64,000 nucleotides of DNA, taken from the NCBI RefSeq assembly GCF_037392515.1, contig NC_090291.1, positions 19,384,001-19,448,000 on the forward strand. The letters run 5' to 3'. Numbering within the stretch: the stretch's first letter is position 1; the number at the start of each line of letters is the position of its first letter. Below, one piece after another: positions 1-64,000 of this stretch. Below the pieces are notes generated by a model. That model saw only the letters and a list, made by a program, of their open reading frames with translations. It was not told where the DNA came from and ran no database searches. Both the position numbers and the translations under genes were made by a program. This stretch comes from Haliotis asinina (lineage: Eukaryota > Mollusca > Gastropoda > Lepetellida > Haliotidae).

Positions 1-269
1 GGTTGCAAACAAACTGCATCCATTTTTTTTCGGATGACTGGATCTGACGGAAACTTGTGCAAACTCTTGTCAGTTTCAAGTCCTGCTTTGTACTTGGACG
101 AGATTCCAGCCACCCAGTAGTTTACCATCTCTACTGACATTTTTATTGGATCGAGCGCAAATTCAGAGAACATGTATTTTCTAAACCCAACATCTCTATA
201 TACATTCTTCATGGATAACGACTTCTTTTCGTGTATATGATTTTGTTTGACAACAGTATATGAATCCAT
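1..269 (-). CDS. Partial open frame at window edge, unrecognised
   Basis: Read on the minus strand, an open frame runs from an ATG at 269 (reading MDSYTVVKQN...) through position 1 without a stop, giving about 89 codons, and leaves the window. The inner part (for example YKAGLETDKSLHKF) is not low complexity and looks protein-like, but I do not recognise a family. An AG acceptor-like pyrimidine stretch precedes the ATG, so this could be an internal exon. The 5' part overlaps an inverted repeat at 205-334, so the upstream end may be transposon sequence and the host or element origin is open. Confidence 0.3.
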   Translation of the reverse strand, partial: MDSYTVVKQNHIHEKKSLSMKNVYRDVGFRKYMFSEFALDPIKMSVEMVNYWVAGISSKYKAGLETDKSLHKFPSDPVIRKKMDAVCLQ

Positions 270-334
270 ACTGAAACGACGCATCAAGTACACAAAAAGA
301 AGTTGTTATCCACAAAGATTCTTACTTTCTTGTG
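205..334. repeat. Foldback element, family P (hammerhead-associated type)
   Basis: Inverted arms of about 30 bp (TTCATGGATAACGACTTC at the left, the complement GAAGTTGTTATCCACAAAG at the right) surround a centre containing CTGAAACGACG. The layout GAAACG, then AAAGAAGTTG, then ATCCATAAA matches the foldback elements at 47494, 55520 and 58326. The arms are diverged, so this looks like an old copy. Confidence 0.5.
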
Positions 335-1388
335 ACTGGCTATACTTCTAAAATGCCCATCAAACAGATAATCTTTCTGTACACACAATGAACCCTCAGC
401 ACATCAGCAAATGAAACAGCCAATCGGAAGCCGTCGTTACACTTGAGAGCATATCCACCCGCTATGACCGGGTTCGGTCTCCCGAGGGCTTCGTTTCGGG
501 GGAAGTAAGCCCAAGTACAAAATACTGCACTTTTGAATCGCGATTGTACGGTTATAATTGTGTTTATTTGTTTTTTTAAGAGCAGCAATGTATATTATAT
601 GTCATGAATAAGTGATAAATGTGTTTTAATTATGTTTGATTTTTTGGTTGCATGTGACCTTTAACGAAGAAGCACCGGATTATTGAATCAACAGGTAATG
701 AGTTTACATAGGAAACAAGATTGGTTACAGCTAGCTACTGTTCGGATATCGCGGGAATCGGATTGTCGGGGTCCGGACTAACGAGGCCTGACTGTACATG
801 TTAACGTTGTGGCGTTGTGAAAGATGCGTGTGATTGGTTCTAATTATTTGCACTTTTATTTATCAGCACTTTCTTCACAGCGAAAGCAGTAAATGAAGCA
901 AGGATAGATTTCTTTTTTCCGAATCTCCCACCTTAACGGAGCTCCTTTTCAGTTTAAAAGGAATTGTTAGTTTTAATATAAGTGTTATTATTATATATTC
1001 AAAGACTATTCTGAAAATATGTGTTGGCATGGCTACAAGGCCTAACGTACAATGTAATCGACTGTTTCTAGTAACTGTGTAGAATGTCCCCTTCTTGTTA
1101 ACACTATTCACTTTGGAATAGTATTTTGTTACATTGTCGTGGCCTACCGATTGAACATTTCAGACGTCCTGTCGCAACGTTCTGTACGGTATTGCTCCCC
1201 TCGGTCTTTTCTGGAATCCTCGAACTTATCTTTCGCCCAAACATTGACCACTGGTACTTCGATATGATAGGGTTCAGAAAATAACTATACGTCGCGACCC
1301 ATATTCAGCTGACATACCGTAATGTTATCGTTAAGCTGTACCATTGTACCAAATAAGACGCACCAAGTGTATGATTATTACAAAACAA
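335..1388. other. Spacer without recognisable gene
   Basis: AT-rich sequence with only short open frames on both strands. None has homology I can recognise or plausible splice context. No repeat family identified. Confidence 0.5.
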
Positions 1389-1511
1389 CGTCGTAAGAGG
1401 TGGCTCGGCTGACACAGTTCATCGTATTCCAATTGTGTAGATCGAACCCCGTGATGTTGATGACTGAATTTCCTGGTCCAGACAAGATTATTAACAGGCC
1501 TCCATCGTCTA
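1389..1511 (+). repeat. S2 SINE fragment, diverged
   Basis: Matches the middle of S2: CGTCGTAAGAGG, then CATCGTATTCCAATTG, then TCCTGGTCCAGAC and GATTATTAACAG. The 3' tail is missing and there are internal deletions. Confidence 0.55.
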
Positions 1512-1876
1512 GACGGAATGTTGCTGAGTATGGCATAGAGCTCACTTCACACTCCCTCACAGCAAACAGTATTTTCCCCGATTTTAATACCAAACTGAAA
1601 TGCACCTGAATACATAGGTGCGTATACTCATAGGACATAATGTATGCAGGTATACGTACACAAGGAGAAGATTACACCATGACCAGGTGTAAATGTAAAG
1701 TTACACCAGTGTGCATTTGCACTGTGTACGAATGTATATGATGTCTTGTTAAGGTTCAACAAGGGGGTGATGTAATTAACATATCTGCTGTTGTTCCTTT
1801 CCAATGAGAAGACAATGGTTCAGTAATCCTAAGTGTGGGCTTTTAAGTAGTATCAACGTTCCATAGACATTTGCTG

Positions 1877-2035
1877 CGATGGGGTAGCCGAGTGGTTAAA
1901 GCGTTCGCTCGTCACGCCGAAGACCCGAGTTCGATTCCCCACATGGCTACAATCTGTTAAGCCAATTTCTGATGTTCCGAGCCGTGACATTGCTGGAATG
2001 TTGCCAAAAGCTAAACCCATCTCACTCACACTTGC
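1877..2035 (+). repeat. S1 tRNA-derived SINE, near full length
   Basis: The head GGGGTAGCCGAGTGGTTAAA is an A-box and GAGTTCGATTCC a B-box of RNA polymerase III promoters. They are followed by the S1 body (GTTAAGCCAATTTCTG) and the shared tail (GACATTGCTGGAATGTTGCC ... CTCACTCAC). A good reference copy in the window. Confidence 0.8.
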
Positions 2036-2199
2036 AGGCATTCACTGGTGTATGGACAATGTCTTCGGTAGATTTCAAGGAGTCTAAAGTTTGAAGAATT
2101 CAGGCCAAAACTCATATTGGTAATGACAACAGTTTTCATCAGATGCATTTAAATTGCCCCAACACACTGACTGTCACTGACACAACTCCTGTACAAGAT

Positions 2200-2361
2200 T
2201 GGGCGGTGGGGTAGCCTTGCGGCTAAAGCGTTCGCTCGTCCCGCCGAAGATCCGGTTCGTTTCTCTACAGTAGTGCAATATGTAAAGCCCATTTCTGGCA
2301 TCCCTGGTCGTGATATTGCTGGAATATGGCTAATAGCGGCGTAAAACTAAACTCTCTCACC
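2200..2361 (+). repeat. S1 tRNA-derived SINE
   Basis: Head GGGCGGTGGGGTAGCC with a diverged B-box, body AAGCCCATTTCTGGCATCC, and tail ATATTGCTGGAATATGG to GCGGCGTAAAACTAAACTC. Same orientation as the copy at 1877. Confidence 0.8.
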
Positions 2362-2678
2362 CTAAAAAATGCAAAGACGCACTAAATCAAGAAGCCTGCA
2401 CAGAGGACCAAATGTAGTTCAGGGATCCAGAAAACAGAATTCCTTTGTATTACATTGGTCATCATGATGTGATCCCCACTAAATGAGGAACGGATAATAA
2501 TATACGTATAAAATGCATTGTCATTCCATATTTCATTATTATTCACACTAAATTCATTATGCAGTAGTGGTTATATATACAAACAAACGTGATCATATTG
2601 TGTATTCGTAACCAATTCGTTCAATGAAATTGTAACGAACATGCATGGTTTGAAGACTAAGATCTCCAGGAAATCAGT

Positions 2679-5600
2679 CTAAACGCGTAGAGTAGGACAA
2701 CTGTTAATGTTGTTCACACAGTTCTCGATCCACTGTATGTAGTTCGCTACCTCGGTGATGAAGATGGGTAGCTCGGGTGTCGTCACTCCGCCGCTGCTGA
2801 CGAGGCAGTTGTTGGTACTGATGATGCCTCTAAGCCACCACTTGTTGGCCCTGTGGCACACCACAATACCGCCCCAGTCCGACTGAAATAGTCACTTGTG
2901 GTCATGAGCGTCACAATATGGAAAGAAATTCCCTAGTATATTTTAAATTCAATTTCAGAGACAATATGTGTATAAACTAAATTCTTTTAAATAGTGGTTC
3001 AGTTTTCTCTGAATTATTATTACACATATCGTGCGATGACGTGTGTGGCAGAATGAGGATAAAAACAGAATATTGCATCTTTGCAAAATCTAACGGCAAA
3101 GATGGAACTTTTCAATCATAACATAATTAGACAATTATACGTAATTGTTTAGTAAGCGCTATTCCCGTATGAATCATGATATTTATGTAATTCTTAATAA
3201 TATTAGTAATAACACACAACATTCAAAATACATGGTGAAAAAATAGGACAATCAGGGCACTGCTCTCAGGCTTGGGATGCGATGATATAACCCACGTTTT
3301 GTCCTGCAAGCTGATATTGAACCATCGCTTTGAAAAGATATGTAAAGGACAACGTGAGAATGTATCTATATGTTTGACGTACCAGACATGTTTGAACAGA
3401 CGGGTTGTCGGGTCTGCCTATGACGACACCATCTGGCAAAAACGTCTGGGGATATACATACTGCATAATAGCTTCAGTGAGTTGCCTGCTGTACATCTTG
3501 ATGTGAGCCTGTTGTGGGATGTTGGGCGGCCCAGAGTTTTTATCTGTTACAATCATGGCTTCCGATGAGAATGTTTCAGTTGCAATACAGTTACGTTGAA
3601 TGGATGATTGCATATTGTACTACGCCGCTCTTAGCGATATTCTAGCTGTATCAGGACGAGGGACATCAGAAATGTGTTTTACACATTGTACCTATGTGGG
3701 AATGGAACCCAGGTCTACGGCGAGACGAGCAACCACTTTACCCACTCGGCTACTCCAAAGCCGTTTGGTCTTGTGAAAGAATGTAGTCGAGGTGAAATTA
3801 AGATTCTTTGATTCCTTAACAGAGTAGACTACACTGATTGAGGAAGCTCGTTACAGATATTGTAAAATATTTGAAGAATTATTTTCTCATCATAAATATC
3901 GTCCACTGAATGCACCGAACAGATAATTACTTGCACCTTGCATGCAATAGGTAGTTTTCATAGAGGGCATGTAACATACACATACCTTCAAACCATGCCG
4001 GAGGCAATGAATATCAATTTGTCAAGCAGTCATGACGTTTTACGGGTCGACCTTTCTGGGAGTTTAGCATTAACACAAACACAACCCTTACTACTCGTAT
4101 CACCAACAGAAGCCATGATGCACGTGTCATCCACTTCCGGTACGTCATGGGTGCTTGTAGCCCTGCTGCGTTTGGGTTCCAGACAGGCCGGGTGTTTGCA
4201 GTTGTTGTACTGGATGCGGGATCTCAGCTTGAAGATAGCGATGTTGTTGCCTTGGAGGAAAACATGAATCAAAACGATGATGTACGTCTTGAAATATGTT
4301 TCTTGTTTAACGTCATACTCAGCAATAATCCAACTGAGTCAGATCCAGACAATTCAGAAACTGACATTCTTAACGGTCTGTACATTCGGATGCGCGAACC
4401 AAGTCACGAGCCTGACCAGCCGATCCCGTTAGTCGTGACTTATGACAAGGATAGGCTGATCAAAATCATTTCTAACCAGAACATTCCAAAAAATTTTCCA
4501 CTTCTGTTTTACTTAGAATACCTGACCACACCGCATGACTGTTATATATTCCACATGTCCTGTAATTCATTTGCCTCAACACGCTTCTTGGACAAGTTAA
4601 AATGCCTTTAGATTATACCATGTCGTAATTCTAGATAACTCCACCACAGTTAATACGTAACCGTTTGTACAAGTGATCACCCTATGCAATATGCATATAT
4701 CTGTCTCTCCGTACATGCACATACAAGCTATACTAACTTGTTGTGATATTGTTGTAGTCTTCGTGGATCTTTATTTCCTCCACTTCAAAGGAATCTTCAG
4801 GAAGACCGTCGCTGCTATAGTCAACTGTTCTGCTGTCATAATTTCCAAGTATAACTCTCGTTGCCTGTCGTGCAGCTGCAGCGTTTGGTCCGTATAGTCT
4901 GGGAAACAATTTTTGTTACAATAATGACCTCTACATTTCTAATATTGAGGCAAACCCCTTCATGACCCAAACTGTGATTGTATGTAATTTTAATGCTTTG
5001 TATGGGTTAACAAAGGATGACAGCACTTGAACATCTGTTCAAGACTCAGACTCGGCTTTTCCTCACTGTGCTGGAGTAGCCGTGTCATTTTCTTACTACA
5101 ATTAATTGTTTCAGAAACAGGAATTGACATAATATTACTTGGGCGTGAAGCCACGTGGACGCTAGTAAATATCGCTGACTACAGTGTAAACATCCTTCCT
5201 GCTCCCCCCTCCCTCCATGTGTAAAGGTCATCCGGTTCAACACCATTTAGTGACAATGAAACAATGTTGTCAACTGGTGCACTGACTCGTAGAAGTCCGA
5301 GAGAAATCCTGTTTGAGAAACTGCTTCCTTGTCACATGTCAGTGAAGCAGACATTTGGCAATTTCATCAAGCAGAATATGGGAAAATCGGGTGACGTACA
5401 CAGTGCTGTTATTATGTTGATGGCACATGTCCGCAAAAAAGTCTCCCCACTTAATTGACAGATGGAATATTTTACTGAAATGAAATTGGTACTTTTTTTT
5501 CTAATGTTTTATTTGGATTTATTCACAATGGAAGATCAAGGTTAGAACTGGTCTTCAGCAACCCATGCCTTTCTGAAGAGGCTACTATCGGGACCGGATT

Positions 5601-8506
5601 GTCAGAGCCTGTCTCTGACACTGACTTAGTCTACTGTGCCATCTGTGCCCAAAATAGTTTTTTGTTTCAAAGGAGGTAATACTTACGGAGCAGCACACAT
5701 GGCGGAAGTAAGAATATATTGGTCACTGATGATTGCTCCACCACACACTGTCAGGTTGCCGAAGTTGAAGCTGTTGCTCAAGTTGGAGTTGTAGTAGACC
5801 TTGATGCTGACGAGAGGGGTGTAAGGCCACGTGCACTTCAAAATGTTTTGACCTCCCAAAATTCTTGAATGTACTAATTCTTCACCGCATCGATCTGTGG
5901 GCATGATTTATTACTAAAAACATGTACAATACTGATACCAACATTCAAATCTGCTTGAGCGGAACGAAACACTAATTATATTGCAAATGCAGTGTATGAG
6001 TGTGGGCGTGCGCGTGCGAGTGGGTCTGTGCGTCTCATTTGACCACCCGATCTGCTTAGTCGACAAGTAACCGAAGGTCAATTCTGTGACCCAGAACTTC
6101 ACGGGTCCCTTGGGTCCTGTAAAGCATACTGCAAACTAGATGACATGGTCAACGATAGCCCCCAACGTATGCAACACAAGCCATAAGACAGATATTATTA
6201 TGTCTGGGAAGTTATGCATATATGATTATTTTCATTAAACATCCGTAGTGACATCATTGATTTTGTGGAGCACTGATGATATCCGATAGTGTCATATCTT
6301 CATATCTGCTTTACAGAGTGTCATAAAGATGGGTCAATGTTACAACAGCGTGCTTGTACACATCATTGTGTTTGTAAATATTGTCCAGAGGAAGGCATGA
6401 AATATGTGTATGAATAAACATTTAAAAAAAGAACAGTTTTATTTCCATTTTAGGCAATGCAGAGTACATTTCTTGAAATAGTCAACGGTCGCGTTCATTG
6501 TCTAATATCTGTTGTGATTGAGTTGTGTTTGACGTAACTCTGGGAAACACGCTGGGACAACGCTTACTACTGGCAAACAAGGATAAGCTGGACCGGCACA
6601 GAGAACGCGTTTTCGAGAGCTACGTGCCCGGCAATGAGCAAACCCATTTGGTTGTGAAAGGTAGAGCGGGCATAGGCTAGTGCACGTGCAGCGCATGACG
6701 ATGAAATTGAAATTGATTTCGCTGCACACACCATGCACATAACTGTCATGTGGTCGGTGCAGCAAGTCGGCAGTACACTACACTTGATTACAGACAACCT
6801 GGGGCCCCTTCGCTCACAATGACTAGGTCCAGTGAGTGGTACTCATACATGCTAAAACGGGTCATTTGTCAGGTTGGTGTTCAACTTATCCTTGTTTGCC
6901 AGTAAGACTGTACCATGAGAGGGATTAATCTTACCTGAGGAACACTGGTTTTCTATGCATGGTTGTGTTTGGAAATATGGCCCTGAACAGTATCCCGTGA
7001 CGCACGTGTGAGATCTCCTCCGTACCCCTTGTCCACACGTGACAGAGCACGTGCTCCACTTGGACCACACTGACCAGGCACCATCTTCTGCGCACACAAG
7101 CCTTGTGTCATCAGTAATGTTTAACTCACACCAGCCACACAGTTTGGAATAGTGATGCTTTTGTATCACGGCACAGAAACTCAATCGACTACATGTCGAC
7201 TCCAGGTGAATACTGGACTTCTATGTTAAATTTAAATTTGAAATCTATCTATAAGTGTTCTTATAGAATTTACATGTTTGTAATCCCCAGATGTTCATTG
7301 GTATGGTGAGTTTTGGTGATTCCTTCTGTTGATGTGTTTTGCTCGGGCTTTCCAAAACGTAGCAAAATTATTGATAACACCATCAGGCTTCACTATATGC
7401 CAAAAAACAATATCCATTTAGGCCCGAGTTTGTTTTCTAGTTGGATAAAAAAAGCCTGCGTTTGTAATGTGAGTATATTTGTAATGTAATATAATTGTAT
7501 GTCATTTTTGGTACCTCCTGAATGATGGTATGTCCTGAGATAATATCATGTAAGATATGTTCAGAATGATCCGTCATAATCAACAGCCAAAGATTTAGAT
7601 TGTTTCACATAGATTTATACAGGGGCTGTTTTCTAAGTACACACCCATTTTGATCTTTCAAAAACATTGTGTTCGGAAATATATATCACACACCCATTTT
7701 ATATATCTGAACACAATGTTTTTGAAAGATCAAAATGGGTGTGTATATCTGAACACAATGTTTTTGAAAGATCAAAATGGGTGTGTCCTTAGATAACAAC
7801 CCCTATATATAAGCTGGTACTGTTTACTCTAGATTGGGAGCTGGCACTTGTGTGACTTCAGTATTTCGACTGAACCCTTGACCTTTGGATCATGTATGAA
7901 TAGTGAACACATTAGAGTCGGTTATGTCCTTATGAAAGTCATCTGAAAGTAGGTGAGTTTGATTCTAGCGGACCTATAACAATCTAAAGCACACAAAATG
8001 TTTCATTCCTATTTTGATTCCTGATGTCTGTAATGCATTTATTGCAGATTTTGCATTTTGCGGGGTGCCAAGATAAAAAAGGTTAAACAAAACGGGGATC
8101 TTGAGGCTAGAACGTAGCCAACCAATTTGCTTGAGGTTCACAGATAATATATAGAAAAACAGAACACAAAAACAGCTGCATTTATACTCATTGTCCTGGT
8201 GAGGCTCACTCCTTTTTGATATCCCCTCGTACCAGCACATACCTCCACCTTGACGACAGCACACACCGACAAAACACAGTCTGTCATATGTGTTTGTTTG
8301 TTGTGTCTCCTGGGTATAGCATGCTGGCCGACAGCTTCCCCGGTATAACTGGGCACACACTGAAAAGTTTAAATCCATCACGCGCATTATCGAAACATTA
8401 TTATCACAAGAAATATTTTGTTCAGCCTAAGGCATGGAAACTATACCTGATGTCGTTATCGGAAAAAGATGCATCTTTAATTGATTGTGGTTTTACTTGT
8501 TTTTGC

Positions 8507-8589
<83 letters not shown>

Positions 8590-9055
8590 GTTGACTCCTG
8601 AGACTTCAGTCGCACAAGGAAGCGTTTATGTGATACACGTGGTCTCACCTTAGGTATGTGAGTTTGTACAAAATTGCCTCCGTTCAAACAGCAGAGAATG
8701 GGTACCCGGTGGGATAAGCCATGTGACTTTGTGCAGTGTCTTGATTATTAGCACTATGAGCAGTCACCAAGTGAATGGAGTTTATAAGTATTATAAATGC
8801 ATTTATCATTATTCTTAATATACTGCACCGCAAAAGAAAAGCAACTGATTTTTTCAAGTTTTTAAATAGAAGACATAACATGAACCCTTACTTTTATGAG
8901 ATTTCGTTTTGTTTCTTTTGTTGTTCATAGTAGTAGTATTTTACAGTATGAATACTAAGTAAGAACAACTTACGGGTATGGCGGATATACTGAGCTCCCA
9001 AGGATGCCAGCTGCGCTGCTAAAAGCAGCACAATCGTCACGCTGAAAACTGTCAT
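2679..9055 (-). CDS. Gene A: secreted defensin-like / TSP1 / serine protease homolog (pseudoprotease)
   Basis: Eight coding exons (minus strand): 9055-8974 signal peptide, 8359-8243 defensin-like, 7087-6935 TSP1, 5894-5687, 4898-4738, 4250-4092, 3543-3383, 2882-2679. They join in phase to 414 aa. Residues 1-21 are a signal peptide (MTVFSVTIVLLLAAQLASLG). Residues 28-66 carry six cysteines spaced C-x7-C-x3-C-x14-C-x4-CC; residues 67-117 are a TSP1 repeat. The S1 domain follows an activation motif HSR-ILGG. All three catalytic positions are changed: LTSAMC (His57 to Met), SNNIAI (Asp102 to Asn) and SDWGGI (Ser195 to Trp). Asp194, Cys42-Cys58 and the prodomain Cys (DRCGEE) that pairs with Cys122 in chymotrypsin are kept. 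The protein is thus expected to be secreted, foldable and non-catalytic, with its N-terminal modules tethered after cleavage. The ATG at 9055 is chosen over the in-frame ATG at 9079 because a TATA box lies at 9086-9092. Function as an immune or adhesion factor is inferred. Confidence 0.85.
3622..3764 (-). repeat. S1 SINE in gene A intron 7-6
   Basis: Reverse copy: tail CGCCGCTCTTAGCGATATTC at the left, GACATCAGAAATG body, and tRNA-like head (CACTCGGCTACTCC) at the right end. Confidence 0.75.
4395..4465 (-). repeat. S2 SINE fragment
   Basis: CGAACCAAGTCACGAGCCTG and CCGATCCCGTTAGTCGTGAC match the reverse S2 head region. It lies in the intron downstream of gene A exon 5. Confidence 0.5.
5531..5612 (+). 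repeat. S2 SINE head fragment
   Basis: AGGTTAGAACTGGTCTTCAG and CAACCCATGCC, then GAAGAGGCTACTATCGGGAC, match the 5' head of S2. It is truncated after about 80 bp. Confidence 0.6.
6567..6906. mobile_element. Possible short TIR element in gene A intron 3
   Basis: ACTGGCAAACAAGGATAAGC at 6571 is repeated inverted as CAACTTATCCTTGTTTGCCAG at 6882, giving about 22-bp ends around 340 bp. The interior has no coding signal I recognise. The right end lies 28 bp from the TSP1 exon donor. No clear target-site duplication was seen, so it could also be an inverted duplication. Confidence 0.4.
6935..7087 (-). CDS. Exon 3 of gene A: thrombospondin type 1 repeat
   Basis: This 153-nt exon is phase 1-1. It reads DGAWSVWSKWSTC, the W-x2-W-x2-W-x2-C signature of TSP1, then CSVTCGQGVRRRSHTC and three more cysteines (six in all). 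TSP1 repeats usually bind glycosaminoglycans or other proteins outside the cell. The donor GTAAGA is good; the acceptor GCGCAG has a weak pyrimidine tract. Because both ends are phase 1 the exon can be gained or skipped without breaking the frame. Confidence 0.85.
7620..7805. mobile_element. Mariner-like MITE with internal 42-bp duplication
   Basis: Terminal inverted repeats of about 55 bp (CAGGGGCTGTTTTCTAAG at the left, TAGGGGTTGTTATCTAAG as the complement of the right end) are bounded by TA on both sides. The right arm contains two tandem copies of a 42-bp unit with ATCAAAATGGGTGTGT. It has no coding capacity and is non-autonomous. It lies in gene A intron 2. Confidence 0.7.
8243..8359 (-). 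CDS. Exon 2 of gene A: six-cysteine defensin-like module
   Basis: A 117-nt phase 1-1 exon between acceptor TTTTCAG and donor GTATGT. The peptide LCAQLYRGSCRPAC ... LCFVGVCCRQ has cysteines spaced 7, 3, 14, 4, 0. That is close to the C-terminal domain of molluscan big defensins (x6, x3, x13-14, x4, 0) and to beta-defensins. It has no long hydrophobic big-defensin N-terminus. A second GT six bases upstream (8248-8247, GTGGAG) would remove two codons and keep the frame. Family assignment rests on spacing only. Confidence 0.65.
8508..8589. repeat. (GATA)n microsatellite
   Basis: About 20 uninterrupted GATA units. The apparent open frames across it are repeat artefacts. Confidence 0.95.
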
Positions 9056-9085
9056 TTTCAAATGTTCCTGGACACCCATGCTTCA

Positions 9086-9092
9086 TTATATA
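9086..9092 (-). promoter_or_regulatory. TATA box of gene A
   Basis: On the minus strand GCTATATAATG. A start of transcription about 30 nt downstream would fall near 9060, just above the ATG at 9055. This argues for a very short leader and for that ATG. Confidence 0.5.
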
Positions 9093-9450
9093 GCCCTGGA
9101 AACTATGTGAAACATTACACTCCTTGCACACAGAACCGTTTAACGCCCAATACCAGGTAATTACACCATACTCTTTAGGAAAGACGGTTCTGAAGGCATT
9201 CCAAGAGGAATTATACGCTTAGGTGTTAGTTCTTTTGTAGTCTGCAAATGATGCTGAGTTTCTATGACAGTCGTTGGTTGTTTTAAGATTTTTGGCGACA
9301 AACCCAGTGCATAGTGCGCACGGCTATTTTGCACCCATAAACACGGTCTGAAGATCAGAGTTTAGAGTTAGAAGTTAGGAGTTTAATCTAGCACAGTAAA
9401 CAAATGGACGTGTTTTGACGCTGCCGGTTGTGCCTTTGCCTGTGCCCTTG

Positions 9451-9580
9451 GATCGGTGGGGTAAACTGGAGGTTAAAGCGTGCACTGGTCACTACGAATA
9501 CCCAAGTTCGATTCCCAACATGGGTATCGTTTTTGGTGTCCCCCTTGCTGGAATATTGCTAAACGCTAAACTCACTTACA
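9451..9580 (+). repeat. S1 SINE
   Basis: Head GGATCGGTGGGGTAAACTGG, B-box AAGTTCGATTCCC, tail TTGCTGGAATATTGCTAAAC and CTAAACTCACTTAC. The body is shortened. Confidence 0.7.
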
Positions 9581-9964
9581 CTATGGTCTTATGAAGTGAG
9601 TCACTATAACACATAGATGTTAGTTATAAATGTCATGACTTTGCCTTATACTGGTAGTCATGGTTACAATGTAGGCTATTTAAACAACGTTCTTTATTCA
9701 AGAACGTAAAATCGCCTACTGTGCAATGTTATGTTTTAGAACCTTTACTCTACATTTTATAAAGAAAATCTCCCTGGGTGTCTTTTGTGATGACATAGAT
9801 CAATTCAAGTACAAATACATTTTCAAAGTCCAGAACTCGCCTGTGAATTTTACACTTTAATCGACGAGTGTTAGTACAATTTAATATCAAATAACACAAT
9901 GGGAGATTCTTTTTATCATCTGATATCATTCTGCAAATTCTGTGTGTTTGACTGACTGATAGAG

Positions 9965-10055
9965 TTGGGTTTTACGCCGTTTTTAGCAATATTCCTGCAA
10001 TATTACGGCGAGGGACACCAGAAATGGGCTTCACACATTGTACCCATGTGGGGTA
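9965..10055 (-). repeat. S1 SINE, truncated at the head
   Basis: Tail GGGTTTTACGCCGTTTTTAG, then GGGACACCAGAAATGGGCTT and CATTGTACCCATGTGGGG. The tRNA-like head is absent. The 60 bp before it resemble the sequence before the S1 copy at 26303. Confidence 0.65.
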
Positions 10056-10194
10056 ACGTGCTTGAGGATGTAGACAGAATATAGCGAGTGCCTGGAGCGT
10101 AAAATGTAAAGGTAACCAAATTCAGTTGCAGAGATATGTCTGACTGCATTTGATTAGGACGCCATGGTAACCGAACTCGTGGTGGTGAGAGTTA

Positions 10195-10355
10195 AAGACG
10201 AATCTCAGGTGACTAACAGGATCGAACAGGCTAAGTAGCTTGGGTGATGCACGTCAATGTATCCAAGTCCGCATATCGATGCTCATGCTATTAACCATTT
10301 GATATTGTGGTTATATCCCTGGAATATTTCTTTCATATGTCGCGTTAAACAACAT
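10195..10355 (+). repeat. S2 SINE, strongly diverged
   Basis: GACTAACAGGATCGAACAGG, GATGCTCATGCTATTAACCA and a tail of the GCGTTAAACAACA type rather than the AAACTAAACTCAC type. Confidence 0.5.
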
Positions 10356-10634
10356 AGTGGCATGGTAACCCTTGACGTCACAATGACCAACAGACATACA
10401 ATTTCGTCATAGCTTTGTCTCACTTAACCGATATCGCCAGTATAAACACGTTGTTATGTATATTGAACGCTTATAACAGGTCCAAACTGCGGGTGACCGG
10501 CAGCATCAGTCAACGCCGCTCGACAGATAGAAAGATGGCTTGAACCCGACTTATGGGATCGCGTGGTCAGGCTTGCTCATGTGACTGACAAACGGCGTTG
10601 TATCCCAAATGTTAGCTCGATGCTGGGTGATGGA

Positions 10635-10900
10635 CAGTACGTTCCCAGCGTCCTAACGTTCTCGTGAGAGGTCGCTTAGTGACCTGTGTAAACAGACACG
10701 GCTTGGGTCGTCGATCATACTATCAGTCAGTGGATCGTCTAGTTCATGGGCGAATATTTACAGGTTGTAGAGGAGCTGGAATATTATGCGGCGTTAGAGT
10801 ACATTCACCCAGTTCTAAATCTCACCTCCCGTGATTAGACTAGGATACGGATTAGAAATCTTCAGCAATCCATGCATGTTGTAAGAGGCGATTAACGGGA
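10635..10900 (+). repeat. Dispersed repeat related to 41665-41890
   Basis: Shares with 41665-41890 the blocks CTAACGTTCTCGTGAGAGGT, ATACTATCAGTCAGTGGATC and CAGTTCTAAATCTCAC in the same order and orientation. It runs into an S2-like head (TTCAGCAATCCATGC). It is probably a longer S2-related composite. Confidence 0.55.
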
Positions 10901-10960
10901 TCGGGTGGTCAAATGTCATCATTCGATGTTTCGATGTTTAACATGTCAATCACGGGAGTG

Positions 10961-11236
10961 AGTGAGTGAGTTTAGTTTCACGCCGCACTTAGCAATATTC
11001 CAGCTATATGGCGACGGTCTGTAAATAATCGACCCTGGACCAGACAATCCACAGATCTACAACATGAGCATCGATCTGTGCAACTGAGAACCGATGACAT
11101 GTGTCAACCAAATCAGCGAGCCTGGCCACCCGATCCCGTCAGTCGCCTCTTACGACAAGCATGGTCGCCTTTTATGGCAAGCATGGGTTGCTGAAGGCCT
11201 GTTCTACCCTGGGACCTTCACGGGTCCTCACGGGAG
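10961..11236 (-). repeat. S2 SINE, near full length
   Basis: Reverse copy from the shared tail (GTGAGTGAGTGAGTTTAG, AGCAATATTCCAGCTATATG) to the head GGGACCTTCACGGGTC. CCAGACAATCC and CCGATCCCGTCAGTCGCC lie between. A good reference copy. Confidence 0.8.
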
Positions 11237-11744
11237 TGTTTAATGCTACCGGAATATTGCAGAGTGACGTTTTAAACAACACAGCATGATCTTCATCATC
11301 TGAACCACAGAGCACTCATCTATATATGTTTTATGCTGGACATTTTTGTTTTCAGCTTCACATTGAACATCAACATCACTGATGGGAAAACCACATGTTG
11401 ACCAAAAGGCGAATCCCTGTCACCTGACATGTTTTCTTTCTGGTCGTAGGTTCGAATCCAAATGATCAAAAGAGGTTTTCACCACCAAGGATTATCAACC
11501 CACAAAGTAGGTATGACCTTTGTAAACGTGTAACAATCTACACTCGTCAGATGAGAGCTAAAAGCATAACTTCGATTTATTATGAACAACTGACTGTTTC
11601 CGCGATTGATTCGTTAAGAGATAATGATTTGTACATATAGTCTTAGTGACAATGCGCCGATCAGTCGCCAAGTTCAAATCATACAATCCAGGAGTTCGTA
11701 AAGAATATTAACCCGTTCTGACGGTTTGTTTGTGTGTTTGTTTG

Positions 11745-11955
11745 TGGTTTAACGCCTCACTTAGCATATTCCATGTATAACGAAGGTCTGTGAATAAACG
11801 AGTCTGAACCAGACTGTTCAGTGATCAACATCATGAGCATCGATCTACGCAACTGGGATACGATGACATATGTCAACCAAGCCTGACCACCCTATGCCGT
11901 TAGTCGCCTCATACGACGGACATGGGTTCCTGAAAGCCCATTTCAACCACTGGTC
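11745..11955 (-). repeat. S2 SINE, diverged
   Basis: TTTAACGCCTCACTTAGC, CTGAACCAGACTG, GAGCATCGATCTACGCAACT and ACATGGGTTCCTGAAAGCCC follow the reverse S2 order. Confidence 0.7.
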
Positions 11956-12092
11956 CACACTCGGTTCAAGGGTCCACACTTAAACAACATACGCACATCT
12001 CGGATTTTCTTCAGAATATTGATGTAGTGATACTTAAGGTTGTTAGTACATAAACCTTTGGACACTCAAGTAAAGTTGATGTTCCTTACAAA

Positions 12093-12098
12093 TTTATT
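12093..12098 (-). terminator. Candidate polyadenylation signal of gene B
   Basis: AATAAA on the minus strand about 175 nt past the gene B stop. Confidence 0.45.
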
Positions 12099-12270
12099 TC
12101 TCAACATGAACACCCAGCACAAGACACGTAATAGCAATTGTTGTATGTACAGCATAAACGGCAAACGCAGATGCATTTAGATAAGAAAATATATTCTTAT
12201 GGGAGTGGTATTTCTGGTACGATCATAATCACATGCTTTCTGTGATGGAGCCCCGGCAGTCTTTCAACAT

Positions 12271-15200
12271 TTATAGGGTATCGCAAAAGGAAATGTTCTC
12301 CACACAGCGGTTTATCCAGTCCTTGTAGTTTGCTACCTCGGTGATGAAGATGGGTGGCTCGGGTGTCGTCACTCCTCCGTTGCTGACGAGGCAGTTGTTG
12401 GTGCTGATGATGCCTCTAAGCCACCACCTGTTGGACTTCTGGCATACCACAATACCGCCCCAGTCAAACTGAAACCGATTTTATATCATTTTATATTAGA
12501 ATATGGATAGTGAAACTGATGATCACTTTCCAAATGATAGCTAGGGTGTTTTATACATTCTAGAAAAGATGTCTTTGCATTAAGAAATTCTGCAACACCT
12601 TGAAGGGATACATCTTGCCTGTTCATAGGAAAACCATTACCTTTTCTTAACAAATAAACATTACAACACATGTTATTGTTCCCCAAAAATATATTTTACT
12701 CACATCCCTAGGTATGGATTTATTGTTAAGTAGCTGGGGTCAGTGTGTGTATATGCGCTGTCACACAGAGCATAATCTTATAACAAAAAATATATAAAAT
12801 CATAAAAATTCTTCTCCCCTTCCTCATTAGTATGAAAAACACTTAACACGTAAACTGCGTTTTTAAACTTTACAGTTATACTATAGATAAAAAGATAATA
12901 AGTTCAACGCAGAATTACTGGAACGTTACCCGAATTGTTGCAAATGTCTTTCGTTGTATGTCAAAAGTATGGAAGTAAAGTCTAGGTATGATTGATACCA
13001 AATGGAACCAAATGGTATCATTCATACCTAGATGATCATTCCAAGTTATCAACATATGTCTTTTTCACTTTTATGCTAACGCGAACATACATTTCATTTA
13101 AGAATGAACCTACCAGAAAAGTAATTCCTTTGTAATGAGATGTGTTCCTAGCTTATAGTCTGAAGGTACATCAACTGTACATACATTGAGTTAAGATGAG
13201 TTGAGCTGAGTTGGGTATTATGTCACACAATATATTGATCCCTACATCGATGTGATTGCCTTATGTTGTAATGTGAGTTTGGTTTTAATATTGTGTTTAG
13301 CCATATCCCAGCTATATCACGGCAGGGGACACCAGAAATAGGCTTCACACATTGTATCCATGTAAGGAATCAAACTCGGGTCTTCAGCGTGACATGTGAG
13401 CGATTTAACCACTTGGCTACCCCACCGCCCCTTATATTGTGATGTGTTTCTTTAAACCATTTCTTTAGTGCATACCCTGCAGGTTCGTTTTGAAAAGTGT
13501 TCATCATATCCATATATTCGTATGCTTTGAGGTGAAAGCGTTCGCTCGTCACGCCGAAGACGCGGGTTCGATTCCATACATAGGTACAATGTGTGAAGCC
13601 GGTGTCCTCCGCTGTTAAATTGCTAGAATATCGCTAAAAGTGGCGGAAAATCATACATGTTTTCCCTCATTTCATTAATACGTCAATCCAACGTACCAGA
13701 CAGGCTTGAACAGACGGGCTCTCGGTTCTGCCAATGAGGGTGCCAGCTGGGAGAGGGTTGTTAGGTGCTTGTCTTGCAATGGCTTCGGTCACCTGTCTGC
13801 TGAGGAGCTTGATGGGAGCTTGTTGGGGGATATTTGATGCTTCTGCATCGTTCGCTGTAACAGGAATTTGCAACTCAAGCGATGCTGGTTTTTAACAGTA
13901 AATTCTAACGTTTACTGCATATTCATAATAGCGGCGTATCGAAACCCAAAAAACAGTATTCCAGCCAGTGAGGTGCGTTTTTACCGATTATAGATAATCA
14001 TATGGCCACGTATATCACATGCATACGATGTCAAGCCATGACGCCTAAGCACATGGAAGGCACTTGGAACATGATCGGAAGACGTGAGAATCTGTGTTAA
14101 AGGCCACTAGCTACGGTAGGTCAGCTGTCCAATAGGGGGAGTTGACTAAGTCCCTGAACTTGTCACGTGCAATATTGAACATTACACTAATCGTGAGGGC
14201 ATGACCATTTATTGACCAAGTAATCACAAACGTTTATTCTTGGTCTATACTCCCTGGGTTCTTCGTTGTCAGTGCCTTTGCAATACTCCGTCAACAAGTT
14301 CCTGTGTGTGTCTCTTTCTTAGGAACCATTACCATAACTCAATAGCTCTTTGTATTTCTGTGATCAATTTATATTTTCGATTATTCCCCGGTTTTAGGGG
14401 GTGTGGAATTGATCAAATATTCTGCAAAATGATTTTGTTTCTCACTTCTGCGGTCTGTAAATACTTCAATCTGGATCAGATAACCCAGTGATCAACATCA
14501 TGAGTATCGGTCTTGGCAATGGAGATATGGCGACGAGTCTCAACCAAATCAGCTCGCCTGACTCCCCGATCTCATTCGTAGCTTCTTCCGACTAGCATGG
14601 GATGATGAAACCAAGTATAACCCGGATCTTCAAAGGTTTCTACAAACTGTCAACTGTTTCTACAAACGAGCATCAAATTGCTTAGCTGTAATTGCAAACA
14701 AATCCTTACGACTCTTAAGTCCAACTGAGGCCATGATGCACGTGTCATCTACTTCCGGTACGTCACATGTGCTTGTAGCTGCAGTACGCTGAGGTTCCAG
14801 ACAGGCCGGGTGTTTACAGTTGTTGTACTGGATGCGGGATCTCAGCTTGAAGATAGCAATGTTGTTGCCTGAAACAAAATACAAACAGAGACCTTGACAC
14901 TAATCTTCGAGAAGAATTTTGTTTTCACAGCATTCCAACATCTAGCTGACACCCAGTGAGTGAGTGAGTGAGTGAGAGAGTTTAATTTTATTCCAGTGGC
15001 AATACAAAAAGCGACAAAACCTGCTCTATCTGAAATAATAATTATGAAATGCTTTGTATGAATCCAACAAAATCATTAGTATATATGTATGAATTAAATA
15101 TGTCAAACACTGACGATGTGTGTTTTCGAAAATGTTATGAAACTTGTCACAAACGGACACAGAGACAAAATAGAATATTTACCTTAACCAATTTAAAAAA

Positions 15201-18200
15201 AACACAAAAAAACCAAAAACAAAAACCACAAGACAAACAAAAAGGTAAAAAACAACCTATGTCCATACCAACATCTGTATCAGGCATCATTCCGACAAAC
15301 TCTAAAATACCACATGTCTCTGATAGAGCTGTACAATGTTCAAAGGCCTTGACTACTGTATTCCTGGTCAACCAAATATTGTAAGTTTCTTCTGGTAGAA
15401 AGAGGTTGCTGAATGTTGAACCTCGAAGCGTTGTGGAATGTAGACAAAGTAATCCCCCAATATCTATTACAGTGAAAGAGCCACTAAATTGCTTGACGCC
15501 TGTGTTCTTACTTGTTGTGATGTTGTCATAGTCTTTGTGAATCCTCACATCTTCCAGTTCTATGACATCTTCGGGGCGGCCGTCATTACCAAAGTCTGTT
15601 ATTCTGGCATCAAAGTCTCCAACGACAACTCGTGTCGACTGACGTACAACTGCTGCACTTGGCCCGTACAATCTATGAAATACATTTCACCATTGTTATG
15701 ATCAATATATAACTTGCAGTTAATAAAAGACCTCTGGCTTTACCCATATAATATACGTAGTGATCTGTTTGATTGGCATGTTGGAGGCGAAATGATAAAG
15801 AATATGCTACTTTTAGGATAACAGCTCCCCTATTTTATCTTTCCTACTATCGTCGTTTACAGTGTTGTGTGTATGTGTGTATGCGTGAGGTGTGTATGGG
15901 TGTGAGAGGGGGGGGGGGTAATGGTCGGGTCGGGTGCAGGACCGGGAGATAAGGGGTGGGGGAGGTGTAGAATATATGTCAAACCGATAAATTTTGATGA
16001 CCTTCATATACATTTCAAGATCCTAAATAACATTAAATGTAGCTACTTACATGAACCTTCATGTCAACATTACGACTATGGTTGATGTGAACCTGACTAT
16101 GAGTAAACTCCTTGAACTTCGCTCAAAGTACACGAATCATAACGTACAACCAACAACCACCCTTTGCAAATATAACTATATAACGGATCTTTGTATAGAT
16201 CTGAGTTATGAAAGCATCTGACGCATGGAGAGTTTACAATGCTGTCAGGATATACTCCTAGTTCCTCCATATACATGTACACAGTGGCACAGCCTTCTCA
16301 TTAACGTTGTTTTTCGTCACATTTATAAGCATAAATATATCTTTAAATTGAATTTTCTAGTTTCACTAACCGCTTACTTGATTTTGGAACAATGTACCCT
16401 TTTAGCTGTATATCATCAATAACAAATCACAAAACGACGGCAGCTATTTGCAGCACGGTTTTTCCATTACTCTTTAAATACTTCCCCTACCTTCTTGAGA
16501 AATACCATAAAAATTAAGGTTAATTCGGATTCTACTCCGGACTGTACTACACGAACACAAGACGGTGTATTCGTATGCAGCTCTCTATGAATGTGAGTTC
16601 GAATCCCGATTCGTCTTGAACAATGGAAACTGTGTTCTTTTACAAGAAAAAGACACGTCGAAGTCTCACAAATGTGCACCTCCTGTGATTTTATGAGCAT
16701 GAGACATCAAAATAGTCTGTCCTCACTTCTATACACACAGAACACGTAATTATTACAAGACTGGTGCCGTTGGGTAGCCTAGTGGTTAAAGTATTTGTTC
16801 GTTATGTCTAGGGTCCGGGGTTGGTTCTACAAATGGATTTGTGAAAATGTTCTACTTACGGAGCCGCACACACAGCGGAGGTAAGAATGTACTGATCACT
16901 GATGATTGCTCCACCACAGATTGTGAGGTTGCCGAAGTTGAAGTCATTGCCAAAGTTGGAGTTGTAGTAGATCCTGATGCTGACTAGAGCAGTAAAGGGC
17001 CATGTGCACCTGTTTACGTTTTGACCACCCAAAATCCTTCCAGTCACGGCCTCCTCACCACAACGGTCTGTGGACATGGACACAAATACATGTACATATT
17101 CTCATGTAAAATACTTGTACAAATCTGTCAGTATATGTGGTGTATTTAGCTTATAGCAATGCCTGAAGATTAATCGAGGGGGTATCGACAAGATATTACC
17201 AAGACGTTTTCAGGGTAGAAACTTTATTTTGATTTCTTTTCATCAGGACTTTCTTACATTGTCATCATCCAGAGTGACAAATTTCTCCAAACATTTCTTG
17301 ACCTTGTGTAGACCGCTTAAATAGAACACCTAATTTCATGGAAAACCAACACTTCGCCACTTCAATGACTTCACTGGTATCGTCCATATATTGGCTCCTC
17401 TGTCAGGGACATGCGTTAGGTTTGAAAATTCCCTTTCCATCTCACAACAGTATCATAGGATGGGCAGTCTTCACCATAAACAGATTTCATCTTCTCTTGA
17501 TTCTGTCGGGCAGTACAACCCTTCAATTGCAAAAACTTGATAACACTGCATGACTCAATATTTTGCAAGCATAGGGTTATTCCTGTTTAGGGTCAACCAG
17601 AAGATTGAATAAAGTGAAAAGAGCAGTTTCCGGTCCATTAACTAGATAAGGATCACTGATGTTATCTTATAATTTTCAACATAATTTATCAATACATTCA
17701 TGGCGATAGTTAGAATTTTTCATATCCCCTCGTAAATCATACATAGAAGACAAATGTGTAATTAGATTTAAAACCAGTGTGTCTGGCATCAATTTGATTT
17801 TAAAAGTCTTCCTTTCTGATATCAACTAAATACTAGCAATAAAATCCGTGGTTTCTTACATCAATTGGACATGAAAAGCCAGAGTACCTTACATCCATTT
17901 GATATTAAACAACCATGGTTTGTGACATCAGTTGCCAGGAGCTCTGACATCACCTGAATATTCTGAATTGTCAACTGTCTTCATTAACACAACGTTATAG
18001 AGTGCATTAAGGTTATCTTTCACAACAAAACATTTATATGTTGTTCATTGTGATGACCAACTGATCAAATGCTTAAAGAATTAGTGTCTTCTTACTTATT
18101 GTTATCCGTCTGTTTTTCTTTCGGAACTGTTTAACATCTCTACAAAACATGTAAAATGAATATTCTAAAATGTCATTCAATTAGTTTGAAGTGTGAGATA

Positions 18201-18442
18201 GTCACAAATGAAAACCAAAATTATTGTAATTATTGTTTTCATCAATCAACAAAACAAAATGTTCTTACAAGGATATAGAGCTACATATTCATGACCACTC
18301 AGAGTATATTATTTTCATATTGCAAAACAACCTGCGAAATGTATTTTCAAGAGAGAAAATATCAAATATTGAACCCCAAACCTGGTAACTGAGCAGTTGC
18401 AATGCCGATGCAGACGGCGACAAAGCAGACGAGGCTGTGCAT
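12271..18442 (-). CDS. Gene B: secreted serine protease homolog (pseudoprotease), no N-terminal module
   Basis: Six exons: 18442-18382 signal peptide (MHSLVCFVAVCIGIATAQLP), 17067-16860, 15672-15512, 14868-14710, 13854-13697, 12468-12271. They join in phase to 314 aa and match gene A exons 4-8 in phase and nearly in length (208, 161, 159, 158 and 198 nt against 208, 161, 159, 161 and 204). The S1 domain starts at TGR-ILGG. Catalytic positions read LTSAVC (His57 to Val), SNNIAI (Asp102 to Asn) and FDWGGI (Ser195 to Trp). It shares with gene A the Trp at 195 and the Asn at 102, so these losses predate the A/B duplication. The prodomain Cys (DRCGEE), Cys42/58 and Asp194 are kept. The 1.3-kb first intron shows no module exon. 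Reading frames are clean, so this looks like a functional non-catalytic paralogue. Confidence 0.85.
12982..13031. repeat. Short hairpin
   Basis: CTAGGTATGATTGATACCA and TGGTATCATTCATACCTAG form a 19-bp stem with one mismatch around a 12-base loop. Lies in gene B intron 5. Could be a small foldback relic. Confidence 0.6.
13273..13431 (-). repeat. S1 SINE
   Basis: Reverse copy with tail GTGAGTTTGGTTTTAATATT, GGGGACACCAGAAATAGGCT and head CCACTTGGCTACCCCACC. Confidence 0.8.
13528..13653 (+). repeat. S1 SINE lacking its first bases
   Basis: Begins inside the tRNA-like head (AAAGCGTTCGCTCGTCACGC), B-box GGGTTCGATTCCA, tail TGCTAGAATATCGCTAAAAG. Faces away from the copy at 13273. Confidence 0.7.
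14450..14637 (-). repeat. S2 SINE, diverged, no tail
   Basis: GTCTGTAAATACTTCAATCT, CAGTGATCAACATCATGAG, GCCTGACTCCCCGATCTCAT and CCGGATCTTC follow the reverse S2 order. Confidence 0.65.
14956..14999 (-). repeat. Orphan SINE tail
   Basis: GTGAGTGAGTGAGTGAGTGA followed by GAGTTTAATTTTATTCCAG: only the shared S1/S2 terminus remains. Confidence 0.5.
15873..15962. repeat. GT/G-rich low-complexity tract
   Basis: TGTGTGTATGTGTGTATG leading into a run of ten G and GGGGTGGGGG. Lies in gene B intron 2. Confidence 0.7.
16762..16848 (+). repeat. S1 SINE head fragment next to gene B exon 2
   Basis: GTTGGGTAGCCTAGTGGTTA and GGGTCCGGGGTTGGTTCTAC are A- and B-box regions. The copy is truncated about 12 nt from the exon 2 donor (exon end 16860). 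Confidence 0.65.
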
Positions 18443-19086
18443 GACGTAGATCCTCTCCGTATCCCACGTTGATCTGTCGTGCAGCCTCTGAGTGAGACCA
18501 GAGAAGGATGGCCAATACTCAATGTGAAGATCACTAGAAGATGTACACACTACCCCACCTTACAATTAAACAAACCTAGTTCATTTGTTTGAACAGGAGA
18601 CAACCCGTGTTCGCGGTGACACTTCATTCCTCTGTGATGGCCCAATCTTCTCGTCTGTAGGCTGTTCACACACATTCACCTGGCTACGTTCGTGTGATAC
18701 CGTAACCTCATCAAGGTGTGAACAGACTTCGCAATGATGAAGGATGGACCGCTAATTGTTGTTTGACTTTGATTCCGCCGATAATGAGTGAATTAACCAG
18801 GTGTAAGGTGTATCTTTAGAAACTTTTTAACAAAGCCTGATTTTAATCAAAACATCTAGATGCTTTGCATAAACATAATTTGCATATATTGATGTACTGA
18901 ATCCCTATGAAACCGCGAAAACGTCCAAAAACTTTAAAGCTGTAGTTATGCAGGTCAAGGAAGTTGTGATGTAAAAGTATACAGTATCTGTGAAAATTGT
19001 ATGATTGTAACAGCTAACATTGACACGTACGATAACAAGCATGTAAGTCATAGTTACACATCAACAGGAACATGTTTTTAGTAACA

Positions 19087-19244
19087 GGCGAATAACCGGA
19101 TCGGATGATGAGTTTTGCCGATGTGGTTGACACATGGCATATTATTCCAGTTACGTAAATCGATGCTCATGATATTGATCACTTGAATGTCTGGCCCAGA
19201 CTCGAATATTTACAGACTGTTAAATATTGCGTGCGGCGTTAAAC
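19087..19244 (+). repeat. S2 SINE with GTTAAAC-type tail
   Basis: ATAACCGGATCGGATG, GTGGTTGACACATGGCAT, TCTGGCCCAGACTCG and the end GTGCGGCGTTAAACACC. Confidence 0.65.
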
Positions 19245-19648
19245 ACCAAAAACAAGAATGCATAAATCACTGCACAGCTCAGTTCAGGAATAATCGAGAT
19301 AGCGGTTGTGATCTGTAAGTACTGAGAGTTTTTTTGACTCTACAAGACTACGGCTCTACTCCGGTCCTCTAAGACCTCCAAATCGCTATGCAAAGTTCCC
19401 TCCCTTGCCTGCCCCAGAAACTTATGTTCTAGAGTTTCCGTTATCTAGGTTTGTTGGCTCCATACTTTGCCTCGTATATTTCACCAAGGCTTAAATGTCT
19501 AAGACGCACATCATTGGAAGCTTTCATCCCACATCAAACTGAATCTGATGATGATGATGATGGAATACTGTCCAGTCAACGACGGGTTGGTGGGAAAACC
19601 CACGTCATGTCTAAGGTTAGCATTCGATTGCCCACAAGAACAAAATGT

Positions 19649-19912
19649 GAGTGAGTATAGTTTTACGGCGCCCTTAGAAATTTACCAGCTATATATGGTT
19701 GCGGTCTGTAAAAAATGGAGTCTGGACCAGACAATCCAATGATCAACAACATGAGCATCGATATTCGCAATGGGGAACCGATGACTTGTGTCAACAGACT
19801 CAGCGAGCCTGACCACCCGATCCCGTTAGTCGCCTCTTACAACAAGCATAGTCGCCTTTAATGACAAGCATGGGTTGCTGAAGGCCTATTCTACCCCGGA
19901 CCTTTGCGGGTC
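19649..19912 (-). repeat. S2 SINE, near full length
   Basis: Tail GTGAGTATAGTTTTACGGCG at the left, GAGTCTGGACCAGACAATCC, CCGATCCCGTTAGTCGCC, and head GACCTTTGCGGGTC at the right. Confidence 0.8.
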
Positions 19913-20006
19913 TGAACAAAATGAGTAAAGCGCAATAATGATGTCACCCGAGAATGTTCCTAAACACTGCGTAAACTTCACACAGGAAGATATTAACCTA
20001 CCTAAC

Positions 20007-20155
20007 GGGGCGGCGGCGTAGCCCAGTAGTTAGAGCGCTCACTCACTCGCTCACTCGCTCTTCACGCCGAAGGCTCGGGTTTGATTCCCAACGTGGGCAA
20101 ATTGTATGAAGCCCATATTGCTGGAACATTGCGGCATAAAATTAAGCTCACTCAC
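20007..20155 (+). repeat. S1 SINE with CACTCG expansion in the head
   Basis: GGCGGCGTAGCCCAGTAGTT, then a local CACTCGCTCACTCGCTC expansion, B-box GGGTTTGATTCCC, tail TTGCTGGAACATTGCGGC. Confidence 0.75.
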
Positions 20156-20159
20156 TTAC

Positions 20160-21750
20160 TTAACCCATCTAACTCGCACCAATGTTCTTCTCCTACACAA
20201 TTATAACCAACCGTCTTGATCAAAGCACCCAAACACATCTTTATCACAAGTAAATGAAGCAATAAGAAGGCAATAGCACCAGTTATGACACTTGTGTCAA
20301 TATTTAATGGGGTATAATAGACAATATTTACATGTCTCCCAATGGCGAATGGGTCTGCCTTCAGGTGAAACTATCGGTGAACTGTAAACACAGAATACAA
20401 ATGCACCCCAGCGAGTAAACATTCGACCTTTGAAGCGATGCAGTTGTAGTCTCATCACTTGCGTAACTAATATATTATGGTTTACTAACGGACACTCCTG
20501 TTGAAGGAATAAGATGTTTTGTAGAAAGCAATTTGAATTTATTAATAACACTACGTGTGGTATTAATATTTTTACGTCTGCAAAGTCCCATGAAAATCTA
20601 AACTTTTGGAAGGAACACTGTTTTTAAAAGATGATTCATAACTTACTTTACATACATTTGAATTTATTTTGCATGTACAATATGCACATACCATTCAATA
20701 AAAGTAGGGGATTTTGGATTTACATGACTGATAAAATGCAATTGATGAAGCTATGGAGGTAATGAAGAGAAATTAAGGGAAAATTTATTCCATTCCCTTA
20801 GAAATGTTTCATCTGTGTAGATATATATTACTTTTTCTCATATGCATTCTCATTGGCTAGTGGTATGCTCGCTAAATGATATATCCCCTACTCGTTCAAT
20901 GGTATAATGCACAATAGTTATTGTTATTAAAAAGTGTACGCTTTGTCATTGCATATACAGACGAATAATATGAAAATGAAAATAAATCACACTAAAATAA
21001 CTAGAATAATCATACAAAGGAGTCGTTGTGATGGAAACATCAGAAGAAGCGTCAGTACGAAAAAAACATAATATTTTAGAATTCAAAGCTGGTCTATCTA
21101 AGCCATGGAGTGTTTAGTTTCAGACTTCCATGTGTATATGAATGGCTAGAGCCTATTTAAATAGCCTCTAAATGTATTCGTGCTGACATTACTTAGTTCT
21201 CCAACCTCTTATACACCTTAAAAGAAAACATATATGATGAAATCCTAGATTGAGAGCAATGCTTTTATTTTAAGAGCTGTCATCCATTCCACTTTAGCTA
21301 GCGCATCTAGTTTCAGCAAACAGGGTGGTGAATACTTCGGAACAACGGTTCGCAAATAAACTATTTTCTTGAGGGTACGTGGATAGATTTCAATTAATTT
21401 CAAGGACTTCTTGTTCCTGGTAAGACTTCCTTGTATACTGTAAAGATATTCGCGTGTGGCATATATACACATGGAATTTAACATGATAATGTCATAGATA
21501 ATTTAAAGAATTAACCCTTTCAGGGGTTGCGAACAATAAAATAAGGAGTGTACTCTTACAAATGTGTTGACAAGACATCCAATCATGACAATCTCGATGA
21601 AACACCAAATATAGAAGGGATGAAAATTAATACATTTCTATAACCATAAGAAATATCTACTGAAGACATTCAGTTGTAAGATTCTGACTATGTCACAAAC
21701 ATGTATTTATGAATTACAGGTATCAAATAATGATAAACCGGTGCTGGTAT
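20160..21750. other. AT-rich spacer, nothing recognised
   Basis: Part of the 9-kb spacer between genes B and C. Only short frames without codon-like character; no repeat family seen. Confidence 0.5.
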
Positions 21751-21758
21751 AAATGAGA

Positions 21759-21943
21759 GCATTTCTGTTCGTATGCCCACAGAAACGCACGAGCGAGCGG
21801 GTACGAATCGTTTGTCACTGTAGGTCTTTATTCATCAGTAACGGTATGAAACAGATAAGAGTATTTGTAGATAAAGAGATACAATTAAACGTCTTGATTT
21901 GTCCATCTGAGCTGACATTTCTATTCATATGCCCAAAGAAACA
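21759..21943 (+). repeat. Two-copy direct repeat
   Basis: CATTTCTGTTCGTATGCCC at 21759 recurs as CATTTCTATTCATATGCCC at 21917, each followed by a run ending in AGAAAC. The offset is 158 bp. Confidence 0.5.
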
Positions 21944-22548
21944 GATAAGCAGGACGAAGTGCGCAACTGATGGCCATGGAATGTCTCTTTGTCTCAAATA
22001 GAAAAGAAAAATGTATGTCTCACAAACTGACAAATTGCGCAAGCATACTCAAAACCATGTATCGTGTTCCAGAGGAATGTGAAACATGTTACAGGGAAAG
22101 TGTGACTGAATATTAGAAATATATGAACTAATACTGAGACATCTATCCTTAATGTCCTCAAAGTGATAGTTAAAGACGCCTCTTATAGAAACACAGCAAT
22201 GACATTAAACAACACTAACAACAGCATCTAATAGTACAACTGACACAAGTGACATTGAAAAACGGGATCTCATTTTAGGGAAGCTTTCTTTTTATTATCA
22301 AAAATTGTTTTTATTTAGACTACTTATACAACAAACAAAAACTTGATTGGAAATATGAATACGTTACATCCTACCCGATACCAATATATAGAAGACAGCT
22401 GTAAGTACAGCATAATGTGGACACGATGAACTATGCGCACATTTCAGAGCAAGTACCATGATAAAGTTCCTGAAAAAATGTTGGGTAACATACCTAGGTA
22501 TGACAATCTAACCTCTCAATATTACACAAGGAGTACGGTTCATTTAAC

Positions 22549-22623
<75 letters not shown>

Positions 22624-22630
22624 AACTAAC
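22549..22630. repeat. (CTAA)n microsatellite
   Basis: About 19 CTAA units with one interruption at the right end. Confidence 0.95.
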
Positions 22631-22931
22631 AACATATCTGCTCCAAGAAACTACGTCAATAACTAAAAGAAAAATATGATAATGCATACTTACATGTTCA
22701 TTTGGATCTATTATATGACATTCTCTTGGGATGTGAAAAAATGTAAAAAAGGTACAAAAATGTGGAAAATGTTTGAAAACTGTACATTACATTACAGTCG
22801 GCTGTTTTATATCAGAAGGCGTTCATGTAAAAGACTTGATATGGTTTCTTTCTGGAAACAAAATTTTGTTCGTAGAATTATGTTTTGTTTTGGGTTCCAC
22901 GTGAAGCGTGAAGGCGTAAGTAATGTGGAGG

Positions 22932-23037
22932 AGTGAGTGAGTATCGATTTGTTCCTCTTTTGGCAATGTTCCAGCAACATCTCGTGGGGACTCGAACCTG
23001 GACAGACGCTTTAATCATCACGCTACCCCACCTCTCC
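22932..23037 (-). repeat. S1 SINE, internally deleted
   Basis: Tail GAGTGAGTGAGTATCG, TTGGCAATGTTCCAGCAAC, GACTCGAACCTGG (B-box complement) and CACGCTACCCCACC. The central body is missing. Confidence 0.65.
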
Positions 23038-23614
23038 TAATGATGGAAGAAGAAGCGAATTGTGAGAACGACAGAACTCAGGTTATAAGACTTTCAACAA
23101 AAAGGTCACGAACCTTTGTGATATACCCAAATTCAACATGCAATGAACACTCTATGTTTGTCTGGTCGGGCAGAATGTTATACATGGGTTACCTCCCTTT
23201 CACTGTTATTTGAACTGTCAAACGTAATTTGCGTCTCGTTGATGTGACCATTTTCATGACAGACATTTTTGTTTGAGGACATACCGATATACTCATGTTG
23301 TTTGATATGTTTTATAATGTAAACATTATGTGGTCATGAGTATACATGCTATTCATCATTGTTCCAATCCTTGTCAGACGGTTCAGTGACAATCGTTGAA
23401 CAAGACAGCTGTAGTTACTTACGCCCAGTCACTTCGGTAGAATTTTAACATGGATGTCAATAATATTCTGTCCATTATTAAGTGTGTTATTACCTCTACA
23501 TGTATTCTCTCCATCAGAGCACGGGAAGTGTTAATAACATACAAAGTTACTGTAGTTGTTACACCACAATTACTTTCATGTCCTCCTTCATATAATGGTA
23601 AGATTTGGAAGTTT

Positions 23615-23960
23615 ATCCATTGTCACACAAAAATCTCAACACACCACCTCCACTCCACTGTACAATAATATTTCTACTATGTTATTGGCATGCGTTTGTG
23701 AATCAGAATGAAATATATGCATCCCGTGTTTACAAAATTGATACCACCTATTACAAGTAAATGAGTAGACAAGTCATCTATTCATCCACTGCAACACAAA
23801 AAATCTCAACACACCAGGTCCATTGTACAATAATATTTCTACTATGTTACTGGCATGCGTTTGTGAATCACAATAAATTGCATGCATCGTGTGTTTGAAA
23901 AACTGACACCACGTATTACAAGCACACAAGTAGGTGAGTCACCTGTTCATCTGGGAGAAC
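23615..23960 (+). repeat. Tandem dimer, 170-bp unit
   Basis: AAATCTCAACACACCA, GTACAATAATATTTCTACT and GGCATGCGTTTGTGAATCA each occur twice at a constant 170-bp offset. Diverged by scattered substitutions. Confidence 0.75.
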
Positions 23961-24529
23961 ATAAGATGAAATGTGATCAACAGCAAACCAGAACATTGCA
24001 TACGACTTAATATTCGTCACTGATGTATTAAATTTGTACGTTTGTCCACATGTCTCTCATACGCATACTCATAGTGCGACGGTGAGCAACAACGAAACAA
24101 AAATAATCAAAAGTTTTGAGATCTTTCACGAAGTCTGCAGCGTTAACGTTGTGACATAGGTGCAATAATGTTTGAGCCCTAGCATTATGACGTAAACCTT
24201 AAACGATTGTAAACGTTGGAACAGGTGTCGAAATAATAATTATAGGTCAAAGTCACCCCTCTTGTGATTGTCACGATACACATTTATATTTAGACATGAA
24301 TATGACAGTGACGAAGCAGTTTCGCAGGTTTATTCCAATGTGGGATGGTAAGGACGATGATAGTAAACTGGCTATATGACCGCAACTGTTTAGTATGAAA
24401 CATCTTAATCTGATGTCAAACAGAGTACACAATCATCGCAGCCTCTGGCACAGAAAATAGGATGAAAGATGGCGGAGTTACATTCATGTAGCAAGAACCT
24501 AATGTACATGTGTATAGGTATATTTACAT

Positions 24530-24960
24530 TGCTCACGGGTCAGTCACAAAGGCTGTTGACTGAAGGAAGTGTTCTACAATATTAGCGTCATGTTTCTAAG
24601 ACGTCCTCCACACAAGACTGATTGTACGTCTGTGACATTCTAACGGTATGTACGTGTAGTGTGACGGCAGGGCGGGGAGGTATCGTTAGGAGGTTGTATG
24701 TCACACAGAGGGAATGGACACCACTGTGTAGGTTCGCAGTAGTAAGATCTGACCCCATGGGAAGATAGACTTACCAGCGTGGAAGCTATTCAACGTGTGA
24801 AGCACTTTGTTTAAACTGTCAAAAAGTCTGATTCTCAGTAATGATCGTTAAAGTGTGTTAGAAGCAAAGTCCTTTTATGTGTAATTTATATACATAGGCG
24901 TCATACTGTCACGTTGTCCCTCCCATCAGTATGTGACAGTAAAACCTTACATTGTTGAGC
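24530..24960 (+). repeat. Direct duplication, left copy
   Basis: GCTGTTGACTGAAGGAAGTG, GTGACGGCAGGGCGGGGAGG and GTCACACAGAGGGAATGGAC recur in order at 25640-26060. The 37-bp minisatellite lies between the copies. Confidence 0.75.
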
Positions 24961-24984
24961 ATGCATTATTCCACTCATGTGCGT

Positions 24985-25570
24985 CCCTGAAACAACTGAA
25001 GACGTGTTAACTGATGGTTGTCACTGAAACAACTGAAGACGTGTTAACTGATGGTTGACACTGAAACAACTGATGACGTGTTAACTGATGGTTGTCACTG
25101 AAACAACTGAAGACGTGTTAACTGATGGTTGTCACTGAAACAACTGATGATGTGTTATACTGATGGTTGTCACTGAAACAACTGATGACGTGTTAACTGA
25201 TGGTTGTCACTGAAACAACTGAAGACGTGTTAACTGATGGTTGTCACTGAAACAACTGATGACGTGTTATACTGATGGTTGTCACTGAAACAACTGATGA
25301 TGTGTTATACTGATGGTTGTCACTGAAACAACTGATAAGGTGTTAACTGATGGTTGTCACTGAAACAACTGATGACGTGTTATACTGATGGTTGTCACTG
25401 AAACAACTGATGACGTGTTATACTGATGGTTGTCACTGAAACAACTGATGAGGTGTTAACTGACGGTTGACACTGAAACAACTGATGACGTGTTCTGACT
25501 TTTTGTCACTGAAACAACTGATGACGTGTTCTGATTGTCATGGAAACAATTGATGACCTGTTCTAATGGT
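24985..25570 (+). repeat. 37-bp minisatellite
   Basis: About 15 tandem units of CACTGAAACAACTGATGACG plus TGTTAACTGATGGTTGT, with 37- and 38-bp variants (GTTAAC or GTTATAC) interleaved, decaying at the right end. No spacers, so not CRISPR. Confidence 0.9.
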
Positions 25571-25639
25571 TTTAACTGAAACAAATGAAGAGGTATTCTG
25601 GTGGTTGCCAGCTTTAGCGGAAACTTTACAATTGTTCGC

Positions 25640-26060
25640 AGATCAGGCAGAACAGCTGTTGACTGAAGGGAGTGTTCTACAATACTAGCGTCATGTTTGC
25701 AAGACGCCCTCCTCACAAGACTGAATGTACGTTCGTGACACCGTGGCTGTATGTACGTGTAGTGTGACGGCAGGGCGGGGAGGTATCATCAGAGGGTTGC
25801 ATGTCACACAGAGGGAATGGACACGATGATGTGGGTACGCAATGGGGAGTTTTGATCTCATGGGAGGATACTGTTGTGTGTTTAACATCTTGCCAATGTG
25901 GAGGCAATTCAACTTGTGGAGTTTACATAGTCACAAAGACCGATTCTTAGCAATGACCGGCGATGTTGAAGCAAAAAATCATTTTATGTGTAATTTATAT
26001 AAACAGTCAGCTTCATATTGTCAAGTTGTCTCCCTTTCACCGATGCGCTGACAGTACGCT
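25640..26060 (+). repeat. Direct duplication, right copy
   Basis: Partner of 24530-24960. Some 410 bp are collinear, with small indels and substitutions. Confidence 0.75.
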
Positions 26061-26302
26061 TAAACTTCATATTTATAGACACACATCATTTTATATGTGA
26101 CTGTAACTGAAAACAAGTTTCGATGATTGTCAGTTTTACACGTTTACAGCGATGCAGGGAATTAAAATCACTTGAAATAAAAATACAACAAAGACGTCTT
26201 GAACTGGAAACAAAAACCGAAAAATAAACGTGATGAGACAAGGGTAAATGAGTGGAGATTCTCTGTATCATCTAAAATCATTCTGCAAACTCTAAGTGTT
26301 TG

Positions 26303-26401
26303 AGTAAGTGGGCGAGTTTAGTTTTATGCCGTTTTTATCAACATTCCAACAATATCACGCGGGGACACCTGAAATGGACGTCACATATTGAACCAATGTG
26401 A
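26303..26401 (-). repeat. S1 SINE, headless
   Basis: GGGCGAGTTTAGTTTTATGC, CAACATTCCAACAATATCAC and GGGGACACCTGAAATGG. The tRNA-like head is absent. Confidence 0.6.
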
Positions 26402-27255
26402 AACACGTGTGAAAATACTATTTGATGGTGATGAATCTTGAACAAGTATCGTTATGTTTTGGACCTTATGTTTAGATTGTTGTGGCGATTTCGTTCAGCT
26501 CAGTAGCACTTCCTAAACGTTCTGTATATATAATATATAATGCATGATATTGTAATAAATATCATTGTACGCATTAATTGGAAATAAGTTCAGTCAGTCG
26601 GTGATTCTTTTGGATTCTTTTCGGAGCTGATGTTCCAATCCCGAGAAGAAGTCATGGAGTCACTCCACACACTGATGATCTAATTTGACACCTGACAAAG
26701 TAGAAATACAATTCCTGTTCCTGATTCACACTTGATCCCCTAACACATATAATTTTTATTGAAATAGATAATTCCACTTAAATTGAAAAGACTCCGTACT
26801 GAGATGACAGATTGAAATTGAGATTGACATTGCTTCATGTACGGCATCAGAATTACAGAATTGGCTTCTACATAGTTTAGTTTCAGGTACCTGGCCCGCC
26901 TGTTTAAGTTCCATGCGCCGTTGCAAATGTGCCTTCCTACGTGCATGTTTAGTTTTTGGAACGTGGCTACCATAAATATAATGTACTGGATTCGGTGTAG
27001 CAATAAACCTTCAGCAAATCCTGTTTGTTGCAAGACGGGATGAGAAAATCAGTGTCGACCCTTTCGTATTAGGTTTCTCATCTTAGTAGATATACTAATG
27101 AATCACCTGGTTATCTGATCGACTCGCGATATTTCGATATTTCGAAAGACCACTGCCAGATGTCCAGAATAATGCTGAGTGCATGTTAAACATGTAAAAA
27201 TTGACACACATCTCGATGAAAGCAATGGACAAGGTGGAATTAAGTAGCGAATCTG
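26402..27255. other. Spacer downstream of gene C, nothing recognised
   Basis: AT-rich; the longest frame (97 codons, minus, near 26740-27033) has no recognisable homology. Confidence 0.4.
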
Positions 27256-27261
27256 TTTATT
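27256..27261 (-). terminator. Polyadenylation signal of gene C
   Basis: AATAAA on the minus strand, 35 nt past the stop codon at 27296. Confidence 0.6.
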
Positions 27262-27295
27262 TGGTCAAACAACGAGAAGAATATAGTTGGCGTTT

Positions 27296-30200
27296 TTAGT
27301 TACTTTTGATGAAACTGAGGATGTCTGGGTGTCTCAGGTCGACACCGAGGGAGGGGAAACTGTCGGTGCAGCTGGGATAGTTGATGACGGACTGAAAAAT
27401 CCATTTGTCTTGTACCAAACATCTGACCATGCCTCCCTCGTCACCCTGTAATGTAAGTGCGAAATAGCCTTCATGTAGTCCCCGAACATTCAATGATCAT
27501 TACAACGTGCATTTCAATTTACATGATTATAACTGATCACCTCAAATTTCAAATTTCAAATTACAATACACCCTCTGTTAGAAAAGTCTGCAACATGGAA
27601 GTACTGTTTATTTCAGTCTTTGTCGGAATGGTAGTTTCAATTCATCATGAAGAATTAAACCATGAAACCCTGTTATTTTTTGTGTGTTCGTTAAAGATGC
27701 ATTCAACAATAATCGAGCGAAATGACACCCACATATCAACAGGATCAGACAATCAAGTGACAATTTGAGCATCAATCTATGCACCCGGATTTGGTAGCCT
27801 CATAGCACAATGTTTGGTCAAACCTGTGAAGATTCGGGTTATCATTGGTCTTCAGTGGATATATTCGCTGAAGCATGTCATCCTATCCCAATCGATGGTC
27901 ATGTTGAAATTCACTGGATTGTCTGGTCCAACTTCTATTATGTCCAGATCATCATGATATAGCTGTGGCATTGCTGAGTGAGGCATTAAACAGCAAGAAA
28001 AAACCGCCAAGACATATTGCTAAAGTACTTCCTGGTTTTAGGTAAATGGAATGTTATTCAGTGCCGTGAAGGAATGTGATTGTCCAGCATGTACGCACGG
28101 TTAGCGGATGGATGTGTACAACCATTACGCTTGCTTTGACTTACCTGACACGGCGCCTGTGAAGGGTCATGTGGCACAAGACAGACAGTGTTGTTAGGCG
28201 GGCTTTGCCCTCTTGCCTGTTTGTAGACGGCGTCACAAACCGTAGGATTTAGATACCTTCCCCTTGTCTCTCGCAATCGGCGGGACAGAGACACCGTCAC
28301 ATCTGAAATCAACACACCAGTCCAGATCTGATAATGAGCTACCCCGAGAGTTGTCTAAGGTGCTTCAATAGACATGAACTAGAAATATTCCAGCTAAATG
28401 GCGTCGGTGAGTAAATAATCGAACCTGGACCAGGCAATTCAGTGATTCATGATCATCGATCAGCGCCTGCATGGTGCAATTACATGCTTCAACCAAGTCT
28501 AATCACCCGACAAGCAATGGGTTGCAGTTACAGACGAAATTTTCACAGGTCGAATTTTCAGAAGTGAATGTCATTTAAACGAAAAAACTCTGCGCCTGTG
28601 TAACTTGACTAGAGCGTGGTATGACATTTGAGTGTTTAATAGCCACGCACCAATCAAGCAGCTAGATCTAGTCCCAAATTCCATGCTTGGAAGAGGAGCT
28701 GAACCAGTGTTCAGACTTTGGGTAGGTTGATGGCGCGTCATAGTACCCCAAGGTCAAGGACTGTTTGGTCTGGCAGAGAGAGACTAACTTAAATTTTTAG
28801 TGGAATACTTTACGCCGTATCATAAAAGAAGACACAACATATCTTATTCGTGAAAAATGTTGACGTACCACTGTAGAATCCCCAACCAGCAAAGGCACAC
28901 GTCTCCAAGGTGGAGTCTTCACATGAACTGTCACGTGGTCCAGGAAGGCAGGCGGGGAGGACACATCTATTGAAGGCAACGTCTTCATCAAGATGAAGAA
29001 CAGCAATGTCGTATTCTATAACAATGGACAGGTTTTTAAGTGACTGCGGTATATCGAACTGCTCTTTGAACAGTATTTCGTGGCTGACATGTTCATATCA
29101 GGATGAGTGAGTTTAGTTTTACGCTCAGCAATATTCCAGCTATATGGCGGCGTTCTGTAAATAATCGAGTATGGACCAGACAATCCAGTGATCAACAACA
29201 TGATCATCGATCTGCGCAATTAGGAACCCATGACATGTGTCAACTAAACCGATCCGATCGCCTCTAACGACAGAGTCGCCTCTTATGGCAGGCGTGGATT
29301 GCTGAAGTCCTGTTCTACTCTGGACCTTCACGGGTCGATATCAGGATGAAGAAGGGTGATGTAGGATGAGGTGTTTCGGGGGCTACATTCAAGTTCAGGA
29401 CTTCTAAGCCAGAGTCACTGATCACAGGTAAGATCATAATCAGACATCTTCTATACGAACGCCAAAATACCCATACAGATTTCTGAAATATACATGGACC
29501 TCCATATCCATATGATACTGAGATACAGAAACAGGGGTCTCGATACTTGCAAGATAACGTAATGTTAACACAATGAAAGTTCATGCCCATAAGATAATGA
29601 GCTATAAACACAAGGGACGTCGTTATTCATAAGATAATAAGCTATAAACACAAGGGATGTCGATATTCATAAGATAATGAGCTATAAACACAAGGGGCGT
29701 CGATATTCATAAGATAATAAGCTATAAACACAAGGGATGTCGATATTCATAAGATAATGAGCTATAAACACAAGGGACGTCGATATTCATAAGATAATAT
29801 GCTATAAACACAAGGGACGTCGATATTCATAAGATAATGAGTTATAGTCACAAGGAACATTGATACCCATAAGATAATGAGCTATAATCACAAGAAACTT
29901 TGATACGCATAAATAAATTAGCTGTAAATAAGGGGAACATCGATACTCATAAATTAATGAGCTATAAACACAGGGGACATCGATACTCATAACGTATCGA
30001 GCTACAATTTAACGAAGACGGGTTACTGCACATATATTACCATTCCCAGCATGTTGTGGATGAATGACAGTTTTGTTGATCTTAACAACAACTTCAAAGT
30101 TGTCTGCATTCAAGGCTTCGTTGTCCAACAGCAGATTGTTCTCACCAGCAATAACACTGTGTGGGGTGTACCTGGGAAAAAGATAAATATCCCAACACTG

Positions 30201-33200
30201 TCATGTGCCTCATACTAATTATCGTATTCAATGTGACTCACTACTAAAATTTCTGTTTAAAACAACGTGGCATCAATGAAAATAATCAATAATAGACACA
30301 TGAGTTTTCATAATTTTATACAAGATCAATTTTATGGAATGATATTATATATACTTTATCATCAGTGATAACTGTGGATGAAAGAAACCGGTCATAAAAA
30401 TAGATACTGTGATAAACAAGCTCTTGTTTCCCGTCAAATAACATCTCATGTCAAGTAACAGCAGCCTACATTGTAACTGACAACAATCGAAAAAATGAAA
30501 ATTCAGTACCTCGTGAAGGCTCTGATTTTACTCAATTCAAGAATTAAGATGTGATTAAACACTGAATTGTGTGTTTGTTTGGTATTTGGTAATTACGCTT
30601 ATTGTTGTTTTGACGCCGCTTTTAGCAATATTCCAGCAATATCACGACAGGGGACACCAGAAATGGGATTTCACATTGTTGTTTGGAGGGACAGCGACAT
30701 AGCCTAGTGGTTGATGACGCCGAAGCCCCGAAGCCCCATATGAGTACAAAGTGTGAAGCCCATTTCAGGTATCCCCCGCCTGTGATATTGCTGTAACATT
30801 GCTAAAAACGGTTTAAAACTAAACTCACATACTATATCTTGTGTTTGGTTTCTTGTGTGCCTTTACCTTGATGCACAAGAAGCGGTTGTGATGACCTTCC
30901 TCTTGCCGATCAGAACCCCTGTACACCTGTGAGCAGGTATGTTCCCTGGCCCTAGCCGCACAGACACCATCCATGGCCACTCACACAGTCCAGCAATGGG
31001 AGCATTCAGCATCCGTGCAGTTACTATTGGCAGTGCAGCTTCACCACATGGCTCTGGTGGAAGAAAACACAATAGGTAGCGTCGAAAACACAGTCTGCTC
31101 TGATCCAACGAATCCGTTGTTAAATGACCAGATGGCCGTCACGTAAATACGTGCAAACACCTGGTTGCAGGTACAGCAACCTGTAGTAAACTTGGACGAA
31201 GTACTGTGACTATGTGTGCCAGTCTACGTATTTGCGAATGGGTACTTCGTAAGGATGGATCGTTGGATCATTGGATTGTCTGGTCAAGACCCGATTATTT
31301 ACAGATCGCCTCCATATATTGTTGAGTTCGGCGTAAAACTAAATTTACTCCGTCACTCAATGTGAATTGATGAATATAAACTTACACTAAACAAAATAAA
31401 AAAATGGCTTACCATCTACTCGGATTTCCGTACCTGAAAAGAAAAGATGTACCGGTAATGTTCCAATCAATAATAGCTCCCATGGATTCAAAATATGAAG
31501 GCATAAATGACCAAATAGGCTCAATGGTGTATCTAGAGTTGTTGGACAATCTCTTTTCATATTACAATATTTCATCTTTGGCTATGTAGACATAACAATC
31601 TCGAAGGACTTTCTGTGGGGTTCAACACGAGGTTAAAACCATTAGTTGTCGTTAAAAGCCCCACTCAGCAATATTCACGCTATATGGCAGCGGCGAGTAA
31701 ATGATCGAATCTGGACCAGACAATCTAGTGATCACATCATGAGAATCATTCTATCTACCCAGTTCGGATACGATGACATGTGTCAACCCAGTCACCGAGT
31801 CTGACCACCCGATCCTCCCTGTTGCCTGTTACGACAAACATGGGTCACTGAAGACGAATTCTTGTTTTCTGGGAAAATACCAATATGCGAAACCAGTGAT
31901 AATTGAGTAGATATGCATCCAGAGACTATATTCAAAGGCACTGACACTAAGAGTTGGAACGAACACCAAGCACGGTTCACACACCCCTGCTCTCATCCTA
32001 CCTGTCAGATGTCCAGAATGAGCGAGTTAATAATTGACGTCACATCGGTAATATCAGATGTCCAGAACAATATCTGTATGAGGATAGGGTGTTTTTTTTA
32101 ACTTACAAGTTTTGTTCTGGATTTCATTTTTGACAATTCCCAAAGCACTGAAGTTGGCAGCTGTAAACACCAAGCTGTTGTCTGATGCTATTGCTCGGAG
32201 TTCCTCCATGCTAATTCCACTTCCTACGCCAACAGAAATGACCTTGACGCCATCTTGGTGCAACAGACTTGCTTCAGAAGCTGTGCTATTCATGTTCGCT
32301 GACCGACCGTCTGTGATGACAATGAGAATTTGTGTGGCTCCGGAACGACCTCCATTACTTGCCAGAAAGCTGTTTTCTCTAACGAAGGTGAGCGCACTTG
32401 CTGTGTTCGTTGCACCGTCGAGGTATCTCACAGACTGAATTGCCTTCAAAGCAACAGATAAACTGATTATGGTCATTTTGCAAGGAACTAAGCGAGAGGA
32501 ACTCGCACCAAAAATCGTTACGATCTCACACGAAAATATTTCCTTTTTGATAGCAGTAAAATACTGATAGCCTTGAGTGACTAGGCATATACGAGGTCTT
32601 GCAGTTTGGCTCGTCAACAAATGACCGTCAAGTTGTTCATCTGTTTGTAACAGTCATTTATTGTTTGGCCCCACCCCAGCATGACAGACCATACGAACGA
32701 CACCATGAGCATCGTACATCTGCTCGACCACCCGATCTCAGTAGTCGCCTCTTACGATGAACATGGGTTGTTGAAGACCAATTCGAACCCGGTTACTAAC
32801 GGTATCAGATATAAACTATCACGTCAGAATTTAGCGCTGCAGTATCGTTAATGTTCAGGTGATGTCTGTGTCATTTTGTCCTATCGTTGCCTTGGATCCT
32901 TTAATAAATCTGTTTAACCAATCTTGTAATCAGCTCACTTGTCAGTGAGTTAACATCTGGCTCTGGATCACAGGAATCAATGTTCATAGAAACTACATCA
33001 GCATGGTTCAAAGATGTGCAAAGAACCAACATTGTCTAACGACCCAATCATATTTTTTTGACTCCTTTGACAAGCATTGCAGTGCAGGAGATCCATCTAG
33101 CATGACTCCACCTTGTGTAATAATAAGAAAGAAAGATCACTGAGTACATGCGAGTCAAACGCACCAACATGAATTATGCATATTAAAATGAGTACAACTA

Positions 33201-35601
33201 TACCTTCACAAGATCAGCGCGGTTGTTGTATCGATTAAGGTTGAATTGATTTGCGACATTTGTGGAGAAGAGGACCACACTAAACTGCATAGCGGAGGGA
33301 CCCACAGAAAAACCTTGGACGAAGTCAGACACAAAGGACACTTCCTCGGCGAAATTCGTCGGTCCCACGCTCCCAGACGTGTCCAGAAGGAACACGATAT
33401 CCGCTTGAGCTGAGGTACTGCATTCTATAATGTGAACAATGAAATCAACATGAGCCGATGTACTCCCTTCTGTATACAATGTCAAGCATGATGTCAACAT
33501 GAACTCAGGTACTGCATTCTATAATGTAAACAATGAAATCATCATGAGCCGATGTACTCCCTTCTGTATACAATGTCAAGCATGATGTCAACATGAGCTG
33601 AGGTACTGCATTCTATAATGTAAACAATGAAATCAACATGAGCCGATGTACTCCCTTCTGTATACAATGTCAAGCATGATGTCAACATGAACTCAGGTAC
33701 TGCATTCTATAATGTAAACAATGAAATCATCATGAGCCGATGTACTCCCTTCTGTATACAATGTCAAGCATGATGTCAACATGAGCTGAGGTACTGCATT
33801 CTATAATGTGAACAATGAAATCAACATGAGCCGATGTACTCCCTTCTGTATACAATGTCAAGCATGATGTCAACATGAACTCAGGTACTGCATTCTATAA
33901 TGTAAACAATGAAATCATCATGAGCCGATGTACTCCCTTCTGTATACAATGTCAAGCATGATGTCAACATGAACTCAGGTACTGCATTCTATAATGTGAA
34001 CAATGAAATCATCATGAGCCGATGTACTCCCTTCTGTATACAATGTCAAGCATGATGTCAACATGAACTCAGGTACTGCATTCTATAATGTAAACAATGA
34101 AATCATCATGAGTCGATGTACTCCCTTCTGTATACAATGTCAAGCATGATGTCAACATGAGCTGAGGTACTGCATTCTATAATGTGAACAATGAAATCAA
34201 CATGAGCCGATGTACTCCCTTCTACAATGTCAAGCATGATGTCAACATGAGCTGAGGTACTGCATTCTAAAATGTCAACAATGATATCAACATGAGCCGA
34301 GGCACAACATTCTACAGTGTCAAACATGATAGCAACATGAGTCAAAGAACGCCATTCTAAAGTATCAAACAGTAGTCGACGGGGAATTGTGACCGAACAT
34401 ATTCCAATATGTTATATTTTACAAATATCAAACGCATTACTATCCTCAACAAAAATACCGTGGTCTACAACATCGTTGACTGGGTAATGATTATTCTACA
34501 TTCTGCAGAGTCAACCATGATGCATCCACTCATTGCAGATGTTTTATATGTCTCTAAGTATGCAAAATTCAAATGAAGACAACTCTCAAAATCGCTGTCA
34601 AAATACACTGAAAGAGAACTATGAATTCAGTGTAAGTAATAGCCCTTTGAATGCCAGTATCCTTGTAGCAAAATATATGCTTCACAGATATAACATTCAG
34701 AAAAGTCAAACTAAAATTTAACCTTCACAAGAAATATATTGATACTATCAAGCAACAAAATTTACTTCTCAAGCTGTAAAGATGCAAGCTTTCAAGCTTT
34801 TAAGCCTTTGAAGCCTCCTCATCTTCTCTCTATATCCTTTTAGTGATCCTGTATAAATATTATCTAACTGACAATTTTACGTTTTATGCACATCAACACT
34901 CTAATATATGCATTAACATATTTTGAAATAATAAAATGAAAGGATATGTACAAAAAAGGAAAAACAATTATGCATATACTCAAAGCCACGTACTGCATGC
35001 TACAATATCAAGCATATCAGTAAATCATACTGCAGTTGCCAACATGCTATTAAAAAGAGCCAAAGCATTGCTGTTTACAATATAAAACACAGTTTCTGTC
35101 TGTCAGGTCAAGACAGTACCGCATGTTGAAGGTAAGACGTAGTAATCAGTGCATAGGCATATGGGAGATAGACATCTTAATTACATTTCGTAGTGTCGTT
35201 ACACAAATATTCACGTGGAGCAATTACATGTCGTAGTGTCGTTACACAAATATTTACGTGGAGCAATTACATTTCGTAGTGTCGTTACACAAATGTTTAC
35301 GTGGAGCAATTATATTTCGTGTGTTGGATCCTGCACAAATAAACCATTTGAACAGCAGGTTCTGATTTTTCAATTATTTGAATATTTGTTACCATTTCTA
35401 TAGACAATGTCTCACATGCACTTTGAGCAGCACAATGCCACTGGCCAAAGTTGCCAAAAATGCGTTTCGATGTTGACTGTTCCGTAGTTTAGTTTTCAAG
35501 CTATTCTAAAACGTCATTGTCTTGAAGCAGAACTTACCGTTTGTAACATCTCCGAGTGCAGACACGGACATGAGCAGCAGGATGAAAAATGCACCTAACA
35601 T
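27296..35601 (-). CDS. Gene C: secreted VWA / serine protease homolog (pseudoprotease)
   Basis: Nine exons: 35601-35538 signal peptide (MLGAFFILLLMSVSALG), 33424-33204 and 32443-32107 VWA halves, 31433-31413 microexon, 31053-30867, 30171-30041, 29015-28869, 28302-28145, 27445-27296. They join in phase to 471 aa. VWA (residues about 22-207) keeps the MIDAS metal site: DTSGS, the Thr of GATNTAS, and ITDGRS. The S1 domain (about 215-471) has activation Arg in TAR-MLNA, TASCAS (His57 to Ser), EYDIAV (Asp102 kept) and GDEGGM (Ser195 to Glu). Asp194, Cys42/58 and the prodomain Cys (EPCGEA) remain. VWA fused upstream of an S1 domain recalls complement factor B and C2, but those also carry CCP modules and keep the triad. 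Likely an extracellular binding protein without proteolysis; role inferred. Confidence 0.85.
27820..28000 (+). repeat. S2 SINE, strongly diverged
   Basis: AGATTCGGGTTATCATTGGT, CACTGGATTGTCTGGTCCAA and GCTGAGTGAGGCATTAAACA. GTTAAAC-type tail. Confidence 0.55.
28381..28547 (-). repeat. S2 SINE, partial
   Basis: AATATTCCAGCTAAATGGCG, TAAATAATCGAACCTGGACC and CCGACAAGCAATGGGTTGC in reverse S2 order. Confidence 0.65.
29102..29336 (-). repeat. S2 SINE
   Basis: GATGAGTGAGTTTAGTTTTA, AGCAATATTCCAGCTATATG, GACCAGACAATCCAGTGATC, and head CTGGACCTTCACGGGTC at the right. Lies in gene C intron 6. Confidence 0.8.
29585..29995. repeat. 40-bp minisatellite in gene C intron 6
   Basis: About ten tandem units containing CGATATTCATAAGATAATGA and GCTATAAACACAAGGGACGT. 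The array ends 46 bp from exon 6. Confidence 0.9.
30608..30680 (-). repeat. S1 SINE fragment (tail and body)
   Basis: TTTTGACGCCGCTTTTAGC, AATATTCCAGCAATATCACG and GGGGACACCAGAAATGGG. Lies head-to-head with the next S1 copy. Confidence 0.7.
30685..30830 (+). repeat. S1 SINE with altered head
   Basis: GACATAGCCTAGTGGTTG, GTGAAGCCCATTTCAGG and GATATTGCTGTAACATTGC, ending CTAAACTCACATAC. Ends 36 bp from the gene C exon 5 donor. Confidence 0.7.
31257..31358 (+). repeat. S2 SINE, 3' part
   Basis: ATTGGATTGTCTGGTCAAGA, CGATTATTTACAGATCGCC and GGCGTAAAACTAAATTTACT. Confidence 0.65.
31413..31433 (-). CDS. Exon 4 of gene C: 21-nt microexon
   Basis: TTTTCTTTTCAG then 21 exonic bases then GTAAGCC. 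It joins VWA (ending ACT T) to the protease exon (starting AG CCA TGT) and encodes the linker CTEIRVD. Without it the junction codon would be TAG, so the microexon is required to keep the frame open. Confidence 0.75.
31649..31862 (-). repeat. S2 SINE, diverged
   Basis: CCCACTCAGCAATATTCACG, GAATCTGGACCAGACAATCT and CTGACCACCCGATCCTCC in reverse S2 order. Confidence 0.7.
32650..32792 (-). repeat. S2 SINE, partial and diverged
   Basis: GACACCATGAGCATCGTACA, CGACCACCCGATCTCAGTAG and ACATGGGTTGTTGAAGACC. Gene C VWA intron. Confidence 0.6.
33401..34360. repeat. 94-bp tandem array derived from gene C exon 2 edge
   Basis: Units begin CATTCTATAATGT at 33421, 33515, 33609, 33703, 33797, 33891, 33985, 34079 and 34173, then decay. 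On the minus strand each unit carries ACATTATAG|AATGCAGTACC, the acceptor and first bases of the VWA exon, and would read ECSTSA before diverging. Each unit also contains a second half-repeat (GAGTACATCGGCTCATG), so the ancestral unit was about 47 bp. Confidence 0.85.
35189..35318. repeat. 43-bp tandem triplicate
   Basis: CGTAGTGTCGTTACACAAAT at 35189, 35232 and 35275, each followed by ACGTGGAGCAATTA. Confidence 0.85.
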
Positions 35602-35705
35602 TCTGCACCGAGAAGTTATTCTACTCATGAAATTACGCTGCAATCTGATCATCAACGGACGAACGATACCTGAAGATCTGACTAATGTTCGCCCAAGGAG
35701 AGCCG

Positions 35706-35711
35706 TTTATA
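35706..35711 (-). promoter_or_regulatory. TATA box of gene C
   Basis: TTTATAAACGG on the minus strand, 105 nt above the ATG, giving a leader of about 75-80 nt. Confidence 0.5.
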
Positions 35712-37280
35712 AAGCTTTAAATTACTTGGACGAGGAAGTGAAGCACCCACTGTGGATGTTTCCTACAACGTGTAGAGCTAATGGGTTTCGTGGAATTTTT
35801 TTGCAGTTGGAGACGACATGATAAAGAAAATATGGCGGGTCCTTGTTGAAAAGTGAATTGCTAATTGGCCAGCATCCCCCAATTTGATTGGTCAAAGTTC
35901 CTTAGAGCTGGATCAGAAGCGGTCTCTTTTGGAATATTTTTTTATCGTCTGTTTAGTGTTTTAGTTTTTGTTTTTAGATATTTACGCAAGGGGGATATTG
36001 TACTACAGTAAAAGGTGGTTTTGTAATGGGGTTTCGTTGTATACCAGAACATTACATTTAAGTATTCAAACCACACATGATATCTTGTTTACGACTTTGA
36101 ATTGTAAACACTATTCCCACCCTTTAAGTCAACTATGTACGCCTATGTACAGAGCCTTTGTAAACAGTGTTGGAGTGTTGTTAATAAAACAACCTCTCCA
36201 TTTATCAGTAACAAATTCTTGTGAAAAGTGAATGTATGTTTTTAATCTTCTTTATTCATCATATCTCAACCACTGCTGTGTAAAGTTTCATTTAATTACG
36301 CGCATTGGTTTGGCAAACAAGACACTATGGGATGCATCTAAATGGTGTCGGTTTGTGAAAGACATGCATGTAAGCCTGTTCAAGCTCTTGACTTGGCTGC
36401 TTGTCTTCATCGGCAGGTGTAGATTATGTGAACTGAGATGACATCAGGACTGTCTTAGCAGCTTCCAGGTGCACATTTTCAGTGCATGATTAATGTGTAG
36501 TGATGTACAGTATTCCGTCATCCTCGTCGACATCATCATCATCACCATCATCATTACAGAACTAAGGTTTGTTTCAAGTCCATAATCGGTGTTTCAGATC
36601 GTCCCTCACTTCACTCAGATCAAAAGAGCGATTTTTTGTGGATCCATCGTCTTTTCAATCAGTGCACCCCTCCTTCAATGTTTACTTTCGATTCTACAAA
36701 ATTTACACGTTGGGAGGTAAACAATTACAAAAGAGATTAACTTACCTCGCTCAAAGTTTTCATTTAAATGATACTGGTTTGAGCTAATAGGATTTTGTGT
36801 AATCCCACGGCGCATATTGCCGGACTTTTATCACGGCACAACCAGTAGTCCCGGCTTTGAGTGAGTGAGTGTCGTTTTGCGCCGCAATATGTTAAAACAT
36901 GCATGGGTTCGAGTAGAGCAATTCCAACCCTGAACTTCACGAAGAAGCAATGTTTACCACAGCTTGGAGTATAATAGTCCTTTACATAGTTATACGCATG
37001 CGATTCGAAAGCAAGGACAATGTTCTGTACCGTACTGTAGGCGGTCTGTGTCGGCCCTTAATAGCATACCCAGGGGATTCTTGGTCATATTATGTCCGCA
37101 GAGACATACACATCTTTAGGAATTGCATGGGGTAGCATGTTAAAATTCCGTGCTATACTTCTTCCGTTTCATGATATATGGTCAACTACGAGTACCACGG
37201 ATGCGTTTGTAATGGACAGACCGATTTAACGAACTGAGGATTCTATATTTCCACTTGGTGAATATTTTGGTTGAAACGCA
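35712..37280. other. Spacer between genes C and D
   Basis: No recognisable gene. Contains an ATC-rich run near 36530-36556 and a chimeric SINE remnant at 36858-36945. Confidence 0.4.
36858..36945 (-). repeat. SINE remnant: shared tail fused to S2 head
   Basis: GAGTGAGTGAGTGTCGTTTT then, after a deletion of the middle, CATGCATGGGTTCGAGTAGA and CTGAACTTCACG. Confidence 0.5.
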
Positions 37281-37390
37281 TGTATGTATGTATGTATGTA
37301 TGTATGTATGTATGTATGTATGTATGTATGTATGTATGTATGTATGTATGTATGTATGTATGTATGTATGTATGTATACATACATACACA
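37281..37390. repeat. (TATG)n microsatellite
   Basis: About 24 TATG units turning into TACA units at the right end. Open frames over it on both strands are artefacts. Confidence 0.95.
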
Positions 37391-37436
37391 CAGCATACGG
37401 TGTGGTATTGTCCATATTGTCCTGGGCCTCCATTCA

Positions 37437-37482
37437 CAAAGCACTAAGGTGATCATAAGTCACAAAGGTGACCTTAGTGCAG
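37437..37482. repeat. Imperfect hairpin
   Basis: GCACTAAGGTGATC faces GGTGACCTTAGTGC; stem about 10-13 bp. Lies just outside the gene D 3' end. Confidence 0.5.
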
Positions 37483-37619
37483 TGTTAAAGAATGGCAGTT
37501 AAGGTTAACCTTTATGAAGGTTGCTTCGTGAAAGGAACTCCGGCTCATTTTAAAGTATATGGTTTATTGTGTAAGTGAGAACGTCCTTACAACTCGAACA
37601 CATTCTTTCAATCGACACA

Positions 37620-37625
37620 TTTATT
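37620..37625 (-). terminator. Polyadenylation signal of gene D
   Basis: AATAAA on the minus strand, 80 nt past the gene D stop. Confidence 0.5.
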
Positions 37626-37704
37626 ACACGACTAAGTATATACATATCAAAGGTGCAGCTTCGGCTCTGATTAGCAGATGGCTCCTCTTGCAAGGTTCGA
37701 TGTT

Positions 37705-40700
37705 TCAGTTGGAATTGATGAAGTTGATGATGGTGGAGGCCCGCAGGTCGACTCCTAAAGTGGGATACGTGTCTTTACAGCTGGGCACGTTGATGAGGGA
37801 CTCCAGAATCCACCTTCCTCTTTCTGCACAAGCCACCATTCCACCTTCGTCACCCTACAAAGGAATCAGATATAATCCTCATGAAGAGCATCTTCATACA
37901 TGTGTTCATCATAGGAATGGTGCGTGAAACATGGGATTGATGTTGGTAACATGAGTCTATAATGAAATTAAACTAGCCATTATATTTTTCAATCATAGGC
38001 TGCATTGATTGACAGTTTGGTCACTTCCTAAAACCTGTTATGTGACCCTGCTGCGATAGGAATGGGGGGTTTAAAATGAATTAGGTTCGGTCTATATAGA
38101 TATCCTGAATATTTCCGGTCCCTTCGATCATAACATCATGCCCCGATTATGTGTAGCAATGCTCATAGTTTCAGTGACTGGTTCCGACCTTTTATATTAC
38201 TGACTCTCTCGTTACATCATATTCTACCACTGAACTTTAAAACACTTGTTCAAATCGCATTAACAACCTCTCTACCATGTCACGTGACGAACGATTCTAC
38301 CTGACATGGCCTCTGATCCTTGTTTATGGGGTTAACACAGACTGTGTTGGCAGGGTTTAAGTTGTAAAGCAGAGGTTTCAAATCACATTAACAACCTCTC
38401 TACCATGTTACGTGACGAACGATTCTACCTGACACGGCCTCTGATCCTTGTTTATGGGGTTAACACAGACTGTGTTGGCAGGGTTTAAGTTGTAAAGCAG
38501 AGGTTTCAAATCACATTGACAACCTCCGTACTACAGAATGTTAATTGACTAACTGTTCTCTCTGACATGGTCTCTGGTTCTTGTTTATGGGGTTAACACA
38601 GACTGTGTTGGCAGGGTTTAAGTTGTAAAGCAGAGGTTTCAAATCACATTGACAACCTCCGTACTACAGAATGTTAATTGACTAACTGTTCTCTCTGACA
38701 TGGTCTCTGGTTCTCGTTTGTGAAGTCTAAATCAGTTCTTAATCAGAGGTTTCAAATTGCTTTAACAACCTCCCAACCATCGACCGTTAATTGACTAATG
38801 GTTCTACCTGACATGGCCTCTGGTCCTTGTTTGTGGGATCTACACAGGCTGTGTTGGCAGGATTAAGGTTGTTGCGACCCAGTCGGAAGATGGTAGAACA
38901 CAGTGCCTGATTGTAGTACTTTCCCCACGCTGCTCGTAGCTTAGCTGAACGCAAGAAGCTACGGTCTGAAAAGTAAATCCCACAATTCAGTTCATCGTAG
39001 AAGATGTTCAAGATCCTCGATTGATTATTTTGAATTTGGTATTCATGTACAAGATTTGGTCATGACACAAACATTTTGTTTTCTGCATCGACTTCATGAC
39101 AATATCTAACATTTTCCAGAATCTACTGGAAAACACATTTCGCCATCTCTCAACAAAAACAACAAAAATCTCAACAAAAACAAATTTGACATAATAAATA
39201 TAATTGTTATCTGCTATCTTCTGCTTCATCGTAGTTTAAATGTTCGTTGATGACAAAGTCGCTAATGCGTCAATGATAGGAATATTTAGTGAAATATTTC
39301 TCCATATTACGGTACTTGGATGTATACACGTTACAATTAAACATTTCTAGCATCTCACGTTTCTATAACAAACTTGCATCAATATTAGAACATAACCATT
39401 CGATATTCCAGTGGAAACATGTGATTTCACTGGAGAGATATATTCTCTAACGAAATGTCTTTAAAATGTTTTTTTTAACTCTTTAAGACAGATATTGGTT
39501 TAATATTGATGTTGCTGGAAAATATCCAGTTTCGATACAAATCATGTCGGTTCATGAAGACAAAAGCGCTCTAAATAAATTATGAAGGATTCAAGTATTT
39601 ATCAAAAACTATGAACTGTAACATTTACAATGCTGTTAATATGTCGATCTTTTCAAAATATTGTACCAAATCAATGACTACTCATATATACACATACGCA
39701 TTAATTAAGCACCACCAAAAACAATTGTCGATTGTAACAAAAAGGGATCAAAACAGAGAAGTCAACCAGCTATATCTAAGTACACATCTACTTCATGAAA
39801 TTCACGTGCTGACTCAAATGCATGCTTTTCCTGCTACGTTAGGTCATGGTACAAGCGACTGAGGGGTATAAAAAGGTGAAATGAAGTATTCTCATTGCTT
39901 TCTTATCGACGCATCAATAAGTGGACAGTGCTGAATTTGAAATTTTTTGACATGAAGAGACGTAGGTTTTCTGCAAAATATCAGATATCAGGTTATTGAT
40001 ATGCATGGAGCTGGTTTGTCCTGTCGCAGCACTGGGTCCAGATTGAATATCAGTCACACTGTCATTAGTCGCCTTTTAAGGAAACATGCGGCCACTGGTT
40101 CCGTCAAGGATCGTCCACGATCAGGAAGGCCGAGAAAGACCACTCCCCGTGATGACCGTGCCCTAGTTCGTCTAGTGAGACGCAGGCCCATGACCAATGC
40201 CAAAGGCCTCAGAGAACAACGGAGAGTGGGTGTTCGTCTCTCAACCAGCGCCATCCGCAGGAGGCTCAGGTCCGCTGGTGCACGTCGTCCAATCAGACGT
40301 CCCTTGCTCGACACAAGGCTAAACGTTTGGCGTGGTGTAATCAACGGCAAAACCGCAATCTGATGACATGGCGCAGGATCCATTGGTCCGATGAAAGCCG
40401 TTTTCTTCTTCGTGTTACTGGTGGCCGTTGGCGAGTTTGGAGAAGGGGTAATGAGGCTTAACAACAGTGGACGATCCATGCAGCTGAACCATTTGGCGAT
40501 AGCTCTCTAATGGTGTTGGGGTGTATCTCCTATGACTATAAGCTGAATCCTATCACCATTCAATGGACTGTGAATGGTCAGAGATACCAACAGGAAGTAC
40601 TGGAAGCTGCTGTTGTCCCTCATTTTGATAACCACCCCCTCGCCAGTCGGCCAGTGTATATGGACGATAATGCTAGGCCCCATCGTTACAGAGCTGTTAT

Positions 40701-43700
40701 CGCATATTTGCAGAACAACGCAGTTGACAGATTACCTTGGCCTGAGAGAAGTCCTGATCTCAACCCAACTGAGCATTTATGGGACCACATGGGGCGTCAG
40801 TTCAAGTAAGGGGTCCACCTGTTCAGGAATTAGCCCAGGCTCTTCATGACAAATGGCAGAGGATTCTGGATGCATTTGGCGTTTGATTTCCAGCATGAGG
40901 AGGAGGGTTGCAGCAGTTGTCTATGCTAGGGGAGGATACACCAAATAGTTATGTCACCATTACTGTTGGCTTAGGATTGAACAGTGAACGTTTTATGGGA
41001 ACTTTGTGTACGTTGGACCACAGACATTATCTGTGGGATTATAGTTTTCGACATGATTATTGATAACGTTTATATGCCCCCATATGATCGTCAATAAATT
41101 GCAGCCGAAAGTAGCAGCAGTGTTGGTAGTTGATGGATTGACGCGTTAGGTGGTTCAGTTAACGAAATTATAATCATGTGCTTGGTTTCCATATCATGAA
41201 TGAATAGTGTGTTGTGTCAAAAACAATCTCATAGCATGGAAATGGCTGGTGCCTAATTAATGCTCATGTTTATATCTATTGTGAAGTGTAATCCCAAATA
41301 TTTGCATCTTGTATGACTGCTTGCGGAACCAAAATTCTGACAACCTATACATCGGTACTGAAAGACTGTCAAAGGGAAGAGAATTTCTTGGATATCAAGA
41401 ATGTCGGACTCCGGCTGTTGTGTAATTAGAGTGGAAGCTGTCTAAACCTGCATTCACTGGGACTGACAACGGGCGGGAGTGAGATTTTATGCACAACTTG
41501 CCGGATTGGACTGATGCCGGGTTTGACAGCTTCCATTGTAAACGATGGCACTGTGAACTTATTTAAAGAGTTACATACGCGTACACAAGATGCCGTTTCC
41601 AACATTCAAATCTCACCTGAATCTCAAACCGCCTAGTGATCATGATTCCGGGTTATACTTGCTTGCTGGCAGCCTAATGTTCTTATAAGAGGTCAGTTAA
41701 TGAGCTTAGAAGACGGACACGGCGTCGAGAGTTATCATAATATCAGTCATTGGATTGTATGGTTCATTGTGACGGAGCTGTAATATAAGGCGGCGTCAAA
41801 CAACATATAACCAGTTCTAAATCTCACAACCTGTGAAAATCCGGAATAGAATTGATCTTCAGCGGCCCAAGCTTGTCGTAAGCGGCGACTAACGGGATCA
41901 GGTGGTCAGGCTGACTTGGTTAACACATGTCATCGTATCCCAGTTGCGTAGATCAACACTTATGCTGTTGGTCAGTGAATGTTCTAGACCAGACTCGATC
42001 TTAAATGCACACCACCGCCACATATCAAGAATATTGCTGACTGTGGTGTAAAACTAAACTCACGCACTCACCAGTATATAGCCCCCAGCCGGCGTATGCG
42101 CACTTCTCCACCAGCTGGTCACCACAGTCCCCTGGGGCACGAGATGTGGGGAGACAGGCGGGCAGCACGCAATCCCCGTAAGTGACTGGTTCCTGTAACC
42201 GCACTACCGCGATGTCGTTGTCTGCAGAAACCGTATGTGCATGTAGAACCGTGACAGACGTTAACGTTAAACAGTTAGCATCTGCTTTGTGGAACACATT
42301 GCATCAATTCCATTAGAAAAAAATGCAATCATGTTCACTACAATATATTAAACCTGTGGGAATATCAAGCGACAAGCATGATTGTAAAACAAATAAATAT
42401 TCCATATTAAATTGTCATTCGCTTTCGAATTCTAATAGGTAATATAACCTATGACTACTCGTGAAAATAGCACACACATTGCCAGCGCGAATTTTGATAT
42501 TGATAACTGTAAGTTGTTGCTAAATGTAAGTTGTTGTATTGAGAAAAGTGAGCATTCTCATTTACCTGAACTGATGAATGTGAAGATCACTAAATGGCAG
42601 TATGAAAGTTTTTAAATTAGAATATTTTCCATGTATACCATGCGTTTCCTAAACGAATAGATACACACCATACATCCCAGTAGGAAAACTTTCAAGTGAG
42701 TGAGTAACTTAGGCTTTACTGCGTCTCTAGCAATATTCCAGCAATATCACTGCAGGGAACACCAGATATGGATCTCGCTCATTGTACCCACGTGAAGAAT
42801 CGAACCCTGGCCATCGGCGTGACGAGCAAATGCTGTAAACATTTAGCTACCCCACCGTCCCGAAAACTTTCAAATGCACACCAAACGCAAAGTATCTGCC
42901 ATTACAGTAAATACGTGTAACGTGTAACCTTTTCCTACGAACTGTGGGTGTGTTACGACGCTTCTGACCAGGACGATGGTGTCGTTGTTGCGGCCGTAGA
43001 GGTTCTCGTAGTCCGCTGTGATGTCATGTTCACCTGCAATCACCTGTAGAGGTGACGCCGGCGAGTTGTTCAGTCTGAAAAAGTAAGTTAGTGAATGAGT
43101 GAGGTGTTGGATTTCGGTCTAGTGATACAAGTCTAATTGCTTTACTACCTCTGGTGAGAACGACCCTCATATTAATGACAAAGATTGGACTCGAACCGGC
43201 GATCATAAGATCATGGCAGCCAAGGGATGTTCACACTGTGAAAGCCTGAGTCATTATCGGCTATCCGTATGCAGGCATGATACTGACGGTAGAATTGACA
43301 TGAGTACTGGTAGCTTTGGGCATTGTGAGTGAGTGAATTAGGTTTTACGCCGCCTTTAGGGGTAGGAGTATTCCAGCAATACCACGGCGGGGGACACCAG
43401 AAATAAGCTTTACACATTTTACCTATGTGTGAAACGGAACCCGTGGCTTAACCACTCGGCCAGTGGCAAGTTGCTTTCAAAAAAATATTTGAAGTTCGGT
43501 AGGTTTGTTTATGAGAGCTTAATTAGTAGTGTTTGTAGAGCATTCATTTGGTAGTATTATTGGTACAGGGGTAGTATTTTTGATCGAATAGTGATAGCAT
43601 TGTTGATAGAGTAGTGCTAGTATTGTTGAAAGAGGAGTGGTAGTACTGTTGATAGACTGCTAGTCTCTGAAATGAACATATTTTAGTGACAAAAAACATT

Positions 43701-46371
43701 CATAGTGAAAAAAATAATATAATGAAAAGGAGCCCTGAGACTTTCTTCATTTTCAGAGACTAAACGAACTGCAGAGCAATAATTTCTTGGAATTTCTCAA
43801 AACATGCTAAGATTTTTATCACCCATTACTGACACGCCACTGAAGCTAAGGAAATCCAGACTTGCCACATTTTCTAGACTTGCGTAGGCTTTCTTGGATA
43901 TATATACTTCAGGGTCTGTACGACAGACTAGAGGAGTGGTAGTATTGTTGATAGAGTAGCGGTAGTATTGTTGAAAGAGGAGTGGTAGTATTGTTGATAG
44001 AACAGGGGTAGTATTGTTGATAGAGCACGGGTAGTATTGTTGATAGAGTAGCGGTAGTATTGTTGAAAGAGGAGTGGTAGTATTGTTGATAGAACAGGGA
44101 TAGTATTGTTGATAGAGCACGGGTAGTATTGTTGATAGAGTAGCGGTAGTATTGTTGAAAGAGGAGTGGTAGTATTGTTGATGAAAGGAAAGGGTTATTA
44201 TTATTATTTCAGTATTGAAATAATAGCTGTGTATTACCTATTATTGAGATTTTCTTCATTATAGATACATATATCGCGTCAACACACTATCGGCTCAAGA
44301 AGATCAGGGTTAGAATTGATCTTCAGAAACCTTTGCTTGCCGAAGTGACCGGGTGGTTGATTTTGGTTTATCCATGCATAAACCGATTGCGTCCACAGAT
44401 GCTCATAATGGCTCTTAGTAGATCATATGCTCGGATTTTGTTACACACCTCCGCCATATAGATGGAATATTGCATTACACATAACATAAACAAACAATGT
44501 GTTCAACCATTCTACGTACCGGGTAGCCGAGTGGTTAAAGCGTTCGCTCGTCACGCTGATGATCCGGGTTCGATTCCATGGGCGCATCCTGGTGGGGGGT
44601 CAGGGGGTTCCTTTGAACATGACTTACACACGACTTATGACCACACTGAAGATGTTTTTTCCGCGTAGACGGGGCCAACAGGGTTTCCGAAGGTTCGAAT
44701 CCCCGGAAACCCCCCTCCCCTTTCAAAATCCCTGGATCCGCCCCTGGATTCTCCATGCAGGTACAATGTGTGAAGTATATTTGGTTTCCCCTGCCGTAAT
44801 ATGTTTTGAATAATGCTACAAGCTACGTAAAATTAAATTCACTCACCCCAGACTACTTCATTACCTCGTAATGCAGGACGCTGTCGTAATGACCTTATCC
44901 CTCCCAATGAGAACCCCCGAACACAGGCGAAGATTTGGGAAGGCGTTTTCCCGCACAGCCACGATCCACGGCCAGTCGCAGACCCCGGCAATGGGGGCGT
45001 TCAGAATACGCCCTTGAAGGTAGGAGGGGCGTGGCAGGGCATCGTAGCCACATGGCTCTGGAACAAGGGCGCGTCTTAATGACAGCATAATCTTTCTTTC
45101 TGGCTCTCGAAATTGATTTTGGCAATACGTTAAACTGTTGATTCCCGATATGCTAAACAGAAGTTTAAGGTTGTCATTAGGTCATCATCAACAGTAGAGC
45201 GCAATTGCAATATGCGTACGTGGGACATTTATGTATTAGTGCTCCAATTCATGTACCGACAACACTATACCTTTCATGATAACAGGCCGTCACCATTTTG
45301 CTTGAATATTGCTGATTGCGGTGGAAAAGTAAACTCACTCACTTCAGTAATCCATTTGTATGCTTTTCATTCTATTTTGCCTTAAAACGTATTAAAACTC
45401 GCTTACAACTGTTTGGCGACTTTTACTTTAGAGCAACACGAATTACTGATACAGTCTTATACATTCATGTCAGAATGGTTTTCGTGCAAGAATTCATGCT
45501 GGTGTGCCATCGTGTAATGTCGCAATGTTTCACTTGCTGAATGTTAAGAGTTTATTTACTTGTACCGAGAATGCCATAAAACATTACTACATCCTTCCTG
45601 ACAATTGTCCTCCATCAAAACATCAGATGATTCAGTATCCCCATGACAAAAGTATAATTGATGTACAATTTTCTTCCTAATACCTGTTCTTGTAACAGAT
45701 TAAACATTCATTAGTATGACTTCACGCTGGCTGGAACGTTTTGTTCTATGACATCTTGCGTATCTCCAACGATGAACTCTACACTCTAACATTCCTGGGT
45801 AAAAGCACTTTTACTGAGGCTCACGCATCGCCATTGAGACCTTTGTGACATAAAGGTGAACGTGCATATACGGTTGTCTTTTACAAGGCCATCTTCAACA
45901 CGAAACACCATAAAACATGATTTGACACACATTGATAACTCCTATGTGTTCATAGGATCACACGTTGAAAACAGATGGCAATGTCAAATTCGGATCTAAT
46001 CGAAAGATAAACACTACTATACTGATATATCATTACATTGAATGTACGTCTTTTCTCATACATAGTCGTTGTTGCCTGTGTAACATTCAGTTAATCTTGT
46101 AGACACTCTTGAGTTTTGTAATACCGTCTTGAACTCGAAGCACCATAAAACTCGATTTGAAACATTGACTACAAGCTGGAACAGCCCTATATGAGCGATG
46201 CATTCAGGAAACATCAGATTCAATGAATCAAGTACCTTCGATCGAAATCAGTTTATGTTTTTATGTTTTATCATTCTGCAATGGCTAAAGAAACAATGTT
46301 TTAAGAAGCTTACCTTGTACCTGTGCGGATGTGATCAGAAAGCACCCAACAATTGCCAAAAGAGCCAGCAT
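37705..46371 (-). CDS. Gene D: secreted serine protease homolog (pseudoprotease)
   Basis: Six coding exons: 46371-46314 signal peptide (MLALLAIVGCFLITSAQVQ), 45057-44865, 43074-42929, 42221-42072, 38965-38808, 37854-37705; 284 aa, all in phase. Catalytic positions: TASCIT (His57 to Ser), DNDIAV (Asp102 kept), GDEGGM (Ser195 to Glu). It shares the Ser57/Glu195 pair, the motif R-[IM]LNAPIAG and the last two exon lengths (158 and 150 nt) with gene C, its closest paralogue, but has no VWA. Prodomain Cys (EPCGYD), Cys42/58 and Asp194 are kept. The donor of exon 4 (42071-42070) is the tail of an S2 SINE. Frames are clean, so probably a working secreted non-catalytic protein. Confidence 0.85.
38280..38780 (-). 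repeat. Tandem half-exon copies beside gene D exon 5
   Basis: Exon 5 ends at 38808. Copies of its 3' half lie at 38300, 38429, 38562 and 38695 (spacing 113-133 bp). They encode variants of NLNPANTACV ... KDQRPCQ; the fourth (38695) is strongly diverged. The two outermost keep the donor CAG|GTAGAA and the other two have lost it. No copy has an acceptor, so they are not complete exons. Confidence 0.8.
39952..40948 (+). mobile_element. Tc1-type DNA transposon, degraded transposase
   Basis: Starts MKRRRFSAKYQ, then after a frameshift near 39990 the helix-turn-helix region (GLSCRSTGSRLNIS, KDRPRSGRPRKTT), then HWSDESRF (first Asp), DDNARPHR (second Asp) and SPDLNPTEHLWD (Glu). Exactly 34 residues lie between the second Asp and the Glu: DD34E, the Tc1 group. 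The frame is broken by shifts near 39990, 40340 and 40810 and a stop near 40457. It ends RRRVAAVVYARGGYTK. Terminal inverted repeats were not identified. It lies in gene D intron 4, on the opposite strand to the gene. Confidence 0.85.
41665..42071 (+). repeat. S2 SINE composite whose tail is a splice donor
   Basis: Upstream part matches 10635-10900; then GAATTGATCTTCAGCGGCCC, GACTAACGGGATCAGGTGGT, and tail GTGTAAAACTAAACTCACGC ACTCAC. On the minus strand the tail begins GTGAGTGCGTGAG exactly at the end of gene D exon 4. Confidence 0.8.
42696..42862 (-). repeat. S1 SINE
   Basis: GTGAGTGAGTAACTTAGGC, AGCAATATTCCAGCAATATC, GAATCGAACCC (B-box complement) and TTAGCTACCCCACCG. Gene D intron 3. Confidence 0.8.
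43325..43464 (-). repeat. S1 SINE
   Basis: GTGAGTGAGTGAATTAGG, CACGGCGGGGGACACCAG and TTAACCACTCGGCCAG; a GGGGTAGGA insertion lies in the tail. Confidence 0.75.
43553..44185. repeat. 23-bp minisatellite, interrupted
   Basis: Units of GTAGTATTGTTGATAGAGCA CGG at 43553-43658 and 43927-44185, about 15 in total. Higher-order alternation of AGAGTAGCG, AGAGGAGTG and AGAACAGGG units is visible. The interruption contains a MITE. Confidence 0.85.
43661..43762. mobile_element. 102-bp MITE inside the minisatellite
   Basis: Ends TAGTCTCTGAAATGAA and, inverted, TTCATTTTCAGAGACTA. No coding capacity. It splits an array unit, so it is younger than the array's start. Confidence 0.65.
44300..44461 (+). repeat. 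S2 SINE, diverged
   Basis: GGGTTAGAATTGATCTTCAG, TTGCTTGCCGAAGTGACCGG and CACACCTCCGCCATATA. Confidence 0.6.
44519..44845 (+). repeat. S1 SINE split by an insertion
   Basis: Head GGGTAGCCGAGTGGTTAAAG and B-box GGGTTCGATTCC at 44522-44578; body GTACAATGTGTGAAG and tail TTAAATTCACTCACC at 44760-44845. The tail ends 20 bp from gene D exon 2's donor. Confidence 0.8.
44580..44748. mobile_element. Small DNA-transposon-like insertion in S1 SINE
   Basis: Ends resemble each other inverted: GGGCGCATCCTGG at the left, GGGGCGGATCCAGGG as complement of the right. Flanks GATTCCATG and GATTCTCCATG look like an imperfect target duplication of about 8 bp, which would fit hAT. Non-coding. Confidence 0.5.
45298..45347 (+). 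repeat. Orphan SINE tail
   Basis: TTGCTTGAATATTGCTGATT, then AAAGTAAACTCACTCACTTC. Confidence 0.55.
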
Positions 46372-46535
46372 TTCGTCGTCTGTCAACCACTAATGAAGAT
46401 CTGAAAAGAACGCCATGTGTTTTAAATCATAACCTTATTGCCAGGTCATCTGGCCACTTCCTTCTTTTTTTGTAAAATATCTCAAGTAAGCTAAACCATC
46501 CTAGATTAAACAGAGGCAGAGACACTCCTGCTTAC

Positions 46536-46596
46536 CCTCGTCTAGATTCGGTGGGCTTTTAATTCACCTGTAGGTGGAAATTAACTAAGGTTTATA
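46536..46596 (-). promoter_or_regulatory. Gene D promoter and 5' leader exon (predicted)
   Basis: TATAAA at 46596-46591 on the minus strand; about 30 nt on, a leader exon could end at 46536 with donor CGAGG|GTAAGC. A matching acceptor TTCTTTTCAG precedes 46400, so the coding exon would begin with 29 nt of leader before the ATG at 46371. Confidence 0.45.
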
Positions 46597-47493
46597 TTTG
46601 GGGCGGTCCGTCTTGAGAAAGTGAAACAGTCTACGACCTGTATTGAAACACAACAGGTACGGTGAAGAACGAGAGGCGCTGGGTCACGGGGCTACTACTG
46701 TAGGCATGGACAAGAAGATAAGTCGACGTTGAACAAAGTTACTTGACATAATGAACAAATGTAGAATGTTTACTCTGATGCGGACGAAGGGTGTCGATGA
46801 TGTTGGAAGATGAAAATGTTTGTGTCCACTTATACAGAGACATTGAATAACTCAACATCTCTTGTTAATTGACCTCATAGTCAATTGGGCGAAGCAAAGA
46901 ATCGATAATGCTCAGTGTATCCATCAAAGGGTCTTTGCAGCAAAATCAGACAATGCATAATGTTATAATAATTTGCATATCTATTACCTGCTTTGGCGTT
47001 TCATATAATGTATTAAATTTTTATAATTTATATTTTTTATTAGAATGTATTTACTATTTATTATTTCGTATCATAATGTAAGAATATTCACTAAACGCAT
47101 TTAATACAAAATATTAATCCTAGAAAACTCAATTAGCGAGATATCAGTTCTCTGTAATCTAACACTCTCATCTCCGATAAGACATAGCAGGATATTCGAA
47201 ATTAATTAAGTATCGAGACTTGTGTATCAATTGATGGCATTCTTGTCAGTGAATGCATAGGATCAGCATTAAGTAATATTCATCCAAAGATCTTTAAATG
47301 TCAAAATCAGGCATAGGTGCATAACCCACAAAAAACACAAACTGACCTGGCACGGAGAGGGAAAGTGTAGAAAGTGATTGATTTACTCGAATGGAAACTG
47401 TCATTGCCTGTGTGTATGTGCGTTGTATAAACCATAAACTGCATTTATGGTTAGATTCTTGAGAGGCATTTAGAAGATGGTGAAAATATGACG

Positions 47494-47623
47494 CGTATAT
47501 GGATGACAACTTCTTTTTCACTTTTACACGTTTCTTGGCTACTTCTTGCCCCTTCTTCTCCTGAAACGTAGCCCAGAAACATCGTGTTAGACAATAAAGA
47601 GAAGTTGTCATCCATATACTCGC
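47494..47623. repeat. Foldback element, family P
   Basis: Arms TATATGGATGACAACTTCTT and AAGAGAAGTTGTCATCCATA frame a centre with CCTGAAACGTAGC and CAGAAACATCGTGT. Same layout as 58326-58484 but diverged. Confidence 0.6.
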
Positions 47624-47908
47624 CTTATTGTATTTCTGGTTTCTGACATTGTAAATAGTTTTATTCTATTTACATTTTCAGTAAGCATATATACGGTTAA
47701 TGACCGTGACCAGTCGAGTAAATGAAGTTGCTGGTACATAAAATTTCAACTGATCAATGCGTTTTTTTCGTCGATGGAGATAGGTCATCAGATTCCCAAA
47801 TGCACGTTTACATTACTATTTGTTTTGCTGTGTGACAAGATACTGGACTTTGTTGTGCCATGAAGCAGTGACATGTACGTAAATGTGCTTCAGTAGTCAG
47901 GTGCAAAG

Positions 47909-47956
47909 TGATATTTTCACTGCAGTGAAATGTTAGACACAGCAGTGAAAATATCA
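47909..47956. repeat. Hairpin
   Basis: TGATATTTTCACTGC and GCAGTGAAAATATCA form a perfect 15-bp stem around about 18 bases. Confidence 0.7.
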
Positions 47957-48697
47957 GCTCTCTAACAATCCAGAAATCTTTCACACTTAAGCATATAATA
48001 AATAACGATATTCTTACAAACTATAAACAATTCATCTTTAAAGAAATTAGTCAATAATCTGTTATGTCCGACATGTTATAAACGCCTATTTGTAGAGTTG
48101 AAAAAAAGTGTATTTTCAAGTCGACCAATCAACGGTGGTCCTGAAAGTGGGGTTTCCCCGGATTCAACAAGTATTTGCAGACTAATTAGTGAGCTTTCGT
48201 CTTGTGCAATAAAAAGGTGAGAGATCACATACCCAAAGCATGTGACATTTTGCAGACACCCTAAAATCTATGAGCATTTCGTCAGGTCACAGCAAGCAAG
48301 CAACGTGGAGTGTGTGTGTGTCCCGGCACCCGGTAAATCTCAGAGTCACGCCCTTGGGCCTGAATGCCCCAATTTGTGTCACCCAGGCCTTTGGTAAACT
48401 GCGACAGATAGGCACGATTGGGGCCGTCTTGTTAACCGCACGTCCCACAGAAGCGTATAAACAAACGTTGACCGACTGTTTGGTGAAGCTTTACTCTTAA
48501 CTCCAATTAGACCTACTGCTACAAAAGTGACACAAGATGTTTGATTTCAGTATCAAGGATGTCCGTTTGTGAAAAGAAATTATCCTAGAAAACTAATATG
48601 TTTCTTACTGATTAAACTTCGTTAAAAGGACTGTGTACACACAAAGGTTATCAGTCCTGAAAGAAGGTTAATTAAGGTCACTGACTTCACTCTGTGC

Positions 48698-48832
48698 GTG
48701 AGTGACTTCAGTTTTACTCCGCTTTTAGCAATATTCCAGCAACATCACGGCAGAGGACAACAGAAATCCGCTTCACACATAGTACCCATATTGGGAATCG
48801 AACCCGGGTCTTCGGCGTTACGAGCGAATGCT
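48698..48832 (-). repeat. S1 SINE
   Basis: GAGTGACTTCAGTTTTACTC, GCTTTTAGCAATATTCCAGC and GGAATCGAACCCGGGTCTTC. Ends within the head. Confidence 0.75.
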
Positions 48833-50973
48833 TGTAATTGTAAGCATCACGTCAAATGCAATGTATTTTCACGTGCGTTAGACTGTTTTTATCAGGATAG
48901 ATTCTTTATATCTTCCTGCGAAGAGATTAAACGTTTATTTCAGTCTGGATTAAAAAACCCTTGCTCTTTGTTTTGAAAAACAAATGTGACAGCATAGTGT
49001 CACTTCTAATAAGCCCCAGGTGTAATCACTGTTCACGAATGATACGTGAATTCAAAGATTAAATACAAAGGCCAATAATACATAATGTATGTTGAAAATG
49101 GGAAAAAAGTAATCAATACATTTTAAATCCGTCCAAGAGAGATCGTTAAGAAAACCGCCAGCGTCAGTGAACAATAAGCTTATTTTATTTGACTAAAACA
49201 GGTTTTATTAATGACAGTAATGAAAAGTATATGGATGCGGTCGATGTCACTTATGACACCAGGTGTTGGCAAAGACGGGTAAGTGGTTCCAAGGTAGCAT
49301 AAATAAGGGAAGTTGTTTATGCCGCACCAAGCATTAGTCGTGCTACACCTTGGTGGAATATTTAAAATGTTCTCAATACTTGATAAGGTAGTGATTAGTA
49401 TGAGCATATATTCAATCTCACCAAGAACAGCACTAAATGAGGGATCTAATGTTATTACGAGATACTATCTTGGGGTAGAATCACTGGGTTTACCGGTTGT
49501 GTTGGCATATTGCTGAGTGGCGGGTCAAACAACAACTGAACAATATACACATAACTGAGATCATGCCGAAGGAATCTTGCTGGGTGAAGATTTAAAGAAC
49601 AACACACCGTGTTATTAAAAATTTGGCAAATGAAACCCCATTGTTTATAAGAAATGCTCTGTATCCAAACAAGGAATATACCTGTATCTATTAATCAGTA
49701 CTTCCATATATTGATTTTTACATAGAACATCAATGGCTCAGTCAGCCTGCTTCTCGTAATTCGAAAAGATCCTATCTTATGTTAAAATGTCTAAATGATT
49801 CCAGAGAAATTTACTGGACCCCCGCAGTGCAAGAGTTATTACCGCTTATGCTTTATTTAACCAATCCTTAGGTAATGAAAATTGTTCGTGTGCATCTTCC
49901 AACAAGGATGTAAATATATAATACCATCAAACATTGTCACTTCCGTGACTGTTTACAATTACTTGCACAACTTCTTCAACCTATAAACTTTCATAATGAA
50001 GGAAATCGTACCTACGAGCGTTAACTTCTCTTCCTTCGCGTTACAAAGCACTGACGAAATTGCTGGTTTTAACATACAAATATTAAGCTCGAAACGTGCT
50101 TACAGCGCAATTGCCATGTGTCCACATAGTCTCAATAAGCTAGAAAATTAATGTAATGCATTACTAGAATGCCCATTGTATGATGGTGTACGGTAAAATA
50201 TCTATATTCTTATTATTACCCCAAACCTAATCCTCATACTTTTTGACTCAAAATCAGCTAATATAATGGTTCGTTCAGCTGTGGATTGTACAAAAGTAAT
50301 GCCATCACATACAGTTCCTATGTAAATCAATGTCCGGCCTCTGTTATAAATGTCGATGTACTGTTTGACTCCTGGCCATTCATACAATACAATCTCCCGT
50401 CTGTCTGTCTGTCTGTGAATGACAGAATTGGGAATAACACAATAGCTTTCCAAGAGTTACTGTTCATGTCAAGATGGGCGTTTTTGAGGCCATGATTTAA
50501 AGGTGTTTCAGTGAGTCTCACATGTTAATGTTTTTATAGAGGCTGCATGCGGTTATCAGACAAAAGTCATTTTGCCAGCTGGTCGGGGGAAATGCATCGT
50601 CGGTATTGTACAAAAATGGGGTGTAACGTGTATACGGTAAATAGTACATGAGGAAAAGATGAGCATTTGTTCTAAATTATAATCTTTAAACAGAAATTCT
50701 ATTGACCTTCACAAAAAATGTTTTAACTGATCATAAATGAACGGAGGCATAAAATGCCAGTAATGCGTTTGGTTCTGGAACTAGTCCAGGTAATTGGGCA
50801 TGTAACTGGTGACATGGATCAGATATAGTCTCCGGGTCTTATCCAATTTTGAAGCCAGCAATAAGGTTCCTTTTCTTAATTTTGAGTAGTGCGTAGGGTG
50901 CTTCAAGTACACCCGTAGACACCCTTGAATATCTGTGTTAGAATGGTCTCCAGCAAACCAGGCTAGTTGATTC

Positions 50974-51063
50974 CGTTGATTCATTGGATTGTCTGGTCCA
51001 GACTAGATTTGTTTACTGACCGCCATGTAACTGGAATATCGCTGAGTGCGACGTCAGAAACCA
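50974..51063 (+). repeat. S2 SINE, 3' part
   Basis: CATTGGATTGTCTGGTCCAG, CTGGAATATCGCTGAGTGCG and a CGTCAGAAACC end of the GTTAAAC type. Confidence 0.6.
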
Positions 51064-51308
51064 TAAGCGGTGACCCTTTTGTCCGTTCAGCTATAAATAT
51101 TGTTATTACGTGCAGTCAAATAAAAAGATATGCAATATGTTGGACACGATAACATAAAGCGAGAAAGACACTGGAGTGATCCTAGGTTTACATCATGTCC
51201 GTCTATCCTGCTACATCTCTCTGACAGCTAACGACATCACTATAAATGTATCAAAAAAAATGTATGAATCGGCGTGACACGTGTATCGTGTTTCTGGTTA
51301 TTGTTACG

Positions 51309-51491
51309 TGAAGAACGAGGACTACTTGTACGGATATACAGCTTCTTTGTTTCTGTATAGGTGACGTTTCGACATAGACTCTGATGTCGTTGCCAAGAAA
51401 GTGTCAAGCAAATGTTCATTTACATGACGACTTTACAATCTATGTCGAAACATACTAAAACAAAATTTAAAAATAGTCCTCGTTCTTCATC
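51309..51491. repeat. Foldback element, family P
   Basis: Perfect 16-bp ends TGAAGAACGAGGACTA and its complement. Inside, GTCGAAACGTC (minus) and GACGACTTTACAATCTATG TCGAAAC (plus) resemble decayed hammerhead cores on both strands. Confidence 0.6.
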
Positions 51492-51544
51492 TTCCCACCT
51501 TCTAGAATGCCAATAAGAGAACTTACAAATGTATTATAATAAAC

Positions 51545-51812
51545 TACTCAAAAAAGAAACGCATAGGTAGTATTTTTCCATGTAACTTTTCGAATTTGAA
51601 TCATTGGTGTCTATGTAATCAGAATATCTATGGTGAACGCTATCTGCAAACATTTCCGAGTTTGAATCCATTGTCATTCAGGACAACTCGCCAAAACTCA
51701 CCAAAATCTGTTTTCCTCAATAAATGCAATAAATCGTGAACGGGAAGAAATTCATGCGTTTCCTTTTGTATAAACTGATACCAATTTTCAGCTTTGCGTT
51801 TCTTTTTTTAGA
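51545..51812. mobile_element. Mariner/Tc1-like MITE
   Basis: Ends TACTCAAAAAAGAAACGCAT and, inverted, TAAAAAAAGAAACGCAAAG, about 18 bp, around 230 bp of non-coding sequence. Confidence 0.6.
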
Positions 51813-52639
51813 AGTATATGCATCATCGAAAAGGTACACACAAAGAGACTATAGTTACAATAACCTTGAACTTGTATATGTTCGCTGAACTACAATATGT
51901 AGCTTTTCAAGGAATTAATAATAACGTAATAGACATTTTGAAGTGACCTTTTATTTAGAAGTTTATGTTCAGGAAACATACATACTTGTACACAGCTTGA
52001 TGATGCAAATCTGTGTTCTGTTGATATTTTTGATTATGTAAAAAATGTAAAGTTTCTGGACCTCTGTATTCTTTCATTTTATATCGATGCAATGTTATCA
52101 GACCAAACTCTTCTCAAAGAACACACGTGGACCTATTTGATAACAAATGTATTATGTAAATGTGTCACTTCACAGTCAGTAAATGTTAGCTTTAAACAAT
52201 ACAAACGGTGTAAAATAACGGTGTATTGATGTATACAAACGAAACAAGTAACTTTATATGAAGTTCTGTATTAATATATGTGCACAGAAAAATATTTTAA
52301 ATACAGTAATGCATCTTTCAAGACACGTTCCACGTAAATGCGGTGACTTTCTGGTGTGTTCTTCCTGCTTGAAAATAGACAATTAAATATTAGACCTTAA
52401 ACATCCAGGCGTCCATACATGCAGTAATGTCCTTTTCCATTATCTTACGCGTGTCTGTATTCGTGGTATTCCCGTACATATAAAAATGTATAATAACATA
52501 CACATGCATTACACATATCGCACATACTTCTTTGACGAACCAACAGTTACAGTCAAAAAATTGAGAAGTGTCCAATTACTGATGACTTCATTACTGGTGA
52601 CTGCAAAAAAGACCATGTTGAACTGAGGCAGCTGGTGTG

Positions 52640-53150
52640 AGGTAATACCTGGCGGAAGCGGTGACAGTTCACTGTCAGAGTGTTGTGGACAACCACCTTC
52701 CAATTAAGTCATTGTCAGAGTCTGTTGTAGCGGTGAAGCCAATCATTGGAGAGTCGTTGTCAGAAAATGTTTTCACTAAAAACCTCGTTCTAGTTTAGTA
52801 ATTGTCAAAACCTCTGTAACTGAGAAACATTTCCTCTACCTATGTCATTGTCAGAAAATGTTCCCATGGAGAACCTCGTCCTGCTTTAGTCATTGTCAGA
52901 TCGTTGTAGTGAAGGATCACATCCTTGGAGAGTTATTGTCAGAAAATGTTGATTGAGAACCTCTCCCTAATCTATTCATCTGTCAGAATGATTACTTCGG
53001 CTGCAAAAGGTATCGTCAGAGACTAGCGCTTGAGAACCACGCCCTAATATAGTCTTTTTCAGAAACTGCTTGCGTTGCGAAACATGCCCTAATATATCTA
53101 CAGGAACTGTTATTGTAGAAAATTACGTCATAACATAGTCATAGAGACTG
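52640..53150. repeat. Degenerate tandem repeat
   Basis: Recurring CATTGTCAGAAAATGTT, GAGAACCTCG and CCTAATATAGTC blocks every 45-65 bp, about nine units, much diverged. Confidence 0.6.
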
Positions 53151-53630
53151 TTGAAGAGACGCTGTTTTCATTGTTATCACGCTTTCTTGAGAACTGAGTC
53201 ACAACCTTCCATTTAAAATATGCAGTTTTGTTTGTGTCGTGTTGCAAGTCATACATCGATCTGCCGGAGCAGCACATCCCACCACATATAACATTTTCGC
53301 TATTCGCCCTCATTTTTACCAAATGTTATATTCAGATCTAAATGGCACAAATTGTGGTCTGGAAGCCAGGATCAGATATTCCGAGGGTATTTTAATAATG
53401 AACGCCAATACTTAACAACTTTACTTTGCCGAGGTGCGATAAATGACTAGAGTTTCAGCAGTTAGAATAATAATGTGTCTATCACATATATCTGAAAACA
53501 AATCACTTGTCAGTATCTATCTTTCTCATTGCCAAGATATGTCTCGTTACTAATTTCACGAAATGAACACAGAGTAATGTCCCCACCAAATGCTCGTTGG
53601 CTGAGCGTGTCTCTCCGTCGAAGTAATACT

Positions 53631-56600
53631 CTATGGGGTGGCAATAATAGAATCGATCCAGCGGCGGTACTTAGCTACATCAGTGTATATAGCCGGAGTA
53701 TCTATCTGAGCACAGTTGGATCCCGTTGAAACAAGACCTACTAGAGTCAACTTCTGTCTGCCGAGTCTGTCCCATGTTGAGCACATAAGGGGCCCTCCCG
53801 AATCGCCCTGAAACAAATAATATAGGTGACACATTGCTGATAGATATATGAGTGAATGGGATGTGATGCAGCTAAAATTGTGCATATTTCTGTTATCATT
53901 TCATGAGGCTATGCCATGATGTCGTAGACACGTAACCCTTTCTAAGATCATTGGTTAGTATACTGAACAAAACAAGTTAAGGATATTGTCTTTTTCATGA
54001 TTGATATTTTATCAGTTTGTCAATGAGTAGATAGATCATTATTCATAAATGTACAGATATTCCTAACTATTTTTGTCCAGCAGGTTAGTTTCGGGCCAGG
54101 GGGATCATGGTAAATAAGATACGCAACTCTGTATAACACGTGCTTCGGCATCCATGTCAATAGAATGTGTTAGTTTATAACATGTTTATGTATTTGTCGG
54201 TGGATATCATGTATTATTGATGTCAGGTTACCGCACCCCACAAGAGTCTCGTCCTCCCTCGAGGGCACCGGCACAGTAGTTAGTCGATCTGAAGTAGCTC
54301 GACCCAAACTTCCTTACACAGATGGTGTCGTCCACGATGTCCACGTTCACCTTCTGTAGTATTGCTGACAAGGGAGGATCTAGATCTGTAATGGTAAGCA
54401 TAATAATAAGTATTATATTCAGTGTCTTGCATTTGTATTCAGTATTCACAATTACTTCAAAGTTATTTCGATATAATTAACACTTTCAGTAAAATACCTT
54501 TCATTAAAACTTCGGGACTTTAAAACCTATCGAGTTCTCCTTGGCTCGTGACAAATAACATAACCGAACACATATTCAACAATGGTGTTTGTCATCCGTA
54601 TCAACATAACAAAAGCACAATTTTTTTCTAGGTTTCTAAGCTTAATTGAACCTCTTGAGTGCCATGGCAGGCAAGATAGTGTTTAAGAATGGTTTAAGAA
54701 CGATGGTTTTAAGATAGTGTTTAAGAACGATGGTTTTAAGATAGTGTTTAAGAACGATGGTTAATCTTTTTCAAACAGTATTTTCGGTCACTGAGTATTA
54801 TTACTCTCTCTTGTCTGTAATGAGCAGTGCACGTACATGTATGTAATTCGTTTGTCATAAGGCTGCGGTTGAACTCAAAGTCTCCACTATGTCTAACGGT
54901 TGTCAACAGCAAATAATTGATATATCAGTATGTGCACTAAATGAGTCACAATAAAATGGGCTCAGGAATTTGAAACCATCTATTCGTTTCAAGATGCCAT
55001 TATGCTTTGCATCTGTCCACACCTGCAAGACAGAAGACTGCACCTGTACAACCAAGGGTATAAACACATAACAGCCTTTAACCCAACGTGTACCAATTCA
55101 ATGGACTTAACATCAGTAAATGTCAAAGTCCCATATTTCGTGACAGTGTGAGTCTGCTTGATTATGTTGCATGTGTCTCTTGGATCAGTCAAATCAAACA
55201 CGAACGTGACATTAAGATGAGTCAGACACAGGGAAGAAACAACGTCGGGTAAGTCAACAACTCCAAGCTTTGACAGTAAAATCCAAGAATGGCCTATTGA
55301 CAATTTGAAGGATATACGAGGATTCTTTTACCTGTTGTATTCGGACCTTTCTTCCATATATTAATCCAGATCATATATATTAATGTCAACGATTATGAAG
55401 GTTATATCATAATATAATGTATAATAATAGTGTACTGTATCAAAACGTGTTGTGCAGGAAAACAATATTCACTCAACTCTTCAGGTTTGTGGTATACCTT
55501 GTTAGGGACATAAAAAAATGAAGAAACTTTCCATTATCTGATGAGAGAGAAACATACACTCCGAAACGTTGTGTTATTCATAATAAAGAACTTGACATCC
55601 ATAAATCTTGCCTTTCATATGCAATCCACTTTCAAATGTCATTCAAAGATTTCCCAGTTCTTGACATTCACCATGTTTTCAGTTGCAACTTTCTTTTTTT
55701 AATTGAAATGCAAATGGTGTACTATTTTTAGTACTATTTTTACAAACGTAAATACATAATTTTGGCAATGACACTCATATTCCTTTGCACTTTTTGTTTT
55801 TTTTGTCTTTTTAATGTTTCAAGGAATCGTTTTCTATACATATGATGTAATCTCAACGGCTACTTTAATAAATATTAAAAGCCGCCTTGTTTGGGAATAG
55901 ATTAACATCTATATTTACTTGAAACTAATCGAGGCACGTGTAAATTTGGTAAACGTTCACTGAATTCATTTAACTACAAACTCCCTTCCACTTATCATTA
56001 AAAAAAGTCTCTGCTTGACATAATAAGAGTCGATAATACGATTTCGACCACTCCATAAGCACGTGTTAATAACTCATAATCTTTTAGTGATGATGTCAAG
56101 TGTTTGCGGAAATTTGAACATATTCTGCCCGACTGTTGCACTCTTAAAAAACGCATACCCAGCCAAGGCATTTTTAAAATAGCCTGCGCACATATTCTTT
56201 AAAATATTTTGTAAGACTGAACATTGTAACCCTGAGTTCTGTGGAGCTCCTTGTAAAAAGCATGTGCGACTGACTTGAGCAAAAAGTTGAAATTATATAC
56301 TTGGAAAACTCCTGTTGTTTCAGGTCAAACAATTCAAAGCAAGAGCATATTTCAATACGAATGAAGCATGTGTTGCATTTTTTAAGGAAATCTCTGTCTG
56401 TTCTCTGCATAGCTTGCTTGATAAATGTCCCATCCGAAATATGAAAACTTTACACAAACTATACACAAACGCTCAGACAGAGAAGCGATACCAAGTCGAA
56501 ATGACTGATATTACAAAACGACAAAGCACCATTGTGAAATGGAAAGTGAATTTAAATAACAGGCGTAAAAGGCATCATTAAACTGAAGTTTTCATAATGT

Positions 56601-59600
56601 TGGTTTGTCGTTTTAACAAACATAACATCGGTATTTTTGCTCGTTAGTTTATACAGATTGCAACAAATCAACCCATTTAAACAGAAAAGAGGGTCTAAAG
56701 AAACCGAAAATTCAGAACCAGGGGAAATCTAGACTTCATTTAGGGCTATAGCATGCCAGACTGTGGGGAAAATATTATGGTTGACAATATAATGTGGGAC
56801 TGTGTGATAGCCTACGCAAACTATATTGACAGGAATACCTTAATTTCCGTTCTGAAAATATATCACCTGCAAATATTACACTCACATGTATAGTTTGTCC
56901 GTGTCACGCCCCATCCTGTCACTGTGCAAGACACTCTGGAAAATCTTTGCCCAAACTCGGGAATACAGACTGGTCTAAGACACTCGTAGCGTGAAAAGTC
57001 GATCGGGTCATCCAGTTTAATGATGGCAATATCATTCTCTAAGAAAAATATAAACATTATCATTACAATTGACTGTGTTTGCTATTGCATCAATTGCTAG
57101 TATGCATTGGAAGAAAACCGAAAAATTTCCACTCATACATATATAGAAGCCTAAGAGTTGAATATGGCTTGAGGTTCGTTTGTAACTCGTATAACGTACA
57201 TGTATCTTAAGTTGTTTGGCATACAGCTGTTTCTACAGGAACTCCTCAATGCTCTTACTGAAGAGTGGAACAGCACTTATTGGCAGCTCCAGACCAATTA
57301 ATGGTCGCATCACGAGGATCATATATACGTTTCCTGGAGTTTTGTTTTCGGAAAATCAGTTCTTTTATGGATGTTACGACGTTTCGGTTGATACTCTCCG
57401 TCTGATAGGTACACAGACTGATTTTCGGTCTCCCGTTGTTCGTGGAATTATTCGGTTAATCAAATCTGTCTTCATGCAGTACTATCCCAGCAGTTACAGT
57501 TTGGAGAATTACCTTTTAAACAGACGATTCTTTCAAACCATGAGTAGTATAATATCCTTTATATTATTTCAGTCATTAATTTACCTTCTATGTTTAATCT
57601 TAAAACAAAACGTAGTAACATATTTAACGACAGAAACATGTGCGGAATATTTTACAAAGGAGGAAAGTTTTGAGCTTCTATTTGGTGTACATGAATGTGC
57701 AATGTGTTTGCTAGAAAAATATGTATGACATGAATAAGGCCGTAAAATGGTCAGTGATCCGCCTCGCTGCTTTCAGTTTCGTCGTGCAGTCGTTGAATCG
57801 TTACAGTCACGGTTTGCTAGGTTCTGTTATTTACATGTCACTGTAATACAGTTGAAACATTGCCATTATCCATGTGAGAGAACATTGACGTAACCATGTA
57901 TGATCCTTACTGTAGAACTGTGATTGGTATGTCGACGGAATGAATATTCTGTAATTGCGTACGACAAACTCCGCTCGTGGTCTGTCCTCATTTGTGTTGT
58001 ATTCACCAACTGTTATAGTCAGCTGTGACTTTGCGACGTTACTGAAAAGATAAAAGATAAATTCATATCATTGCAAACTGCATATGTAAATGTTACTTAT
58101 CACATTTATAATTTTATATAGGAGCATTCAAAGATGTTTCACAAACAGAAAAAAAAATGTTTTACGAACATATAGTATCATACTTTTCTTTTCTTTTCTT
58201 TTTCATGCTTGTATATATAGAGAATTCAAGTCTTTTAACTCCCGCAAAATATTGTCGACAGATAACTTGATATTGAATTTAAGATAAATTTAAGTCTTTG
58301 AATGTCATCTAGAAGTGAAAATACATAAGAATGAAGATTTTTATGGATATCAACTTCTTTATGAGAGAACACAACGTTTCGGAGTTAATGCTTACTCCTT
58401 CATCAGATGAAGGAGTAAGCATTAACTCCGAAACGTTGTGTTCTCTCATAAAGAAGTTGATATCCATAAAAATCTTCATTCTTAAGATAAATTTAGATAT
58501 GGATTTGCTAAGATGAAAGTATAATGAAGGTAGATAGAAAATATATATATGTAACAGAACGTAACTGTCCATTATGCACTAGGAGTAACAGATTAGTATC
58601 ACCTGTTATTTGTTTGTAATTCTTATAATGCTCTTAGAGCAAAATATCTACCATCTGTATATTGTCAAAAAAAATATAATGAATTTAAGTCCCTACTAAT
58701 GACAAAACAATTCTAAAGAAAAGCATGTACGTATTTATACCATGCATATCAACTAGGAGAATTAAAATACTTGCCCATTTATTAAAATGCAAATTTTCAT
58801 ATGATTATCCATGTACTACATCATTATAGCTGTGTGTTGTAAACTCAAACGTTGTTATTGTATATATGTGTAAATATATGTAAAATTTGTATATATGTGG
58901 CCCGTGATCTCGGGGTAGAATAAGTCTTCATCAACCCATGCCTGCCATGAAAGTCGACTACGCTTGTCGTAAGAGGCTACTAACGGGATCGGGTGGTTAA
59001 CTTCAAATTGCTTGACACTTGTCATCGGTTCCCAATTGCGCGGATCGATGATCATGTTGTTGATCACTGGATTGTCTGGTTCAGACTCTATTATTTACAG
59101 ACTGCAGCCATATAGCTGGAATATTGCTGAGTATGGCGTAAAACCAAACTCACTCACTCACTCACTTCACTTGTAAATATGTATTATACGGGCTTGTGGC
59201 CTATAGAGAGTGAAAAGACTTGACTTTCACAAATTTATCTCACTTATGAAAACAGATCAAACCACTCCTGTTGAAACTTTGTCCTGAGTGATTTCTAAAT
59301 CAATACGTTTACGTGTGTGTTATTGTATTTCAAACCATTGTATATTCTCTTTACATCATTCTGTATGATTTGCGAGAATACTTTTCTGTTCTATTCTGTT
59401 TTGTTCTGTTGATCTAATGCCTGTCACAGCATAATGTCCAGAAATGGATTTCACATAGTGTCCTCATATGGATAATCAAACTCGGTTTTCGGCGTGATGA
59501 GCGACCGGACGCTTTAACCACTGGGCTACCCCACCGGGCCCCATGGCAAGGAGATACGTGTCCCCTTAATATCCCTATGAGTGCAAGCATCTTCTTACCT

Positions 59601-62600
59601 CAGACAGTGGCCAGCTGTCACTATATGTCTGTCGTCGATGAGGCTGCCACCACAGGGACTATTTTCTCTGTATATGTACACCATCCATGGGAATTCACAG
59701 CGGAGTGCATTGGTACCGCCGATAACACGAGACGACACTCCTGTTAATACCTGTTGTCCAACCCCGCATTCTGTTGAAATAGTGAGTGAGTTGCGTTTTA
59801 AGCCGCTTTTGGCAATATTCAAGTAATGTCATGGCGCGGGACACCAGAAATGGGCTTTACACATTGTACCTCTATGGTTACACACATTGTTCCTCTATGG
59901 TTACACACATTGTACCTCTGTGGTTACACACATTGTACCTCTATGGTTATCGAACCCAGGCCTGGGGCGTGACGAGAAAACCTTTTAACCACGATAATGC
60001 TCTGCTAAAGAGGAATCAGGACCAAACAAACCATATACCATACATTCAGTAGTTATATCTTGGCATCCATTAATTGTGACGCTGTATTGCCGTCAGGAAA
60101 TATGTCACATAGTCAGTGTGTTAAACTGATTACCGTGTTAAACGGTAATAACGGTGGGTAAACAAATACCGGTTTAGTTCTGTAACTCGGCGGTTGCAAA
60201 ATACAGGGCCTGTGTCTAATAATTTTATCATCTGGTCATTTAAGCATGTGTTCGCTGATTCATTGTCAAATGGGACAGTATGTCCCCGACAATACATAAA
60301 ACGTAATCTAATAACAAAAGGAACTATGTATTTAGTCATATCTATAGTCTGCAGGGATCCTATATCTCTGATAACATATAAAACATACTTTAATAACAAA
60401 GGATGTATTTGATCATATCTACATTATTGCAGGGACCGTTTGCCTCCAATAACGTATGCATCATAATCCAAAAACCAAACAGAGCATGTATTGGTCATAC
60501 TTATGGTCTAAAGGGACCATAGCCATGTACCTGGGAATGCTGGATGTGGATTTCGGGTGGATGGTGTCGTTGTCGTTGTCGTTGTCGTCGTTGTCGTTGT
60601 CGTTTTTCTTCCTGATCGATCTGGTAAACAGCAGTAGTTGTATGACGGACACAATATAGGGGCTTGGAACAAAGTTGTTTGACCAGCTGGACATGTGCGG
60701 TAACACTGACCTTTGAGTAAGCGACAAACTGAAACAATAGAAAATATTCATTTGCTGTTGCAAAGATACCCTGCTGGAATATATAAGTGTGTGTCTCTCT
60801 TTCTCTCCGTGTGCAATATATTCTACTATACTGCCATTCATTTATTTGTGTCAGTCTTATTGTGTGTGCATCTGTGTGAATTGTGTTATACTATTCTATC
60901 AATCATGTATTTGGTTCTGTTTTATTGTGTGTGTCTTTGTGTTTAATATGTTCTACTATTATGTCATTAATGTATTTGTGTCTGTCTTATTGTGTGTCTC
61001 TTTCTGTGTAATATATCATATTATCCTGTCATTCATGTGTCTGTCTTATTGTGTCTGTCCTTGTGCGTAATATGTTCTGCGTAAACTGTTCTGTTATTCA
61101 TGTATTTGTGTTTGTTATACCCTGTGTGTGTTTGTGTGTCATATGTTCCACTATTCTGTCATTCATTTCTTTAGTGCACTGGAAATGTATTCCCTTGTAA
61201 ACCGTATACACGATTAATAATAGCTCTGTGACTGTTATCCGTGGTTACTTGTCATATTATCAAATTTGTAACACAACAGAACATAAAGGGTAATGAAAAG
61301 CGTTGTTCATGGCAATATCTACAGTACAGATAAAAGTGGATTTTACAAGTTTCTTTTAAATTTCTGCATGCCAATGATACAGATCAAGAAATTCAAATAG
61401 CAAAGAATAACGTCAGTGTCATTTTATCTGGTTGTAACAATGTCGTAAACACCAGGAACAACCTTCCACACCGTTGTAACGATATCACACAATCATTCCT
61501 CACAGTCATCATAAGTGATGGTGCAGCAAGCACGTGATTCTGGTATCCTGTTTGATAGGGTCCTAAGGTGTTCGAAGCATTTGAAATTATACATGTTTTT
61601 GAACACCGAAGAAATATTTCATTTTCATCTCAGCGGGATGCAAATATCGATTTAGAGTGATGCAAATATGTGACTGAAAACATGAGCAAGGACACATATT
61701 TTTTTTATCAAACCCGATCAGTCAGATCATTAAGCCTTACTTGCCAATTCAAATTTGAATAGGGAATAATGAACAGCATGGCGGATTGTATGTACGTCAT
61801 ATGGATTTTTCACTAAAATCCCACAATCTCAAAGAGGCGTTGTACGTTTTTCCTTATCACAATTAAACTTTTCGGCCTCAGTTTTATTCAAACCAGCTAA
61901 ATAAGTCAACATCACACACCTAGAAATACAAGTACGTTCGTGTGAGCATGTTAACTGTCAAAACAGTACGCATGCAAAACAGAAACCATCGCATTGTTTG
62001 AGATGCAGTAAAGGTTTTGAGGTTTTAAATGGACATTTTGTGGTGGTGTTATTGTAACTGATATGGCTATATATGTTCAGTCGTAAAACATATTCGTCTC
62101 AAAAGCTGGACCGTGTCCTGCAGAGGAACGTCACAAGGAAAAGGACAGTGTCCACTTGATGATGCAAACATCATCATTCATCAGGCATCTAAATCCATTT
62201 CAACGAGTTCCTTGTGGAAAGTGAATTTTATTTACTATCTATAAATAATGATTTACATACTTCTGTAAAGGCTATCTTTATGTGTGTAAATGACTTAATC
62301 CCTGTGCAAATACGTTTGTTTCACAGGTTTGCGGTGAAATACAGCTGAGCGTCTGCTTCACCGAGAGAGTAAATGTCACGCCAACAGTCAGCTCTGAATG
62401 AATTATGGTAATAGGGCCAAGCTGCTAATGACTTGTGTACTTCCATTGCCCTACTTCATGATTGTACGTAAATACTGGCTAGGTGGCTTCATGTTGAACT
62501 GGAATAATGAATTCAAACCCAATTTAACACCTGCGTGCATTTATAACAGGTAGTGCAAACGCACTGCAGTGAAAGCATAAAATTTAAACCGGATATTGAT

Positions 62601-62764
62601 ACCTTTGACTTTAACTCCGTTGACGATTATGTATGTATATGTCTTATGAATAAGATAAAACAATACTTACAGTTAAATTGTCCATTGGTAATAGAGGCTA
62701 AATGAGCCAGTAGTATAATCAGGTATACAGTCCTGGGCAACACTGCGTCCAGGACCTTCGGCAT
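53631..62764 (-). CDS. Gene E: secreted trypsin-like serine protease, catalytic triad intact
   Basis: Seven exons: 62764-62671 signal peptide, 60728-60711 microexon, 59770-59599, 58041-57911, 57038-56886, 54385-54237, 53807-53631; 297 aa in phase. Activation site SSR-VIGG. Triad: TAGHC (His57), KNDIAI (Asp102), GDSGGP (Ser195). Asp189 in GRDSC predicts cleavage after Arg or Lys. Unusually position 226, normally Gly at the back of the pocket (PGVY), is Ala (TPAIYT), which could narrow the pocket. Prodomain ECGVGQ Cys can pair with RPVC (Cys122). An in-frame ATG at 62818 would add 18 residues; I chose 62764 because LPRTVYLIILLAHLASITNG then forms a normal signal peptide. The exon 6 donor is GTGCGG, weak. 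As the only live protease in the cluster it is a candidate partner or activator for A-D (inference). Confidence 0.85.
54673..54763. repeat. 28-bp tandem repeat
   Basis: AAGATAGTGTTTAAGAACGA at 54710 and 54738, with a variant at 54673. Confidence 0.75.
55520..55612 (+). repeat. Family P element, single arm with hammerhead-like core
   Basis: CTGATGAGAGAG at 55538, CTCCGAAACGTTGTG at 55559, AATAAAGAACTTGACATCC and ATAAATCTTGCC follow. Stem II would be short and imperfect, so activity is doubtful. No inverted partner nearby. Confidence 0.55.
57340..57410 (-). repeat. Family P remnant
   Basis: Minus strand: CTATCAGACGGAGAGTATC, AACCGAAACGTCG, AACATCCATAAAAGAAC. Same order as 58326-58484. It lies inside a 170-codon plus-strand open frame (57216-57728) that I do not regard as a gene. 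Confidence 0.5.
58326..58484. repeat. Perfect 159-bp palindrome, family P, hammerhead-like core
   Basis: Two 79-bp arms are exact reverse complements around one central base (58405). Starts TAAGAATGAAGATTTTTATG. On the minus strand the centre reads CTGATGA (58406-58400), then A, GGAGT, a loop, ACTCC and GAAACG (to about 58375): the conserved hammerhead ribozyme core with one extra A before stem II. On the plus strand the same place reads CAGATGA. Gene E intron 3. Perfection of the arms implies recent formation. Confidence 0.8.
58901..59167 (+). repeat. S2 SINE, full length
   Basis: Head CCGTGATCTCGGGGTAGAAT, CTAACGGGATCGGGTGGTTA, CACTGGATTGTCTGGTTCAG, ATATAGCTGGAATATTGCTG, tail AAACTCACTCACTCACTCAC. 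A useful reference copy. Confidence 0.85.
59415..59541 (-). repeat. S1 SINE
   Basis: ATGTCCAGAAATGGATTTCA, ATAATCAAACTCGG and CTTTAACCACTGGGCTACCC. The tail is eroded. Confidence 0.7.
59780..59997 (-). repeat. S1 SINE with internal 25-bp expansion, at gene E exon 3
   Basis: Tail GTGAGTGAGTTGCGTTTTA at 59781, 10 bp from the exon 3 start (59770). The body unit CACATTGTACCTCTATGGTT ACACA is repeated four times. Head CTTTTAACCACG at the right. Confidence 0.8.
60563..60606. repeat. (GTCGTT)n microsatellite
   Basis: About seven GTCGTT units with one GTCGTC interruption. Confidence 0.9.
60711..60728 (-). CDS. Exon 2 of gene E: 18-nt microexon
   Basis: CTATTGTTTCAG, 18 exonic bases, then GTCAGT. 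It converts the signal exon end (AAC T) and exon 3 start (AA TGC) into N-F-C-R-L-L-K-E-C. Direct joining would give the stop TAA. It sits where gene C has its 21-nt microexon. The donor is GTCAGT, less typical. Confidence 0.6.
60790..61170. repeat. Degenerate 65-75-bp tandem repeat
   Basis: Recurring TGTCATTCATGTATTTGTG, TCTTATTGTGTGTGTC and AATATGTTCTACTAT, about five units. Gene E intron 1. Confidence 0.65.
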
Positions 62765-62829
62765 GACGCGGATCAGGAGATTACCGATTGCTACTGGGAT
62801 GCACACTTGATACAGCACAGGGATGCAGT

Positions 62830-64000
62830 AGCAGAAAGACAGACTGACGAACCGGCAGATAACGTAACAATCATACGCTCAGTCATATAGCACTGTTGAC
62901 AAGCGTAGGTTTCTCTTCGGGTCTTTTAGGAATTAGTATCCTCTAATGTGTGAGCTAATGCATCTTTCTGTAGCTTGACCGTCGTGGGTTGAGGTAGTTC
63001 TACGGACCAAAGGGCCAGTTTGTAATCATGAGAAGACAAACAGGGTATGTGATGGTGTTGAGTTAAGAAAGGAGTTTGTGGACGACCTAACCATGTTTGT
63101 CCATGGTGTTATAGGCTCAAGGCACCTCGTCAGTGTGCAAACCACGAGCTCAATGAGAACGTCAAACAAAGTACCCTTTCACCCAGTATAAAGGGATGTT
63201 CTTTTCCAATGACTATCTAACTTTCCTTTGCTTTAATTCCGCTGCCTACGTTTGCGGTGGCAGTTACGGATAGAGAAAGAACGCTTTGATTTTGACACGT
63301 TTAATGAACCCAAGGCTGGTAAATTCGCACTTTGGCGACCAGTACCGTTTTTTTTCTATCTCGAACAAAGGCATTCCTCGTTCATGAAATCACGACACAT
63401 CTTGCGGATCTGATCTATTGTGGTGTGTTTGTGTGGAAAGATCCCCGCTTGTGATGAGTAAAGATCACTTAGCAATTGTGCCCCGTTGATTGGCTGAGAT
63501 GTTTTCCTGTGTAGTGAAAGCCATGACGTCTTACGACCAATGTGTCTTGTTATTTACAGGCTGTTCCACACCCATGTTGTTAACAATGAAGCGGCACTAA
63601 AGGTGATTCACTAATTTCCGTCCTGGTAACATGAATGCGTATTGTGTTATCCAAAGAATAGACGAAACAATGCATGGTCTCAAGAAAATTTGGTAAGTTA
63701 CTAGGAAAACAGCTTAAACGGACAGAGAGACAGACAAATTGATTCAGTAAAAAAGTCACAGGCTCATAACACACATCGCAGTACCAATATATCATTCCGC
63801 ATGCATTATGTTTAAAGGGTGAATATTTGGTGAATAGTTTAGATAGACTGAGTCCAAGTTTATGATGCATCTTTGTCCGTAGATTCCATCACTTGTATGA
63901 AGTTAGTTGTTATCGGATAGTCTCTAGAGCGAGCTGTAGACATTTTCTTCTTAGAAAAAGTAAAAAAAAACTTAATTTTCCCGAAACAGTGACATAAAAA
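62830..64000. other. Upstream flank of gene E, nothing recognised
   Basis: No exon-like frame or repeat family recognised. A TATA-like GCTATATGAC lies near 62883-62892 on the minus strand, about 120 nt above the ATG at 62764; weak. Confidence 0.4.

Follow-up and report, generated by a model that had tools for sequence, protein, structure and literature searches.

Clip-domain serine protease homologs (clip-SPHs) are a subject of arthropod immunity research. Dead S1 domains also occur in other S1 pseudoproteases, among them the HGF/MSP-type growth factors, where the activation cleavage is retained together with the N-terminus/Asp194 pocket. In molluscs, a clip-type S1 protein has reportedly been claimed for a bivalve, going by the title of a 2007 study. 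In the honey bee, a clip domain is annotated from six cysteines N-terminal of the S1 domain, with Cys5 and Cys6 adjacent; 30–70 residues lie between Cys1 and Cys6, fewer than 16 between Cys3 and Cys4 in group 1, and five between Cys2 and Cys3 in 17 of 18 clip proteins, while the cysteine in the PICLP context pairs with a cysteine of the linker (PMC1761132). Non-catalytic clip-SPHs need cleavage (PMC6901238). A keyword search of the open-access literature returned no description of a gastropod array of active and dead clip-like S1 genes.

The 64,000-nucleotide stretch of Haliotis asinina DNA analysed here (the window) covers part of a tandem array of S1 genes, the products of which we infer to be secreted. 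With a further 200 kb of sequence taken from the two flanks together, the array comprises 21 S1 genes or remnants over 264 kb, 16 of them in the flanks. The five-gene unit of the preliminary description is not supported, its limits being those at which the window edges cut the array. Both His57 and Ser195 are lost in 11 of the 21 genes. In gene M the beginning of S1 exon 1 is missing, genes K and N look odd, no signal exon candidate was seen for W1 in the array search, and exon 2 of W2, W3, Z, H, J, P and Q was not located in the array sequence; the S1 tree omitted K, M and N and included the latter seven without exon 2. The intron phases of the flanking genes were imposed in modelling, so phases are claimed for the window genes A–E and the module exons only.

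All five window genes lie on the minus strand and are open from a candidate signal exon through the stop, with 36 exons modelled (A 8, B 6, C 9, D 6, E 7). They share the S1 intron phases 1, 2, 1, 1 and 0, present phase 1 at the intron directly preceding the S1 domain, and match Pfam Trypsin (5/5 in each case). Models, phases and Pfam thus agree with the five same-strand S1 genes described earlier, and the residue table agrees with the loss of His57 and Ser195 in A–D and the intact state of E. The signal exons are candidates picked by hydrophobicity and a phase-1 donor. The S1 domains were delimited by gene model, Pfam and residue table; the Pfam and PDB queries for E used a short microexon form, with the S1 part unchanged.

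Gene A starts with a candidate signal-peptide exon (8974..9055), which has a hydrophobic start and ends in QYIRHT, like the candidate signal exon of neighbour Z. It is followed by a six-Cys, defensin/clip-like exon of 117 nt (8243..8359; sequence and splice sites) and a TSP1 exon of 153 nt (6935..7087; Pfam TSP_1 E 2.1e-8), both phase 1-1, and by the S1 domain (2679..5894; exons 5894-5687, 4898-4738, 4250-4092, 3543-3383 and 2882-2679), with H57M, D102N and S195W. Gene B has the least certain of the five candidate signal exons (18382..18442), owing to a weak donor, and an S1 domain (12271..17067; exons 17067-16860, 15672-15512, 14868-14710, 13854-13697 and 12468-12271) with H57V, D102N and S195W. 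In gene C, the candidate signal exon (35538..35601) precedes a VWA domain (32107..33409; Pfam VWA E 1.2e-43) in exons 33409-33204 and 32443-32107, with a phase-0 intron between them, phase 1 at entry and exit, and the metal-site residues present. A splice-site search then gave a 21-nt phase 1-1 microexon encoding TEIRVD (31413..31433), which is well supported, and the S1 domain follows (27296..31053; exons 31053-30867, 30171-30041, 29015-28869, 28302-28145 and 27445-27296; H57S, S195E). Gene D presents a candidate signal exon (46314..46371) and an S1 domain (37705..45057; exons 45057-44865, 43074-42929, 42221-42072, 38965-38808 and 37854-37705) with H57S and S195E. A module exon was searched for before the S1 domain of B and D, and none was found. 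Gene E has a candidate signal exon (62671..62764), a module exon (60531..60728) and an S1 domain with intact triad and Asp189 (53631..59770; exons 59770-59599, 58041-57911, 57038-56886, 54364-54237 and 53807-53631).

The modules of A, B, C and D correspond to those first assigned: defensin-like and TSP1, none, VWA and microexon, and none. The microexon assigned to E (60728-60711) was rejected; it is only the start of the complete six-Cys exon 60728-60531, an internal donor having been taken for the exon end. This exon (198 nt, phase 1-1; module pattern and splice sites) is of the same kind as the module of A and encodes CRLLKGQCYRTCPAGQTTLFQAPILCPSYNYCC and then a Thr-rich linker. At the thresholds used, the two strands of the window together contain only two phase 1-1 microexon sites, that of C and the rejected one of E.

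Six-Cys exons are found twelve times in the array, spread over 9 of its 21 S1 genes, with one copy in some and two in others; a Thr/Pro linker lies between module and S1 domain in several. By chance, 60 Markov copies yielded 0.25 such exons on average and never more than 2, and eight other controls 0–1. The best acceptor and best donor are phase 1-1 in 12/12, as expected from the proposal of different modules at one phase-1 slot; yet one module type recurs there, and the VWA of C is exceptional. Neighbour Z has two copies of the defensin-like and TSP1 exons seen in A. The slot phases and Z support the earlier picture of a group of molluscan pseudoproteases that appear to be secreted. A genome search with the A module as query matched A and the two copies of Z alone, so one module sequence cannot list the family. 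A looser module pattern had no match in L034, L035 (C12:4.5 Mb) or L039 (C1:63.4 Mb); among the eight short loci L001–L008, it revealed a clip-spaced exon in L007 and one match in L008.

Like the arthropod clip proteases and homologs (cSP/cSPH of the CLIPA, masquerade and PPAF-II type), the array has six cysteines ending in CC before the S1 domain, a linker, a cysteine pair linking it to the S1 domain, an Arg activation site, active and dead members, and one or more modules per protein. The honey bee pattern of six cysteines with adjacent Cys5 and Cys6 is present in the 12 modules, in the window in A and E and not in B, C and D. The commonest module of the array thus fits the annotation rule (PMC1761132), and the likening to clip-SPHs in the preliminary description is strengthened. 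The Cys1–Cys6 gap (30–37 in 12/12) is within the clip range, and the Cys3–Cys4 gap is below 16 in 10/12 and exactly 16 in W1 and W3. Both residues of the clip cysteine pair (Cys1/Cys122) occur in 18/18 tabled genes, the 11 dead ones included, and the bond is predicted. In contrast to the arthropod proteins, the Cys2–Cys3 spacing is 3 or 4 instead of 5 in all 12 array modules, and Pfam CLIP (PF12032) had no match in array modules or proteins; a spacing of 5 was found in one S1 gene, L007 on C3. The genome scan with Pfam CLIP matched two places just above the cut-off (21.5 and 20.2 bits, E 0.3 and 0.9), both outside the array and with no S1-like frames in the 3.1 kb examined. Further differences are the molluscan source and the use of the module slot for TSP1 (A and Z) or VWA (C). 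The bivalve protein, likened by title alone, is also molluscan but a single gene, and the HGF/MSP-type factors, likened by description, share the dead S1 domain with activation cleavage and N-terminus/Asp194 pocket but carry kringle modules and are receptor ligands.

A likeness to defensins was also observed. The Cys spacing of the array modules is close to that of beta-defensins, and a GxC motif is shared. The module is directly preceded by a phase-1 intron (best acceptor phase 1, 12/12), as is the Cys region in big and beta-defensins (PMC7203481). Profile matches are weak: Pfam Defensin_beta_2 in 3/12 modules (best E 0.056) and Defensin_beta in 2/12 (best E 0.099), all below the cut-off, with no module over the cut-off of the Pfam defensin models among the 12, and the lowest Pfam E for any module (0.023) was to DSL. 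When a profile of the 12 modules was compared with the PDB, the best matches were partial ones to R-spondin-1 (E 0.21), and beta-defensin 106 (E 0.44) was the sole match spanning the whole module profile. Beta-defensins are characterised by a three-stranded sheet and by disulfides 1-5, 2-4 and 3-6; in its AlphaFold2 model (pLDDT 82, pTM 0.48), the E module forms three strands and a helical turn. Unlike big and beta-defensins, the array module is an internal phase 1-1 exon fused to S1, without the hydrophobic N-terminal domain of big defensins: the module exons start at or near Cys1, only a signal exon was found before them, and the genome scan with PF14862 (Defensin_big) gave no match at E <= 1. 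It is possible, but doubtful, that a single shuffled phase 1-1 exon underlies both the clip domain and the Cys exon of beta-defensins, the link being kept in this array with a spacing of 3 or 4 on proteases and pseudoproteases and of 5 on another active gene in the genome. If so, cofactor pseudoproteases of the clip-SPH type would be older than the arthropods, or one exon would have given rise to them on two occasions.

Genes A–D match the S1 family (Pfam Trypsin above the cut-off) with triad residues missing, which is the mark of S1 pseudoproteases; residues 57/195 are M/W in A, V/W in B, and S/E in C and D. Gene E, with H, D and S, is alone within the dead block in having an intact triad. 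All 11 dead genes of the array lack both His57 and Ser195, and seven different residues (W, E, Y, L, N, G and K) occupy position 195. Asp194 is retained in 10/11 and the activation-site Arg (Arg15) also in 10/11, doubtfully in three (W1, W3 and F); these counts are not independent, because A/B and C/D are close pairs. Neighbour Z has lost both. In W1, W3, A and B, two structural disulfides have each lost both of their cysteines. Between A and B, dN/dS is 0.29 at dS 0.67, although the two have D102N, S195W and the loss of H57 in common, and purifying selection is thus shown between these genes.

We interpret the locus, with a probability of about 0.58, as a molluscan clip-type protease/pseudoprotease array in which the dead members undergo zymogen-like cleavage and serve as partners without enzymatic activity. 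In the commonest build, a signal peptide would be followed by one or two six-Cys modules (with TSP1 beside them in A and Z), in several genes by the Thr/Pro linker, and by S1; gene C would have an adhesive VWA at the module slot, and B and D an empty one. An active family member would cleave the dead S1 domain at the Arg site; the N-terminus thus freed would be bound by Asp194, the module and S1 chains would stay joined through the Cys1/Cys122 pair, and the protein would change its shape without gaining catalysis. Judging from its sequence, E (intact, with Asp189 and the same module) is the nearest possible activator; other intact genes start about 40 kb further along. Secretion, cleavage and a partner role are deduced for the array proteins: in a cascade outside the cell they may be cofactors, adaptors or decoys, and by analogy with arthropod clip-SPHs this role would be an immune one. 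With seven residues at position 195 and Asp194 kept in 10/11, a change of shape that is triggered by cleavage and involves no catalysis can be put to a direct test; the array would offer a second lineage for asking why cascades retain dead proteases and whether clip domains derive from defensin exons. Against the interpretation of the locus stand the missing Pfam CLIP match and the Cys2–Cys3 spacing of 3 or 4, the absence of the six-Cys module from B, C and D, the lost activation site and Asp194 of Z, the doubtful activation sites of W1, W3 and F, and W1 without a signal exon candidate.

The loss of catalytic residues in 11/21 genes would also be expected if the dead genes were functionless, decaying duplicates of active proteases, as the truncated M, the odd K and N, and Z may indicate. 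Such decay is very unlikely, given that A–D stay open over 6–9 exons, that A and B, with their shared losses, diverge at the low dN/dS given above, that Asp194 persists in 10/11, and that disulfides were lost pairwise in W1, W3, A and B. Alternatively, the dead proteins may be secreted structural, mucus, shell or reproductive proteins with adhesive modules on an S1 scaffold and no cascade. The VWA of C is indeed nearest to collagen VI and the mussel proximal thread matrix protein among the best 60 of 411 PDB matches and, within the genome, to the VWA clusters on C8 and C12 among the matches listed. We consider this unlikely, since VWA is restricted to C and TSP1 to A and Z among the array genes examined, a purely structural protein would not need the upkeep of the activation Arg and Asp194, and an intact protease with the same module stands among the dead genes.

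Azurocidin is an antimicrobial SPH (PMC1761132), and the module could likewise be a beta-defensin released or displayed by cleavage, with the dead S1 domain as carrier of an antimicrobial effector. The weak beta-defensin matches, the predicted helical turn and three strands, and the phase-1 intron before the Cys exon (PMC7203481) are consistent with this; it is quite unlikely, as a clip-type Cys1–Cys122 disulfide would tether the module after cutting, several modules have long Thr/Pro linkers, and the active protease E bears the module too. The VWA–S1 order of gene C recalls complement C2 and Bf, both reported from Mollusca (PMC11312191). A kinship of C with C2/factor B is extremely improbable and was rejected: CCP domains precede the VWA of C2/Bf (PMC11312191), but none was found by Pfam in the C model, and the best 60 of 411 PDB matches include neither factor B nor C2. 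Among the VWA matches listed, the two exons of C are the only ones in the array, and none of the others was seen by eye within 200 kb of a listed S1 match. The S1 domain of C grouped with that of the VWA-less D with a support of 99.2/100.

The five window genes A–E lie on the minus strand (5/5), and the introns ahead of their S1 exons have the phases 1|2|1|1|0 in every case. Exons were chosen from core peptides and simple splice scores, with the automatic chain corrected by eye where it erred. Gene A encodes a signal peptide, a six-Cys exon, a TSP1 exon and S1 (414 residues); gene B, signal and S1 (314 residues); gene C, signal, VWA in two exons, a 21-nt exon and S1 (466 residues); gene D, signal and S1 (284 residues); and gene E, signal, a six-Cys exon with a Thr-rich linker and S1 (350 residues). 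The S1 domains assigned in the preliminary description were matched by Pfam Trypsin in 5/5 genes, and its TSP1 in A and VWA in C by TSP_1 and VWA. The microexon described in gene C also stands, as one of just two such sites on both window strands at the set thresholds. The other is the site in gene E, where the proposed microexon has to be replaced: the exon continues to 60531 and encodes six cysteines. Skipping this site gives a stop codon at the join, so some exon is needed there. A short tandem repeat encodes the linker of E (TGTCGT as read on the plus strand, window 60565-60604), and the linker length may therefore differ among individuals. In gene D, the 3′ half of exon 4, NLNPANTVCVNPINKDQRPCQ, recurs in intron 4 as tandem copies of about 128 bp (window 38249-38835, minus), which are possible decoy splice sites.

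The genome scan covered 1.14 Gb in 159 contigs, with the window at C12:19384001-19448000. Six exons matched Pfam Egg_lysin, a family typical of abalones and close vetigastropods, which indicates a snail of this group (best E 2.9e-12; 6/6 above the curated cut-off), and at least 149 matched S1 (149 of 150 scored candidates; 240 at first look). With a profile built from A–E, trypsin and chymotrypsin, the window and flanks of 60 and 140 kb (264 kb together) revealed 21 S1 genes or remnants, in the chromosome order W1, W2, W3, Z, A–E and F–Q; a further S1 exon lies past the fetched stretch, at C12:19590689. Another run of S1 exon matches occurs at 4.49-4.67 Mb of C12, and two stretches sampled from it showed no six-Cys module.

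A pattern for six cysteines with a final CC, searched over the 264 kb, found 12 module sites, all in the same orientation as the S1 gene that follows: one each in W1, W2, W3, A, E and G, and two each in Z, F and H. The reversed sequence gave 0 matches, eight order-3 Markov copies gave 0, 0, 1, 0, 0, 1, 0 and 1, and 60 further copies averaged 0.25 matches, with at most 2 in any one. The best acceptor and donor are phase 1 in 12/12 module exons, whose consensus is CxxLYGGxCRxxC...C...CC. A pattern-free list of phase 1-1 exons by splice score already held seven of the 12 (W1, W2, W3, both of Z, F, and G, there with its start slightly shifted), and the module of A was likewise found earlier without the pattern. 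Read along the transcript, gene Z has module, TSP1, module, TSP1, S1, which is the exon pair of A doubled. Candidate signal exons were found for all module genes except W1, for which the search gave none; that of Z recurs unchanged at intervals of about 1183 bp, three copies in all (fetched stretch L014, 6541-6619, 7724-7802 and 8907-8985, minus). Upstream of S1, genes I and J have weak candidate exons and K has none. In the active genes L–P, S1 is preceded by a short phase 1-1 exon of another kind, with four cysteines (L021:1283-1402, L022-L027, stretches of genes L–Q), and Q has a six-Cys exon of another pattern; none of these exons had a Pfam match worth naming.

Both His57 and Ser195 are missing in 11 of the 21 genes (W1, W2, W3, Z, A, B, C, D, F, G and H, here called dead), and the triad and Asp194 are present in seven (E, I, J, L, O, P and Q), E being the sole intact gene within the dead block. 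Gene M has the triad residues, and the start of its exon 1 was not found. Genes K (L020; His57 and Ser195 kept, Asp194 to Asn, Gly197 to Val) and N (L022-L024; Ser195 to Cys) are further function-losing members on the active side. In the dead genes, which include the non-independent pairs A/B and C/D, Asp194 is retained in 10/11 (the exception is Z), Asp102 in 7/11 and, by alignment, Arg15 in 10/11, doubtfully in W1, W3 and F because the following residues are not IVGG-like. Their residue 195 is, in chromosome order, Y, E, L, N, W, W, E, E, G, N and K. Disulfide 42-58 has gone as a whole pair in W1 and W3, and 168-182 in A and B; W2 has lost Cys58 alone, and W3 also Cys191. Cys1 and Cys122 are both present in all 18 genes tabled.

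Genes A and B share the loss of H57, D102N and S195W, so that this loss is most likely older than their duplication; their dN/dS is 0.29 (dS 0.67, 293 codons). That of C and D is 0.19, but with a dS of 2.4, near saturation. A maximum likelihood tree of 20 sequences separated seven intact genes, trypsin and chymotrypsin from the 11 dead genes with support 99.7/95. A single loss of the catalytic residues in the array is thus favoured, short of proof given the long branches, three excluded genes and seven sequences without exon 2.

In S1 zymogens, cleavage after Arg15 releases residue 16, whose binding to Asp194 reorders the domain. The dead genes have lost the catalytic pair and for the most part retain the two ends of this switch, as well as the two cysteines that would keep the module chain attached after cutting. 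In mosquito non-catalytic clip-domain homologs, cleavage is required for function (PMC6901238). From these features the dead proteins are most likely non-enzymatic partners in a secreted cascade: cut after Arg15, residue 16 would move to Asp194 and switch the shape without catalysis, with the module chain still tethered by the cysteines. The cutters would be E, trypsin-like by its Asp189, or genes I–Q. Secretion, cleavage, partners and any part in immunity are what we infer from the sequence features.

Zhu and coworkers reportedly claimed a clip-type protease in a scallop in 2007, and keyword searches of the open-access literature found no description of a gastropod array of this kind. By the honey bee rule of six cysteines ahead of S1 with Cys5 next to Cys6, as given in PMC1761132, 9/21 array genes would count as clip-domain proteins, and the array Cys1 and Cys122 match the linker and PICLP cysteines of that paper. 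The Cys2-Cys3 spacing, however, is 5 in 17 of 18 honey bee proteins but 3–4 in the array modules, and Pfam CLIP matched no array module. Clip spacing does appear in an open exon candidate, CPQGGGECIPLSRCRGWVFGWDRYCGRGDVCC, upstream of S1 exon 1 (VVGG, AAHC) of an active gene at C3:69.377 Mb (fetched stretch L007, 2959-3054, minus): C-x6-C-x5-C-x10-C-x5-CC, with a phase 1 acceptor and weak or other-phase donors. It matched no Pfam family, and its best PDB match was a tick carboxypeptidase inhibitor (E 0.0026).

Weak profile matches of the module lean to beta-defensins, below significance: Defensin_beta_2 in 3/12 and Defensin_beta in 2/12 (best E 0.056), though the single best Pfam E-value was for DSL (0.023). 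The PDB search gave beta-defensin 106 (E 0.44), behind partial R-spondin-1 matches. AlphaFold2 predicted a helical turn and three strands for the E module from a 12-row alignment (pLDDT 82, pTM 0.48). According to PMC7203481, big and beta-defensins both have a phase-1 intron at the corresponding edge of their Cys region, exon shuffling is proposed for vertebrate beta-defensins and excluded in two bivalves, and the gastropods with big-defensins include abalones. The module is here called beta-defensin/clip-like, its ancestry assigned to neither. That one exon lies behind both clip and defensin, with cofactor pseudoproteases predating arthropods or arising twice, is compatible with the data, not demonstrated by them, and as a whole appears rather unlikely.

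The VWA of gene C keeps the DTSGS, Thr and Asp that a metal site would have. The best 60 of 411 PDB matches place it nearest to collagen VI and a thread protein of a mussel and show no likeness to factor B, and a Pfam search of the gene model found no CCP domain. Among the genomic matches listed, the best near-full-length ones (about 42-49% identity) lie in VWA clusters at C8:39.5 Mb and C12:39.8 Mb. A 94-bp minisatellite of about 9.6 copies (window 33406-34300) adjoins the acceptor of the first VWA exon, and elsewhere in the genome near-identical VWA domains form long tandem runs at C10:14.38-14.53 Mb and C1:64.97-64.99 Mb.
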